64,000 bases of DNA, taken from Odontocerum albicorne (taxonomy: Eukaryota; Arthropoda; Insecta; Trichoptera; Odontoceridae). The stretch lies in the NCBI GenBank assembly GCA_949825065.1, contig OX463849.1:434001-498000 (forward strand), read 5' to 3'. Of the stretch, positions 1-64,000 are shown piece by piece; within the stretch, counting starts at the first letter, position 1, and each line of letters opens with the position of its first letter. Made by a program: the position numbers and the translations under genes. Below the pieces are notes generated by a model, which was not told the DNA's origin, searched no databases, and was given only the letters and a program-made list of their open reading frames with translations.

Positions 1-37
1 ATATTCAAAACCGAGTATCAGTAGTGGATAATACAAG

Positions 38-192
38 TCTACTTAATGTTCAGCATACTTAGCACATATCTACTTAATGTTCAGCATACTTAGCACATAT
101 CTACTTAATGTTCAGCATACTTAGCACATATCTACTTAATGTTCAGCATACTTAGCACATATCTACTTAATGTTCAGCATACTTAGCATATA
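38..192. repeat. 31-bp minisatellite, 5 copies
   Basis: Five head-to-tail copies of a 31-bp AT-rich unit start at 38, 69, 100, 131 and 162. They are almost identical, and the last one degrades at its 3' end. No coding potential is seen. Confidence 0.95.
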
Positions 193-369
193 TCTAGATT
201 ATTTCGAAATAATGACGTATTTCTAACGCAGAATACTTATACTACGAGTATCTTGTATTATATTACAATCTTATATAGAGACAAAATGGTCCGTTAAAGC
301 ATAACTGTTTGTTAGAGATGGGCGTTATGAGTTGAATTAGGAGTAAGAAGGGAATATTGACACAGTTCG

Positions 370-690
370 CAACAGTTGATAGGAACAAATATTATATATG
401 TGAAATGAACGGTGAGGGAGGAAGGGGAAGACCGAGAGGAGAGTGGGATTAAGAAAGGTAAGATGTGTGATAAACATGACAGTATATGTGTGAAGCGAGA
501 GTTATTTGCATGGATAGAAAAAATGTGAAGATATGTACTCTCTGCCTACCCCAAAATGAACGTGGCGTGATGGGGCTCGTTAAAAAAGCTCCGGTGCAAT
601 TCATCAAGTCCATCACGCCGAGAGCTCGCGCCACTGGAGCTGTCTGTAACTTGGATAAATTCTGTTTGATCGAGTACGGGTTTTAACGAA
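370..690 (+). pseudogene. possible 3'-end relic of a LINE-type ORF
   Basis: The + strand translation around 486-580 contains CEARVICMDRKNVK followed by CLPQN and a GVM motif. This resembles the relic at 23.5-23.85 kb (DEAKVVCLDRQTW then CLPTP), and both resemble the distal part of insect Jockey/CR1-like ORF2 as I remember it. The frame is short and has no recognisable reverse-transcriptase motifs, so this is only a family resemblance between two places in the window. Positions 193-370 hold nothing recognisable. Confidence 0.3.
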
Positions 691-772
691 GTTTAATTTG
701 ATCCGAAGAAACAATAAAATATGGCCACCCCATCCCATCCCATACCTGCGTGCGCGTGCGCGTGCCGGGCAC

Positions 773-1188
773 CTTACTCGTGCGAGAAGCTCTGCCGGCC
801 TGGACACGGGGCTTCACTTCACTCGTACGAGTAGCTCTGCCGGCCTGGACACGGGGCTTCACTTCACTCGTACGAGTAGCTCTGCCGGCCTGGACACGGG
901 GCTTCACTTCACTCGTACGAGTAGCTCTGCCGGCCTGGACACGGGGCTTCACTTCACTCGTACGAGTAGCTCTGCCGGCCTGGACACGGGGCTTCACTTC
1001 ACTCGTACGAGTAGCTCTGCCGGCCTGGACACGGGGCTTCACTTCACTCGTACGAGTAGCTCTGCCGGCCTGGACACGGGGCTTCACTTCACTCGTACGA
1101 GTAGCTCTGCCGGCCTGGACACGGGGCTTCACTTCACTCGTACGAGTAACTCTGCCGGCCTGGACACGGGGCTTCATTCTACTCGTAA
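773..1188. repeat. 45-bp GC-rich minisatellite, 9 copies
   Basis: Nine copies of a 45-bp unit run with a constant period (the CTCTGCCGGCCTGGACAC core is at 790, 835 and so on to 1150). Internal units carry the 12-bp perfect palindrome ACTCGTACGAGT. The first and last units are diverged, as is usual at array edges. Because 45 is a multiple of 3, open frames of 160-196 codons appear on both strands; they are repeat artefacts. Confidence 0.95.
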
Positions 1189-1517
1189 TAGTCGTAAGTA
1201 TCCCCCTCAGTCGCTGTCACTCACATTGTCACGTCGGAATCTCTTTAATTTACAAATCAAATAAATACGCTTCAATTATAATTTACAATCAAGTCCGCCG
1301 GAAAACAGTTGACTGGCGTGGCACAAAGGCGAATAACTAACGAGTAACATACAGTATAGTATCATCATACTCGTGTTATATTGAACTAAGTACCGAGATA
1401 CGGCTCTCCGTATACGAGTATTATCTGTGTATGTTATTATATTATATGATATTATCGAGATACTGTATGTTACTTGTGTGATTGCCAAATACGTATACGT
1501 GGAACACCGCTCGACAA

Positions 1518-1757
1518 ATTTTAACTTTTTGGTTTTTCATTCAAAAACGACAGTATTTACTTTATAGATTTTGGGGAGCTGTATAGGAAACAACAGTCAA
1601 ATTTCTAGAATGACTCTAGTTTACAAAACAAATCGGACATTTACGAGTATGTATGTATTGAATTGTAGATCCATCCTTAATAGTAATAATAAAAGGGCAA
1701 TTTACATAGCGCCATTTAGCGAGCAAACTCTCCTCAAGGGCGCTCTAAATCGGGACT
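1518..1757 (+). repeat. Dispersed repeat family D, copy 1 (5' part)
   Basis: This segment aligns by eye to 37628-37832: a T/A-rich start, then CAACAGTCAAA, TTCTAGAATG, TTGAATTGTAGATCCA, a TAATAATAATAAAA tract and the box ATAGCGCC. The box is followed by an AGAGAGCAAAC-like motif and CTCCTCA. Shorter matches occur at 34.1, 56.7, 61.4 and (reverse) 63.85 kb. The class of element is unknown. Compared with 37.7 kb this copy has extra bases that include a TACGAGTA at about 1644. Confidence 0.7.
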
Positions 1758-1758
1758 A

Positions 1759-1824
1759 AGATGAGAGGAGTGTAAGATGAGAGGAGTGTAAGATGAGAGG
1801 AGTGTAAGATGAGAGGAGTGTAAG
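1759..1824. repeat. 16-bp minisatellite, 4 copies
   Basis: Four tandem copies of AGATGAGAGGAGTGTA directly follow the dispersed-repeat segment, with no sequence difference between copies. Confidence 0.9.
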
Positions 1825-1839
1825 AATAAGAAGGCAGTC

Positions 1840-2728
1840 GCTGCTTTCCCGCTGAGTGGGATATACGAGTATTTACATAATACGAGTAAGACGCATAATA
1901 TGCTAAAAGTACCCCAGCCCCACCCCAACCCAACCACAAAGCACATTTGTTTGATTTATTTGAATGAGCATACTCAAATCGTTCGTTCGTTAAATTTAGG
2001 CGGTTATTTAGCATATACTCGTATAGTATACTCGTATACGTCTATTTGCCCAAAACAGAGCGATTTAGCATATACTCGTATACTTCTATTTCCCCAAAAC
2101 AGAGCGATTTTTTCCTCGATATGTTTTATCTTGTTTGCAGGTGTGTATCTACATATTATACCTACCAACATTTGAATAGGTATATCATTAATGTATCATT
2201 TAGAATTAAAAGAAAAATATTTAAAAGATAATGTATTTGCAAACCGGTCGATATTTTTTGTGGGTCATCATTGACACAAGTCATATTTGTGTGGGTGTTT
2301 GTTTGGTCTCTATAATAATAATAAAAAAAATGATTTATAGATATGTAGATGCTTTTAGATATTTCGAATTCAACAAAAACGTATAATATATTGCGAGTTG
2401 GGTGCTTTTAGCAAATATACTCGTAAGTCCTATAATTACAGACGAATACGGCAGGATGACATACGAGTATTATATCTGACACAAATCGGCCGCGATTATT
2501 TGATAAAATATTAAATAAATATTGTATTATTCTGTGTCGATTTCATTTTAATCTACATACTCGTACAGTAAGTGTCCTCTTGTCGAGCCGTCCGTTTATC
2601 CGTTTATCGTGGTGTTCGCATCACCTTGATTAAGCTTTTGGAACACATTCAATATACTCGTAAATATTCCGCATTATCAGTCTCAAAAGATGTCTAAATC
2701 AAAGTAGACAAGAATTGATATTTTTTTT
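1840..2728. other. AT-rich stretch without a recognisable gene
   Basis: No coding or RNA feature can be supported here. It is notable for a cluster of the octamer TACTCGTA/TACGAGTA (about 1864, 1880, 2016, 2029, 2073, 2417, 2463, 2558, 2656). The phrase ending in TTAGCATATACTCGTATA with CCCCAAAACAGAGCGATTT nearby is present twice (about 2005-2060 and 2063-2110). Confidence 0.6.
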
Positions 2729-2730
2729 GT

Positions 2731-2856
2731 AATTTATTTTATCAAACACTGTTTATTCCACTTTGTTGTAACGGTATAACCCTACCGGTTTCGAGGCTTT
2801 CCCCTCATCTTCAGGGGAGCACAAACAGTATTGTTCGTGCTCCCCTGAAGATGAGG
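2731..2856. mobile_element. Foldback (long inverted repeat) element, truncated copy
   Basis: The left part (TTTTATCAAACACTGTTTAT, then ACGGTATAAC and CGGTTTCGAGG) matches the complete foldback at 57547-57724. An inner hairpin has 20-bp arms at 2803-2822 and 2837-2856 around CCTCATCTTCAGGGGAGCAC. The right arm stops after GATGAGG, so the outer half of the stem is missing here. No coding sequence is present; such elements move, if at all, with enzymes supplied from elsewhere. Confidence 0.75.
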
Positions 2857-3188
2857 TGTGCATCTTTAAAAATGGAAGAAAATTTCGAACTAAGTGAGAG
2901 TTAAGATGAGTTTATTTTCAGTATGCATATGGTGAGAAAAAAAATGAAACCATGTTAGAAACAAGCGATAATCAGAGTTCTAGCGATGAATCAGACTTTA
3001 TAGGGCCGGTGTCCTCGAGTCATCGAGTAGTAGTTGGAGTGTGTCAGCTGCTGAAGGTCCGCAGGACGATGGATGGGTGGATACTTCCAATGTAGAAGAT
3101 ACTCCGAGCACTATAAACCCCTCGATATAGGACCACACAATACGGGACCACAGTAACAGAACCTGTCCAATTTTTTTAATTATTTTTC

Positions 3189-3861
3189 ACAGACGAGTCG
3201 GTTGGTGAAATAATAAAAGAAACGGACACATATGCAAGAACCAAACTTCACAGACGAGTCGGTTGGTGAAATAATAAAAGAAACGGACACATATGCAAGA
3301 ACCAAACTTCACAGACGAGTTGGTTGGTGAAATAATAAAAGAAACGGACACATATGCAAGAACCAAACTTCTCAGACGAGTTGGTTGGTGAAATAATAAA
3401 AGAAACGGACACATATGCAAGAACCAAACTTCTCAGACGAGTTGGTTGGTGAAATAATAAAAGAAACGGACACATATGCAAGAACCAAACTTCACAGACG
3501 AGTTGGTTGGTGAAATAATAAAAGAAACGGACACATATGCAAGAACCAAACTTCTCAGACGAGTTGGTTGGTGAAATAATAAAAGAAACGGACACATATG
3601 CAAGAACCAAACTTCTCAGACGAGTTGGTTGGTGAAATAATAAAAGAAACGGACACATATGCAAGAACCAAACTTCACAGACGAGTCGGTTGGTGAAATA
3701 ATAAAAGAAACGGACACATATGCAAGAACCAAACTTCACAGACGAGTCGGTTGGTGAAATAATAAAAGAAACGGACACATATGCAAGAACCAAACTTCAC
3801 AGACGAGTCGGTTGGTGAAATAATAAAAGAAACGGACACATATGCAAGAACCAAACTTCAA
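3189..3861. repeat. 61-bp minisatellite x 11 inside the piggyBac relic
   Basis: The AGACGAG core recurs at 3191, 3252 and every 61 bp to 3801. The unit is the transposase segment reading TDESVGEIIKETDTYARTKL. The flanking sequence continues the same gene on both sides, so the array is an in-place amplification of about 20 codons. Units differ only at two sites (GTCGG/GTTGG and CTTCACAG/CTTCTCAG), and the variants cluster in neighbouring units. Confidence 0.96.
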
Positions 3862-4083
3862 TCGAAGGTATTGTCTAAAAACTCTACCATATATTATGGA
3901 TGGCGCAGTTGGCGTGATGTACACAAATATGTGTTCCGTGATTGTATCGGGGTGATCTTGAATACGGGAACAATGCCTCTTGCTAATTAATACGCGAGAG
4001 TATCGGTCTCAATATTTTACACGAACAAGAATATAAGTGTCGATGAATCTGTAGTGAAATTCAAGGGGAAAATATGTTTCATA

Positions 4084-4140
4084 ACGTACAATACAACGTA
4101 CAATACAACGTACAATACAACGTACAATACAACGTACAAT
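4084..4140. repeat. 12-bp expansion in the piggyBac catalytic region
   Basis: About 4.75 copies of ACGTACAATACA insert TYNT repeats between KICFITYN and PNKPTKWG. The unit is a multiple of 3 and keeps the frame open. Confidence 0.9.
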
Positions 4141-5080
4141 CCCAACAAACCTACGAAGTGGGGAATACGAATTTATATCCTGGCTGATTCGGAGACATCA
4201 TACGTGTACAACATTATTCCCTATTATGGCAGTATTACTACAGAGAGTCTAATAAGACCAGATTTGCCTGTGAGCACAAGAACACCTCTCCATTGATACC
4301 ACATGTTCACGGACAGGTATTACACAAGCCTGCCGCTTGCTGAGGAACTCCTAAAAATGAAATGCTATCTAACCGGAACTGTTCAAACAAAGCGGAAAGG
4401 AATTCCAATTAGCATAAAAAAAAACTAAATTTTCCAATAGGAAAGTTTTTGCTGTAAAAAAAAAGGAACCATGCTTTTGGCCTGGAAGGGCGACAGGGTA
4501 ACAGAGTGGGAAGAGGTGGCGTCCAATTGGTAACAGAGTGGGAAGAGGTGGCGTCCAATGTGTAACAGAAAAACCAACCGTGGTACTGAACTACACGAAA
4601 TACGAGTACTATAATATATATGGAGGAGTGGACCGCGCAGACCAATATGCATCCACATACTGCTTCCTTAGAAAATCTTTCAAGTGGTGGAGAACCTTTT
4701 TTCTGGGGGATGGAATTGTGTTCAATTAATGCTTACATCATATACAAAACTATAAAATTAAAAAATAATGAAAAACCTTCGAGTCACTTGAAATTTATAA
4801 AACTCCCGGTAGACCAGCTAGTTGGAGACTTTCGTGAGCCTCGAAGTAGGCCATCTACTTCTTCGTCTGAAGTACGACTGGATGATAAACTGCACCTGTT
4901 TTGCGGAAAGGATCGGAAAGAGACTGGACTGTGTGGTGTGCTCACAGAGGAACGGCAAGAAGGTGAGGGCAAAGACACGAAACATACGAGTACTGTGACA
5001 CTTGTCCTGGAAAACCTAGGATGCATTTAGGAGATTGTTCTTTTCAGATTTCATACTATGAACAATTATAAACCTTAAAA

Positions 5081-6245
5081 ATATTTATATATTGTTGTTA
5101 TTTTGCCTAAATAAATTAATTGATACATACACGAGTATATCTAATCATTTGAATGTCCATTTGCATGATACCTTTTTTATTATTGATTTCAATAAATTTT
5201 GTCTAAAATCTACCATTTTTGCTTGAAATTGCAAAACAGTACACTGGAGTTACAGATACTCGCGTATGTCATGCAAAAAAATCCGGAGTTGAAAGAGTTT
5301 TAAGGTTCAGAAACTTAAAAGTCTGAATAAATTAGAGCTCGTACATACATATACCACGACAGCCAGGCCCGTGCATGGTCAGACGATGTTACAATTAAAA
5401 TTAGACGATACCGTATGTTTGTATGTAAAATTAGATGATACTCGTACAGTATGTTTGTATTTCGACCAGAACAGAACAGAACAGAAGCAATATGTTACGA
5501 GTAACATAGAAGACTTACTATATGTTAGTATTGTTCAGTATTATGTGTTCTGAAGTGTTTAACATTTAATATCGCGCATTAATTAAGATAAGTTAATTGT
5601 TAATTAATTATTTCAAAAGAAAGGAAAGGAACGGAACAGCCCGGCAGACATTTAGTGACATTTGGGTGCTGACGTAATTTCATACAATATCTAACATACT
5701 ATACTTGGCTATTCTCTTCCTCCGAAAGAAACTTGATAACCGCGCGATAATTATGTTAAATGTTAACATTTCAGAATATTACGGAACAACGCATCTTCTA
5801 TCGGTTCTACTCGTAGCTGTTGCACTACTGAGGATAGATGTATCTTATGTTAACTGTAGCATCGCCTGACCCTACCCCGGTATCTGCTCGTACGAGTACA
5901 CCATTTACCTTGTTCAGCCCGAAAACTTTTAGACCTTAGAGGTTTATAACAAAAAAACAGGTATCTATTAAAACTTAATTGTGAAATTCGCCCACTGCGA
6001 CGATTTTCCGGTCGCCGTTAATCACGGGTAAGTGAACACCTACTGTAAACATTTGCAGGAAGTAAGATACGAGTAGATACCGAAATGTTTGCCCGACACT
6101 TGGAACACATTGAAGCTGTTAGAGAAGATGGATGTCACGGTCATGCGGTAAGGGCCACCTGAAGTAGCGAATGTGCCGGCAGGCCTGGAGGCACTCGGGG
6201 GGAAAGACAGAAATGCAGAATAAGGAGAACGACGTCATCAAGGGA
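5081..6245. other. No gene recognised
   Basis: The stretch is AT-rich, with a short GAACA repeat near 5469 and single TACTCGTA/TACGAGTA octamers near 5441, 5497, 5807, 5891 and 6067. I see no coding or RNA feature. Positions 6180-6245 lead into the satellite. Confidence 0.5.
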
Positions 6246-9200
6246 GCCGAAGCGCTACAGTAGATATGGCTACTCGTATTAAGCGATACAGTAGATAGGG
6301 ATATACTCGTATAACATGTTTGATAGTTTTGCCACCGAAACTTGTACTTTTTTAAGTGCACTTGAACAGCTGGCACAATTCTTTAGCTTATGCACTGCTT
6401 ATCATTAGTCCATGTAGCACTATTAAGCGATACAGTAGATAGGGATATTAAGCGATACAGTCGATAGGGATATATAACATGTTTGATAGTTTTGCCACCG
6501 AAACTTGTACTTTTTTAAGTGCACTTGAACAGCTGGCACAATTCTTTAGCTTATGCACTGCTTATCATTAGTCCATGTAGCACTATTAAGCGATACAGTA
6601 GATAGGGATATTAAGCGATACAGTCGATAGGGATATACTCGTATAACATGTTTGATAGTTTTGCCACCGAAACTTGTACTTTTTTAAGTGCACTTGAACA
6701 GCTGGCACAATTCTTTAGCTTATGCACTGCTTATCATTAGTCCATGTAGCACTATTAAGCGATACAGTAGATATGGCTACTCGTATTAAGCGATACAGTA
6801 GATAGGGATATACTCGTATAACATGTTTGATAGTTTTGCCACCGAAACTTGTACTTTTTTAAGTGCACTTGAACAGCTGGCACAATTCTTTAGCTTATGC
6901 ACTGCTTATCATTAGTCCATGTAGCACTATTAAGCGATACAGTAGATAGGGATATTAAGCGATACAGTCGATAGGGATATATAACATGTTTGATAGTTTT
7001 GCCACCGAAACTTGTACTTTTTTAAGTGCACTTGAACAGCTGGCACAATTCTTTAGCTTATGCACTGCTTATCATTAGTCCATGTAGCACTATTAAGCGA
7101 TACAGTAGATAGGGATATTAAGCGATACAGTCGATAGGGATATACTCGTATAACATGTTTGATAGTTTTGCCACCGAAACTTGTACTTTTTTAAGTGCAC
7201 TTGAACAGCTGGCACAATTCTTTAGCTTATGCACTGCTTATCATTAGTCCATGTAGCACTATTAAGCGATACAGTAGATAGGGATATTAAGCGATACAGT
7301 CGATAGGGATATACTCGTATAACATGTTTGATAGTTTTGCCACCGAAACTTGTACTTTTTTAAGTGCACTTGAACAGCTGGCACAATTCTTTAGCTTATG
7401 CACTGCTTATCATTAGTCCATGTAGCACTATTAAGCGATACAGTAGATAGGGATATTAAGCGATACAGTCGATAGGGATATACTCGTATAACATGTTTGA
7501 TAGTTTTGCCACCGAAACTTGTACTTTTTTAAGTGCACTTGAACAGCTGGCACAATTCTTTAGCTTATGCACTGCTTATCATTAGTCCATGTAGCACTAT
7601 TAAGCGATACAGTAGATAGGGATATTAAGCGATACAGTCGATAGGGATATACTCGTATAACATGTTTGATAGTTTTGCCACCGAAACTTGTACTTTTTTA
7701 AGTGCACTTGAACAGCTGGCACAATTCTTTAGCTTATGCACTGCTTATCATTAGTCCATGTAGCACTATTAAGCGATACAGTAGATAGGGATATTAAGCG
7801 ATACAGTCGATAGGGATATATAACATGTTTGATAGTTTTGCCACCGAAACTTGTACATTTTTAAGTGCACTTGAACAGCTGGCACAATTCTTTAGCTTAT
7901 GCACTGCTTATCATTAGTCCATGTAGCACTATTAAGCGATACAGTAGATAGGGATATTAAGCGATACAGTCGATAGGGATATACTCGTATAACATGTTTG
8001 ATAGTTTTGCCACCGAAACTTGTACTTTTTTAAGTGCACTTGAACAGCTGGCACAATTCTTTAGCTTATGCACTGCTTATCATTAGTCCATGTAGCACTA
8101 TTAAGCGATACAGTAGATAGGGATATTAAGCGATACAGTCGATAGGGATATATAACATGTTTGATAGTTTTGCCACCGAAACTTGTACTTTTTTAAGTGC
8201 ACTTGAACAGCTGGCACAATTCTTTAGCTTATGCACTGCTTATCATTAGTCCATGTAGCACTATTAAGCGATACAGTAGATAGGGATATTAAGCGATACA
8301 GTCGATAGGGATATATAACATGTTTGATAGTTTTGCCACCGAAACTTGTACTTTTTTAAGTGCACTTGAACAGCTGGCACAATTCTTTAGCTTATGCACT
8401 GCTTATCATTAGTCCATGTAGCACTATTAAGCGATACAGTAGATAGGGATATTAAGCGATACAGTCGATAGGGATATACTCGTATAACATGTTTGATAGT
8501 TTTGCCACCGAAACTTGTACTTTTTTAAGTGCACTTGAACAGCTGGCACAATTCTTTAGCTTATGCACTGCTTATCATTAGTCCATGTAGCACTATTAAG
8601 CGATACAGTAGATAGGGATATTAAGCGATACAGTAGATAGGGATATACTCGTATAACATGTTTGATAGTTTTGCCACCGAAACTTGTACATTTTTAAGTG
8701 CACTTGAACAGCTGGCACAATTCTTTAGCTTATGCACTGCTTATCATTAGTCCATGTAGCACTATTAAGCGATACAGTAGATAGGGATATTAAGCGATAC
8801 AGTCGATAGGGATATACTCGTATAACATGTTTGATAGTTTTGCCACCGAAACTTGTACTTTTTTAAGTGCACTTGAACAGCTGGCACAATTCTTTAGCTT
8901 ATGCACTGCTTATCATTAGTCCATGTAGCACTATTAAGCGATACAGTAGATAGGGATATTAAGCGATACAGTCGATAGGGATATATAACATGTTTGATAG
9001 TTTTGCCACCGAAACTTGTACTTTTTTAAGTGCACTTGAACAGCTGGCACAATTCTTTAGCTTATGCACTGCTTATCATTAGTCCATGTAGCACTATTAA
9101 GCGATACAGTAGATAGGGATATTAAGCGATACAGTCGATAGGGATATATAACATGTTTGATAGTTTTGCCACCGAAACTTGTACTTTTTTAAGTGCACTT

Positions 9201-12200
9201 GAACAGCTGGCACAATTCTTTAGCTTATGCACTGCTTATCATTAGTCCATGTAGCACTATTAAGCGATACAGTAGATAGGGATATTAAGCGATACAGTCG
9301 ATAGGGATATACTCGTATAACATGTTTGATAGTTTTGCCACCGAAACTTGTACTTTTTTAAGTGCACTTGAACAGCTGGCACAATTCTTTAGCTTATGCA
9401 CTGCTTATCATTAGTCCATGTAGCACTATTAAGCGATACAGTAGATAGGGATATTAAGCGATACAGTCGATAGGGATATACTCGTATAACATGTTTGATA
9501 GTTTTGCCACCGAAACTTGTACTTTTTTAAGTGCACTTGAACAGCTGGCACAATTCTTTAGCTTATGCACTGCTTATCATTAGTCCATGTAGCACTATTA
9601 AGCGATACAGTAGATAGGGATATTAAGCGATACAGTCGATAGGGATATACTCGTATAACATGTTTGATAGTTTTGCCACCGAAACTTGTACTTTTTTAAG
9701 TGCACTTGAACAGCTGGCACAATTCTTTAGCTTATGCACTGCTTATCATTAGTCCATGTAGCACTATTAAGCGATACAGTAGATAGGGATATTAAGCGAT
9801 ACAGTCGATAGGGATATATAACATGTTTGATAGTTTTGCCACCGAAACTTGTACTTTTTTAAGTGCACTTGAACAGCTGGCACAATTCTTTAGCTTATGC
9901 ACTGCTTATCATTAGTCCATGTAGCACTATTAAGCGATACAGTAGATAGGGATATTAAGCGATACAGTCGATAGGGATATACTCGTATAACATGTTTGAT
10001 AGTTTTGCCACCGAAACTTGTACTTTTTTAAGTGCACTTGAACAGCTGGCACAATTCTTTAGCTTATGCACTGCTTATCATTAGTCCATGTAGCACTATT
10101 AAGCGATACAGTAGATAGGGATATTAAGCGATACAGTCGATAGGGATATACTCGTATAACATGTTTGATAGTTTTGCCACCGAAACTTGTACTTTTTTAA
10201 GTGCACTTGAACAGCTGGCACAATTCTTTAGCTTATGCACTGCTTATCATTAGTCCATGTAGCACTATTAAGCGATACAGTAGATAGGGATATTAAGCGA
10301 TACAGTCGATAGGGATATACTCGTATAACATGTTTGATAGTTTTGCCACCGAAACTTGTACTTTTTTAAGTGCACTTGAACAGCTGGCACAATTCTTTAG
10401 CTTATGCACTGCTTATCATTAGTCCATGTAGCACTATTAAGCGATACAGTAGATAGGGATATTAAGCGATACAGTCGATAGGGATATACTCGTATAACAT
10501 GTTTGATAGTTTTGCCACCGAAACTTGTACTTTTTTAAGTGCACTTGAACAGCTGGCACAATTCTTTAGCTTATGCACTGCTTATCATTAGTCCATGTAG
10601 CACTATTAAGCGATTCAGTAGATAGGGATATTAAGCGATACAGTCGATAGGGATATATAACATGTTTGATAGTTTTGCCACCGAAACTTGTACTTTTTTA
10701 AGTGCACTTGAACAGCTGGCACAATTCTTTAGCTTATGCACTGCTTATCATTAGTCCATGTAGCACTATTAAGCGATACAGTAGATAGGGATATTAAGCG
10801 ATACAGTCGATAGGGATATACTCGTATAACATGTTTGATAGTTTTGCCACCGAAACTTGTACTTTTTTAAGTGCACTTGAACAGCTGGCACAATTCTTTA
10901 GCTTATGCACTGCTTATCATTAGTCCATGTAGCACTATTAAGCGATACAGTAGATAGGGATATTAAGCGATACAGTCGATAGGGATATACTCGTATAACA
11001 TGTTTGATAGTTTTGCCACCGAAACTTGTACTTTTTTAAGTGCACTTGAACAGCTGGCACAATTCTTTAGCTTATGCACTGCTTATCATTAGTCCATGTA
11101 GCACTATTAAGCGATACAGTAGATAGGGATATTAAGCGATACAGTCGATAGGGATATACTCGTATAACATGTTTGATAGTTTTGCCACCGAAACTTGTAC
11201 TTTTTTAAGTGCACTTGAACAGCTGGCACAATTCTTTAGCTTATGCACTGCTTATCATTAGTCCATGTAGCACTATTAAGCGATACAGTAGATAGGGATA
11301 TTAAGCGATACAGTCGATAGGGATATACTCGTATAACATGTTTGATAGTTTTGCCACCGAAACTTGTACTTTTTTAAGTGCACTTGAACAGCTGGCACAA
11401 TTCTTTAGCTTATGCACTGCTTATCATTAGTCCATGTAGCACTATTAAGCGATACAGTAGATAGGGATATTAAGCGATACAGTCGATAGGGATATATAAC
11501 ATGTTTGATAGTTTTGCCACCGAAACTTGTACTTTTTTAAGTGCACTTGAACAGCTGGCACAATTCTTTAGCTTATGCACTGCTTATCATTAGTCCATGT
11601 AGCACTATTAAGCGATACAGTAGATAGGGATATTAAGCGATACAGTCGATAGGGATATACTCGTATAACATGTTTGATAGTTTTGCCACCGAAACTTGTA
11701 CTTTTTTAAGTGCACTTGAACAGCTGGCACAATTCTTTAGCTTATGCACTGCTTATCATTAGTCCATGTAGCACTATTAAGCGATACAGTAGATAGGGAT
11801 ATTAAGCGATACAGTCGATAGGGATATACTCGTATAACATGTTTGATAGTTTTGCCACCGAAACTTGTACTTTTTTAAGTGCACTTGAACAGCTGGCACA
11901 ATTCTTTAGCTTATGCACTGCTTATCATTAGTCCATGTAGCACTATTAAGCGATACAGTAGATAGGGATATTAAGCGATACAGTCGATAGGGATATACTC
12001 GTATAACATGTTTGATAGTTTTGCCACCGAAACTTGTACTTTTTTAAGTGCACTTGTTAAGCTGGCACAATTCTTTAGCTTATGCACTGCTTATCATTAG
12101 TCCATGTAGCACTATTAAGCGATACAGTAGATAGGGATATTAAGCGATACAGTCGATAGGGATATACTCGTATAACATGTTTGATAGTTTTGCCACCGAA

Positions 12201-15200
12201 ACTTGTACTTTTTTAAGTGCACTTGAACAGCTGGCACAATTCTTTAGCTTATGCACTGCTTATCATTAGTCCATGTAGCACTATTAAGCGATACAGTAGA
12301 TAGGGATATTAAGCGATACAGTCGATAGGGATATATAACATGTTTGATAGTTTTGCCACCGAAACTTGTACTTTTTTAAGTGCACTTGAACAGCTGGCAC
12401 AATTCTTTAGCTTATGCACTGCTTATCATTAGTCCATGTAGCACTATTAAGCGATACAGTAGATAGGGATATTAAGCGATACAGTCGATAGGGATATATA
12501 ACATGTTTGATAGTTTTGCCACCGAAACTTGTACTTTTTTAAGTGCACTTGAACAGCTGGCACAATTCTTTAGCTTATGCACTGCTTATCATTAGTCCAT
12601 GTAGCACTATTAAGCGATACAGTAGATAGGGATATTAAGCGATACAGTCGATAGGGATATACTCGTATAACATGTTTGATAGTTTTGCCACCGAAACTTG
12701 TACTTTTTTAAGTGCACTTGAACAGCTGGCACAATTCTTTAGCTTATGCACTGCTTATCATTAGTCCATGTAGCACTATTAAGCGATACAGTAGATAGGG
12801 ATATTAAGCGATACAGTAGATAGGGATATACTCGTATAACATGTTTGATAGTTTTGCCACCGAAACTTGTACATTTTTAAGTGCACTTGAACAGCTGGCA
12901 CAATTCTTTAGCTTATGCACTGCTTATCATTAGTCCATGTAGCACTATTAAGCGATACAGTAGATAGGGATATTAAGCGATACAGTCGATAGGGATATAC
13001 TCGTATAACATGTTTGATAGTTTTGCCACCGAAACTTGTACTTTTTTAAGTGCACTTGAACAGCTGGCACAATTCTTTAGCTTATGCACTGCTTATCATT
13101 AGTCCATGTAGCACTATTAAGCGATACAGTAGATAGGGATATTAAGCGATACAGTCGATAGGGATATATAACATGTTTGATAGTTTTGCCACCGAAACTT
13201 GTACTTTTTTAAGTGCACTTGAACAGCTGGCACAATTCTTTAGCTTATGCACTGCTTATCATTAGTCCATGTAGCACTATTAAGCGATACAGTAGATAGG
13301 GATATTAAGCGATACAGTCGATAGGGATATATAACATGTTTGATAGTTTTGCCACCGAAACTTGTACTTTTTTAAGTGCACTTGAACAGCTGGCACAATT
13401 CTTTAGCTTATGCACTGCTTATCATTAGTCCATGTAGCACTATTAAGCGATACAGTAGATAGGGATATTAAGCGATACAGTCGATAGGGATATACTCGTA
13501 TAACATGTTTGATAGTTTTGCCACCGAAACTTGTACTTTTTTAAGTGCACTTGAACAGCTGGCACAATTCTTTAGCTTATGCACTGCTTATCATTAGTCC
13601 ATGTAGCACTATTAAGCGATACAGTAGATAGGGATATTAAGCGATACAGTCGATAGGGATATACTCGTATAACATGTTTGATAGTTTTGCCACCGAAACT
13701 TGTACTTTTTTAAGTGCACTTGAACAGCTGGCACAATTCTTTAGCTTATGCACTGCTTATCATTAGTCCATGTAGCACTATTAAGCGATACAGTAGATAG
13801 GGATATTAAGCGATACAGTCGATAGGGATATATAACATGTTTGATAGTTTTGCCACCGAAACTTGTACATTTTTAAGTGCACTTGAACAGCTGGCACAAT
13901 TCTTTAGCTTATGCACTGCTTATCATTAGTCCATGTAGCACTATTAAGCGATACAGTAGATAGGGATATTAAGCGATACAGTCGATAGGGATATATAACA
14001 TGTTTGATAGTTTTGCCACCGAAACTTGTACTTTTTTAAGTGCACTTGAACAGCTGGCACAATTCTTTAGCTTATGCACTGCTTATCATTAGTCCATGTA
14101 GCACTATTAAGCGATACAGTAGATAGGGATATTAAGCGATACAGTCGATAGGGATATATAACATGTTTGATAGTTTTGCCACCGAAACTTGTACTTTTTT
14201 AAGTGCACTTGAACAGCTGGCACAATTCTTTAGCTTATGCACTGCTTATCATTAGTCCATGTAGCACTATTAAGCGATACAGTAGATAGGGATATTAAGC
14301 GATACAGTCGATAGGGATATACTCGTATAACATGTTTGATAGTTTTGCCACCGAAACTTGTACTTTTTTAAGTGCACTTGAACAGCTGGCACAATTCTTT
14401 AGCTTATGCACTGCTTATCATTAGTCCATGTAGCACTATTAAGCGATACAGTAGATAGGGATATTAAGCGATACAGTCGATAGGGATATACTCGTATAAC
14501 ATGTTTGATAGTTTTGCCACCGAAACTTGTACTTTTTTAAGTGCACTTGAACAGCTGGCACAATTCTTTAGCTTATGCACTGCTTATCATTAGTCCATGT
14601 AGCACTATTAAGCGATACAGTAGATAGGGATATTAAGCGATACAGTCGATAGGGATATATAACATGTTTGATAGTTTTGCCACCGAAACTTGTACTTTTT
14701 TAAGTGCACTTGAACAGCTGGCACAATTCTTTAGCTTATGCACTGCTTATCATTAGTCCATGTAGCACTATTAAGCGATACAGTAGATAGGGATATTAAG
14801 CGATACAGTCGATAGGGATATACTCGTATAACATGTTTGATAGTTTTGCCACCGAAACTTGTACTTTTTTAAGTGCACTTGAACAGCTGGCACAATTCTT
14901 TAGCTTATGCACTGCTTATCATTAGTCCATGTAGCACTATTAAGCGATACAGTAGATAGGGATATTAAGCGATACAGTCGATAGGGATATACTCGTATAA
15001 CATGTTTGATAGTTTTGCCACCGAAACTTGTACTTTTTTAAGTGCACTTGAACAGCTGGCACAATTCTTTAGCTTATGCACTGCTTATCATTAGTCCATG
15101 TAGCACTATTAAGCGATACAGTAGATAGGGATATTAAGCGATACAGTCGATAGGGATATACTCGTATAACATGTTTGATAGTTTTGCCACCGAAACTTGT

Positions 15201-18052
15201 ACTTTTTTAAGTGCACTTGAACAGCTGGCACAATTCTTTAGCTTATGCACTGCTTATCATTAGTCCATGTAGCACTATTAAGCGATACAGTAGATAGGGA
15301 TATTAAGCGATACAGTCGATAGGGATATACTCGTATAACATGTTTGATAGTTTTGCCACCGAAACTTGTACTTTTTTAAGTGCACTTGAACAGCTGGCAC
15401 AATTCTTTAGCTTATGCACTGCTTATCATTAGTCCATGTAGCACTATTAAGCGATACAGTAGATAGGGATATTAAGCGATACAGTCGATAGGGATATACT
15501 CGTATAACATGTTTGATAGTTTTGCCACCGAAACTTGTACTTTTTTAAGTGCACTTGAACAGCTGGCACAATTCTTTAGCTTATGCACTGCTTATCATTA
15601 GTCCATGTAGCACTATTAAGCGATACAGTAGATAGGGATATTAAGCGATACAGTCGATAGGGATATACTCGTATAACATGTTTGATAGTTTTGCCACCGA
15701 AACTTGTACATTTTTAAGTGCACTTGAACAGCTGGCACAATTCTTTAGCTTATGCACTGCTTATCATTAGTCCATGTAGCACTATTAAGCGATACAGTAG
15801 ATAGGGATATTAAGCGATACAGTCGATAGGGATATATAACATGTTTGATAGTTTTGCCACCGAAACTTGTACTTTTTTAAGTGCACTTGAACAGCTGGCA
15901 CAATTCTTTAGCTTATGCACTGCTTATCATTAGTCCATGTAGCACTATTAAGCGATACAGTAGATAGGGATATTAAGCGATACAGTCGATAGGGATATAT
16001 AACATGTTTGATAGTTTTGCCACCGAAACTTGTACTTTTTTAAGTGCACTTGAACAGCTGGCACAATTCTTTAGCTTATGCACTGCTTATCATTAGTCCA
16101 TGTAGCACTATTAAGCGATACAGTAGATAGGGATATTAAGCGATACAGTCGATAGGGATATACTCGTATAACATGTTTGATAGTTTTGCCACCGAAACTT
16201 GTACTTTTTTAAGTGCACTTGAACAGCTGGCACAATTCTTTAGCTTATGCACTGCTTATCATTAGTCCATGTAGCACTATTAAGCGATACAGTAGATAGG
16301 GATATTAAGCGATACAGTCGATAGGAATATACTCGTATAACATGTTTGATAGTTTTGCCACCGAAACTTGTACTTTTTTAAGTGCACTTGAACAGCTGGC
16401 ACAATTCTTTAGCTTATGCACTGCTTATCATTAGTCCATGTAGCACTATTAAGCGATACAGTAGATAGGGATATTAAGCGATACAGTCGATAGGGATATA
16501 CTCGTATAACATGTTTGATAGTTTTGCCACCGAAACTTGTACTTTTTTAAGTGCACTTGAACAGCTGGCACAATTCTTTAGCTTATGCACTGCTTATCAT
16601 TAGTCCATGTAGCACTATTAAGCGATACAGTAGATAGGGATATTAAGCGATACAGTCGATAGGGATATATAACATGTTTGATAGTTTTGCCACCGAAACT
16701 TGTACATTTTTAAGTGCACTTGAACAGCTGGCACAATTCTTTAGCTTATGCACTGCTTATCATTAGTCCATGTAGCACTATTAAGCGATACAGTAGATAG
16801 GGATATTAAGCGATACAGTCGATAGGGATATATAACATGTTTGATAGTTTTGCCACCGAAACTTGTACTTTTTTAAGTGCACTTGAACAGCTGGCACAAT
16901 TCTTTAGCTTATGCACTGCTTATCATTAGTCCATGTAGCACTATTAAGCGATACAGTAGATAGGGATATTAAGCGATACAGTCGATAGGGATATACTCGT
17001 ATAACATGTTTGATAGTTTTGCCACCGAAACTTGTACTTTTTTAAGTGCACTTGAACAGCTGGCACAATTCTTTAGCTTATGCACTGCTTATCATTAGTC
17101 CATGTAGCACTATTAAGCGATACAGTAGATAGGGATATTAAGCGATACAGTCGATAGGGATATATAACATGTTTGATAGTTTTGCCACCGAAACTTGTAC
17201 ATTTTTAAGTGCACTTGAACAGCTGGCACAATTCTTTAGCTTATGCACTGCTTATCATTAGTCCATGTAGCACTATTAAGCGATACAGTAGATAGGGATA
17301 TTAAGCGATACAGTCGATAGGGATATATAACATGTTTGATAGTTTTGCCACCGAAACTTGTACTTTTTTAAGTGCACTTGAACAGCTGGCACAATTCTTT
17401 AGCTTATGCACTGCTTATCATTAGTCCATGTAGCACTATTAAGCGATACAGTAGATAGGGATATTAAGCGATACAGTCGATAGGGATATACTCGTATAAC
17501 ATGTTTGATAGTTTTGCCACCGAAACTTGTACTTTTTTAAGTGCACTTGAACAGCTGGCACAATTCTTTAGCTTATGCACTGCTTATCATTAGTCCATGT
17601 AGCACTATTAAGCGATACAGTAGATAGGGATATTAAGCGATACAGTCGATAGGGATATATAACATGTTTGATAGTTTTGCCACCGAAACTTGTACATTTT
17701 TAAGTGCACTTGAACAGCTGGCACAATTCTTTAGCTTATGCACTGCTTATCATTAGTCCATGTAGCACTATTAAGCGATACAGTAGATAGGGATATTAAG
17801 CGATACAGTCGATAGGGATATATAACATGTTTGATAGTTTTGCCACCGAAACTTGTACTTTTTTAAGTGCACTTGTTAAGCTGGCACAATTCTTTAGCTT
17901 ATGCACTGCTTATCATTAGTCCATGTAGCACTATTAAGCGATACAGTAGATAGGGATATTAAGCGATACAGTCGATAGGGATATATAACATGTTTGATAG
18001 TTTTGCCACCGAAACTTGTACATTTTTAAGTGCACTTGAACAGCTGGCACAA
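6246..18052. repeat. 163/169-bp satellite array, 71 full units
   Basis: I followed the AACATGTTTGATAG landmark from 6313 to 17987 and found 71 occurrences. Units are 163 bp, or 169 bp when GGGATATATAACATG is replaced by GGGATATACTCGTATAACATG. Of the 71, 44 carry the extra CTCGTA and 27 do not; the unit ending at about 6820 has a second hexamer. Then 43x169 + 27x163 + 6 = 11674, exactly the observed distance, so no other indel exists in the array. Linked substitutions (TTGTACATTTTT, TTGTTAAGCTGG, CAGTAGAT for CAGTCGAT) recur, pointing to multi-unit duplication. Each unit also holds an internal near-duplicate, TTAAGCGATACAGT. The length is close to that of many nucleosome-sized satellites; a centromeric or heterochromatic role is possible but not shown. 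Confidence 0.98.
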
Positions 18053-18440
18053 CATAAACCATACAATACACGCGCAAGCGTCTTGCGTCTTCCATCTACA
18101 GAATGGGGCGATCATATGAGATATCCTATTACATGAAATGTTCGCGTATTGCATGAAATATAATACACGAACTTGAATAAATATATCGCGATTACATGAA
18201 ATACTTAGTTTCAAGAAAACAAATTACGCTTAGAATGTTTCATTTGCAATACTTACGAGTATCTCCTCTCATCTTATCTTATATAATATAATGTTCCGTT
18301 CATTTTAATATTCTTAATAAAGATTCAAATCCACCTTTTCAAGTCTCTTGTCTTTGCAATATACGAGTACATGTATATATTTTATCCACTTTGCACGGAT
18401 TTCCCCTGTTACACAAAATCTACTTCTAGAGTTAGCTTAT
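18053..18440. other. No gene recognised
   Basis: AT-rich sequence with three copies of TTGCATGAAAT/TTACATGAAAT-like phrases between 18130 and 18210 and octamers near 18254 and 18361. Nothing functional can be supported. Confidence 0.5.
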
Positions 18441-19091
18441 TTATTCGTTAGGAAGAATATCAGCCAGGATCCTTATCATACTGCTAGGCGGTACCGAGAA
18501 TATATCAACAGTGTCATTCAGTTGGTTCAATATCTCTATACCACGCGTGACTGAGTGTTTAGCCATGATATTCCTCCTGTAAGTTGGTATGTAGAACAGA
18601 GGGTGATTCCTTGCACGACTATATTTATTAGGTACATATAAACTTAGTACTTCTAGAATCGCGGGACAGTTAAAGCAACCTTGGAGAACCTTTATTAGGA
18701 ATATCGCAATGGAATCTTGCCTTCTTGTTTCGAGGCTTCTATAGTTACTCATCGTGAGAAGTTCGACATGGTGAGCATATTTTGGGTGACCGCCCTTTGT
18801 TCTGTACCATACTCGTAGATATCTGAGGATTTTTTTTGTATTTGTTCCATATTGTTTTTATATTTGAGCTGGTGAGGAGCCCAAACTGTAGATGTATATT
18901 CTAATTTGGTTCTTATTAGTTAATTATATAAGTTTCGAAGGTTATCGGTATTTTCTTGATATTTTCATTATAAAACCGAGTAGTTTGTAACAGTCCGATA
19001 TCAAACGTGAGACATGGTTAATGAATGTGAGTCCGACATCAAAGGTTACGCCCAAATTGTTGAATTCAAAAACTCTGTCTAATGCTAATCC

Positions 19092-19643
19092 CTGTACGAG
19101 TATAGTATACTGATGGTGGATTGGTGAGAATGAATTCCTGTACGAGTATAGTATACTGATGGTGGATTGGTGACAACGAATCCCTGTACGAGTATAGTAT
19201 ACTGATGGTGGATTGGTGACAACGAATCCCTGTACGAGTATAGTATACTGATGGTGGATTGGTGACAACGAATCCCTGTACGAGTATAGTATACTGATGG
19301 TGGATTGGTGACAACGAATCCCTGTACGAGTATAGTATACTGATGGTGGATTGGTGACAACGAATCCCTGTACGAGTAAAGTATACTGATGGTGGATTGG
19401 TGACAACGAATCCCTGTACGAGTATAGTATACTGATGGTGGATTGGTGACAACGAATCCCTGTACGAGTATAGTATACTGATGGTGGATTGGTGACAACG
19501 AATCCCTGTACGAGTATAGTATACTGATGGTGGATTGGTGACAACGAATCCCTGTACGAGTATAGTATACTGATGGTGGATTGGTGACAACGAATCCCTG
19601 TACGAGTATAGTATACTGACGGTTGATAGGTGGCAACGATCGA
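19092..19643. repeat. 46-bp minisatellite x 12 inside the RT relic
   Basis: CTGTACGAGTATAGTATACT starts at 19092 and then every 46 bp to 19598. The array lies between the RT segment ending CVCVSYSRSLPPIN and the segment starting LALDRVFEFNN, so it was amplified in place from RT coding sequence. Every unit contains TACGAGTA. With the 6 bp removed, the reverse strand would read straight through as QYTIQG. Forty-six is not a multiple of 3, yet all three frames are open, which creates spurious long ORFs. Confidence 0.95.
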
Positions 19644-20143
19644 CTATAGGATACGCAAACACATTTATTAATGTTGAACAGATGATTTCGCTCACTCCAG
19701 GAATCTAGAGAGTCTAGGTCCTGTTGTGACTGTGAACAGTCGTAAAGTGAATTAATATTTTTGAAAATTTTCGAGTCGTCAACGAACAATAAGCATATTG
19801 AGTGACTTATGGAATTTTGAATATCGTCTATTAATATGAGGAATAGCAGGGAACCTAAATTGGATCCTTGTGGTATACCAGATCTTGCGATAAATTCCAC
19901 AGAAGACTTGTTCCGGAGTGTTACGTATTGAGATCTTGCTGTTAGGTATGATGCAAATAATCCGATTAGATTATCGCTGAAGCCAAGGTTATGCTTTTTG
20001 TTAAGTAATATATCGTGATCAACTTTGTCGAAAGCTTTTTGGAAGTCTATATATATTACGCCCGTTTGGGAACGTTTGTCTAAAAATGACGCAATCTGCT
20101 GTGTGTGAGAGAGAGAGAGAGAGAAGGTTAGTAACAGTCAATT

Positions 20144-20291
20144 GTTTCGGCAAAAAGTCATGCTGGTTTCCTACAAGTCTTGTTGATACTTGGTGGGTCA
20201 ATTGGTTGCACAGTACAGTTTCGGCAAAAAGTCATGCTGGTTTCCAACAAATCTTGTTAATACTTGGTGGGTCAATTGGTTGCACAGTACA
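20144..20291. repeat. 74-bp direct duplication in the RT relic
   Basis: GTTTCGGCAAAAAGTCATGC begins at 20144 and again at 20218, with a few substitutions between the copies. It duplicates part of the RT fingers region and adds to the inactivation of the ORF. Confidence 0.9.
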
Positions 20292-20679
20292 GTTTCGAAC
20301 ATTTTTGGAAGCAAAGAGAGAACAGTTACGGGTATGTAATTGTGAAAGTCTAGCGGGTCTCCCGATTCGAAGATAGGGCAGACCCTGGTTGTCTTCCAGC
20401 TTACAGGAAATAGATTGGTGTTTATGTTCAAGTTAAATATGTAGCAAATGGGATCACATACGTATTCCGCACAGACTTTGAAAATATCGGCTGATAACAC
20501 ATCTGGTCCGATTGCTTTGTCGGTTTGCAAGGAGTTTATGATTTTCAACTCTTGTTCCTTAGAAATGGAATGGAGCGATATGCTTCTGCTCTCTGACGAA
20601 CTGTTTAATATATTTTTAGGTCATATTTAGCCGTTGAATCTAGCTAAACTGTGCAAAGTTTTCTACAATATTTTGGGGG

Positions 20680-21307
20680 TCTATGGACTAAATATGGAGC
20701 TCGAGAGTGATGTTGCTGATTTTATGGACTAAATATGGAGCTCGAGAGTGATGTTGCTGATTCTATGGACTAAATATGGAGCTCGAGAATGATGTTGCTG
20801 ATTCTATGGACTAAATATGGAGCTCGAGAATGATGTTGCTGATTCTATGGACTAAATATGGAGCTCGAGAGTGATGTTGCTGATTCTATGGACTAAATAT
20901 GGAGCTCGAGAATGATGTTGCTGATTCTATGGACTAAATATGGAGCTCGAGAGTGATGTTGCTGATTCTATGAACTAAATATGGAGCTCGAGAGTGATGT
21001 TGCTGATTCTATGGACTAAATATGGAGCTCGAGAATGATGTTGCTGATTCTATGGACTAAATATGGAGCTCGAGAGTGATGTTGCTGATTCTATGGACTA
21101 AATATGGAGCTCGAGAGTGATGTTGCTGATTCTATGGACTAAATATGGAGCTCGAGAATGATGTTGCTGATTCTATGGACTAAATATGGAGCTCGAGAGT
21201 GATGTTGCTGATTCTATGGACTAAATATGGAGCTCGAGAATGATGTTGCTGATTCTATGGACTAAATATGGAGCTCGAGAATGATGTTGCTGATTCTATG
21301 GACTAAA
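20680..21307. repeat. 41-bp minisatellite, about 15 copies
   Basis: The unit contains TATGGACTAAATATGGAGCT followed by CGAGARTGATGTTGCTGATT, with a 41-bp period from 20682. The main variation is a G/A switch in GAGAGTG/GAGAATG. It lies between two LINE relics. Confidence 0.95.
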
Positions 21308-21404
21308 TTCCCCAAGAACTGAGAATCACCGATAAATTGTCGAGAATGTGCCTACGACGAGTCCTTAATTTTTTTGACAAATCGCTCGTAGCCAACGAGA
21401 CAGT

Positions 21405-21596
21405 TTAGAGGGGCTTGTGGTCACTGGAGGCGTGAAAGAACGATGCACAAGAGAAAGAGTCCCAATGCGTTGGACTGACCAAGTGAGAGACGCAACAGGA
21501 ATACACTTGACAACTGCTCTTTCAACCGCGGAGGGCAGGAACGGAGAAAGAGAAATCGTCAAGGGCTATCATGAGAGTCACGATGCTCAGCCATGA
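21405..21596 (+). pseudogene. C-terminal relic of a LINE ORF2
   Basis: The frame reading VPMRWTDQVRDATGIHLTTA, then a short Ala/Glu/Arg-rich segment and EIVKG, ends in HDAQP and a TGA at 21594-21596. An RW-x-DQ segment followed by a basic helix and a terminal HD-QP is typical of the last 50-60 residues of many insect non-LTR retrotransposon ORF2 proteins. Upstream of about 21405 the frame is lost. It is on the opposite strand to the RT relic just before it, so it is a separate insertion. Confidence 0.65.
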
Positions 21597-22540
21597 GTTA
21601 TACGTCAGGATGATGGATAAAAATGGAGCTATAAGAATAATAAAAAGAATAATTGAAATTGAATTGCATCAATTATCCTTCTGTGACAGGTTCCTATCCA
21701 TCCACGCTGTGTACGTGATGTGCTTGTGCTATCCAGGATCGTTTCGAATATCGGTCGGTTACCCGGCGAGTGCGAGTGCGAGTGCGAGTGATAGCGCGGG
21801 GCGATGCGGAGCGGCCAATGACAATACGAGTACTGCACTGAGATAAGAGCCGATGCAGATAACGGCCCCAGTTAACTTAATGCCGCGGCTCGGCCCGGCC
21901 GTCTTGCACGGCTCCGAGGGCTGAGGAGAGCGCCGCGGAGCCGGTGCCAGTGGCAGTGGCGGACCTACTGGTTGGCAGAGACTACTCAATTCACATTGAT
22001 CATGCTGGGCTGGGCTGATAATTATTATAATAACAAAGCTGAGTTGAAACACTGGTAATCGGTAATGCTGGATGGCAGAGTCTGCTTAATCTGCATTGGT
22101 AATACAAAACTGATAATTACAGAGCTGAGTTGAAATACTATTTATCCTTTTCGGTAGAGACTGCTGAATCATCAATGGTAATCGGTAATGCTAGACGGCA
22201 GAAACTGCTCAATCCTCATTGGTTGTCGGTGCAGCTGGATCGTCAGACACAGTTCCATCCGATATCGATAACTTTGTCTAAAAAATAGTAAAGAAATGTA
22301 ATGCAGGTATTTGATAAAATGTAACAAAAGATAAATCTCGAGAAAAATAGGAATAATGATGGGAATTGTATAGGAGTTGGAGACGAGGAATTATTTGAAG
22401 AGTATTTTTTTTTTCTTAAAAAAATACAAGGATGACGCACATTAACATAGGATAACAAGTCGGTCAGCAGCCCGGCACTTCGCGTTCTCCTCACGTTAGA
22501 CCCGGACTACGAAACTTTCCACAACACCGATGGATCGTTA
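21597..22540. other. Non-coding stretch with a GC-rich patch
   Basis: Contains a GCGAGT hexanucleotide run (about 21770-21790), a CG-rich patch (21880-21990) and a phrase repeated in degenerate form three times (GGTAATGCTGGATGGCAGAG and relatives near 22060, 22185 and 22225). No gene is supported. Confidence 0.4.
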
Positions 22541-22544
22541 TACT

Positions 22545-22626
22545 TTGACGTCCCCTGTGATCTAGTTGGTAAGAAGCTCGACTACCAGTCGGGGGTTTCG
22601 GATGCGATTTCAGGTGGTACCCGAAA
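22545..22626 (+). repeat. tRNA-like SINE head, degenerate
   Basis: CCTGTGATCTAGTTGGTAAG resembles a tRNA A-box region and the heads of the SINEs at 36.1 and 56.3 kb. It is followed by a decayed B-box region and GGTACCCGAAA. The common SINE tail is not found downstream, so this is a fragment. Confidence 0.4.
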
Positions 22627-22639
22627 TAAAGTTAAAAAA

Positions 22640-23530
22640 GAGTCCAAGTCTAGTTAAAGAGTTCGTAACAATACTCGCTAAGCGTGTGCGAGTATTGTCT
22701 CTTCAACAACGAAAAATTTTCACAGTTTCGTATCTACCCCGATAGTTCTAAACCTGAAGCCTCGATTAATGGAACCGAAAGCGATAATGTCTACTGGCCA
22801 CGCTCTTCAGTATCATAAGGATGTCTGTAGAAGACACACGAAGACATGTACTATGAATTTGGAATTAAGTGAAGATTACACCAAGGACAAAAATCTGTGT
22901 GGCGTCAAGTGCTTCATCAGAACAGGGAGATACGAGTACGAGTATGTGATAGATTTAGTGGGCAATACTCGTGCATTATGTCACACCTGGTCTCGTTCAC
23001 GGTCCCGGTCTCAGTCTCAGTCTCAGTCTCACGTTACCCAGTCGTGCACGGAACGGAGTAACGGATAAGGAAGGAGTAAACAAGCCCCACAATCGGGAAG
23101 GTGATAAGCGCTGGATACAGAACTATTTACTGCGCAATCTCGAGATCGGGATAATCTTATGTTATGTTACGTTATATAATCTTCCGGTGCGTGGTATCTC
23201 GCTGGCGCGGCGCCCTGCGCAGTCTTATCTGCCTCGACTCGACTGGCTGGCTGGCTGGCTGGGCGGAGCTCTCGGGAGCGCGACACCAGTTTCCTAATCT
23301 TATCGAACATTGTTTATTTTTTAACTTAACACGAGCACCACTGACACACGTCATTCCAAATCTGTGTGTCAAAGTTCTTATTTTATAAATCCAGCGTAAT
23401 AACTCCACCTTGACGTAAGAAAGTGAAGCTTGGATTTGACAGACGAGGGACAAAAGTAAAATGAATGCTGATGGAGATGGAGATGGAGATGCACGCACTA
23501 AGAAAAAATATGTAACGAAGACATCAGAAA
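22640..23530. other. No gene recognised
   Basis: Contains two overlapping octamers (TACGAGTACGAGTA, about 22933), a CAGTCT hexanucleotide run (about 23009-23029) and a short CG-rich patch (23185-23285). Open frames are short and show no domain I recognise. Confidence 0.4.
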
Positions 23531-23534
23531 TGAA

Positions 23535-23850
23535 TGCAGACATTAAATGCTCTAAGATGAAGAAATGAGTTTTAAGTCGGTTTGGACATGCGGAGACAAT
23601 GAATGACGAAAAAATTAGTAAACCAGAAGGGTAAAGTGTGCGCGCACCGAGGAAAACACATATGAATCAAGTGGACAAGATTTCGAATAATAGAAGATTG
23701 TGCATGACGAATATGAATGTGGATGAGGCAAAAGTCGTGTGCTTGGATAGACAAACTTGGAGATATACTCGTGGTATGTTCTGCCTGCCTACCCCGCACA
23801 GTACTATAATGTATATATTCAACATTGTTGCACATGTGGTATTCGTACAG
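23535..23850 (+). pseudogene. LINE ORF2 3'-end relic
   Basis: Frames across 23560-23800 give FGHAETMNDEKISK, then RAPRKTHMNQVDKISN and NVDEAKVVCLDRQTW followed by CLPTP. This FGH-x-E-R-M / basic linker / DRxxW order is the usual end of Jockey/CR1-type ORF2 in insects. At least one frame change and a stop interrupt it. The related tails at 33.1, 38.5 and 54.6 kb belong to the same general class. Confidence 0.5.
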
Positions 23851-23873
23851 GATCGAACAATGATTATTTGACA

Positions 23874-24006
23874 TTTTCTGTGTATGATAAGTATTGGCTG
23901 ACATCTTGCTGGGCTGTTTGAACTCCAGGCCTTAAGCCACTTTTCTGTGTATGATAAATATTGGCATCTTGCTGGACTGTTTGAACTCCAGGCCTAAAGT
24001 CACTTT
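23874..24006. repeat. Direct duplication of about 66 bp
   Basis: TTTCTGTGTATGATAARTATTGG, then CATCTTGCTGG and TGTTTGAACTCCAGGCCT, occurs twice in tandem with a few differences. Confidence 0.85.
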
Positions 24007-24283
24007 ATAAGAAAACATTGACTGCGCTGCGAGACATTTCCCTTCTCCCTTGATGTCCGTCATCAATACTATTCTATTCTTTTCCCACTCAGGCGTCTCA
24101 CTACCGAACAAGGAGTCCCTTTGGGCAGTTCCTTCTTCGTCCATACGTGACTCGTAAAGATAATATCGATCTTCTGGTGTAGATCACGCCGGATGAGAGA
24201 CTTGTGTTATCCCCCATAACAGCGTTGGTGGGGTTAGGATCGAACTGAACATTCTTTATCATTCGATATCTTTAAAATATTTT

Positions 24284-24843
24284 TCGCATGTACTCGTATA
24301 CCTCAAACAGATCTTATGTTATGTACTCGTATTGTGGAAACTATGCGTGTGAAATGATCACAATTGAAACAGATCTTATATTATGTACTCGTATTGCGTG
24401 CGTGTGAAATCATCACAATTTAAACAGATCTTATGTTATGTACTCGTATTGCGTGCATGTGAAATCATCACAATTTAAACAGATCTTATGTTATGTACTC
24501 GTATTATGGAAACAATGCGTGTGAAATGATCACAATTTAAACAGATCTTATGTGATATACTCGTATTGCGTGCGTGTGAAATGATCACAATTTAAACATA
24601 TCTTATGTTATGTACTCGTATTGCGTGCGTGTGAAATCCTCACAATTTAAACAGATCTTATGTTATGTACTAGTATTATGGAAACTATGCGTGTGAAATT
24701 ATCACAATTTAAACAGATCTTATGTTATGTACTCGTATTATGGAAACTATGCGTGTGAAATGATCACAATTTAAACAAATCTTATGTTATGTACTCGTAT
24801 TGCGTGCGTGTGAAATGATCACAATTTAAACAGATCTTATGTT
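24284..24843. repeat. 55/62-bp tandem array, left part
   Basis: The units hold TTATGTTATGTACTCGTATT followed by either GCGTGCGTGTGAA (55 bp) or ATGGAAACTATGCGTGTGAA (62 bp), then ATCACAATTTAAACAGATC. One unit has TACTAGTA in place of TACTCGTA. The array is cut at a TA by the mariner at 24845-25795 and resumes on the other side with a different majority variant. Confidence 0.93.
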
Positions 24844-24844
24844 A

Positions 24845-25795
24845 AAGCATCAATCAACAATTCCCGGGACTAACCAACAGATGGCGCCTCTAATAACAAA
24901 TCCATACCGTTCTCAGTTAGTACCAATCTTTAGAAATTACGTGTCAAACTTTCATGACATTCCGACATTGTGTCATTGAGTTACAGTGGTTTTAGTACGC
25001 TACTTTTGCTGTTTTCAAAACAATGGGAAAAAAACTAATTTCGTGTGTTGATAAAAAATTGCTTTTTAATGGGAAAAAATACCGTTCAAACTCAGCGATG
25101 GTTTGAAAAGTGTTATCCGGGCTCTGCTCCGTCGAAAACAACCATTTGTCGGTGGTATGCTGATTTCAAACGCGGTCGTACAGACACAAATAATGCTGAA
25201 CGCTCTGGTCAGCTGAGTGGAGAGCAGCCGGTGAAAGTCGTCCGAAGCGACCAAAAACTCAACAGTCAGCCGGGAAGGTTATGGTCTCCGTATTTTGGAA
25301 TGCGCATGGTATTATATTTATCGATCACCTCGAATAGGGAAAAAACATCAAAAGCGAATATTACATAGCGTTATTGGAGCATTTGAAGGCAGAAATAGCA
25401 AAAAACGGCACCATATGAAGAAGAAAAAAGTTATCTTTCATCAGGACAATGCACCGTATCATAAGTCGATGGTAACGATGGCCAAATTGCATGAGTTGAA
25501 CTTCCGCACCCACCGTATTCTCCAGATTTGACCCACAGCGACTATTGGCTGTTCGCAGACCTCAAAAAGATGCTCCAGGGAAAGAGATTTGGCTCCAATG
25601 AAGAAGTGATTGCCGAAACTAACGCCTATTTTGAAACCAAAGATAAATCGTTCTACGCGACTGGCATAGAAAAGTTAGGAAAGCGTTGGAATGTATGTAT
25701 CGCTCTTGAAGGAGACTATGTTGATGAATAAAGTAGCATTTTGGCAAACAAATGTTGTTTTAGTAGTTAGTCCCGGGAATTATTGATCGATGTGT
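24845..25795 (+). mobile_element. Internally deleted mariner (mauritiana-like), 951 bp
   Basis: The ends are imperfect inverted repeats around ATTCCCGGGACTAAC (left end reads AAGCATCAATCAACAATTCC, right end on the reverse strand ACACATCGATCAATAATTCC). It is flanked by TA at 24843-24844 and 25796-25797. Removing the element and one TA restores TTATGTTATGTACTCG of the host array, which fixes the boundaries. Intact mariners are near 1.3 kb, so about 0.3 kb is missing from the middle. Confidence 0.9.
25045..25731 (+). pseudogene. Mariner transposase relic
   Basis: The N-terminal helix-turn-helix part survives (FLMGKNTVQTQRWFEKCYPG, WYADFKRGRTDTN). The sequence then jumps to the segment just before the QQSAGKV-like strand, so the linker and the first catalytic Asp are gone. 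The second Asp motif (HQDNAPYHKSM, about 25440), PYSPDL-like sequence and C-terminus (NEEVIAETNAYFETKDKSF, ending ALEGDYVDE at 25731) remain, but in two frames. In the family the triad is DD34D. This copy cannot encode an active enzyme. Its motif spelling (HQDNAP, ALEG-YV) points to the mauritiana-type subfamily and not to the cecropia type at 46.3 kb. Confidence 0.88.
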
Positions 25796-25796
25796 T

Positions 25797-26153
25797 ATGT
25801 ACTCGTATTGTAGAAACTATGCGTGTGAAATCATCGCAATTTAAACAGATCTTATGTTATGTACTCGTATTGTAGAAACTATGCGTGTGAAATCATCGCA
25901 ATTTAAACATATCTTATGTTATGTACTCGTATTGTAGAAACTATGCGTGTGAAATCATCGCAATTTAAACAGATCTTATGTTATGTACTCGTATTGTAGA
26001 AACTATACGTGTGAAATCATCGCAATTTAAACAGATCTTATGTTATGTACTCGTATTGTAGAAACTATGCGTGTGAAATCATCGCAATTTAAACAGATCT
26101 TATGTTATGTACTCGTATTGTAGAAACTATGCGTGTGAAATCATCGCAATTTA
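25797..26153. repeat. 62-bp tandem array, right part
   Basis: About six units of TTATGTTATGTACTCGTATT, GTAGAAACTATGCGTGTGAA and ATCATCGCAATTTAAACAGA TC. All carry GTAGAAACT and ATCGCAA, whereas the left part carries ATGGAAACT or its deletion and ATCACAA. The stretch that follows (26154-26470) is AT-rich with an inverted pair of octamers near 26308-26330 and no gene. Confidence 0.93.
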
Positions 26154-26470
26154 AAGCAAAATTATCTCATACTCTTTTAGATTTACTTTATTTTTGGTTT
26201 ACAGTGTGTACCTTTTATTTTTTTTGCCAGTTACGTGTTTTTCAAATATGTTTGAAAAAGACCAAAAGGCAATAATTCACGTGTTTTGTAAATATACATT
26301 GACTGATAAATCCACACATACTCGTATATGTATACGAGTATCACGCGTATATCTCGGGTACATATATCTCACGTACCTATATCTCGAGTATTTTTCAGAA
26401 ATTCAAGTTATCATATATTCAAAGTATTTTAAAGCAATAATACTTTATTGATGTTTCGAATTATGTTGAC

Positions 26471-26689
26471 TATAGTTCGGAAATTCTAGGATGAGTCCTG
26501 TGACAGCTCACAAATTTGCCCCAATACAACCTTGTAACGATGTTCAGTAATTTGAATTATTTTATTAACTTTAATATAAGCCTCAATTCTAATAAATAGC
26601 AAGTTATTTAGGTAAATACATTACATAAGGTTGTATTGGTGCAAATTTGTGAGCTGTCACAGGACTCATCCTAGAATTTCCGAACTATA
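26471..26689. mobile_element. MITE with about 60-bp terminal inverted repeats, TA flanks
   Basis: TAGTTCGGAAATTCTAGGAT on the left is mirrored by ATCCTAGAATTTCCGAACTA on the right. The arms extend for about 60 bp with one obvious mismatch (TTTGCCCC/TTTGCACC). A TA lies outside each arm (26471-26472 and 26688-26689). About 90 bp of AT-rich sequence separates the arms, and there is no ORF. TA duplication and structure suggest a Tc1/mariner-superfamily non-autonomous element, but its ends match neither mariner in this window. Confidence 0.88.
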
Positions 26690-26791
26690 ATAATACTTGT
26701 TTTTAACTACTCGTATTTCTCAGTGAAAATGTGTTAATTCCTATTTAAGATTATATTCCATGACTCATGATTATATTACATGGCTCATCCA

Positions 26792-27287
26792 AAGACAAAC
26801 CTTGTGGTGGACATATATTATACAGAGACAAACCTTGTGGTGGACATATATTATACAGAGACAAACCTTGCGGTGGACATATATTATACAGAGGCAAACC
26901 TTGTGGTGGACATATATTATACAGAGACAAACCTTGCGGTGGACATATATTATACAGAGGCAAACCTTGTGGTGGACATATATTATACAGAGGCAAACCT
27001 TGTGGTGGACATATATTATACAGAGACAAACCTTGCGGTGGACATATATTATACAGAGGCAAACCTTGTGGTGGACATATATTATACAGAGGCAAACCTT
27101 GTGGTGGACAGTTATTATACAGAGGCAAACCTTGTGATGGAAATATATTATACAGAGGCAAACCTTGTGGTGGACATATATTATACAGAGGCAAACCTTG
27201 TGATGGACATATATTATACGGGGACAAACCTTGTGGTGGACATATATTACACAGAGGCAAACCTTGTGGTGGACATATATTATACAG
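26792..27287. repeat. 33-bp minisatellite, 15 copies
   Basis: The unit is GAGRCAAACCTTGTGGTGGA followed by CATATATTATACA, in 15 copies. Since 33 is a multiple of 3, four long overlapping frames appear (for example YRGKPCGGHIL repeats); none has a plausible start context or flanking domain. Confidence 0.95.
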
Positions 27288-27444
27288 AAATGTATGAAGA
27301 ATTCTTTAGATTTTTTTCTAAATTATAAAAGTATGTTTTTTTTTAAATCATAAAATAAAATTTTAGTTTGATTTCTAAAAAAATCAACTCCTATCAAGTT
27401 ACATACTCGTATCCCTCATATTAATTAATAGTTTTAAAATGAGC

Positions 27445-27643
27445 TATCGGTCATATACTCGTATTGTATCATTCAGGAAATATCGGTCATATACTCGTAT
27501 TGTATCATTCAGGAAATATCGGTCATATACTCGTATTGTATCATTCAGGAAATACGAGTATCGGTCATATACTCGTATCATTCAGGAAATACGAGTATCG
27601 GTCATATACTCGTATTGTATCATTCAGGAGATACGAGTATCAG
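27445..27643. repeat. 36-bp array with variable hexamer insertion
   Basis: The TATCGG landmark falls at 27445, 27481, 27517, 27559 and 27596, with a last diverged unit at 27638. Steps are 36, 36, 42, 37 and 42. The step from 36 to 42 is exactly the extra CGAGTA in AGGAAATACGAGTATCGG compared with AGGAAATATCGG. The 37 combines this with a 5-bp loss of TGTAT. Every unit also holds a constant TACTCGTA. Confidence 0.93.
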
Positions 27644-27750
27644 CCAAAACGTATTTCCAAAACACACGAATTTTTGCATTTTTTTTAAGTTTTACAATTT
27701 TTTTAAAAAGTGATTACTTTTTAAAAATTCTGAAAAATATGGTTTTTGTG

Positions 27751-27880
27751 TCCTCCAGAGGTACAAACTGGGTTTCCTCCATAGGTACAAACTAGGTGTC
27801 CTCCATAGGTACAAACTGGGTTTCCTCCATAGGTACAAACTAGGTGTCCTCCATAGGTACAAACTGGGTGTCCTCCATAG
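27751..27880. repeat. 24-bp minisatellite, 5-6 copies
   Basis: The unit is TCCTCCATAGGTACAAACTR followed by GGTK, with alternating GGGTTT and AGGTGT endings. Confidence 0.9.
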
Positions 27881-28155
27881 GTAATCTAAAGGAATAAGGT
27901 GGCAAGTGTGTGTTGAGTTGATATACAGCTGTAAGAGTAATTTAAATAACCAAATATCCCTTGACATTCAAGTCGACAGGAGGATAAATTATATTGTATT
28001 AATAAAATAAAATATTAATTTGAAATATATCATAGTTACCTGAACCATTATCATATATTCTCCATGTCCCGGTCTATCGAGAGAGAGGGGGGGATGGGGA
28101 GGGAAATCACAGTTCACTCGCAGTCCACACCACCGGCGGCTGCATCGGGCACACA

Positions 28156-28226
28156 CTAGCACTAGCACAGGCACAGTTCAGCACAGGCACAGTTCAGCAC
28201 AGGCACAGTTCAGCACAGGCACAGTA
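28156..28226. repeat. 16-bp minisatellite
   Basis: About four copies of GCACAGGCACAGTTCA, ending in GCACAGTACTACC. Confidence 0.85.
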
Positions 28227-28383
28227 CTACCGCGGGCCTCTCATGGGCCGGCCCTTATACGGGATACACTTCGCCCTTCCTTGGATTCAGCTATCAGCTA
28301 ACCTATAGAAAACATATTAATAATTATTTACGTCATATTGTCCCAGAGAACAAGAGAACAGGTAAGGGAACAATAATGGAGGT

Positions 28384-28628
28384 GCCGACGTGTTGTACCG
28401 CATGGTTAGGCTTATGATGCCGAAGTGTTGTACCGCGTGGTTAGGCTTATGATGCCGACGTGTTGTACCGCGTGGTTAGGCTTATGATGCCGACGTGTTG
28501 TACCGCGTGGTTAGGCTTATGATGCCGACGTGTTGTACCGCGTGGTTAGGCTTATGATGCCGAAGTGTTGTACCGCGTGGCTTGACTTATGATGCCGAAG
28601 TGTTGTACCGCGTAGTTTGGCTTATGAT
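28384..28628. repeat. 35-bp minisatellite, 7 copies
   Basis: The unit is GCCGACGTGTTGTACCGCGT followed by GGTTAGGCTTATGAT, with GACG/GAAG and GGTTAGG/GCTTGAC variants at the edges. Confidence 0.92.
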
Positions 28629-28629
28629 T

Positions 28630-29419
28630 CCGACGTTTCGAAACGTTCAGGGCTTATTATTTGTAGTCGAGCCCTGGAGACGGAACAGTCGGCAATTGAA
28701 ACCGAACCACGCTGTGCAACACTCTAAAAGACATTCTACAATTGATACGAAGAACTGCGAAAGGCTTAAACATATCAGACAATATACTCGTGTGCGTGTG
28801 TAGGTGATGAATGCTACTCGTAAGGACTAGACTTCAGGGTGGCCAGACCCGAATACGCTGGACTGGATTATTTTTGCAAATAATAGTAGATTACCTACAA
28901 AATTCCTTAAAATAAATTGAAAAGTCTCGATTAACATCTGAGGCATACGAGCCACCATAGCGCACCCCCAACGGATGGGCTGGGGCTGGAGGGGGGGTCT
29001 CAGGAGGCGGTCATAAGGATAAATTCGTATAATTTCAAATAATTTTACTATAATATACAAATTAATAAATTTAAAGTATCGTTAACTAATCAATATATAA
29101 TGATAAAGCAATATTTTAACAGGCCTTGTGGAAAAACGAGACAGAAAAAGGGAAATTCTATAATACAATACATTATTGAAGGTTTCCAGTTACATCCCGG
29201 AAACGGGTTTAACTCATAATTTTGTTAAAAATAACCTTTAAATTTAAGTGTTGTTGTTTTTGCAATACATCACTTATCACTGTGGCTGGTGATAAGTGAT
29301 AAGAACTGCAGATGATTAAAGGAAAAGGGGATCGTGCCAATCACGAGGAGCGAGCGAGACTCTAGCGAGAGAGAAGCAGCGACACGACGACAACACGACA
29401 ACACGGAGCGGCGCAAAGA
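28630..29419. other. No gene recognised
   Basis: Mixed sequence with a G-run (28988-29000) and one octamer near 28816. No ORF of more than 80 codons carries a domain I can name. Confidence 0.4.
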
Positions 29420-29585
29420 CAATATGCAAGGTGGCCCAAGGGACAATATGCAAGGTGGCCCAAGGAGCAATATACAAGGTGGCCCAAGGAACAATATACA
29501 AGGTGGCCCAAGGAACAATATACAAGGTGGACCAAGGAACAATATACAAGGTGGACCAAGGAACAATATACAAGGTGACCCAAGG
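29420..29585. repeat. 24-bp minisatellite, 7 copies
   Basis: The unit is AACAATATACAAGGTGGMCC followed by AAGG. Two early units read GCAAGGTGG. On the + strand it reads NNIQGGPR repeats, which is a consequence of the period. Confidence 0.92.
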
Positions 29586-30302
29586 AAAGGCTGTGTAGTT
29601 TATATTTTTTTTATATTTCGGATTATTAAATACACTTGGATTTTTAGATTATTAAATACACTTGGGAAAATTTAAAATACCAACCTTCGATGTTCATCAA
29701 AGGATCAAAATCGTTGATGTTTTTATGCAAGTGAACAATCGATTATTTTGACGAAAAGAAAATCTGTCTGTATTTTAATGTCAGAAGCTCTCCTAGTGGC
29801 AACGGAATGAGTACGAGTATCAGGGATCAGTGCCGGCCTCCCGGGAAGAGGTGATCCGCACTAATGCTGTCTTAGCAGCGCGGGCAGATCCAGAAGAGGA
29901 TTTCCATCGTCATCTTCATCGCTCCATCGGATACCGCTCGAGGATCTTGAAATGTTTCAATGCAACGTGCAATATGTCTTTTGCTTTTTTTCAATGCCTG
30001 CCCACCCAATCCGTGACTCCTTTTTCAAAGAGAAATTAAGCGAAAAGAAGGTGTGTGGACATCGTTACGATTAAAAAGTATGACGTAGGGCTTCCAAACC
30101 GTTTAATAGGGCAATTCCAAAATAAAATAAAATCGATTGTTTTTATTCGGTTAACCGGTTAGTAAATTAAAAAATATATCCAACCACACTTGTTTTTTTT
30201 ATTACAATTTAATGTGGCCTTTGGTCATAGTTTGAAAAACTATAGGTATATAATGTAATGTCTTAGTTTTCTCAAAATTATATTTTTTTAAAAACAATAA
30301 AT
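29586..30302. other. No gene recognised
   Basis: AT-rich sequence; TTTTTAGATTATTAAATACACTTGG is a short duplication near 29630-29665. A 69-codon open frame (29830-30039) shows no recognisable domain. Confidence 0.4.
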
Positions 30303-30690
30303 TTTCGTATTTTTATCTAATTAAATTGTGTTCAAATGAATGCGTTCTTATTTTTATCTAATTAAATTGTGTTCACATGAATGTCTTCTTATTTTTATCT
30401 AATTAAATTGTGTCCACATGAATGTCTTCTCATTTTTATCTAATTAAATTGTGTTCACATGAATGTCTTCTAATTTTTATCTAATTAAATTGTGTTCACA
30501 TGAATGTCTTCTTATTTTGATCTAATTAAATTGTGTTCACATGAATGTCTTCTTATTTTTATCTAATTAAATTGTGTTCACATGAATGTCTTCTTATTTT
30601 TATCTAATTAAATTGTGTTCACATTAATGTATTCGTATTTTTATCTAATTAAATTGTGTTCACATGAATATCTTCTTATTTTTTTCGAAA
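30303..30690. repeat. 41-bp AT-rich minisatellite, 9 copies
   Basis: The unit is TTATTTTTATCTAATTAAAT followed by TGTGTTCACATGAATGTCTTC, with scattered substitutions. Confidence 0.93.
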
Positions 30691-30798
30691 TTGTAATTTG
30701 ATAGATTTTAATAAAAGTTGTTTAAACAATGTAAGTACAGGTTTTGTATCTATTTTATAAACCATATCACACTAAAATAATATACCCAATTTATAATA

Positions 30799-31020
30799 CG
30801 ACCTCCGTGATAAGTCTACTTGATAAGACAGATGTCTGACTCCGCCAGCTTGGAGGTTGCGGGTTCAAATCCCGCTAGAACCCGGATTTTTTTAAAGGAT
30901 TTTAGTCTGGTTTTCACTTAAAATATTTTTTTTGGTTGGTTGGAAGAGATTTCCACATGACAATACGCCCGCCAGGTTGTACTGTATACAACGAAAGTGT
31001 AATACAATTACAATGTAATA
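30799..31020 (+). mobile_element. tRNA-derived SINE, family S, copy 1
   Basis: The head CGACCTCCGTGATAAG is followed by a strong pol III B-box, GGTTCAAATCC, at about 30864. Then come TTTTTTTAAAGGATTTTAGT, CTGGTTTTCACTT, GGTTGGAAGAGATTTCCACA, CGCCAGGTTGTACTGTATAC and AACGAAAGTGTAATACAATT. The same body and tail occur at 36.1, 48.7 (reverse) and 56.3 kb, with tail-only pieces at 36.5 kb and possibly 33.08 kb (reverse). It has no coding potential and would rely on a LINE for movement. Confidence 0.85.
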
Positions 31021-31051
31021 TATAATGAGATTAGAAATCATCAATAAACAA

Positions 31052-31140
31052 TACCGAGTGCGGAGAGTATCTCAGAGGCAGAGAAGGTCGAGTTGCGGTC
31101 GCGAGTCGCGTGATATAGGTCGTGTGTTCAAATCCCGGGA
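31052..31140 (+). repeat. Second tRNA-like sequence (SINE head or tRNA pseudogene)
   Basis: GTATCTCAGAGGCAGAGAAG is A-box-like and GTGTTCAAATCCCGGGAC contains a B-box-like core about 45 bp further on. No acceptor stem pairing is evident, and the body differs from SINE family S, so it is either another SINE family or a decayed tRNA copy. Confidence 0.4.
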
Positions 31141-31285
31141 CTGCTATGAACCTATACCTATCTATATACTCGTATATTCCCTTTTTCGTAACACAAGTGA
31201 ATGAGTTTCGTAACACATGGTAATAAAAAAATAAAAAGAGAAACGATAACGTATATAACATACTCGTAAAAGTATATATAAGAAA

Positions 31286-31485
31286 NNNNNNNNNNNNNNN
31301 NNNNNNNNNNNNNNNNNNNNNNNNNNNNNNNNNNNNNNNNNNNNNNNNNNNNNNNNNNNNNNNNNNNNNNNNNNNNNNNNNNNNNNNNNNNNNNNNNNNN
31401 NNNNNNNNNNNNNNNNNNNNNNNNNNNNNNNNNNNNNNNNNNNNNNNNNNNNNNNNNNNNNNNNNNNNNNNNNNNNNNNNNNNNN
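31286..31485. other. Assembly gap, 200 N
   Basis: Exactly 200 N bases, a conventional placeholder length; the true distance is unknown. A frame reading across it is meaningless. Confidence 0.99.
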
Positions 31486-33125
31486 TTGAACTAGCCGGTC
31501 AGTTGGAAGCCGCTCGTAAGACGCCATGTCCCCTGTCCCCTGTCCTCTGTCCTCTGTCAATCTGCACAAGGAGACGGTATGGCGTGGCGTGTGAGTATAC
31601 CTAACATAGGACATATTGAATATTGAATAGGGGTGCGCAGAGCACAGTTCGTGACCTGCACTCGGTACTCGGTGCAGGAATGTGCGTCAAGTTACCGATC
31701 AGTCGGCGATAGGACACGGCACGCTCTCCGGAGCGGAGCCCCGCTGTCTGTCTACTGGTCCCGGCCGCGGTGTCGAGTTGCGCATCGCACTTCTGCACTT
31801 CTGCATCGGCTTGCATTTTGAATTGTGCATTCGCATTCGCACTGCCGGAGCCCGATATATGTTATGCTGACACTTGCACTTATTCATAACTTTTATTTTG
31901 TAAATAATGAGCAAATTCACAAGTAATTTCATGATGAATAACTAAGAGAAATGAAATACGCCCGGACAGCGCAGCGCGGCGCAGCGCAATCATTCAATTA
32001 TGTCAGAGAAGAATATCTTCCATAGGTCACCCTCAATTTATATATCATATTGTTCATGGATCACCTATAATATTATATACTCGTATTCAGATACTATGGA
32101 AAAGAATCTCAGTTTGATAATAAACAGCATTAAAGTGAGTTGACACACAGAATGGCGCTCTATCGCTCGTATCTATAAATCTCTGTTACTATTACTATTA
32201 CTATCTACTCGTATATTATATTGCTAAGGGTAGTTAGTATAACTTTCTCCAAAATATAATGAACTACTACCTAAACGGATCCGGCGCGGCGCCTGTTACG
32301 AGTACCAGTTTACCAGTTAAGGCAGACTACTCGACTCGACTCGAACTGGACTGGACTGGACCGTGGGCTGGACCGTTATACAATATTATATCATATATAT
32401 ATTCGAGTTTCGCCCACCTAGGATCCGCATTCATTGTTTTGAGATGGGGTGGATAGTTGATAAGGTTTTGAGATGGGGGGGGGATAATTAATAAGTATTT
32501 TTTCAATTGACAGAAATGTAATATGTAAATATTAGACCTTACTAATGTTACTGTGTACGGTTACTACGACCGGTTATCTCCGGCCCGCGGACCACCATTC
32601 GGGTAATACTGAGTGAAGGTACACAACACAGCGGAGTATACCTGGCCATGGAGAATATGGCAACACCTACTCGTTATAAGTAACAACGTTCGGACAGATA
32701 TTTGTACAACAACCTCGAGCTAGCCGCTTTCAGGAAGTTAGCCATTCTCAGCTGCGATGTGTCAATATGTTAGCGTGGACCTTCTGAGGCTCGCCGCGCA
32801 GGTAATGTGATGATGATGATATAATCACGCAGCGAGACATAATACCTACACATGTGTCATGAAAACCATCCTGTTGGTAAAATGTGCTCTTTGAGTTTAG
32901 ATTATATCTTAAAAATATGCAATCCAGTCTGCTGTCTGCTGTCTGCTGTCCGGTTGCGTCCGGGCATTCAGCCCCGAAACGTTTGAATCTCCCTTCTGTC
33001 CACCCCGTGTCGAGTTCCGTTAAACTCAAATTGTATCACCGTATTGTATTGCAGGAGACTTGCACCGTAAACAGTACAACAGTACAACCTGGTGGGTTTC
33101 TTGCCATTTAGCGATCTCTTAGCGA
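31486..33125. other. No gene recognised; CG-rich patches
   Basis: CG-rich patches lie at 31690-31860 and 31965-31990 (GCAGCGCGGCG-like), with short repeats TCCCCTGTCC and CTGGACTGGAC. A reverse-oriented scrap of SINE S tail may lie at 33078-33108 (ACAACCTGGTGGGTTTCTTG). I see nothing coding. Confidence 0.35.
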
Positions 33126-33129
33126 TCTC

Positions 33130-33607
33130 TTAGAACTAACCAGATAATGTTCAAGATGTCCGAAGTGATAACCAGAATGATACTCATTTTAAAAAATGCA
33201 TTGAGCCCGTAACTTGTGGTAAAGGAAAACCGAGGAAAATGTGTATGAATGATTTTTTCAAAGGAAGAAATGTAGAAAATCAGAAAAATCATCAAATGTA
33301 TGAGAAGGTGTGTGTCGAGATAGGAAAGTCTGTACGTGATTGTACAGAATTCACGTCAAATTTATGAGAAGGTGTGTGTCGAGATCGGAAAGTCTGTACG
33401 TGATTGTACAGAATTCACGTCAAATTTATGAGAAGGTGTGTTGAGATAGGAAAGTCTGTACGTGATTGTACAGAATTCACGTCATGTATGAGAAGATGTG
33501 TGTCGAGATAGGAAAGTCTGTACGTGATTGTACAGAATTCCCGTCAAATGTATGAGAAGGTGTGTGTCGAGATAGGAAAGTCTGTACGTGATTGTACAGA
33601 ATTCACG
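33130..33607 (+). pseudogene. LINE tail relic carrying a 64-bp x 5 array
   Basis: 33210-33300 reads GKGKPRKMCMNDFFKGRNVE, a basic/GKxR then W/F-x-D-like stretch similar to the LINE tails at 23.6 and 38.6 kb. From 33300 the unit containing TGAGAAGGTGTGTGTCGAGA and CTGTACGTGATTGTACAGAA repeats at 33302, 33365, 33429, 33489 and 33553 (one unit is 4 bp shorter). The array appears to have grown from the end of this relic. Each unit contains the small inverted repeat CTGTACGTGATTGTACAG. Confidence 0.55.
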
Positions 33608-34074
33608 AACAATATAAATTAAAATACAAATAAAATAAATTAAACTACAACAAAAATGAGAGATATCATCAATCAAAGGAAGAGATGGTGGAGAGAAAAG
33701 AATATTCGGGAATGAAGCAAGTAACATTACTGACTTCAAATTAACAATTTCATCAGTCGTTTTTTTTAAATTCCTCTTCAGATTGTGTCACCCGTGTAAA
33801 ATGTTTCTAGGATTCGTGCATTTCTGATCATGTGTGGTTAGGAGTCTAAGGGTCCCCTTCTTGATTCGGCCCCAAATGCCATTATTATAGTAGTATATCT
33901 CGAGTCTTCCTCATACACGTAACATACTATATATGGTATGGTATATTGTCATCTTGCTTGCTTTATATTCTCGTGTGACGGCGATTCCTCCCCCTCACAT
34001 CACATATTCTATTCAACCAAACTTTAACTTAAGTTTTCTATAGATCACCCCAACAGCGCTTTGTTTTCCGGATC

Positions 34075-34510
34075 TATAGATTGCAGCTAGTAGTAATAAT
34101 AAAAGGAAATACAACATTATAGAGCTCCGTTTAGAGAGCGAACTTTCCACAAGGGTAATCTATAGATTGCAGCTAGTAGTAATAATAAAAGGAAATACAA
34201 CATTATAGAGCTCCGTTTAGAGAGCGAACTTTCCACAAGGGTAATCTATAGATTGCAGCTAGTAGTAATAATAAAAGGAAATACAATATTATAGAGCTCC
34301 GTTTAGAGAGCGAACTTTCCACAAGGGTAATCTATAGATTGCAGCTAGTAGTAATAATAAAAGGAAATACAACATTATAGAGCTCCGTTTAGAGAGCGAA
34401 CTTTCCACAAGGGTAATCTATAGATTGCAGCTAGTAGTAATAATAAAAGGAAATACAACATTATAGAGCTCCGTTTAGAGAGCGAACTTTCCACAAGGGT
34501 AATCTATTGT
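34075..34510. repeat. 86-bp minisatellite x 5 from dispersed repeat D
   Basis: TTGCAGCTAGTAGTAATAAT recurs at 34081, 34167, 34253, 34339 and 34425. The unit holds the family-D box (TAATAATAAAAGG, TATAGAGCTCCGTTTAGAGA, GCGAACTTTCCACAAGGG), equivalent to the ATAGCGCC...CTCCTCA box at 1.7, 37.8 and 61.45 kb. Thus one module of a dispersed element was amplified in place. Confidence 0.93.
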
Positions 34511-35480
34511 AACTCTAACTCAGAACTCGAGCCCACTATTATTGACAGATTCAAAATATAACATAGCAAAATAAATGTATATAAGTTGAGTGTAAGGAAA
34601 AAAAGGTAGTCGCTGCGGTTATTAGATTAGGTACTTCCCCGCTTCTGTAAATGTTCAGAAAAACATATTTTGTAAGAAAATCACATAAACTTTACAAAGG
34701 GAAATCAAATTACAAAAAAAATCTTAGTAGATCTTCCGATATGTGATAGTAACATACATATTCGGCTTTAGATGTATTGTAATGTAGTGTGATGTATGTA
34801 GTGTGTAGTGTGTAGATGTATGTAGTGTGTGTGTAGTGTTCATATACCTTTGTAGATCTTCCGATATGTGATAGTAACATATTCGGCTTTAGATGTAGTG
34901 TAATGTATGTGTGTAGTGTTCATATACCTTTGTAGATTTTCCGATATGTAATAGTAACATATTCGGATTTAGATGTAGTGGAATGTATGTATGTAGTGTT
35001 CATATACCTTTGTAGGTCTTCCGATATGTGATAGTAACACATTCGGATTTAGATGTAGTGTAATGTATGTGTGTACTGTTCATATACCTTTGTAGATCTT
35101 CCGATATGTGATAGTAACACATTCGGATTTAGATGTAGTGTAATGTATGTGTGTAGTGTTCATATACCTTTGTAGATCTTCCGATATGTGATAGTAACAC
35201 ATTCGGCTTTAGATGTATTGTAATGTAGTGTAATGTATGTGTGAAGTGTTCATACACCATCATAAATTTTGATGAGACCTCCCAAAATGTATTGTCTTCG
35301 AATCCTCCCTAAAGTTTCCTTCTTACTATCCCTATTGGATCAATTTGGAACACTCAACTTATTCGACGAAGAATAAATCAACCCCTAAGTTCTATAAGTC
35401 TCAAACACAGATTTGAAAGATACAATGGAGACATCCCATTGGGACTTGAATACAAAGAAATAAAGTTTGAGATGAATCCG
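34511..35480 (+). repeat. Dispersed repeat family D, copy 2 (long)
   Basis: The sequence continues GAGCCCACTATTATTGACAG, GTCGCTGCGGTTATTAGATT, ACATATTTTGTAAGAAAATC, TCTTCCGATATGTGATAGTA and TAGATGTATTGTAATG, all of which recur in order at 37.85-38.05 kb and 56.74-57.07 kb. Near 35430 the phrase ATACAATGGAGACATCCCAT has a counterpart at about 38390. One frame of both reads RYNGDIP or YNGDIP, a hint that this end was once coding. I cannot assign a class: no terminal repeats, poly-A or enzyme motif is seen. Confidence 0.65.
34725..35260. repeat. About 80-bp tandem array in copy 2 of repeat D
   Basis: About six copies of a unit containing GATCTTCCGATATGTGATAG, ACATTCGGMTTTAGATGTA and TGTAGTGTTCATATACCTTT. 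The spacing is mostly 79-82 bp and the first interval is longer through extra GTAGTGT repeats. Confidence 0.85.
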
Positions 35481-35555
35481 TTCTGACATTTACGCTCATA
35501 AAAATATATTTAGTGGTGTTGGGCCACTAAACAAATGAAAATGGAATGATACCTG

Positions 35556-35801
35556 AAATTACAATATAATATGTTTACTACAGTGATGCCAAATTACAAT
35601 AAAATATGTTTACTATAGTGATGCCAATTACAATAAAATATGTTTACTATAGTGATGCCAAATTACAATATAATATGTTTACTACAGTGATCCCAAATTA
35701 CAATAAAATATGTTTACTATAGTGATGCCAAATTACAATATAATATGTTTACTACAGTGATCCCAAATTACAATATAATACGTTTACTACAGTGATGCCA
35801 A
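35556..35801. repeat. 35-bp minisatellite, 7 copies
   Basis: The unit is AAATTACAATAAAATATGTT followed by TACTATAGTGATGCC, with AATATAATA, CTACAG and GATCCC variants. Confidence 0.9.
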
Positions 35802-36096
35802 AAATGAATAACAAGCCAGCTATTAACTCGACTATTGACACCGGTAATGATATGTCTAATACGAGTATTTGGGCGGATATCTGAAACACAAAGACAAAAT
35901 GATAACTCTATTGGGACTGGGAAACTCTGAGGTAATCTTTAAAGGCGTTGTCTCTGGTTAGCGGTCCTCCTAGAGAGAGAAGATCGTCAAGTTGTACAGC
36001 AGCAACATCAACATCAACATATCTATGTTATAGTCGTTCCGTATACTATAGTCATTCCGGACCATATTCCGATAAAGGGGTAATCTTCATTTGCAA

Positions 36097-36308
36097 CGAT
36101 TTCCGTGGCCTAGTTGGGGAAGACGCGTGTTCACCAATCCGAAGGTTAAGGGTTCGATGCCCTTTGGCACCCAATTTTTTTTAAAAGGCTTCATGGCTGG
36201 TTTTCACTCGAGACCTCTTTAATATATTTCTAGTAGGTTGGAAGAAATTTCCACATGGCCATAAGCCCGTCAGGTCGTACTGTATATAACAAAAGTGTAA
36301 TATAACAA
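36097..36308 (+). mobile_element. tRNA-derived SINE, family S, copy 2
   Basis: The head CGATTTCCGTGGCCTAGTTG has good A-box character. The B-box GGTTCGATGCC is at about 36151, then comes TTTTTTTTAAAAGGCTTCAT and GGCTGGTTTTCACT, and the family-S tail GTTGGAAGAAATTTCCACAT ends in AAAGTGTAATATAAC. It shares the full order of copy 1 with moderate divergence. Confidence 0.85.
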
Positions 36309-36494
36309 TCTGTGTTTTCCCGAAAATGTGTGTAGTCTATTAACCCAAGGTAAATATTTTAACGAAAGGTAAAGCTTGATTTTTTGAAAATTGAAAAATT
36401 CGGGATAAGATTCAGAAATATGTTATGATAGTGGAATCACAAAGTGATTTTTTGTTTAGTATTCCAAAATCGAGTTTAATTTATTTCATACTTT

Positions 36495-36575
36495 CAAGAA
36501 TTGGTTGAAAGAGATTGACACATGGCAATAAACTCAGACAGGTTGTGATGTATGCAACGCAAGTGTTCAACAAAT
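36495..36575 (+). repeat. SINE family S, tail fragment
   Basis: AGAATTGGTTGAAAGAGATT, ACATGGCAATAAACTCAGAC and AGGTTGTGATGTATGCAACG correspond to the family-S tail; the tRNA-like head is missing. Confidence 0.65.
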
Positions 36576-37600
36576 ATAGTACAAAAATAAATGAATATAC
36601 GAATGTATGGTATATGCATACAGACGTGCTGCAGTTGACGTATAATGAAGCAATTGACTCATCCACAGGGGCATGGGCATGGGCATGGGCATGGATGGCA
36701 TCGAGATACTGACACAATGGTACAATACTCCTTTATCGCTAAGGATCATCCGGCAGCATCGCTGTAGTTAGTACTCTTTCATTCCTCAAGCAATATGTTA
36801 TATAGGAAGTGAGCGGTGATGTGTTGAGACGTGACCAACACCCGAACACCTAAACAAACTGGCGACAGGACAACAATCACAAGAAGCGAGGATAGTAGCG
36901 AGACAGACACTCGTACCACCCACATACCGTACGTGCTGGTTTATGCGGGGGCTACAGAGGTGTGACAAGTGCGGGGGGAGTCTCACCTGCTCCTGGATTC
37001 TGTCGCCTGGTGCCTGCGGGCAATCTCTTCCAGCCGGGAAACGAGAGAGATCAGGGCGCAGGACGACCGCGACACTGAACACGGCGACTGGCGACCACTT
37101 TCACAACACAACCGGATCGGAGCGCGGCACAAATGTGGATCAAAGTGCGACCTGACACCCGCTGCGGCCACTGAGGGACTCGGCTCCCGCGACAGGGACT
37201 GCTATTTAACGCAATACGGGACTTGCCACGGGATATTCAGCGTAACCTATTGTTGTCATAAAAGAACACAACACAAGCGGATCTACGCTCAATACAGATC
37301 TATAGAGATCTAAACGCGCGCGCCACACAACAGGCTGAAACACTCTTCCCAACGGCCTTGCCCAGACTCGACTGAGGCGACGGCGCGGGCGCAGGGAGCG
37401 CCAGCCAGGCACGCGGGCGGACAAGGCGCGACCGCCGAGCCGAAAGACTAAAACCATCTCACTGCCTCGAGAACCTCTCGACACTATTTCATGATACACA
37501 CCGATTCCGGGCCAAGCATCCGCAGCATCTCTGAGCCACTATCATCTTACTACTCGATCGCCAACTTCTCGCTGACACAAGTTAAGTTCAGGCGGCTCGG
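36576..37600. other. CG-rich patch of unknown nature
   Basis: A GGGCAT run lies at 36670-36690. From 36810 to 37480 the sequence is much richer in CG than its surroundings and contains TATTTAACG near 37203. It could be a promoter or CpG-rich first exon of a host gene, or an LTR, but I see no splice-supported ORF, no domain and no terminal repeats. Open frames of 90-114 codons overlap on both strands, as expected of CG-rich non-coding DNA. Confidence 0.3.
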
Positions 37601-37627
37601 AATAACTGTATAGTATGTTGTCAGCAA

Positions 37628-38480
37628 TAATCATTTTTTATTTTTTATTAAAAAAACGAAAGTATATTTATTTCATAGATTTAGAAACAACAGTCAAAAT
37701 TCTAGAATGGCTCTTATTTATAAAACTGTCTTGAATTGTAGATCCACCCTTAATAATAATAATAATAATAAAAAGGCAATTTATATAGCGCCGTTGAGAG
37801 AGCAGACACTCCTCAGGGACGGTCTCGCTTGGTAATCGAACCCACTATTATTGAGAGATTAAAAAATAAATAAATACCAGATAGTGGCTGCGCTGCGGTT
37901 ACTCGTATTATTGTAGTCTTCATATATTTATTGTAGAAAAACAGATTTGGTAAGCAAACCGCAGAAAATTTACCAAGGAAGACGAACTACAAAGAAGCCT
38001 CCGTAGATCTTTCGTTATGTGATAGTAACACATTCGGTTTTATGTGTAGTGTTGTGCATGCGTATACCCAGCCCAAATGAATCGATTTGGAACATCCAAT
38101 TGATTAGATGTAAACCAATTAAAGCCTTACTGGCTTACTGGCTTACTGGCTTAGTGGCTTACTGGCTTACTGGCATTGAGGCTAACAACGGTATCGTGAG
38201 GAATCAATCGTATAGGTATACAGAAACATCAAATCTAATCAACTACTATACTTCTTTCTGAGAGTTTAAGCTCTCTTGGATTCATTCGGAATAATATATT
38301 TATACAATAAAGATAAATCGAACTCAAAGTGTTCTCCTCCTTGAAGCAACATCTCAGACATGTATCCGAAATATGGCATGTTACATAATACAATGGAGAT
38401 ATTCCAATAAGAGACTTCAATATAAAGAAACAAATACTCGTAGACACTTTAGCCGTTTTAGAAGCGGACTTACACTACCA
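37628..38480 (+). repeat. Dispersed repeat family D, copy 3
   Basis: This copy carries, in the same order, the 5' module also seen at 1.5 kb (TTGAATTGTAGATCCACCCT, ATAGCGCCG, CAGACACTCCTCAGGG), the CCCACTATTATTGAGAGATT module, GTGGCTGCG, ACAGATTTGGTAAGCAAACC, TCTTTCGTTATGTGATAGTA, and the ACAATGGAGATATTCCAATA phrase near 38392. A TACTGGCT-type 9-bp repeat lies at 38128-38175. At 37900-37907 GGTTACTCGTATTATT replaces the GGTTATTAG of copy 2, a clean 6-bp insertion. A second octamer near 38433 lies in the possible coding tail (ADLHYHK then stop). Confidence 0.65.
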
Positions 38481-38529
38481 TAAATGATGTAGAAAAGCGT
38501 GCGCTTAGAACGATACGCGAGGTGACAAT

Positions 38530-38835
38530 GTATGATATACGATAATACGAAATGGATTGATTAGGGATGAGTGTGAACTTAAAACTGATGTGCTGAATAA
38601 GATGAAAAAGAGCAATCTGAGAGTTTGGACACAAGAAACGAATGAAATAAGAAAGACTAACAAAACAAATATATAGAGCAAATGTGAGTGGAAGGTGTGG
38701 TAGAGGAAGAGTGAGGAAAATATAGTTGGATCAAGTGGATAATATTTTGAAAGAAAGAAATGTAAAAAGTTAAAGAAACCGTAAGAGCTGTATGAGGTGA
38801 GGATGGACGCACGAGTAGAAGAGGCGACGTGTGTA
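38530..38835 (+). pseudogene. LINE ORF2 3'-end relic
   Basis: + strand frames read DVLNKMKKSNLRVWTQETNE, then CEWKVW and MDARVEEATCVRQVWHSLLC. The homologous relic at 54.6 kb reads RMNEERLTNK and VEEAKYVCH. Both look like the last about 60 codons of a Jockey/CR1-type ORF2 with stops and frame changes. The array that follows begins inside this sequence. Confidence 0.5.
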
Positions 38836-38841
38836 CGGCAA

Positions 38842-39366
38842 GTCTGGCACTCTCTCCTCTGTGCGGCAAGATTGGGCAGGGCAGTCTGGCACTCTCTCCT
38901 CTGTGCGGCAAGATTGGGCAGGGCAGTCTGGCACTCTCTCCTCTGTCCGGCAAGATTGGGCAGGGCAGTCTGGCACTCTCTCCTCTGTCCGGCAAGATTG
39001 GGCAGGGCAGTCTGGCACTCTCTCCTCTGTCCGGCAAGATTGGGCAGGGCAGTCTGGCACTCTCTCCTCTGTCCGGCAAGATTGGGCAGGGCAGTCTGGC
39101 ACTCTCTCCTCTGTCCGGCAAGATTGGGCAGGGCAGTCTGGCACTCTCTCCTCTGTCCGGCAAGATTGGGCAGGGCAGTCTGGCACTCTCTCCTCTGTCC
39201 GGCAAGATTGGGCAGGGCAGTCTGGCACTCTCTCCTCTGTCCGGCAAGATTGGGCAGGGCAGTCTGGCACTCTCTCCTCTGTCCGGCAAGATTGGGCAGG
39301 GCAGTCTGGCACTCTCTCCTCTGTCCGGCAAGATTGGGCAGGGCAGTCTGGCACTCTCTCCTCTGT
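38842..39366. repeat. 42-bp minisatellite, 13 starts, born in a LINE tail
   Basis: GTCTGGCACTCTCTCCTCTG starts at 38842 and every 42 bp up to 39346. The first copy joins upstream LINE sequence and the last continues into TACATGCTCCGGCAGGGATG, so an ancestral LINE segment was interrupted by amplification. Only GTGCGG/GTCCGG varies, in the first two units. The 42-bp period leaves five frames of 194-300 codons open; none is a gene. Confidence 0.95.
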
Positions 39367-39539
39367 ACATGCTCCGGCAGGGATGTATATATGCTCAGCA
39401 ACTGCATTCTATGCTCAGCAACTGCGTGGAAAACATATTGTAGTTTAGAAATTATTGACGCTTAAGAATTTACATCGTTACTAAGTGTCAACAATTTATC
39501 TTCCGACTTATTTTTCACTTTGCACCGCGGAGTTAAGGC

Positions 39540-39845
39540 TTTAGTAGAGTGCAGAGGCGTCCAACGCTGATTTGTTGTAAGTTGCAAACTGGTCGTGTAG
39601 GGCCCCTCCTCGCGGGGGCCTGCACCGGAGCGCGTGTCCCCGGAGGCGCGGCTAACCCTTGCGGCGAGGGGCCCACCGAGGCAGGGCCTCCGAGCGGGGG
39701 CGGGGGCGCGGGTGCTGGCGGCCCACTCTGCCGCCGCTACCTGCTCCGCTCGCGCTGCGCGTCTCGCATTAAATAAACATTCGGCAATACCCTCCTCGTC
39801 TCCTCGTCTCCCCGTCTCCCGCTCTCACCGCGCGGCTTTCGGACG
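39540..39845. other. CG-rich patch, no gene recognised
   Basis: The patch is strongly CG-rich (GGCGGGGGCG-like runs), ending in GTCTCCTCGTCTCC repeats. It may be regulatory or part of an unseen host exon. No domain and no conserved motif is found. Confidence 0.25.
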
Positions 39846-40084
39846 ATTTCACCGACAAATCTGTCCACTACGATTATTGACATTGTTAGTGTTAAAGGTT
39901 TCGCAAAATTTTGTAAGAATTGTTATCTAGTTATAAATAATGTTAGTATGTAGGTGTTTATAAGAAATTAAATATAAAGCTAGTTAAAATTAAAAATGAC
40001 ATACGGAAGATGAAAATGAAGTTAGTTCTTACGATATACATTTGTATTTAGGAATAGTCTTTGGTATTTTTTTTATCAGTATTG

Positions 40085-40612
40085 TATTAATATCAGAGAG
40101 AGGAAGAGTGAGGAGTGAGCGAGCGCTCACGATACGTGTGCAGGGCAGGCATGGTGCTGCAGCGAATAATATTGTATTGTATTAATATCAGAGAGAGTAG
40201 TGAGCGAGCGCGCACGGTACGAGTGCAGGGCAGGCATGGTGCTGCAGCGAATAATATTGTATTGTATTAATATCAGAGAGAGTAGTGAGCGAGCGCGCAC
40301 GGTACGAGTGCAGGGCAGGCATGGTGCTGCAGCGAATAATATTGTATTGTATTAATATCAGAGAGAGTAGTGAGCGAGCGCGCACGGTACGAGTGCAGGG
40401 CAGGCATGGTGCTGCAGCGAATAATATTGTATTGTATTAATATCAGAGAGAGTAGTGAGCGAGCGCGCACGGTACGAGTGCAGGGCAGGCATGGTGCTGC
40501 AGCGAATAATATTGTATTGTATTAATATCAGAGAGAGTAGTGAGCGAGCGCGCACGGTACGAGTGCAGGGCAGGCATGGTGCTGCAGCGAATAATATTGT
40601 ATTGTATTAATA
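40085..40612. repeat. 85-bp minisatellite, 6 copies
   Basis: ATTAATATCAGAGAGAGTAG starts at 40181, 40266, 40351, 40436 and 40521, with a diverged first copy at 40085 (11 bp longer) and a partial one at 40606. The unit holds GAGCGAGCGCGCACGGTACG and GGCAGGCATGGTGCTGCAGC. Confidence 0.93.
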
Positions 40613-41172
40613 TATGATACATATTAAACCCAGTAATTGTGTAATACTGATGTCACTGGCTTGGCTTGGCTAGATTTAGGCATTTTGCCGGACCAGTTAA
40701 ATATCTCATGCATTGCATAAATATAATATTTAACTGGTGCGACATCTGTGCAATATTCTTTCTGATTTGATTTGTTTTTTTTCTTCATACAAACAAAAAA
40801 GGTTTTGTGGTCTGGGTCCTTTTTTAGCGTCCATATGGGCATTGGGCGCTGTGCGCTATATGCGGATTGCCGCGTCTCCCTGCGCCACTGTATTCTATAA
40901 AAAAAGGGGCAAACGATTCACGACCGTTTTGCAATAGACCGTAAGGGGTGCATTGCCTCGCACGGTGCGTGTTGACTGTCCCTCGGGATTGCGCATGTTG
41001 GCAACAGGTAGAAACTACTTGCCCCCCCTCACCAGTCGCCAGTCCTTCCTACGCACAGCACACACTGCAGACCGGTCGCTCGCGAAAATAATTGACCCTG
41101 AAAGAAATTATTTACTCCAGGTCCGATTCTTTCGTCCAACAAAAAGGGTCTACTATTTTATTTATTTATTTC
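40613..41172. other. No gene recognised
   Basis: Unique-looking sequence with no defensible coding or RNA feature; a TTTATTTATTTATTTC run leads into the 45-bp satellite. Confidence 0.4.
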
Positions 41173-44100
41173 AATTATTCTGTGTACATGGTATATCTGA
41201 CGAGCGTATCGGTGTGCAGATATTCTGTGTACATGGTATATCTGACGAGCGTATCGGTGTGCAGATATTCTGTGTACATGGTATATCTGACGAGCGTATC
41301 GGTGTGCAGATATTCTGTGTACATGGTATATCTTACGAGCGTATCGGTGTGCAGATATTCTGTGTACATGGTATATCTGACGAGCGTATCGGTGTGCAGA
41401 TATTCTGTGAACATGGTATATCTGACGAGCGTATCGGTGTGCAGATATTCTGTGTACATGGTATATCTGACGAGCGTATCGGTGTGCAGATATTCTGTGT
41501 ACATGGTATATCTTACGAGCGTATCGGTGTGCAGATATTCTGTGTACATGGTATATCTTACGAGCGTATCGGTGTGCAGATATTCTGTGTACATGGTATA
41601 TCTGACGAGCGTATCGGTGTGCAGATATTCTGTGTACATGGTATATCTTACGAGCATATCGGTGTGCAGATATTCTGTGTACATGGTATATTTTACGAGC
41701 GTATCGGTGTGCAGATATTCTGTGTACATGGTATATCTGACGAGCGTATCGGTGTGCAGATATTCTGTGTACATGGTATATCTGACGAGCGTATCGGTGT
41801 GCAGATATTCTGTGTACATGGTATATCTGACGAGCGTATCGGTGTGCAGATATTTCTTCCAACCAACCAGCTCATCTTGGATACAATTATTCTGTGTAAA
41901 TGGTATATCTGACGAGCGTATCGGTGTGCAGATATTCTGTGTACATGGTATATCTGACGAGCGTATCGGTGTGCAGATATTCTGTGTACATGGTATATCT
42001 GACGAGCGTATCGGTGTGCAGATATTCTGTGTACATGGTATATCTGACGAGCGTATCGGTGTGCAGATATTCTGTGTACATGGTATATCTGACGAGCGTA
42101 TCGGTGTGCAGATATTCTGTGTACATGGTATATCTGACGAGCGTATCGGTGTGCAGTTATTCTGTGTACATGGTATATCTGACGAGCGTATCGGTGTGCA
42201 GATATTCTGTGTACATGGTATATCTGACGAGCGTATCGGTGTGCAGATATTCTGTGTACATGGTATATCTGACGAGCGTATCGGTGTGCAGATATTTATT
42301 CCAAGCAACCAGCTCATCTTGGATACAATTATTCTGTGTAAATGGTATATCTGACGAGCGTATCGGTGTGCAGATATTCTGTGTACATGGTATATCTGAC
42401 GAGCGTATCGGTGTGCAGATATTCTGTGTACATGGTATACCTGACGAGCGTATCGGTGTGCAGATATTCTGTGTACATGGTATATCTGACGAGCGTATCG
42501 GTGTGCAGATATTCTGTGTACATGGTATATCTGACGAGCGTATCGGTTTGCAGATATTCTGTGTACATGGTATATCTGACGAGCGTATCGGTGTGCAGAT
42601 ATTCTGTGTACATGGTATATCTGACGAGCGTATCGGTGTGCAGATATTTCTTCCAACCAACCAGCTCATCTTGGATACAATTATTCTGTGTAAATGGTAT
42701 ATCTGACGAGCGTATCGGTGTGCAGATATTCGGTGTACATGGTATATCTGACGAGCGTATCGGTGTGCAGATATTCTGTGTACATGGTATATCTGACGAG
42801 CGTATCGGTGTGCAGATATTCTGTGTACATGGTTTATCTGACGAGCGTATCGGTGTGCAGATATTCTGTGTACATGGTATATCTGACGAGCGTATCGGTG
42901 TGCAGATATTCTGTGTACATGGTATATCTGACGAGCGTATCGGTGTGCAGATATTTCTTCCAACCAACCAGCTCATCTTGGATACAATTATTCTGTGTAA
43001 ATGGTATATCTGACGAGCGTATCGGTGTGCAGATATTCTGTGTACATGGTATATCTGACGAGCGTATCGGTGTGCAGATATTCTGTGTACATGGTATATC
43101 TGACGAGCGTATCGGTGTGCAGATATTCTGTGTACATGGTATATCTGACGAGCGTATCGGTGTGCAGATATTCTGTGTACATGGTATATCTGACGAGCGT
43201 ATCGGTGTGCAGATATTCTGTGTACATGGTATATCTGACGAGCGTATCGGTGTGCAGATATTCTGTGTACATGGTTTATCTGACGAGCGTATCGGTGTGC
43301 AGATATTCTGTGTACATGGTATATCTGACGAGCGTATCGGTGTGCAGATATTCTGTGTACATGGTATATCTGACGAGCGTATCGGTGTGCAGATATTCTG
43401 TGTACATGGTATATCTGACGAGCGTATCGGTGTGCAGATATTCTGTGTACATGGTATATCTGACGAGCGTATCGGTGTGCAGATATTTCTTCCAACCAAC
43501 CAGCTCATCTTGGATACAATTATTCTGTGTAAATGGTATATCTGACGAGCGTATCGGTGTGCAGATATTCTGTGTACATGGTATATCTGACGAGCGTATC
43601 GGTGTGCAGATATTCTGTGTACATGGTATATCTGACGAGCGTATCGGTGTGCAGATATTCTGTGTACATGGTATATCTGACGAGCGTATCGGTGTGCAGA
43701 TATTCTGTGTACATGGTATATCTGACGAGCGTATCGGTGTGCAGATATTCTGTGTACATGGTATATCTGACGAGCGTATCGGTGTGCAGATATTCTGTGT
43801 ACATGGTATATCTGACGAGCGTATCGGTGTGCAGATATTCTGTGTACATGGTATATCTGACGAGCGTATCGGTGTGCAGATATTCTGTGTACATGGTATA
43901 TCTGACGAGCGTATCGGTGTGCAGATATTCTGTGTACATGGTATATCTGACGAGCGTATCGGTGTGCAGATATTCTGTGTACATGGTATATCTGACGAGC
44001 GTATCGGTGTGCAGATATTCTGTGTACATGGTATATCTGACGAGCGTATCGGTGTGCAGATATTCTGTGTACATGGTATATCTGACGAGCGTATCGGTGT

Positions 44101-45990
44101 GCAGATATTTCTTCCAACCAACCAGCTCATCTTGGATACAATTATTCTGTGTAAATGGTATATCTGACGAGCGTATCGGTGTGCAGATATTCTGTGTACA
44201 TGGTATATCTGACGAGCGTATCGGTGTGCAGATATTCTGTGTACATGGTATATCTGACGAGCGTATCGGTGTGCAGATATTCTGTGTACATGGTATATCT
44301 GACGAGCGTATCGGTGTGCAGATATTTCTTCCAACCAACCAGCTCATCTTGGATACAATTATTCTGTGTACATGGTATATCTGACGAGCGTATCGGTGTG
44401 CAGATATTCTGTGTACATGGTATATCTTACGAGCGTATCGGTGTGCAGATATTCTGTGTACATGGTATATCTGACGAGCGTATCGGTGTGCAGATATTCT
44501 GTGTACATGGTATATCTGACGAGCGTATCGGTGTGCAGATATTCTGTGTACATGGTATATCTGACGAGCGTATCGGTGTGCAGATATTCTGTGTACATGG
44601 TATATCTGACGAGCGTATCGGTGTGCAGATATTTCTTCCAACCAACCAGCTCATCTTGGATACAATTATTCTGTGTAAATGGTATATCTGACGAGCGTAT
44701 CGGTGTGCAGATATTCTGTGTACATGGTATATCTGACGAGCGTATCGGTGTGCAGATATTCTGTGTACATGGTATATCTGACGAGCGTATCGGTGTGCAG
44801 ATATTCTGTGTACATGGTATATCTGACGAGCGTATCGGTGTGCAGATATTCTGTGTACATGGTATATCTGACGAGCGTATCGGTGTGCAGATATTCTGTG
44901 TACATGGTATATCTGACGAGCGTATCGGTGTGCAGATATTCTGTGTACATGGTATATCTGACGAGCGTATCGGTGTGCAGATATTCTGTGTACATGGTAT
45001 ATCTGACGAGCGTATCGGTGTGCAGATATTCTGTGTACATGGTATATCTGACGAGCGTATCGGTGTGCAGATATTTCTTCCAACCAACCAGCTCATCTTG
45101 GATACAATTATTCTGTGTAAATGGTATATCTGACGAGCGTATCGGTGTGCAGATATTCTGTGTACATGGTATATCTGACGAGCGTATCGGTGTGCAGATA
45201 TTCTGTGTACATGGTATATCTGACGAGCGTATCGGTGTGCAGATATTCTGTGTACATGGTATATCTGACGAGCGTATCGGTGTGCAGATATTCTGTGTAC
45301 ATGGTATATCTGACGAGCGTATCGGTGTGCAGATATTCTGTGTACATGGTATATCTGACGAGCGTATCGGTGTGCAGATATTCTGTGTACATGGTATATC
45401 TGACGAGCGTATCGGTGTGCAGATATTCTGTGTACATGGTATATCTGACGAGCGTATCGGTGTGCAGATATTCTGTGTACATGGTATATCTGACGAGCGT
45501 ATCGGTGTGCAGATATTCTGTGTACATGGTATATCTGACGAGCGTATCGGTGTGCAGATATTCTGTGTACATGGTATATCTGACGAGCGTATCGGTGTGC
45601 AGATATTTCTTCCAACCAACCAGCTCATCTTGGATACAATTATTCTGTGTAAATGGTATATCTGACGAGCGTATCGGTGTGCAGATATTCTGTGTACATG
45701 GTATATCTGACGAGCGTATCGGTGTGCAGATATTCTGTGTACATGGTATATCTGACGAGCGTATCGGTGTGCAGATATTCTGTGTACATGGTATATCTGA
45801 CGAGCGTATCGGTGTGCAGATATTCTGTGTACATGGTATATCTGACGAGCGTATCGGTGTGCAGATATTCTGTGTACATGGTATATCTGACGAGCGTATC
45901 GGTGTGCAGATATTCTGTGTACATGGTATATCTGACGAGCGTATCGGTGTGCAGATATTTCTTCCAACCAACCAGCTCATCTTGGATACA
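41173..45990. repeat. 45-bp satellite with higher-order structure
   Basis: The basic unit is TTCTGTGTACATGGTATATC, TGACGAGCGTATCGGTGTGC, AGATA. A 37-bp insertion containing CTTCCAACCAACCAGCTCAT and CTTGGATACAATT interrupts it 11 times (landmark at 41859, 42301, 42653, 42960, 43492, 44114, 44331, 44638, 45080, 45612, 45964). All ten intervals equal 37 + 45k with k = 9, 7, 6, 11, 13, 4, 6, 9, 11, 7; the first block has 15 units. That is 98 units with no stray indel. The unit after each spacer nearly always reads GTGTAAATGG in place of GTGTACATGG, so spacer and next unit move together. Variants concentrate in the first block (TCTTACGAGC, TTTTACGAGC). The 15-codon period gives open frames up to 493 codons on both strands; they are artefacts. 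Confidence 0.97.
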
Positions 45991-46113
45991 TTCAACTGTT
46001 TTGATCCATGAAAGTTTAGAAAAAAAAAGAAAAATTTTATTTTTTTATTTGGAAACATTTGTTTTTTCTAAGCGTATGATGAAGTATTAACCCGGTGAAT
46101 ATTTGGTGTAATA

Positions 46114-47400
46114 TTAGGTCCTTACATATGAAATTGGCGTTTTGCCGTACTGGCAACTTTGATCTCAAATATCTTCTCTTTGGTTAGGAATTCCAAATTA
46201 AAATTTATACAGCTATTTACTCAAGTATTTGTGTTTCGAAAATTATAATTCATTTGTTTTTTCCTCAATTGTTTTTTTTCTTTGCGTCACTCAGTTTACA
46301 AAATGGAAAACTTGAAATATCGCGTTATTTACGAGTACGAGTTCCACCGTGGCACCAGTGCTGCAGAAACGGCTCGAAGGATTAATGATGTGTATGGCGA
46401 CGGTGCCGCAAAAGAAAACACAGTGCGTTTTTGGTTCCAACGTTTTCGTTCTGGAAATTTCGACCTGCAGAAAAAGCCCCGTGGACGGCCGGAGACCAAA
46501 GTTGATAATGAAGAATTGAAGGCTATTGTGGAAGCGGATCCATCGCAAACCACGTCCGAGTTAGCTGCAGGCTGCGGTGTTAGTGATAAAACTGTTTTAA
46601 TCCACTTGAAGCAAATTGGGAAGGTGAAAAAGCTTGAAAGGTGGGTACCTCACGAATTGAGTGAAGCAAATCAACAAACGCGCGTTGACTGCTGCGTTGC
46701 ATTACTCAACCGGCACAATAATGAAGGGATTTTGAATCGAATCATTACCTGTGATGAAAAGTGGATCCTGTATGATAATCGGAAGCGCTCATCGCAATGG
46801 CTGAACCCTGCCGAACCAGCCAAACCATGCCCCAAGCGAAAATTGACTCCAAAAAAGTTACTTGTGAGCGTTTGGTGGACTAGTGCTGGTGTCGTTCACT
46901 ACAGCTTTCTTAAATCTGGCCAGACGATTACGGCAGATGTCTATTGTCAGCAACTGCAAACCATGATGGAAAAGCTAGCTGCTAAACAACCGAGGCTGGT
47001 TAATCGCTCTAGGCCACTGCTGCTTCATGATAACGCTAGACCACACACTGCACAACAGACGGCTACCAAATTAGAAGAGCTTCAATTGGAATGTCTAAGA
47101 CATCCACCGTACTCTCCGGACCTTGCCCCAACAGATTACTATTTTTTTCGAAATTTGGATAACTTCTTGCAAGGGAAAAAATTCAACTCCGATGGGGCAG
47201 TCCAAACCGACTTCAAAGATTTTATTGATTCCCGTCCGAATGGTTTTTTTAGTAAAGGGATCGATGAACTACCTATGAGATGGCAAAAGTGCATAGATAG
47301 CAATGGTACATACTTTGATTAAATAAATATATTATATTAAAAAAAAATCAACTTTATGTTCCTCCCAAACAAAACGCCAATTTCATATGTAAGGACCTAA
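46114..47400 (+). mobile_element. Full-length mariner (cecropia-type), 1287 bp
   Basis: The terminal inverted repeats are perfect over 31 bp, starting TTAGGTCCTTACATATGAAA at 46114 and mirrored at 47370-47400. A TA target duplication lies at 46112-46113 and 47401-47402. One intact transposase gene fills the interior. Length, TA target and gene are canonical for the family. This is the only mobile element in the window that looks complete and recent. Confidence 0.97.
46303..47322 (+). CDS. Mariner transposase, intact, 339 aa
   Basis: This enzyme binds the element's terminal repeats, excises it and reinserts it at TA. The ATG at 46303 (MENLKYR) is preferred; the frame is open a few codons further up but has no ATG there. 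Residues 1-110 form the two helix-turn-helix DNA-binding units separated by a GRPET AT-hook-like motif (61-65). The linker motif WVPHEL is at 114-119. The catalytic triad is D151 (ITCDEKW), D243 (LLLHDNARPH) and D278 (LAPTDYYFF), with 34 residues between the last two, the DD34D signature. PPYSPDL is at 268-274, and the protein ends SNGTYFD before TAA. Length matches the usual 340-350 aa, and no frameshift or lost key residue is seen. Activity is plausible but not shown. A TACGAGTACGAG near codon 10 encodes a YEYEF stretch that is, as far as I remember, normal for the family. Confidence 0.97.
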   Translation: MENLKYRVIYEYEFHRGTSAAETARRINDVYGDGAAKENTVRFWFQRFRSGNFDLQKKPRGRPETKVDNEELKAIVEADPSQTTSELAAGCGVSDKTVLIHLKQIGKVKKLERWVPHELSEANQQTRVDCCVALLNRHNNEGILNRIITCDEKWILYDNRKRSSQWLNPAEPAKPCPKRKLTPKKLLVSVWWTSAGVVHYSFLKSGQTITADVYCQQLQTMMEKLAAKQPRLVNRSRPLLLHDNARPHTAQQTATKLEELQLECLRHPPYSPDLAPTDYYFFRNLDNFLQGKKFNSDGAVQTDFKDFIDSRPNGFFSKGIDELPMRWQKCIDSNGTYFD

Positions 47401-47402
47401 TA

Positions 47403-48078
47403 TTTGAAAATACATTTTTTGTTAGTTTGTCTTTAAACACTGTTTTATAACGTTCAGAAACGTTATAAAAAAAACTCCGTAACCCGCATGGCACGGGTTC
47501 ATTCGTCAAGTTTAATAACATTTATATTTAAAACAGAATTCTTCGAACCTAGATTTCTAAAAATGTAAATGAATTTCGACCAGCGTACTACAATATATTC
47601 GAGAACGGCCCTTAACTTGCTTAACTTGCGTGCATCGTATACCCGATAGAGTGACCACGGGTTAGTGATCACCAATCACCAGTCACCAGTCACCAGTCTC
47701 CACGAGTCACCAGTCATTAATCTTCTGTCACTGGGGATCGGATCAGCGGCATGCGCCGACTAAGGGGCAACAGTCTCAGCGAGGTGAGCACGAGCACGAG
47801 GACGTGTACGAGCACGTGTACGAGTAGCATAAACAGTAGCGATATGTTAACACATGTGTCATGTTACATATAATACAATAATATTTGAGCTTACGAGTAC
47901 CGGCCAACATGCGAGTAGTGATACGGAAACATGCCCAGAGATCTGAGAACTCCATTTAGAACATTAGCAGGAGTCATTTAATTTAATTTACGAGTATAAA
48001 TGAAACACTTCCATCGGTTCATGTTGATGCTATTTATGAACTGCATAATCATCATCATTATTACAGAAAGTCCCTCAT
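47403..48078. other. No gene recognised
   Basis: Contains TCACCAGTCACCAG microrepeats (47675-47715), GAGCACGAG runs and octamers near 47818, 47893 and 47991. It ends in a short AT segment (about 48079-48092) that looks like the displaced end of the SINE described at 48654. Confidence 0.4.
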
Positions 48079-48094
48079 ATTATATTGTATTGTA

Positions 48095-48650
48095 CAGGGT
48101 GGCCTATCAAAGGCTGAAGGATGTACATCGCCGAACTTCAAAAGGCTGAAGGATGCCATCGTCGCTCTGACAGTGTGCGCAGTAGCTCCATCCTGTTGGA
48201 ACCATACCTTCTGATTATTTTCGACCGCTGGGCGTAAAAATATTTCAAGCATTGTCCTATACAGGGCGCCGTTGATTCTTCCTGGCTGACCTTCCTCATT
48301 TTCAAAGAAATAGGGGCCGATAACTCTTTCAGCCATAACACCGCACCAAACAGTGCATTTTTGGGGGTGCAATTGATGCTGATATAACTCCCTGGGATTC
48401 TCAGTAGCCCAAAATCTGCAGTTTTGTTTGTTGATGTGTCCGTTTAAATGAAAATGGCCCTCATCACTCATTATCAAGTTAGTCAAAAAGCTGTTACCTC
48501 TGGCTAGGGGTCGAAATCGAAATCGAATGGCTTTCTGCAGGCGCTGCTGCGATATTACGGTAGTAAAACTCTACAATCTGTAAAAAAAAATATTGAAAAT
48601 GAAGAAGTTATGATTTTTCCAAATCTTACAGTATTTTAGTGGCCATCCTA
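48095..48650 (-). mobile_element. Deleted IS630/Tc1-mariner-superfamily element with transposase relic
   Basis: The ends CAGGGTGGCC (48095) and, on the reverse strand, TAGGATGGCC (48650) form short inverted repeats flanked by TA (48093-48094, 48651-48652). The reverse strand encodes LTNLIMSDEGHFHLNGHIN, FWATENPRE, CTVWCGVMAERVIGPYFFEN and KVWFQQDGATAHTVRATM (48490-48160). This is the central DDE region of a widespread arthropod family in which SDE and QQDGA carry the first two acidic catalytic residues. The N-terminal DNA-binding part and the third catalytic residue are absent; the frame runs straight into the terminal repeat, and FGDV/HPSAF is duplicated at the junction (48110-48165). It is a non-autonomous remnant. 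Confidence 0.78.
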
Positions 48651-48653
48651 TAC

Positions 48654-48851
48654 TTTCGTTGTATACAATACAACCTGGCTGGCTTATTGCCATGTGGAAA
48701 TTCTTCCAACTAACCAGAAAGTTTTTAAGGAGGCCCTAAATGAAAACCAGACTGGAATCCTTTTTAAAAAATCAGGTTCCAGCGGGATATGAACCCGCAA
48801 CCTCTAGATCGGGAGACAGGCGTCTTACCAATTTGGCCGCGGAGGTCGTCT
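48654..48851 (-). mobile_element. tRNA-derived SINE, family S, copy 3 (reverse)
   Basis: On the reverse strand: GACGACCTCCGCGGCCAAAT, B-box GGTTCATATCC, TTTTTAAAAAGGATTCCAGT, CTGGTTTTCATTTAGGG, GTTGGAAGAATTTCCACATG and CAGGTTGTATTGTATACAAC, ending AACGAAAGTA at 48651. The missing tail end (ATTGTATT) sits at 48079-48092, across the transposon, so the SINE was present first and the transposon entered its tail at a TA. Confidence 0.83.
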
Positions 48852-50005
48852 CATCATACGGTATGCAGACAGAACAGATCTCCACTACTTAACGCGCATC
48901 TTTAAATTTTGTCACGTACCCGACCCGTGGCAGGGATTATACAATAATATGTGATATAATGATTATATCTTTAACACTTTTAACATACGAGTATGTCTTC
49001 CCCGTTTCTGAGTTTCTGAATTTCTAAATTGGAGTGTTCCTTTCTTCGTCCTTCTCAAACTTCTCGTAACTTCTTCCTTATTCACTTTTACTTTTGCTAA
49101 AATGTTTAAATATGTACTCATTCTTTATATAATACTTTATACGAGTACATACTCGTACCATAGTCATATAATCTCAATGTTCCTTTCATCATCTTTGACG
49201 GTATACTCGTATGATACACCTATCTTCATTTCCCATTTTGTTTAATGATCTCGCCCCTTACTTTCCATTGCTTTTCTACAGATTTGATCGCTTAGTGGGC
49301 AAATGTAAGATTTGCTGGTATATTGTTAGGTTGGAACCGAAATGGAACCGAGAGTGAAGTATGGGCAGCTTTTCATCTCTGGAAATACAATACTTCAGTC
49401 GTTAAATATATTGTAATATATTGTAGACCTTGACATTTCCTATGTTGTTCTTTTTTCAGCATTCTCGCATTTGGACCCCGCAGGACCATAAAACTCTCTC
49501 ATGGTGAAGGTGCAGGAAAAATATCCGCGATATATCTGTATTAGTGAGTAGTGAGTTGGAGTCTGGTATATATCCATGGCTTTATCCCACTTACTTTCTA
49601 CTGGTCACGATTGGATACAATTCCTTGAGCTTGCCAAAAAATCTACGGCTATATGTGGTCAGACATGTTCTCGTGTGTTGTCCAGAATGACTACGAGTAG
49701 AAAGACTAGCGTTAATATTTTTAACAATTACACTAGACTGCGCCGGCAGGGACTTTTCTCAATCACATACACAAAAACGGCTCTCTTGTTGCGGTGCTTT
49801 AACTATGCCGAGAATCATAAATAATTAAACCCGACACCCCCGAGTCGAAAAACACCAGCGTCAGAGGTTATCACGTCACACGTCTCAGTGGAAATACTAG
49901 TATATGTAACATAAACTATTATATTGTATTAAAAGTGAATGTATACCTTTACTCAAGTTGACAATGAAAGTGGAAGAAATCGTTCTTTTGAAAATGTAAA
50001 TATTC
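48852..50005. other. No gene recognised
   Basis: AT-rich DNA with octamers near 48987, 49140, 49149 (an inverted pair two bases apart), 49202 and 49691. Open frames stay below 85 codons and none has a recognisable domain. Confidence 0.4.
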
Positions 50006-50009
50006 ATTA

Positions 50010-50470
50010 AAGATTATATACCCTGTATAAAATGATTCACCCATATTCATTAGAAATTGTATACCCTGTATACCCCCTATAAAATAATAAACTCATATTC
50101 ATTAGATTGTATACCCAGTATACCCTCTATAAAATAATAAACCTATATTCATTGGATATTGTATACCCTGTATACCCTCTATAAAACAATAAACCCACAT
50201 TCATTAGAGATTGTATACCCTCTATAAAACAATAAACCCTTATTAGTTAGAGATTGTATACCGTGTATGTCATCTTTAAAATAATAAACCCATATTCATT
50301 AGTTTATATACCCTGTATACCCTCTATAAAACAATAAGCCCATATTCATTAGAGATTGTATACTCTCTATAAAACAATAAACCCATATTCATTAGAGATT
50401 GTATACTCTCTATAAAACAATAAACCCATATTCATTAGAGATTGTATACCCTGTATACTCTCTATAAAAT
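50010..50470. repeat. Irregular about 50-bp tandem repeat
   Basis: About nine to ten degenerate copies of ATTGTATACCCTGTATACCC, TCTATAAAATAATAAACCCA and TATTCATTAGAG, some lacking one of the CTGTATACCC segments. Confidence 0.85.
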
Positions 50471-50779
50471 AAAAGGATAACCCTTCTTATTAAAACTTTT
50501 ATTTATTGCGGCAAGTCAAAGAGGACATTTCGACATGCGTGGAATACCATTCTTCTCGCTTTTACATTTCAGTCTCTCATTTCAAAGTGTGAAAACCAAA
50601 GCTGCGCACGGATGTTAATATTCTAGAACGTTGACTAACAACGACCAGACGAAGTACACTTTCACTATCAATGTGAACCGATAGTACCACAGTACACGTT
50701 CACAAAATACTGTAGTAAAAGTGTACATTCGTAATAAATGTGCACTGACCATACATAACAAGATTTAGGTATTGACTCC

Positions 50780-51185
50780 ATCATAAGCTATTGTGCTTTT
50801 TTATCGGATTGAATCGAAAGCGTAAACACCGGCAGCAGGAATCGCGCAACAGGGAGATGCGGGGAGGCGCACCGGCCCAGGGGACGGGCAGCGAATGGGC
50901 AGCGAATGGGCAGCGCCTCGCCTCGCCTCGCCTGGATGGCGCGTGGTGCCACTTACCTATACATACCGCTATCTGTCTGTCCACGTTGCTGCCTGTACCG
51001 CGTGTACCGTCTCCCGTTTGCATCTTTTATCTCCTGGCTCCCACAATACCTTGAGCCCCGTCCCCATCCCCGTCCCCGTCCCCGTAGTGCGCATCTGCTC
51101 GTGCCTGCAATATGATGCACTGCCGTACAGTGGCGGACTACCGCGACCTGTAGCTGTAGCTGTGGCCGCTCGCGTTATAATATGA
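50780..51185. other. CG-rich patch, no gene recognised
   Basis: Contains AATGGGCAGCG and CGCCTCGCCT microrepeats and a CCCCGTCCCC run. Overlapping frames on both strands show no domain. A (GT)n run follows at 51291-51303. Confidence 0.25.
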
Positions 51186-51718
51186 CAACTCTCTTTTGTC
51201 TTCTGATTTGTTTCTTTGTTTTATAAGGATTTGAACTCTTCTTTTATTTTCCGTCTTTGCGCTGCAGTAAGTAAATCAAGGATTATGTGTGTGTGTGTGT
51301 GTGCGTGCATTTATATTTAAAAAACAATGGTACCTACTACATATTTGTTATGGTTGAAATAGTATTGCTGCTTGTTTGTTGTAATTTATTTGTACAAGGA
51401 GTGTGAGCTGTCCTCGTATTAGTAAGGGTGTATCTCAACTGGTGGGGTGTTATAAGATGAACTTAGACCTTCTGATAACTTTTCTCTTTAATGTATTTCC
51501 TCTTCCGTTGCCTTTAAATAAATACATACACGTATATATGTAGATACAAATATACTCGTAGCATGTTACTAACATTTAGACTATATGAGTATTTATTTAT
51601 TCAACCTCTCCGTGAACCGAGCAGGAATGTACAGATTAGCAGGAGTATTCAATGTACAGAATTCAAATAAAAAAACTTCGCTAAACCAAGACGCTTAACA
51701 TAATCAGCCCAACCCGGG

Positions 51719-51779
51719 CAAGGCAAGGCAAGGCATGGCATGGCATGGCATGGCATGGCATGGCATGGCATGGCATGGC
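51719..51779. repeat. (GGCAT)n pentanucleotide microsatellite
   Basis: Starts as GGCAAGGCAAGGCAAGGCAT and continues as about nine to ten perfect GGCAT repeats. Confidence 0.95.
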
Positions 51780-52964
51780 TAGGGAGGGAAGGGATAAGCT
51801 CTAAACTTGAAGACGAAATTTACACAAGCATTGCGAGTAGCTCCTGTTGCAAGGAAACTGGGCTCATGAATCATGTAAAAACTGGGCATGATGTTTTTAT
51901 TTCTGCAGATATTTAACTTGCATTCGTTGGTATATATGCATTTTTTATAGCTTAATAAATGTCAAACAGACGAACACATCTATTGAATAATAAGAAAGGA
52001 GAATTTTACATAAATATATACCATCACGCAATTTTTCTGCCCTGTTAGGGTAGGCAGGTATGACAGAACGCCAGACTTTTTGTGTAGTATCGGTAGAAAG
52101 ACTGTAGAATAGGTGGATAGTTGCCCCTCTATCCTCGTTTTGCGTTCCTTATGTTTAGCCCATCGCACATTGTAAGCACCTCGATCGGACCGCTTATGTC
52201 ATCACCCTGCGCTTACTTAGCTTCTTACACGTTTATCGTGTGCAAAGGCCGTCCGATTATTTATGATAATGCGAGGACCACACAAAAGGGACGTTTTATT
52301 ACAATACAACAACATGAAAGCTATTTTTAAAGAATTTTACTAGCCATAATTTAACAATGTTCACAGGTTACACAAAATAAAAATGACTTATCTATGTGAC
52401 GCATACGTTCGGTACACTTTCCTACCTAGACACACGCCCTTCATCCAAATACTTTTTCTACGACTCCTACGATTTTTTTAAATCAAGTGAATGATATTTT
52501 ATACGATCCTTATAAAATATCATTCACTTGATCTAACCATACTTTCTTTGGTATTTCTTTACCATGCATTTTACTCACATGTGCATTATATGTTTGTTTT
52601 CTTAGTTTTTTTTATTCATCTACTCGTATATGCCCAAACCATCAGAACTCTTCAATTTTAAGTTAATATTCATCTCCAATCAATCTAATCCCATAATCGG
52701 TCATACTATACATTGTCACCTTATGTGTTATTCTCACGGCATGCATGTCTACAGCATTCATTCGAAGATAGTTGAAGACATTTTAGCTGAGAGATCAGGG
52801 AAGGAATATGAGCAAGAAGTGAAGTTAGACGAGATGTTTGGATATGGTGAGAGATGAGACCTGTTCATGGATAGAACGCCGTGGAGATCTGTCCTCCTTG
52901 TACGAGTATATCTCAAAAGGGACTTAGCGTGATAGTATATAAATTATATTTTTAAGCCTTTCGT
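51780..52964. other. No gene recognised; one perfect hairpin
   Basis: Apart from the hairpin listed separately, nothing can be named. The reverse strand near 52060-52160 gives VLSYLPTLTGQ, reminiscent of LINE-tail phrases elsewhere in the window, but it is too short to call. Octamers occur near 52619 and 52901. Confidence 0.35.
52482..52532. repeat. Perfect 22-bp inverted repeat, 7-nt loop
   Basis: The arm 52482-52503 (ATCAAGTGAATGATATTTTA then TA) is the exact reverse complement of 52511-52532, around CGATCCT. It would form a hairpin in single-stranded DNA or RNA. There is no T-run or gene beside it to make it a terminator; it may be a small foldback insertion. Confidence 0.9.
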
Positions 52965-53085
52965 CAATATAACATAGGTATCCTGCGTCAATATAGATAT
53001 CCTGTGTCAATATAGGTATCCTGCGTCAATATAGATATCCTGCGTCAATATAGGTATCCTGCGTCAATATCGGTATCCTGCGAGA
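52965..53085. repeat. 19-bp minisatellite, about 6 copies
   Basis: The unit is ATCCTGCGTCAATATAGRT, with GTATCC/ATATCC alternation. Confidence 0.9.
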
Positions 53086-54130
53086 GGTATTATTCTAATT
53101 TATCCTAAACCGATTACAAAATGCTTGAACTAAATCGCATCTCGCAATATGTCGCTAATCGTGATAAAGATCGCTTGATCTAGACTAAGACTAGTAACGA
53201 TAGTGTAATGTACTGTACTAGTTACTGTACTAGTTACTAGTATCAAACGTACGAGTATTAGCATCAAAATGCAAATTATTAATTAACTGTACAAGTATAA
53301 TGTAAAAAGACATGCGTGGCGGGAGGAACATAACATAAATGACATATTTGACAGCCAAAAGGGGGGGGGAGTGGGGGGGCAGACTCGACCGATTTTCCTG
53401 GCATATTTAGATTGCCAGTCCGCCTCTGCCCATTGCCTGTTGTCCCTCCCCTCCTGGCACAGTATTATTAGGTAATGCACAATGAAGAGGAAGTGGACCG
53501 AGGCCGTTCTTATTGATCAGTCGTGTTAAATATTCTTCACGTTCTGTCAACGCAACACAATTTGCAGGATTCTTCTTAATTGGTGTTATTAAGTTTGATA
53601 AACTGGATCAAATGGATTTTTTCTCCTTTTCATAAAAAATGTTAATTTATTATAAAACGCGTTTTGTGAGTTGATTCGTACTCATCATGCATGCATCCAA
53701 ATAATGGTTCATATTATGTGGGACAGTTAAGGGGCACAAATTTAACTGAGTGCGTATCATAAATGGTAGCGATGAGATCTATGTCATGTACGAGTATTTA
53801 AGGTTAACTGCTACGAGTCAAATAGCAAAACGATAATAACCATCGACATCCGAGGACTCCGAGGTTTGATAGTCGGTATAATGCGCGGCCACTCTCCACC
53901 GTCACCGTCTCAGGCAGGCTCGGGCCGTGCGGAGTGAGTACAGCGTGTGGCCAGTTGCGGTGGCGCTACGGAGTGGCGGTGGAGGTGGAGGAATGCAGTG
54001 AATGTGGCGAATAGTGTAATATAATGCGTTACGGCAGTGTTATGTTATGGCGGGTGTTGCGCACTGCCCAGGCGCCAGCGCTTGATTGCCCCCACTTCGG
54101 TTTAATTCGGTCACAGTACAAAAACCATCG
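53086..54130. other. No gene recognised; G-run and CG-rich patch
   Basis: Two G-runs (GGGGGGGGG AGT GGGGGGG, about 53361-53379) could support G-quadruplex structure. A CG-rich patch lies at 53885-54005. Octamers occur near 53250 and 53789. Beyond the region, a small hairpin AATCAAGAAGTG / CACTTCTTGATT lies at 54168-54200. Confidence 0.35.
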
Positions 54131-54599
54131 AAACCTTCTTAAATAATGGCCGTGAAGAAACCAAATTAATCAAGAAGTGATAGCTGCCACTTCTTGATTA
54201 TTTTGGAAGAATAAATACATATTGGAAAAATAAATACACGTAGGTATGCTTTCAAACATGTTTTGAATATACGTTATTATTTATTTATTATTACACATGG
54301 CAAGAAATATACATAATTTGCGAAAAAACAACAGGTAATTTAATTTGGATATACATTATTTTAATGGATCTGGGTTTGTCGCCTTTCATTTGTCGTATCC
54401 CCAGTAAACTAGGCTTTTGCCTGTATCTCACTGAGGATTATATTATAATACAGTTTTCGCATTTTCGTTTGATGTTTTTTTTTTTTATTTCTGATTATTA
54501 TTATTATTGGTACGATACTTATTATATTGATAATTACTGTAATTATGCAAGGAGTTCTATTTCCAAAACAGGTTTCAGAACATCTTTATTTTTCAAATA

Positions 54600-54800
54600 T
54601 TATTTGACAGTTGTGCAACGAATGAATGAAGAAAGACTAACAAACAAATATACAGTACAAATGTGAGTGGAAGACGTGGTAGAGGAAGACCAAAAAAAGT
54701 ACGGCTGGAGAAATCGTTGGAGCTGTATAGGTGTAGAAGAGGCGAAATATGTGTGTCACTCCTCCTTTCCTATCCCGAAATGGTGACGGCTTAATGATAT
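54600..54800 (+). pseudogene. LINE ORF2 3'-end relic
   Basis: RMNEERLTNKYT continues, after a frame change, into a GRRGRGRP-like basic stretch (GTGGAAGACGTGGTAGAGGAAG) and then VEEAKYVCHSSFPIPKW. It is homologous to the relic at 38.53-38.83 kb. No RT core is nearby, so it is a 5'-truncated copy, as LINEs usually leave. Confidence 0.5.
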
Positions 54801-55189
54801 GTATGTATGTGGAAGGGTTGGTGTTGGTGTTTTGGTAAAAATATTGGGATTTCCGCTTTGAAAATGACGAACTAGTGAAGGGCAGTCTCTATAGTGCAAT
54901 CTACATATGTTTACAAGCTTTATTCAATTCTAAAGAATTGCCCCACATAGATAAGCCCGCTCCAGTTAGCGCCCCTCCACTCGGCCCGAGCCCCCGTGCC
55001 CTGGTCACCCGCACTCCTGACCCCAGCTGCTTAGCACTCGCCATCAACAGACACAGTCGGTATTCTGAGTGATTGTGTATAATCATCGGAGCATTCGTGC
55101 ACGTATCTGAAGAACCTTAACATACTATAAGCTGTAGGTAGGGTGATACTGGCATTGTGCTGCTTCTACTGGTGTGCCTTAGAAAGATA

Positions 55190-55880
55190 GACACGAGAAA
55201 GGAGATAGAAAACTTCATCAACCCATCAATTAAGGCTCCTACGAGTACACACGGACCCGTCACTTCTAACAAGCGATCATTGTTATACAGCAGAGTCTAT
55301 GGGATTTGTTGAAGACAATATCAAGGAATGTAAAAAGTGTTTCCCAAACCCAATGATTTGCAACAAACAACAATTGTGAAACTGCGATTTCTACAAGAAG
55401 TATGTTATACGTGTATAAAAAACATGTCAAAGTAGAGTAGAGCAGCCCTCGGTGTCTTGTATGTTAAGAAGCAGTGAAGCAGTTGTACAGTGAACATTTC
55501 TACAAGAAATGTATACGAAAAAAATAGTAAAACATATCAAGGAAGACTCACACTTCTGGTGAACTAACATAATTGGTAACTTTATAAAGCTGAAATTTCT
55601 ACAAAAAGTGAAAAAAAATAGCTAAGCGTGTCACAAGAGACTCGACTCCCACTTCTGGTAACTCGTAAGAAGCAACAATTGAAAAACTTCAGTTTCGAAA
55701 AGAGGCTTAACATATTAGAAACAGAGTGGAAACATATCAAGGCGGACTCCACACCCGGTGTCTTTTATCACGCGACAGTTTTATGTTAAAGCTGAAATAT
55801 CAATAAAAGGTGTATGATATAAGAAAAAATAGCGACGGACATCAAGGAAGACTTCCATACCTGGTGATCAGTAACAAGCA
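55190..55880. repeat. Degenerate about 100-bp repeats
   Basis: Phrases recur at uneven spacing: CATATCAAGGAAGACTC, TTCTACAARAAGTG, CACTTCTGGTRAACT and GCTGAAATWTC (near 55330, 55395, 55500-55610, 55640-55660, 55745-55850). They look like an old, diverged tandem array or several copies of one old element. No coding frame is recognised. Confidence 0.5.
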
Positions 55881-56273
55881 TCCACTTCTACGAGCAGCCC
55901 TGAGTCCGATTGGACTCGCTTTTTTAAGCAAAGGCTGCTTTATCCTGCCCTGGGACTTGCTGAACCACGAACTGCGTAGGATTCTTCTTCGAGAAGCATC
56001 ATGCGGCCGGGCTTTGTCACATTAGTTGTGCTGTCAGTGTTGGGAGGGGTGTGTGTGGAGTGCGGAGTGACGGAACTAAGGTAAGGTAAGACTGAGTTAC
56101 TACTATATTCTCATACCATATACTGTACTCGTATTATACGAAAAGATCAGCCCCGGGCAAATGACGACCTCCCCTCCCCTCCCTTGTATTATATTTTATG
56201 CGACCCGACAACAAAAACTAATTTCTAATGACATTGAGTACTGTCTTGTGCTGTTTGTATAATATAATATATA

Positions 56274-56484
56274 CGGCCTCCGTGGCCTAGTCAGTAAGCA
56301 ACTGTATTGCAGCCAGTGAGTGGTCGGTTCGATTCCCGTTGGTACCCAGTTATTTTTAAATTGTTCCAGTATGGTTTACATTTAAGGTTTGTTTAAATAC
56401 GTTTATAGTCGGTTGGAAGAGATTGCCATATTGCAATAAACTCGCCGGGTTACACTGAATAAAAAGGAAGTGTAATACAAATAC
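56274..56484 (+). mobile_element. tRNA-derived SINE, family S, copy 4
   Basis: The head CGGCCTCCGTGGCCTAGTCA is the best A-box-like match of the family and the B-box GGTTCGATTCC is canonical (about 56328). Then follow GGTACCCAGTTATTTTTAAA, GTTGGAAGAGATTGCCATAT, CGCCGGGTTACACTGAATA and AAGTGTAATACAAATACG. Directly after it, GTATTACACTTCC repeats the tail in inverse orientation, giving a small hairpin (56466-56501). Confidence 0.87.
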
Positions 56485-56639
56485 GTTCGTATTACACTTC
56501 CGTGGACGCAATCGAATGATGTGGATCTGTTGGTTTCCTTTTATTTGTATGATCTTACCAAGTCAGGATTTGTCCGTATCTTCCTGAAGACTAATTGCAT
56601 CCAACTAGAAGGACGTTAAAACGCTTTTTTGTGAAAACA

Positions 56640-57090
56640 GGTAGTTTTGGTTACATCGGGAGTTTGATCCGAAACTTCAGGGCTGCAAGTCAGTTGACCT
56701 ACTAACATAAGCGATACTCTCCTCGAGGACATTCTACGAGTAGCTCTGAACTCGAATTCTCTATTATTAACAGATTAAACATATAAAAAAATATAAATAA
56801 GTTGAGTGTAAGAATATGAAGGTAGTGGCTGCGGCTATTAATTAAGGTACTTCTCCAAATCTGCATATGTCCCAGAAAACCATATTTTGTAAGGAAATCG
56901 CAGGGAACATATCAAGGGAAGACGAACTACAAATAAACCTTTGTAGAGTGAGTGATAGATACGTGATAGTTATACATTCAGCTTTAGGTGTAGTGTAATG
57001 TGTGTGTGTGTAGTGTTCATATACCAACATACATTTTTATAAAACCTTCCAAAAATAATTGCCTTCGAGTGCTTCTTAAAACTGTACACG
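56640..57090 (+). repeat. Dispersed repeat family D, copy 4
   Basis: GCGATACTCTCCTCGAGGAC, CTCTATTATTAACAGATTAA, GTTGAGTGTAAGAATATGAA, GTGGCTGCGGCTATTAATTA, CCATATTTTGTAAGGAAATC, AAGACGAACTACAAA, GTGATAGTTATACATTCAGC and GTGTAGTGTTCATATACC match copies 2 and 3 in order. A TACGAGTA at about 56735 follows the first box. Confidence 0.7.
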
Positions 57091-57546
57091 CCACCCATAT
57101 ATATAACACTAAGACGTTAACCATTCTACGCCACAGGACCAGCAATGGCAATAGCTCTATCATAACATAACATAATACATCGTCCCGTACATTGGATCGA
57201 GTAGGGCACAGAGGTCAATCATTCTTAAAATTGTGAAGTAATTTAATATAAATCAAATTGAATGTATGATTTACAGAATGTACCGATATTTCTGAACACA
57301 CGGCCGATTGAATTACTTAGCCGGAGAAGCAGCGCTTGCCTTAACCAGAGAGCCGAACCAGTTGCGGAAGATCTGCCATCGAGTCGTCCTCCAGTTCTCC
57401 CGTTAGTTCCAGGAGGTCGCACTGCACCGCAATGCAGCGCAATGCGCTTCCACTCGGTTCTGTGGAACTCGGTTATAACGAGATTCAAGGGACCGTCATG
57501 ACTTCGGGTTATATATAAAAACCGAATACTTTTATTGAATTTGTAA

Positions 57547-57724
57547 TTTGTTTTATCAAACACTGTTTATTCCACTTTATATAACGGTATAACGTTACTG
57601 GTTTCAAGGTTTTCACCTCATCAACAGGTATTGTTTGTGCTCCCTGATGATGAGGTGAAAACCTTGAAACCTGTAGGGTTATACCGTTACATAAAGTGGA
57701 ATAAATAGTGTTTGATAAAACAAA
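57547..57724. mobile_element. Foldback element, complete, 178 bp
   Basis: TTTGTTTTATCAAACACTGT opens the left arm and its reverse complement (with one change) closes the right arm at 57724. The arms cover nearly the whole element with few mismatches, meeting around AGGTATTGTTTGTGCTCCC. The truncated relative is at 2731-2856. Nothing is encoded. A clear target duplication is not visible. Confidence 0.85.
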
Positions 57725-58169
57725 TGACAATGTCTTGAAACCTCCACAACGAGAATGCTTTAACTATATGATAAATAATATCGTTGGCTAAGAGTGCTAA
57801 AGAACTTATCCGATGAAGGAGTAAGGTGTCCTACCATCGGATCGAAACTCCGAACAAGCTATCCATCACTTGGAGAAGAGAGTTTGCTTAATTAGCTGCA
57901 AGTCTTTATATTTTCGGGCGCTGATTGCAAGCCTGTCTTGGTGCAGTAATTCCAAATCACTCCAGGTGGTTGGTTGCACAGAACTTTTTCTTTGAGGTAA
58001 TAACGTCCAGGAGTCTTCAAACCGCAGTTTGTATGAATATTTCCTGACGGCGAATACATGAGCGCACGGATATCAGTGATCTTAGGGTCTCCTGCAGATC
58101 ACCCCGGACGAATATTTTTGTAGCTTGTCACGCTGTCGAACTTTTTTAAAAACGTGTGTTCTAAGTAAG

Positions 58170-60640
58170 TCACTTCGAATGGATTTTTGCGAGCTTTTCA
58201 ATCACTTGGGCGTAGTCCGCAGGAACATTGATCATTTTGTTTCGCATTTTACGTTCTATTAGTGAGTGCATATTATCCACCTCCATTTGAGTGTGCCCAA
58301 CTTCGAGGTACTTCTGCACTATCGTTATATTATTTGATACTGCAATGTTTAGTAGAGCGTTTGATAGGGTAACATTACGTTCTATTAGTGAGTGCATATT
58401 ATCCACCTCCATTTGAGTGTGCCCAACTTCGAGGTACTTCTGCACTATCGTTATATTATTTGATACTGCAATGTTTAGTAGAGCGTTTGATAGGGTAACA
58501 TTACGTTCTATTAGTGAGTGCATATTATCCACCTCCATTTGAGTGTGCCCAACTTCGAGGTACTTCTGCACTATCGTTATATTATTTGATACTGCAATGT
58601 TTAGTAGAGCGTTTGATAGGGTAACATTACGTTCTATTAGTGAGTGCATATTATCCACCTCCATTTGAGTGTGCCCAACTTCGAGGTACTTCTGCACTAT
58701 CGTTATATTATTTGATACTGCAATGTTTAGTAGAGCGTTTGATAGGGTAACATTACGTTCTATTAGTGAGTGCATATTATCCACCTCCATTTGAGTGTGC
58801 CCAACTTCGAGGTACTTCTGCACTATCGTTATATTATTTGATACTGCAATGTTTAGTAGAGCGTTTGATAGGGTAACATTACGTTCTATTAGTGAGTGCA
58901 TATTAGCCACCTCCATTTGAGTGTGCCCAACTTCGAGGTACTTCTGCACTATCGTTATATTATTTGATACTGCAATGTTTAGTAGAGCGTTTGATAGGGT
59001 AACATTACGTTCTATTAGTGAGTGCATATTATCCACCTCCATTTGAGTGTGCCCAACTTCGAGGTACTTCTGCACTATCGTTATATTATTTGATACTGCA
59101 ATGTTTAGTAGAGCGTTTGATAGGGTAACATTACGTTCTATTAGTGAGTGCATATTATCCACCTCCATTTGAGTGTGCCCAACTTCGAGGTACTTCTGCA
59201 CTATCGTTATATTATTTGATACTGCAATGTTTAGTAGAGCGTTTGATAGGGTAACATTACGTTCTATTAGTGAGTGCATATTATCCACCTCCATTTGAGT
59301 GTGCCCAACTTCGAGGTACTTCTGCACTATCGTTATATTATTTGATACTGCAATGTTTAGTAGAGCGTTTGATAGGGTAACATTACGTTCTATTAGTGAG
59401 TGCATATTATCCACCTCCATTTGAGTGTGCCCAACTTTGAGGTACTTCTGCACTATCGTTATATTATTTGATACTGCAATGTTTAGTAGAACGTTTGATA
59501 GGGTAACATTACGTTCTATTAGTGAGTGCATATTATCCACCTCCATTTGAGTGTGCCCAACTTTGAGGTACTTCTGCACTATCGTTATATTATTTGATAC
59601 TGCAATGTTTAGTAGAACGTTTGATAGGGTAACATTACGTTCTATTAGTGAGTGCATATTATCCACCTCCATTTGAGTGTGCCCAACTTTGAGGTACTTC
59701 TGCACTATCGTTATATTATTTGATACTGCAATGTTTAGTAGAACGTTTGATAGGGTAACATTACGATTTTGATAGCCACATCCGTCCGAGTAAATAATCA
59801 ACTGCACATCTTCTCGGTTTTTGACTTTAGGTAAAATCTTCCGTTCAAGAAAATATGTCCATATTGAGGCAAACTCTTCTGCACTGAGACCTCCTCCCGT
59901 CCCGTTCCACAAGAAGCGGGAACCACCTCTGTTCATGTTGTATGATAAAATCAAATGTTATGCACTCGCAGCTTGGTGTTATAGTACAGCACACTCACCA
60001 TACATTCGATTTTGGGGGCATTAAAACGGCTTGCGTATCTACTGGAAATACTAGTGTTTGTTCTTCCTTATTTTTTCTTCTCTGGCTTCTTCTTTCTTCT
60101 GTACGAGTATATGCAGTTGGTATTTACTTTCTTCTATCGTCCCACTTTATGCGCTGGAAAATTTTCACATTCGTCTTTTTTTGGTCTAAATAAAGAAATA
60201 TTTTTCGATGACATAGCGTCGAAGAAAACAGTTGAGGACAACGGCTGCGTGTTATGCGACGTGCGCCAGTCAGATACGTAACAGTCATGTACAAATCCTT
60301 TTTAGTTTGCCAGTCAGGATGAAGATATTTTCTAGATGACAGTAATGAAGTCCATCACAGGTATGGAATCGAAAAATTAATTCAGAGAATGTTGTTTGTC
60401 CGCACATGGGTTAACTCTCCCTTTAGGAGATCTACGCTGACCAGGGAGAGGGCTGTGTGTTGTGTTTCATTGTATTTTTCCAGGCTATTGCAGTCATCCT
60501 TCCGATACACAACGTATTTAAATACATTGTTTTGTATACCCCGACATCCTCGTCATTCACCTTCAAGAGGTACGGAACGATTGTGATCTTCGAGATATAT
60601 CCGAGTCTTTTCTATCTCTTGCACATTTTATCGGAAGTGA
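58170..60640 (-). pseudogene. DUF7869-like arthropod gene, 5' part decayed, repeat-expanded 3' part
   Basis: The reverse strand from 60640 gives VNDEDVGVYKTMYLNTLCIG, then FDAMSSKNISLFRPKKDECE (60230-60155) and VDTQAVLMPP-like scraps in several frames with stops. A continuous frame runs from 59954 (an alternative start codon; true upstream continuation is lost) to 58170. It encodes MNRGGSRFLWNGT and LSAEEFASIWTYFLER, then LIIYSDGCGYQNRN (residues about 52-65), twelve 42-residue repeats, and a tail with VPADYAQVIEKLAKIHS. Order and motifs (SDxCxxQNRN, then GHTQMEVDxxHSLIER) fit, from memory, the uncharacterised DUF7869 proteins that are multicopy in insects and cnidarians and may be mobile-element derived; the conserved acidic residues recall an RNase-H-like fold, but that is inference. 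An in-frame CGAGTA hexamer sits at 60102-60109. Function unknown; probably not functional. Confidence 0.7.
58251..59762. repeat. 126-bp array x 12, in frame inside the DUF7869-like gene
   Basis: The 594-codon frame equals 64 + 12 x 42 + 26 residues, so the array is exactly 12 units. Each unit begins NVTLSN(A/V)LLNIAVSNNI and ends EVDNMHSLIER. The three units nearest the N-terminus carry Val and Lys (YLKVGH); the other nine carry Ala and Glu (YLEVGH), and one has MEVANM. The first and last junctions show it arose by tandem duplication of one conserved block of the gene. Confidence 0.97.
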
Positions 60641-61431
60641 TTTTACAGTATCATCGATGTACACTTTTTTTTCTGCCCAAGAATAGTTCCTCCAAAATGT
60701 TTTAAAGATTCCTTTCCTTCTGTCTTCAGTAACTTAATCACGTTATTTCTGTTCTCACATGTTGCATCTACCTTTCATCGACTTCGGTTCTTTTACAGCT
60801 TCATACACCAATTTTTACTATTTTTATATTTTTCTATAATACTCCAGTCCTTTCTCGCGACTAGAATGCAACAATCCTATGAAAATAATAAAGAGCAGTA
60901 CTTACCGTTATAAAAAATCACCAGACATGAAACTAAAACCTTAATAATCATCAAACAGGAATATTTATCCGACCGGCGTGCACTTAAGCCGCTAACTCGC
61001 CTACAAAATGACGCCGAATGAGGGAGTTAACACATTTTTTTTTAGCGCGTAAATTGAAGCTCGTGGAGTTGACAGATATTATTGAGGCTCGATAACAGCG
61101 ATTTCGGTCTGTTACACGGAGTTCGAAGTTTGACGCTTCTATAGAGTATATTTTTCTCTTTTTATCCATACCAAAATGTCATTTTATCCAAAAATGAAGT
61201 TAGCAGTTTAGCACTCTTAACCGACGGTATATTTTATTGAATTCATTCGTTCACTTCAAAGATAAACAATACGCAGAGATAATTATACTGTTTGACCATC
61301 CATCGGGCCGGGCTGCCTCGAGCCATGCCTGGCACCTGGCACCTGGTCTATTTCTTCATCGGACTTATGTTAGGTTGTACCACAACTTGTTCTGAAAGTA
61401 TCGCTGATCTCACTTTGCACATATTTACTCC
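60641..61431. other. No gene recognised
   Basis: AT-rich sequence on the 5' side of the DUF7869-like relic. It may hold more of that gene's decayed upstream exons, but I could not identify any motif. Confidence 0.35.
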
Positions 61432-61500
61432 ATCATAATAAAATGACAATTTATGTAGCGCCATTTAGAGAGCAAACTCTCCTCAAGGATGCTCTAACTG
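61432..61500 (+). repeat. Dispersed repeat family D, short box
   Basis: ATCATAATAAAATGACAATT, ATGTAGCGCCATTTAGAGAG and CAAACTCTCCTCAAGGATGC match the box at 1690-1745 and 37770-37820. Confidence 0.7.
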
Positions 61501-61569
61501 GTGACTCGAACCGACTGCGGGCTTACCATATTTCAAGAGGACATTTCTTCAAGCAATCAAAAATATGTT

Positions 61570-61652
61570 AAAGAGAGACATACATACCATCACGCCATCT
61601 CCAGTATTCTTCTAAAGAGAGACATACTCGTACATACCATCACGCCATCTCC
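61570..61652. repeat. Direct duplication differing by one hexamer
   Basis: Copy 1 (61570-61602, 33 bp) and copy 2 (61614-61652, 39 bp) are identical except that AGACATACATACC becomes AGACATACTCGTACATACC. The extra CTCGTA is at 61627-61632. On the reverse strand this is LINE-tail-like sequence (GGAGATGGCGTGATGGTATG). Confidence 0.95.
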
Positions 61653-61699
61653 CTGTCGGGGCAGACAATCTTCTAAGTGTACGCATTTCTACAGAATTT

Positions 61700-62514
61700 A
61701 TTCGACTCTTTTCAGACTTGTTTCACGTCCACGTTTCACTCTCCTACACCAAAATTGTTACTAAAATACTGTTAAATAGACCTTAAGTGTTTTTAAAAAT
61801 ACAGGGAGAAATGTGTGTATGGAGAGAAAAACATATGGAAACCGAACAAAGTTGATTGTTCTATTTCCTCGCTATAACCGAGTCGGTCTGTTCTAGTCAA
61901 TATAATATAATAGGAGTACATCCGCGGGACTAGATGACTAGACCCGCTCCCTGAAGACAGCGACAGATCTCAGCGGCCGCGGGAAATGCGCTACTATAGA
62001 TAAACGCGCACAAATGCGATCGTTCACTGCCGAGGAATGCCGTCATTTCTCAAAACATCGCATCGCTGGTCATAAAACTCGCAACTTATCTCTGCATTCA
62101 TTTCATTCAACATTCATCGAATACTATATTTCTTCATTTATATTTATCAATCAATTTTCTTAATAAAACGAGAACAATCATTGCAAAATAAATATTGGCT
62201 TATTTCGACTAACAAGACACCCCAACAGTCCTTTCTAGGAATTGTAGAGGGTGGTCTACACTAAGGGTTGATTCACGTGACATGGTACAAACTCCGTACT
62301 GCAGAATATCTGACGAAATAATAATCAACAATCGGTACAAAGCATCGACAATATTTTCAAATTCCTTCATCTAAGCTACAAGTACTATATAATTGTTTAC
62401 TGGGATCGAGACAAGACAAGACGAGACAAATGGCAGGCTGTTAACAAACCCAGATACAAGTAATGTTATCAGAGAGTGTCCACTTGAAATTGCATTTATT
62501 TTGTCTGTCTTATT
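61700..62514. other. No gene recognised
   Basis: AT-rich and mixed sequence with no coding or RNA feature that I can support. Confidence 0.4.
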
Positions 62515-62850
62515 AATACTCCCCAGGCGGGAGCTACTCTTTAATTAATAATCCCCATTCAATACTCCCCAGGTGGGAACTGCTCTTTAATTAATACTCC
62601 CCATTGAATACTCCCCAGGCGGGAGCTACTCTTTAATTAATAATCCTCATTGAATACTCCCCAGGCGGGAACTGCTCTTTAATTAATACTCCCCATTGAA
62701 TACTCCCCAGGCGGGAACGGTTTTTTAATGAATACTCTCCATTGAATACTCCCCAAGCGGGAACTGCAGTTTAATCAATACTCCCAAGACGGGAACTGCT
62801 CTTTAATGAATATTCTCCATTGAATACTCCCCAGACGGGAACTGGTCTTT
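62515..62850. repeat. Irregular about 46-57-bp tandem repeat
   Basis: About seven copies of AATACTCCCCAGGCGGGAAC followed by TGCTCTTTAATTAATACTCC and CCATTG, with internal losses. Confidence 0.88.
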
Positions 62851-62922
62851 AATGAAATTATAATATTTATGCGCCGAGGAGTCCAAACTATTTTCCGCAT
62901 TCGTCACCAACACCACACGTTA

Positions 62923-63690
62923 AAGCGGGGATCCCCAAACTTTTTAAGAATAGGGCCATATAAGAGTATTGACATTGCTAAGTGGGCCGGATTAAAAAAA
63001 TATTCACATGGAAAACTATCATACATCATTTTAACAATAATTAAAACTCTAATAATTGCAATATATACTCGTAGTATAACTAAACGAATATTTCTTTCTT
63101 AATCATGACATAAATATTTTATAAACTATTCAAATAAAAGTAATATTCAGATATTTCAATTCGCCACCGGCATTCAAATATTTTTCTATGAGAACTATGG
63201 GCTTGTTGCTTTGTTGCCAGAACTACCTTTACGAGTATTACGAGTAAGTGTTAAATCAGAAACGCCTATTTTAAAAAAATCTTGCAAATGATAATCGTTT
63301 AAACTTAGCGGATTTTTTATTTAATGTGTTTCTTCGTGGAAAATGATTGCTCGCAAATGTACGCACTCCCGAATATGGAAATCATTTTTCTTGCAAAATT
63401 CTTAATATAACTACTCGTATATTTCCTTCTGGCAAGAAATAATAAAACTCAATCAAGTTTTCATATTTAAATAACAATTTTAGCGAATTATTTTATAACA
63501 AATCTATAAATTCTATAATAGTTGCATATTTACATCAACATCAACATCAACGTCCTCGGCAACAATCTCGAAAAGATTTTGAAATAAAATAAATGTAAAA
63601 ATCTTTGAATAGCTCATTTAGCTCATTTTGTAGCGATGACATTTTCTCAATGCAATTTTGATCTCCGTGTTAAAGTATCAATCCTCATTC
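62923..63690 (-). pseudogene. hAT-superfamily transposase relic
   Basis: On the reverse strand from about 63650: SSLQNELNELFKDFYIYF, LLFKYENLIEFYYFLPEGN, then NFARKMIS followed by an FGSAYICEQSFSTKKHIK stretch (63385-63320) and LQDFFKIGVSDLTL. The FGS-xY-CEQ-FS segment is the hallmark of the hAT C-terminal dimerisation region. The putative outer end near 62923 (GGGGATCCCCAAACTTTTTA, GGGCCATA, GTGGGCCGG) resembles termini of this hAT group as I remember them. Stops and frame changes make it inactive, and the N-terminal zinc finger and catalytic part are absent. Three CTCGTA/CGAGTA hexamers lie in it (63230-63246 two, 63412-63419 one). Confidence 0.7.
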
Positions 63691-63837
63691 GATCTGACGC
63701 CTTTATTGTCCAGTATATGTTTCTGATTCATTTCATAATTTCATATAAAGAAAGTCTTGCTATTGACCGCAGCCCCCTTCCTAACCTAGCACTCAACTAA
63801 TTTATATTTATTTGGTAACATTTTGAATCTGTCAATA

Positions 63838-63935
63838 ACAGTGGGCTTGGAGCCCGAATTAGGGCGCCCTTGAGAAAAGTTAGCTCTCTGAACGGCGCGC
63901 GGCGTCCTTTTATAATTATTATTAACTTCATCATA
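63838..63935 (-). repeat. Dispersed repeat family D, reverse copy at window edge
   Basis: Reverse strand reads TAATAATAATTATAAAAGGA, CGCCGCGCGCCGTTCAGAGA, GCTAACTTTTCTCAAGGGCG, then TAATTCGGGCTCCAAGCCCACTG and TTATTGACAG. This is the order of the D boxes at 34.4-34.55 kb. Confidence 0.6.
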
Positions 63936-64000
63936 AAATCGACGTTTTCCCATAAAATCAGTTTTGTTAAGTAGCGAGGATCGCCCTAAGAGTAGCTGGA

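Follow-up and report, generated by a model that had tools for sequence, protein, structure and literature searches.

A TA-flanked CTCG/CGAG octamer in the Odontocerum albicorne genome, the probable excision footprint of a mariner family

Features of the window

The window, the whole 64-kb stretch of Odontocerum albicorne DNA that was analysed, contains 94 copies of TACTCGTA and 58 of TACGAGTA (152 in all). This octamer, a CTCG or CGAG core between two TAs, is more frequent there than any other. The sites and repeats considered below are the following.

5439..5446, + strand: putative octamer footprint; TA-only partner within the window
6271..6278, + strand: putative octamer footprint; TA alone in 68 partners from the same array
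6277..18052, no strand assigned: 163/169-bp satellite; 43 copies read TATACTCGTATAACATG and 27 copies TATATAACATG, after GATAGGGA
18810..18817, + strand: putative octamer footprint; TA-only partner in L011
22931..22944, - strand: putative serial footprint TACTCGTACTCGTA (TACGAGTACGAGTA on the + strand)
26544..26628, - strand: copy of a dispersed repeat with its TGTAATG-TA-TTTACCT site empty; the same TA is filled in other copies
27445..27641, no strand assigned: short tandem array with octamers; TACGAGTA at 27553 and 27590, TA in partner units
37900..37907, + strand: octamer in repeat D; no partner copy among the sequences fetched
46114-47400: another mariner; TIR TTAGGTCCTTACATATGAAA; HTH_48 and Transposase_1 domains
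46330..46337, - strand: octamer within an unrelated mariner's reading frame; reads TACGAGTACGAG, Tyr-Glu-Tyr-Glu
49692..49699, - strand: octamer; partner in L007 is 6 bp shorter (79.5% identity, weak)
61625..61632, + strand: putative octamer footprint; a partner copy of the repeat within the window has TA only

The satellite variants differ by 6 bp at one TA, and the putative scar was amplified together with the array. The longer sequence TACTCGTACTCGTA would represent a second event inside a TA of the first octamer, while the octamer in the mariner reading frame (46330..46337) is probably background rather than a footprint. A search of Rfam (gathering threshold) and for tRNAs gave no match.

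Abundance of the octamer

Outside six array intervals, 64 octamers were counted in the window, in agreement with the figure of about 60 in the initial annotation. A genome-wide excess over control was also found: the 1.287-Gb genome has 190,749 + 190,753 = 381,502 copies of TACTCGTA/TACGAGTA compared with 15,070 + 15,081 = 30,151 of the reversed control octamer, a surplus of about 351,000. In a 204-kb sample, consisting of the window and 14 other 10-kb stretches, the raw count was 233 and the count with distinct flanks was 115, which is 14 times the 8.2 expected from a second-order Markov model. A satellite-borne motif was ruled out as the origin by these 115 flank-distinct sites.

The CGAG core alone stood out among the TANNNNTA cores of the sample, the next highest of those with at least 5 flank-distinct sites reaching no more than 1.84 times its expectation. 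Flank-distinct counts in the same 204 kb gave no excess of scars with inserts of 2, 3, 5 or 6 nt. The individual strings for which no excess was found (observed vs expected) were TACGTA (30 vs 57.3), TACGATA (20 vs 42.1), TACGAGGTA (2 vs 1.4), TACGAGGCTA (0 vs 0.2), TACGCGTA (0 vs 2.4), TACTAGTA (4 vs 3.9), TAATAGTA (12 vs 17.4) and the double-ended TACGAGCTCGTA (0 observed).

Copies with and without the octamer

It had been proposed that close copies differ at such sites by exactly 6 bp, TA becoming TA-CTCG-TA. With 14+14-bp flanks, the partner lacking the octamer had exactly TA at 10 of 10 independent loci, both in the window (5439, 6271, the 6304 satellite family, 18810, 27553 and 61625) and outside it (L003:218, L007:787, L012:5559 and L013:4770), and the rule was the same across unrelated repeats. 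The examples originally cited in the 163-bp satellite, at 27.5 kb and at 61.6 kb thus stand, but the one at 37900 had no partner among the fetched sequences to be compared with.

Other gap lengths were listed with these flanks. Those of 3 and 13 at 27.5 kb came from a separate 5-bp difference that adjoins the octamer site in the 27445..27641 array (TATTGTATC vs TATC), the inserts at gap lengths of 14 and 18 include the octamer itself, and lengths of 22-44 were taken collectively, rather than case by case, for register shifts in tandem units. Substituted versions (TGCTCGTA, TACTCGAA, TACTAGTA and TTCTCGTA) also occurred at octamer sites. When longer flanks were used, 18 of 116 sites had spanning partners and 7 had a 6-bp gap. 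One 6-bp site beyond the ten, window 49692, was weak at 79.5% identity, and L002:2051, L007:6482, L009:1792, window 52621 and window 1642 were ambiguous at 79% identity or less.

Other TA cores were also run through the partner test. Among the matches listed, the pairs for core C were variants inside the parent mariner described below, and most of those for CA and CAA came from low-complexity sequence or were variants within satellites or within mariners. Apparently genuine differences of 4 or 5 bp were seen in two CA pairs (L002:7729 and L004:1781) and in one CAA pair (L007:5124).

A mariner family with matching ends

The initial annotation predicted a TA-flanked element with the ends CGAG...CTCG, and an abundant family of this kind was found, with 17,308 matching ends next to TA genome-wide and none for the control. 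Thirty-one element loci were sampled, in 4 of which the second end was absent from the results. The target site duplication was TA/TA in 26 of the 27 elements with both ends located and TA/TG in the other, although the search pattern itself demanded TA (with at most 2 mismatches) at the first end.

Mariners are recognised by short terminal inverted repeats, a total length near 1.3 kb and a DDE transposase related to Mos1 with 34 residues between the second and third D (DD34D). The inverted repeats of the family are about 30 bp long and the 27 elements measure 763-1271 bp, most being internally deleted. The transposase remains match PF01359 (5e-25), HTH_48 (3e-7) and Mos1 (1e-15), as well as Mos1/SETMAR chains, and the HDN...SDY spacing in the translation of L018 is 34 residues. 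The TA duplication, the terminal inverted repeats and the Mos1-related DD34D remains indicate, as judged from sequence, that the CGAG-ended family belongs to the mariners. No intact transposase was present in the 31 loci, the longest stop-free piece being 255 codons. The joined flanks of 7 elements had spanning partners, and 4 of the 7 gave clean empty sites, the exceptions being L015, L043 and L036, the last of which exceeded its partners by 8 bp.

The B-end was CTAT in 12 and CTAG in 2 of the 27 elements, half of the sample. CTAT-ended copies should also leave TAATAGTA, the string found 12 times against 17.4 expected. Different ends are found in three other mariners of the sample. The window's own mariner (46114-47400) differs in its ends from the CGAG family and was for this reason ruled out as parent and scar source. 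No relatives were found in a search of viral contigs. One repeat resembled a repeat of Lepidoptera.

Octamer sites, when compared with random TAs, showed a symmetric target preference (p=2e-14, cross-validated), beyond which there was no conserved octamer flank. When the octamer matrix was applied to the 27 element sites, the result was p=1.6e-9. Element and octamer sites have a target preference in common.

Three states at one TA

In the dispersed repeat represented at 26544..26628, the TGTAATG-TA-TTTACCT site has no insert in 5 fetched copies, is occupied by the mariner in L020 (both sides matched) and L034 (one side only), and carries the octamer in 466 copies genome-wide (control 0). The empty, occupied and footprint states are all present at one TA, in a comparison across different copies of one repeat rather than at one orthologous locus. 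A hand count of 100 listed places of the 466 gave 50 CGAG and 50 CTCG, and no mixed CGCG or CTAG was among the 100, though the pattern permitted both. Six octamer copies that were compared proved mutually no closer than they were to empty copies (L045 was 3% from an empty copy), so that the octamer copies do not constitute one inherited subfamily.

These data bear on the idea that the octamer is nothing but an over-represented motif of an ordinary kind, such as a binding site or a coding or satellite sequence, with the 6-bp differences reflecting deletions or misassembly. Some octamers are indeed amplified in arrays and one lies within a coding frame. However, the idea is scarcely credible, as it is already contradicted by the 6-bp rule in unrelated repeats, the 115 flank-distinct sites in 204 kb and the 50:50 orientation at one site in the 100 listed places; nor is any flank conserved except for the symmetric TA target preference. 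Assembly error is an unlikely source, since the octamer occurs in the target context of the mariner, is amplified in satellites and has both orientations equally at one site.

Origin of the octamer

The best explanation, with a probability of roughly 0.87, is that one mariner family left TA-CTCG-TA/TA-CGAG-TA as its excision footprint. This origin, raised in the initial annotation, gains support from the parent family, the shared target preference and the three states at one TA in copies of one repeat. The ends of the family read TA-CGAG...CTCG-TA, which together with the way that Tc1/mariner transposases work suggests a cut-and-rejoin mechanism in which 1) the element would insert at a TA and duplicate it, 2) on its leaving, the second-strand cut would fall 4 nt inside each end and leave both flanks with a 3' overhang CGAG, 3) the two overhangs would pair at the outer C:G positions with two central mismatches, 4) end joining would close the gap and 5) the mismatches would resolve as one strand or the other, yielding CGAG or CTCG equally often and no mixtures. 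Germ-line excision would have occurred some hundreds of thousands of times, the scars being inherited and some of them amplified inside satellites. Transposase is assumed to have been supplied in trans, because the surviving sampled elements are internally deleted or broken.

Some observations fit less well. Among them are the CTAT or CTAG B-end of half the sampled elements, given that TAATAGTA shows no excess, the lack of an intact transposase in the 31 loci, the three joined-flank comparisons without a clean empty site and the greater variability of published footprints. No octamers were found inside elements (28,550 bp) and 2 beside them (26,686 bp), compared with about 10 expected in each case from the random sample, although octamer sites are clumped, so that Poisson p-values for this depletion are too small. 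The scarcity suggests that the resident elements are probably younger than most octamers, and hence some of the scars may derive from CGAG-ended copies, earlier or related, that have since disappeared.

A stronger version, in which the footprints were for the most part left by another CGAG-ended mariner family, older or lost by now, is considered unlikely. The lack of octamers inside resident copies suggests that many scars are older than those copies, and the scar that CTAT-ended copies should leave shows no excess. However, no other inverted pair starting TACGAG (at most 2/18 mismatches) was present in 204 kb, a test that misses unlike-ended elements, and blastn found no older fragments of the mariner family in the same sample. 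Moreover, octamer decay looks small (138 occurrences of the 24 one-mismatch variants, compared with 103 for the reversed control and 178 for the Markov model), in line with copies mostly 2-6% apart. A lost family alters the parent and not the mechanism, and it overlaps the excision of a mariner family preferred here.

The octamers outnumber the elements by an order of magnitude, the insert is uniform and the two seldom coincide in position (28.5 kb of element interior contained 0 octamers), as might be expected if the same transposase, or another TA-directed enzyme, put a 4-bp transposon-end fragment directly at a TA where an element had never been. The target preference would fit any action of a mariner transposase. 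Such direct micro-insertion is nevertheless very improbable, as excision yields the sequence, length, TA duplication and both orientations with no new assumptions, and an element does sit at the same TA as octamers in the dispersed-repeat copies. We know of no enzyme that places a 4-bp transposon-end fragment at a TA without an element.

If excision is the source, each recognisable element corresponds to very roughly 13-40 footprints, and it is the scale and uniformity of the scars that are unusual. A speculative and rather doubtful extension is that a nearly error-free rejoining of 4-nt overhangs, in effect a routine process of the genome, clears the mariner out of the germ line at almost the rate of its insertion, so that hundreds of thousands of insertions would each have left one standard scar and few elements would survive; its extreme form would be programmed excision, or a scar without any inserted element.

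Relation to known systems

Searches of one literature library returned, among the matches listed, no description in titles or abstracts of a genome-wide footprint of this kind, no title on repeats or transposons for the octamer as a string, and only a title-unrelated match for the inverted-repeat strings. The usual picture of transposon excision is of scattered scars that are often messy, whereas this genome would be a very large, uniform record of a transposon with far more scars than copies. Excision, repair choice, target choice and scar fate would become measurable by counting in one genome, and a question usually asked with plasmids answerable from sequence. The scars would also serve as a very large collection of polarised 6-bp insertion markers, with the caution that TA-flanked 6-bp indels in such genomes should not be equated with random mutation.

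Germline excisions of DNA transposons have been read from genome sequence in comparisons of rice species, where 8 of 94 were "perfect" and the others had deletions or filler (PMC4423477). The rice products are thus varied, in contrast to the one uniform scar seen here, although an octamer count cannot show longer or deleting repair products. The plant mariner-like elements Osmar5 and Ppmar2 and the pogo element Passer are described as leaving footprints of up to 4 nt (PMC9632168, PMC9976928), with a range of 1-4 or 0-4 nt in assays, whereas a single length is prominent here and in an animal germ line. Footprints published from assays and from rice vary more than the octamer scar. One report states a palindromic AT target preference for ZB and quotes a range of 2-4 bp for the superfamily (PMC7913693), so that a 4-nt footprint as such is not new.

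In animal Tc1/mariner excision, the terminal bases of the element stay between two TAs and the overhangs are repaired into a footprint, of 2-3 nt for Sleeping Beauty, Mos1, Himar1 and Hsmar1 (PMC3878927, PMC2642840). The octamer resembles these in its TA target, the terminal bases between two TAs and the putative repair of overhangs, and differs from the lengths given there in having 4 nt, the sole length in excess. It also differs in scale, with some 3.5e5 octamers above control per genome.

Abundance of the octamer

The octamer TACTCGTA/TACGAGTA, a CTCG or CGAG core between two TAs and 6 bp longer than a bare TA, occurred 152 times in the window. The initial annotation had put the number outside the arrays at about 60; 64 were counted outside the six tandem arrays, and the genome-wide count against a control that it proposed bore out the excess. 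In the genome (1.287 Gb, 1241 contigs), 190,749 + 190,753 octamers were found, against 15,070 + 15,081 for the reversed control (the pattern read backwards), an excess of 351,351, array copies included. In a 204-kb sample, made up of the window and 14 further 10-kb stretches, 233 octamers reduced to 115 flank-distinct sites, where a second-order Markov model predicted 8.2; among the other TANNNNTA cores with five or more flank-distinct sites in this sample, none exceeded 1.84 times expectation. The 14 stretches, placed 0.5, 1 or 3 Mb into their contigs and not a random sample of the whole genome, held 81 raw octamers (53 flank-distinct), from 0 to 18 per stretch, so the sites are clumped. One stretch without any (L010, C10:500001-510000) is filled in large part by a satellite with 37-bp spacing, TATAAAGCCCGCTA... 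Decay of the octamers is small, although of uncertain size, since 138 one-mismatch variants were seen compared with 103 for the reversed control or 178 for the Markov model. Serial insertion, TACTCGTACTCGTA, was seen only once in the set of loci examined for it, at window position 22931.

Tandem arrays with the octamer in the unit (window)
776-1187
6277-18052
19087-19639
24305-24844
25793-26155
27445-27641

The octamers may mark or accompany the birth of such arrays.

The 6-bp difference at TA

The claim that copies with and without the octamer differ by 6 bp, TA replacing the octamer, held at all 10 independent loci that had an octamer-less copy elsewhere, as judged with 14-bp flanks on either side and at most two mismatches per side. 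TA-only partners were found for 19 distinct flank sets among 3,074 TANNNNTA sites; the core was CGAG/CTCG in 11 (two being versions of the satellite site), ATAA in 2 and a different one in each of the rest. The contrast, 11/115 octamer sites versus 8/2,839 others (p=1e-11), is rough, the denominators having been counted differently. BLAST with 60-bp flanks gave spanning partners for 18 of 116 octamer sites: a 6-bp gap in 7, substitutions in 3, only octamer-bearing partners in 3, and unclear alignments of at most 79% identity in 5. In single repeat pairs at L002:7729, L004:1781 and L007:5124 (stretch:position), one copy read TA and the other TA-TG-TA or TA-CAA-TA; other Tc1/mariner elements could have left these as footprints.

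The predicted parent mariner family

The TA-flanked CGAG...CTCG element predicted by the initial annotation was recovered by searching for inverted pairs beginning TACGAG, as a 935-bp element in stretch L003, whose end recurred in L001 and L012. Its end, TACGAGGCATATCCAGAAAGTAAG, had 8,643 + 8,665 genome-wide matches with at most two mismatches (control 0). Of 31 element loci (29 fetched, plus L001 and L003), 27 had both ends, with lengths of 763-1271. The target duplication was TA/TA in 26 and TA/TG in one; the A-end was CGAG in all 27, by choice of search pattern, and the B-end was CGAG in 13, CTAT in 12 and CTAG in 2. No unbroken transposase was found in the 31 loci, the longest stop-free piece being 255 codons; the remains matched PF01359, HTH_48 and the Mos1 and SETMAR chains, and a D-34-D spacing was readable in L018.

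CTAT B-end group (loci)
L001, L017, L024, L028, L031, L032, L036, L040-L044

Ten copies compared pairwise were 2-6% apart within groups, L020 excepted (8-10%). Divergence of the CTAT group was 11-14% relative to the CGAG group and 15-16% relative to L020, and the three of its copies that were compared differed by 2.3-2.6%. The scar expected of CTAT-ended copies, TAATAGTA, showed no excess in the 204-kb sample, and these copies may excise poorly.

Preference around the TA was symmetric at the octamers: A was favoured at -3 and either A or G at -1, where T was rare, and the opposite side mirrored this (p=2e-14 versus random TA, cross-validated, 116 sites). A matrix derived from the octamer sites and applied to the 27 element sites revealed the same preference (p=1.6e-9).

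Empty, occupied and octamer-bearing sites

Comparison of the joined flanks of the 27 elements with all the sequence fetched turned up spanning partners for 7. For L017, L020, L024 and L032 these showed a cleanly empty site with one TA; L015 and L043 were too simple in sequence or too far diverged, and the joined site of L036 exceeded its repeat partners in length by 8 bp. The L020 element lies inside a dispersed repeat, five fetched copies of which were empty at that TA; in L034 an element occupies the same TA, the repeat matching on one side only.

Dispersed repeat with the hot TA
Window 26544-26628; 466 octamer copies genome-wide

At this exact TA, a search allowing one mismatch in 21 bases, and also admitting CGCG and CTAG, found the octamer in 219 + 247 copies (control 0). 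Among 100 matches listed of the 466, 50 were CGAG and 50 CTCG, with none CGCG or CTAG. Six octamer copies were no closer to one another than to the five empty ones (L045, 3% from an empty copy; L049 and L050, 9%), and therefore the octamers of this repeat arose repeatedly. The left context of the repeat was of two kinds among the copies read.

Proposed excision and the number of scars per element

Both the observation of the initial annotation and its preferred interpretation were upheld by the features tested: we infer, with a probability of roughly 0.87, that the octamer is a Tc1/mariner excision footprint. Confidence is slightly reduced by the longer L036 joined site and by further gap lengths seen between repeat copies. 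The parent duplicates TA at insertion; excision would leave a 4-nt 3' overhang, CGAG, on each flank, the overhangs would pair at their outer bases and be joined, and resolution would yield CGAG or CTCG. This model predicts a 4-nt length, equal orientations and no mixtures, as found in the material examined. To judge from the numbers, joining would have prevailed over restoration of the element. Published accounts quote footprints of 2-4 bp for the superfamily (PMC7913693), a range that includes the 4 nt found here, 2-3 nt (PMC3878927, PMC2642840) or 1-4 (PMC9632168), and non-canonical footprints for Hsmar2 (PMC3770610). What is new here is the scale, the uniformity and the scar-to-element ratio.

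Scaling the octamer excess by the flank-distinct fraction, 53/81, gives a number nearer 220,000. The 17,308 ends represent between 8,700 and 17,300 elements, a range because only some of the B-ends match the end pattern. There is about one recognisable element to 13-40 scars; the 204-kb sample had 115 octamer sites and 3 elements. The true ratio may be lower, as more diverged ends escape the search. Element interiors (28,550 bp) held no octamer and element flanks (26,686 bp) two, versus about 10 expected in each, a deficit of uncertain significance given the clumped sites. Most scars probably predate the resident copies.

Other features of the window

46114-47400, + strand: second mariner, 20/20 terminal bases matching, TA on both sides
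58170-59957, - strand: 595-codon open frame that matches DUF7869

The transposase frame of the second mariner is open and matches HTH_48 and Transposase_1; this element is apparently recent and of a family other than the parent of the footprint. A mariner relic at 24850-25790, 38-40% identical to the parent family at the protein level, is flanked by two octamer-bearing arrays. The DUF7869 frame contains 12 near-identical in-frame 126-bp units (58249-59765), a 42-residue tandem repeat.
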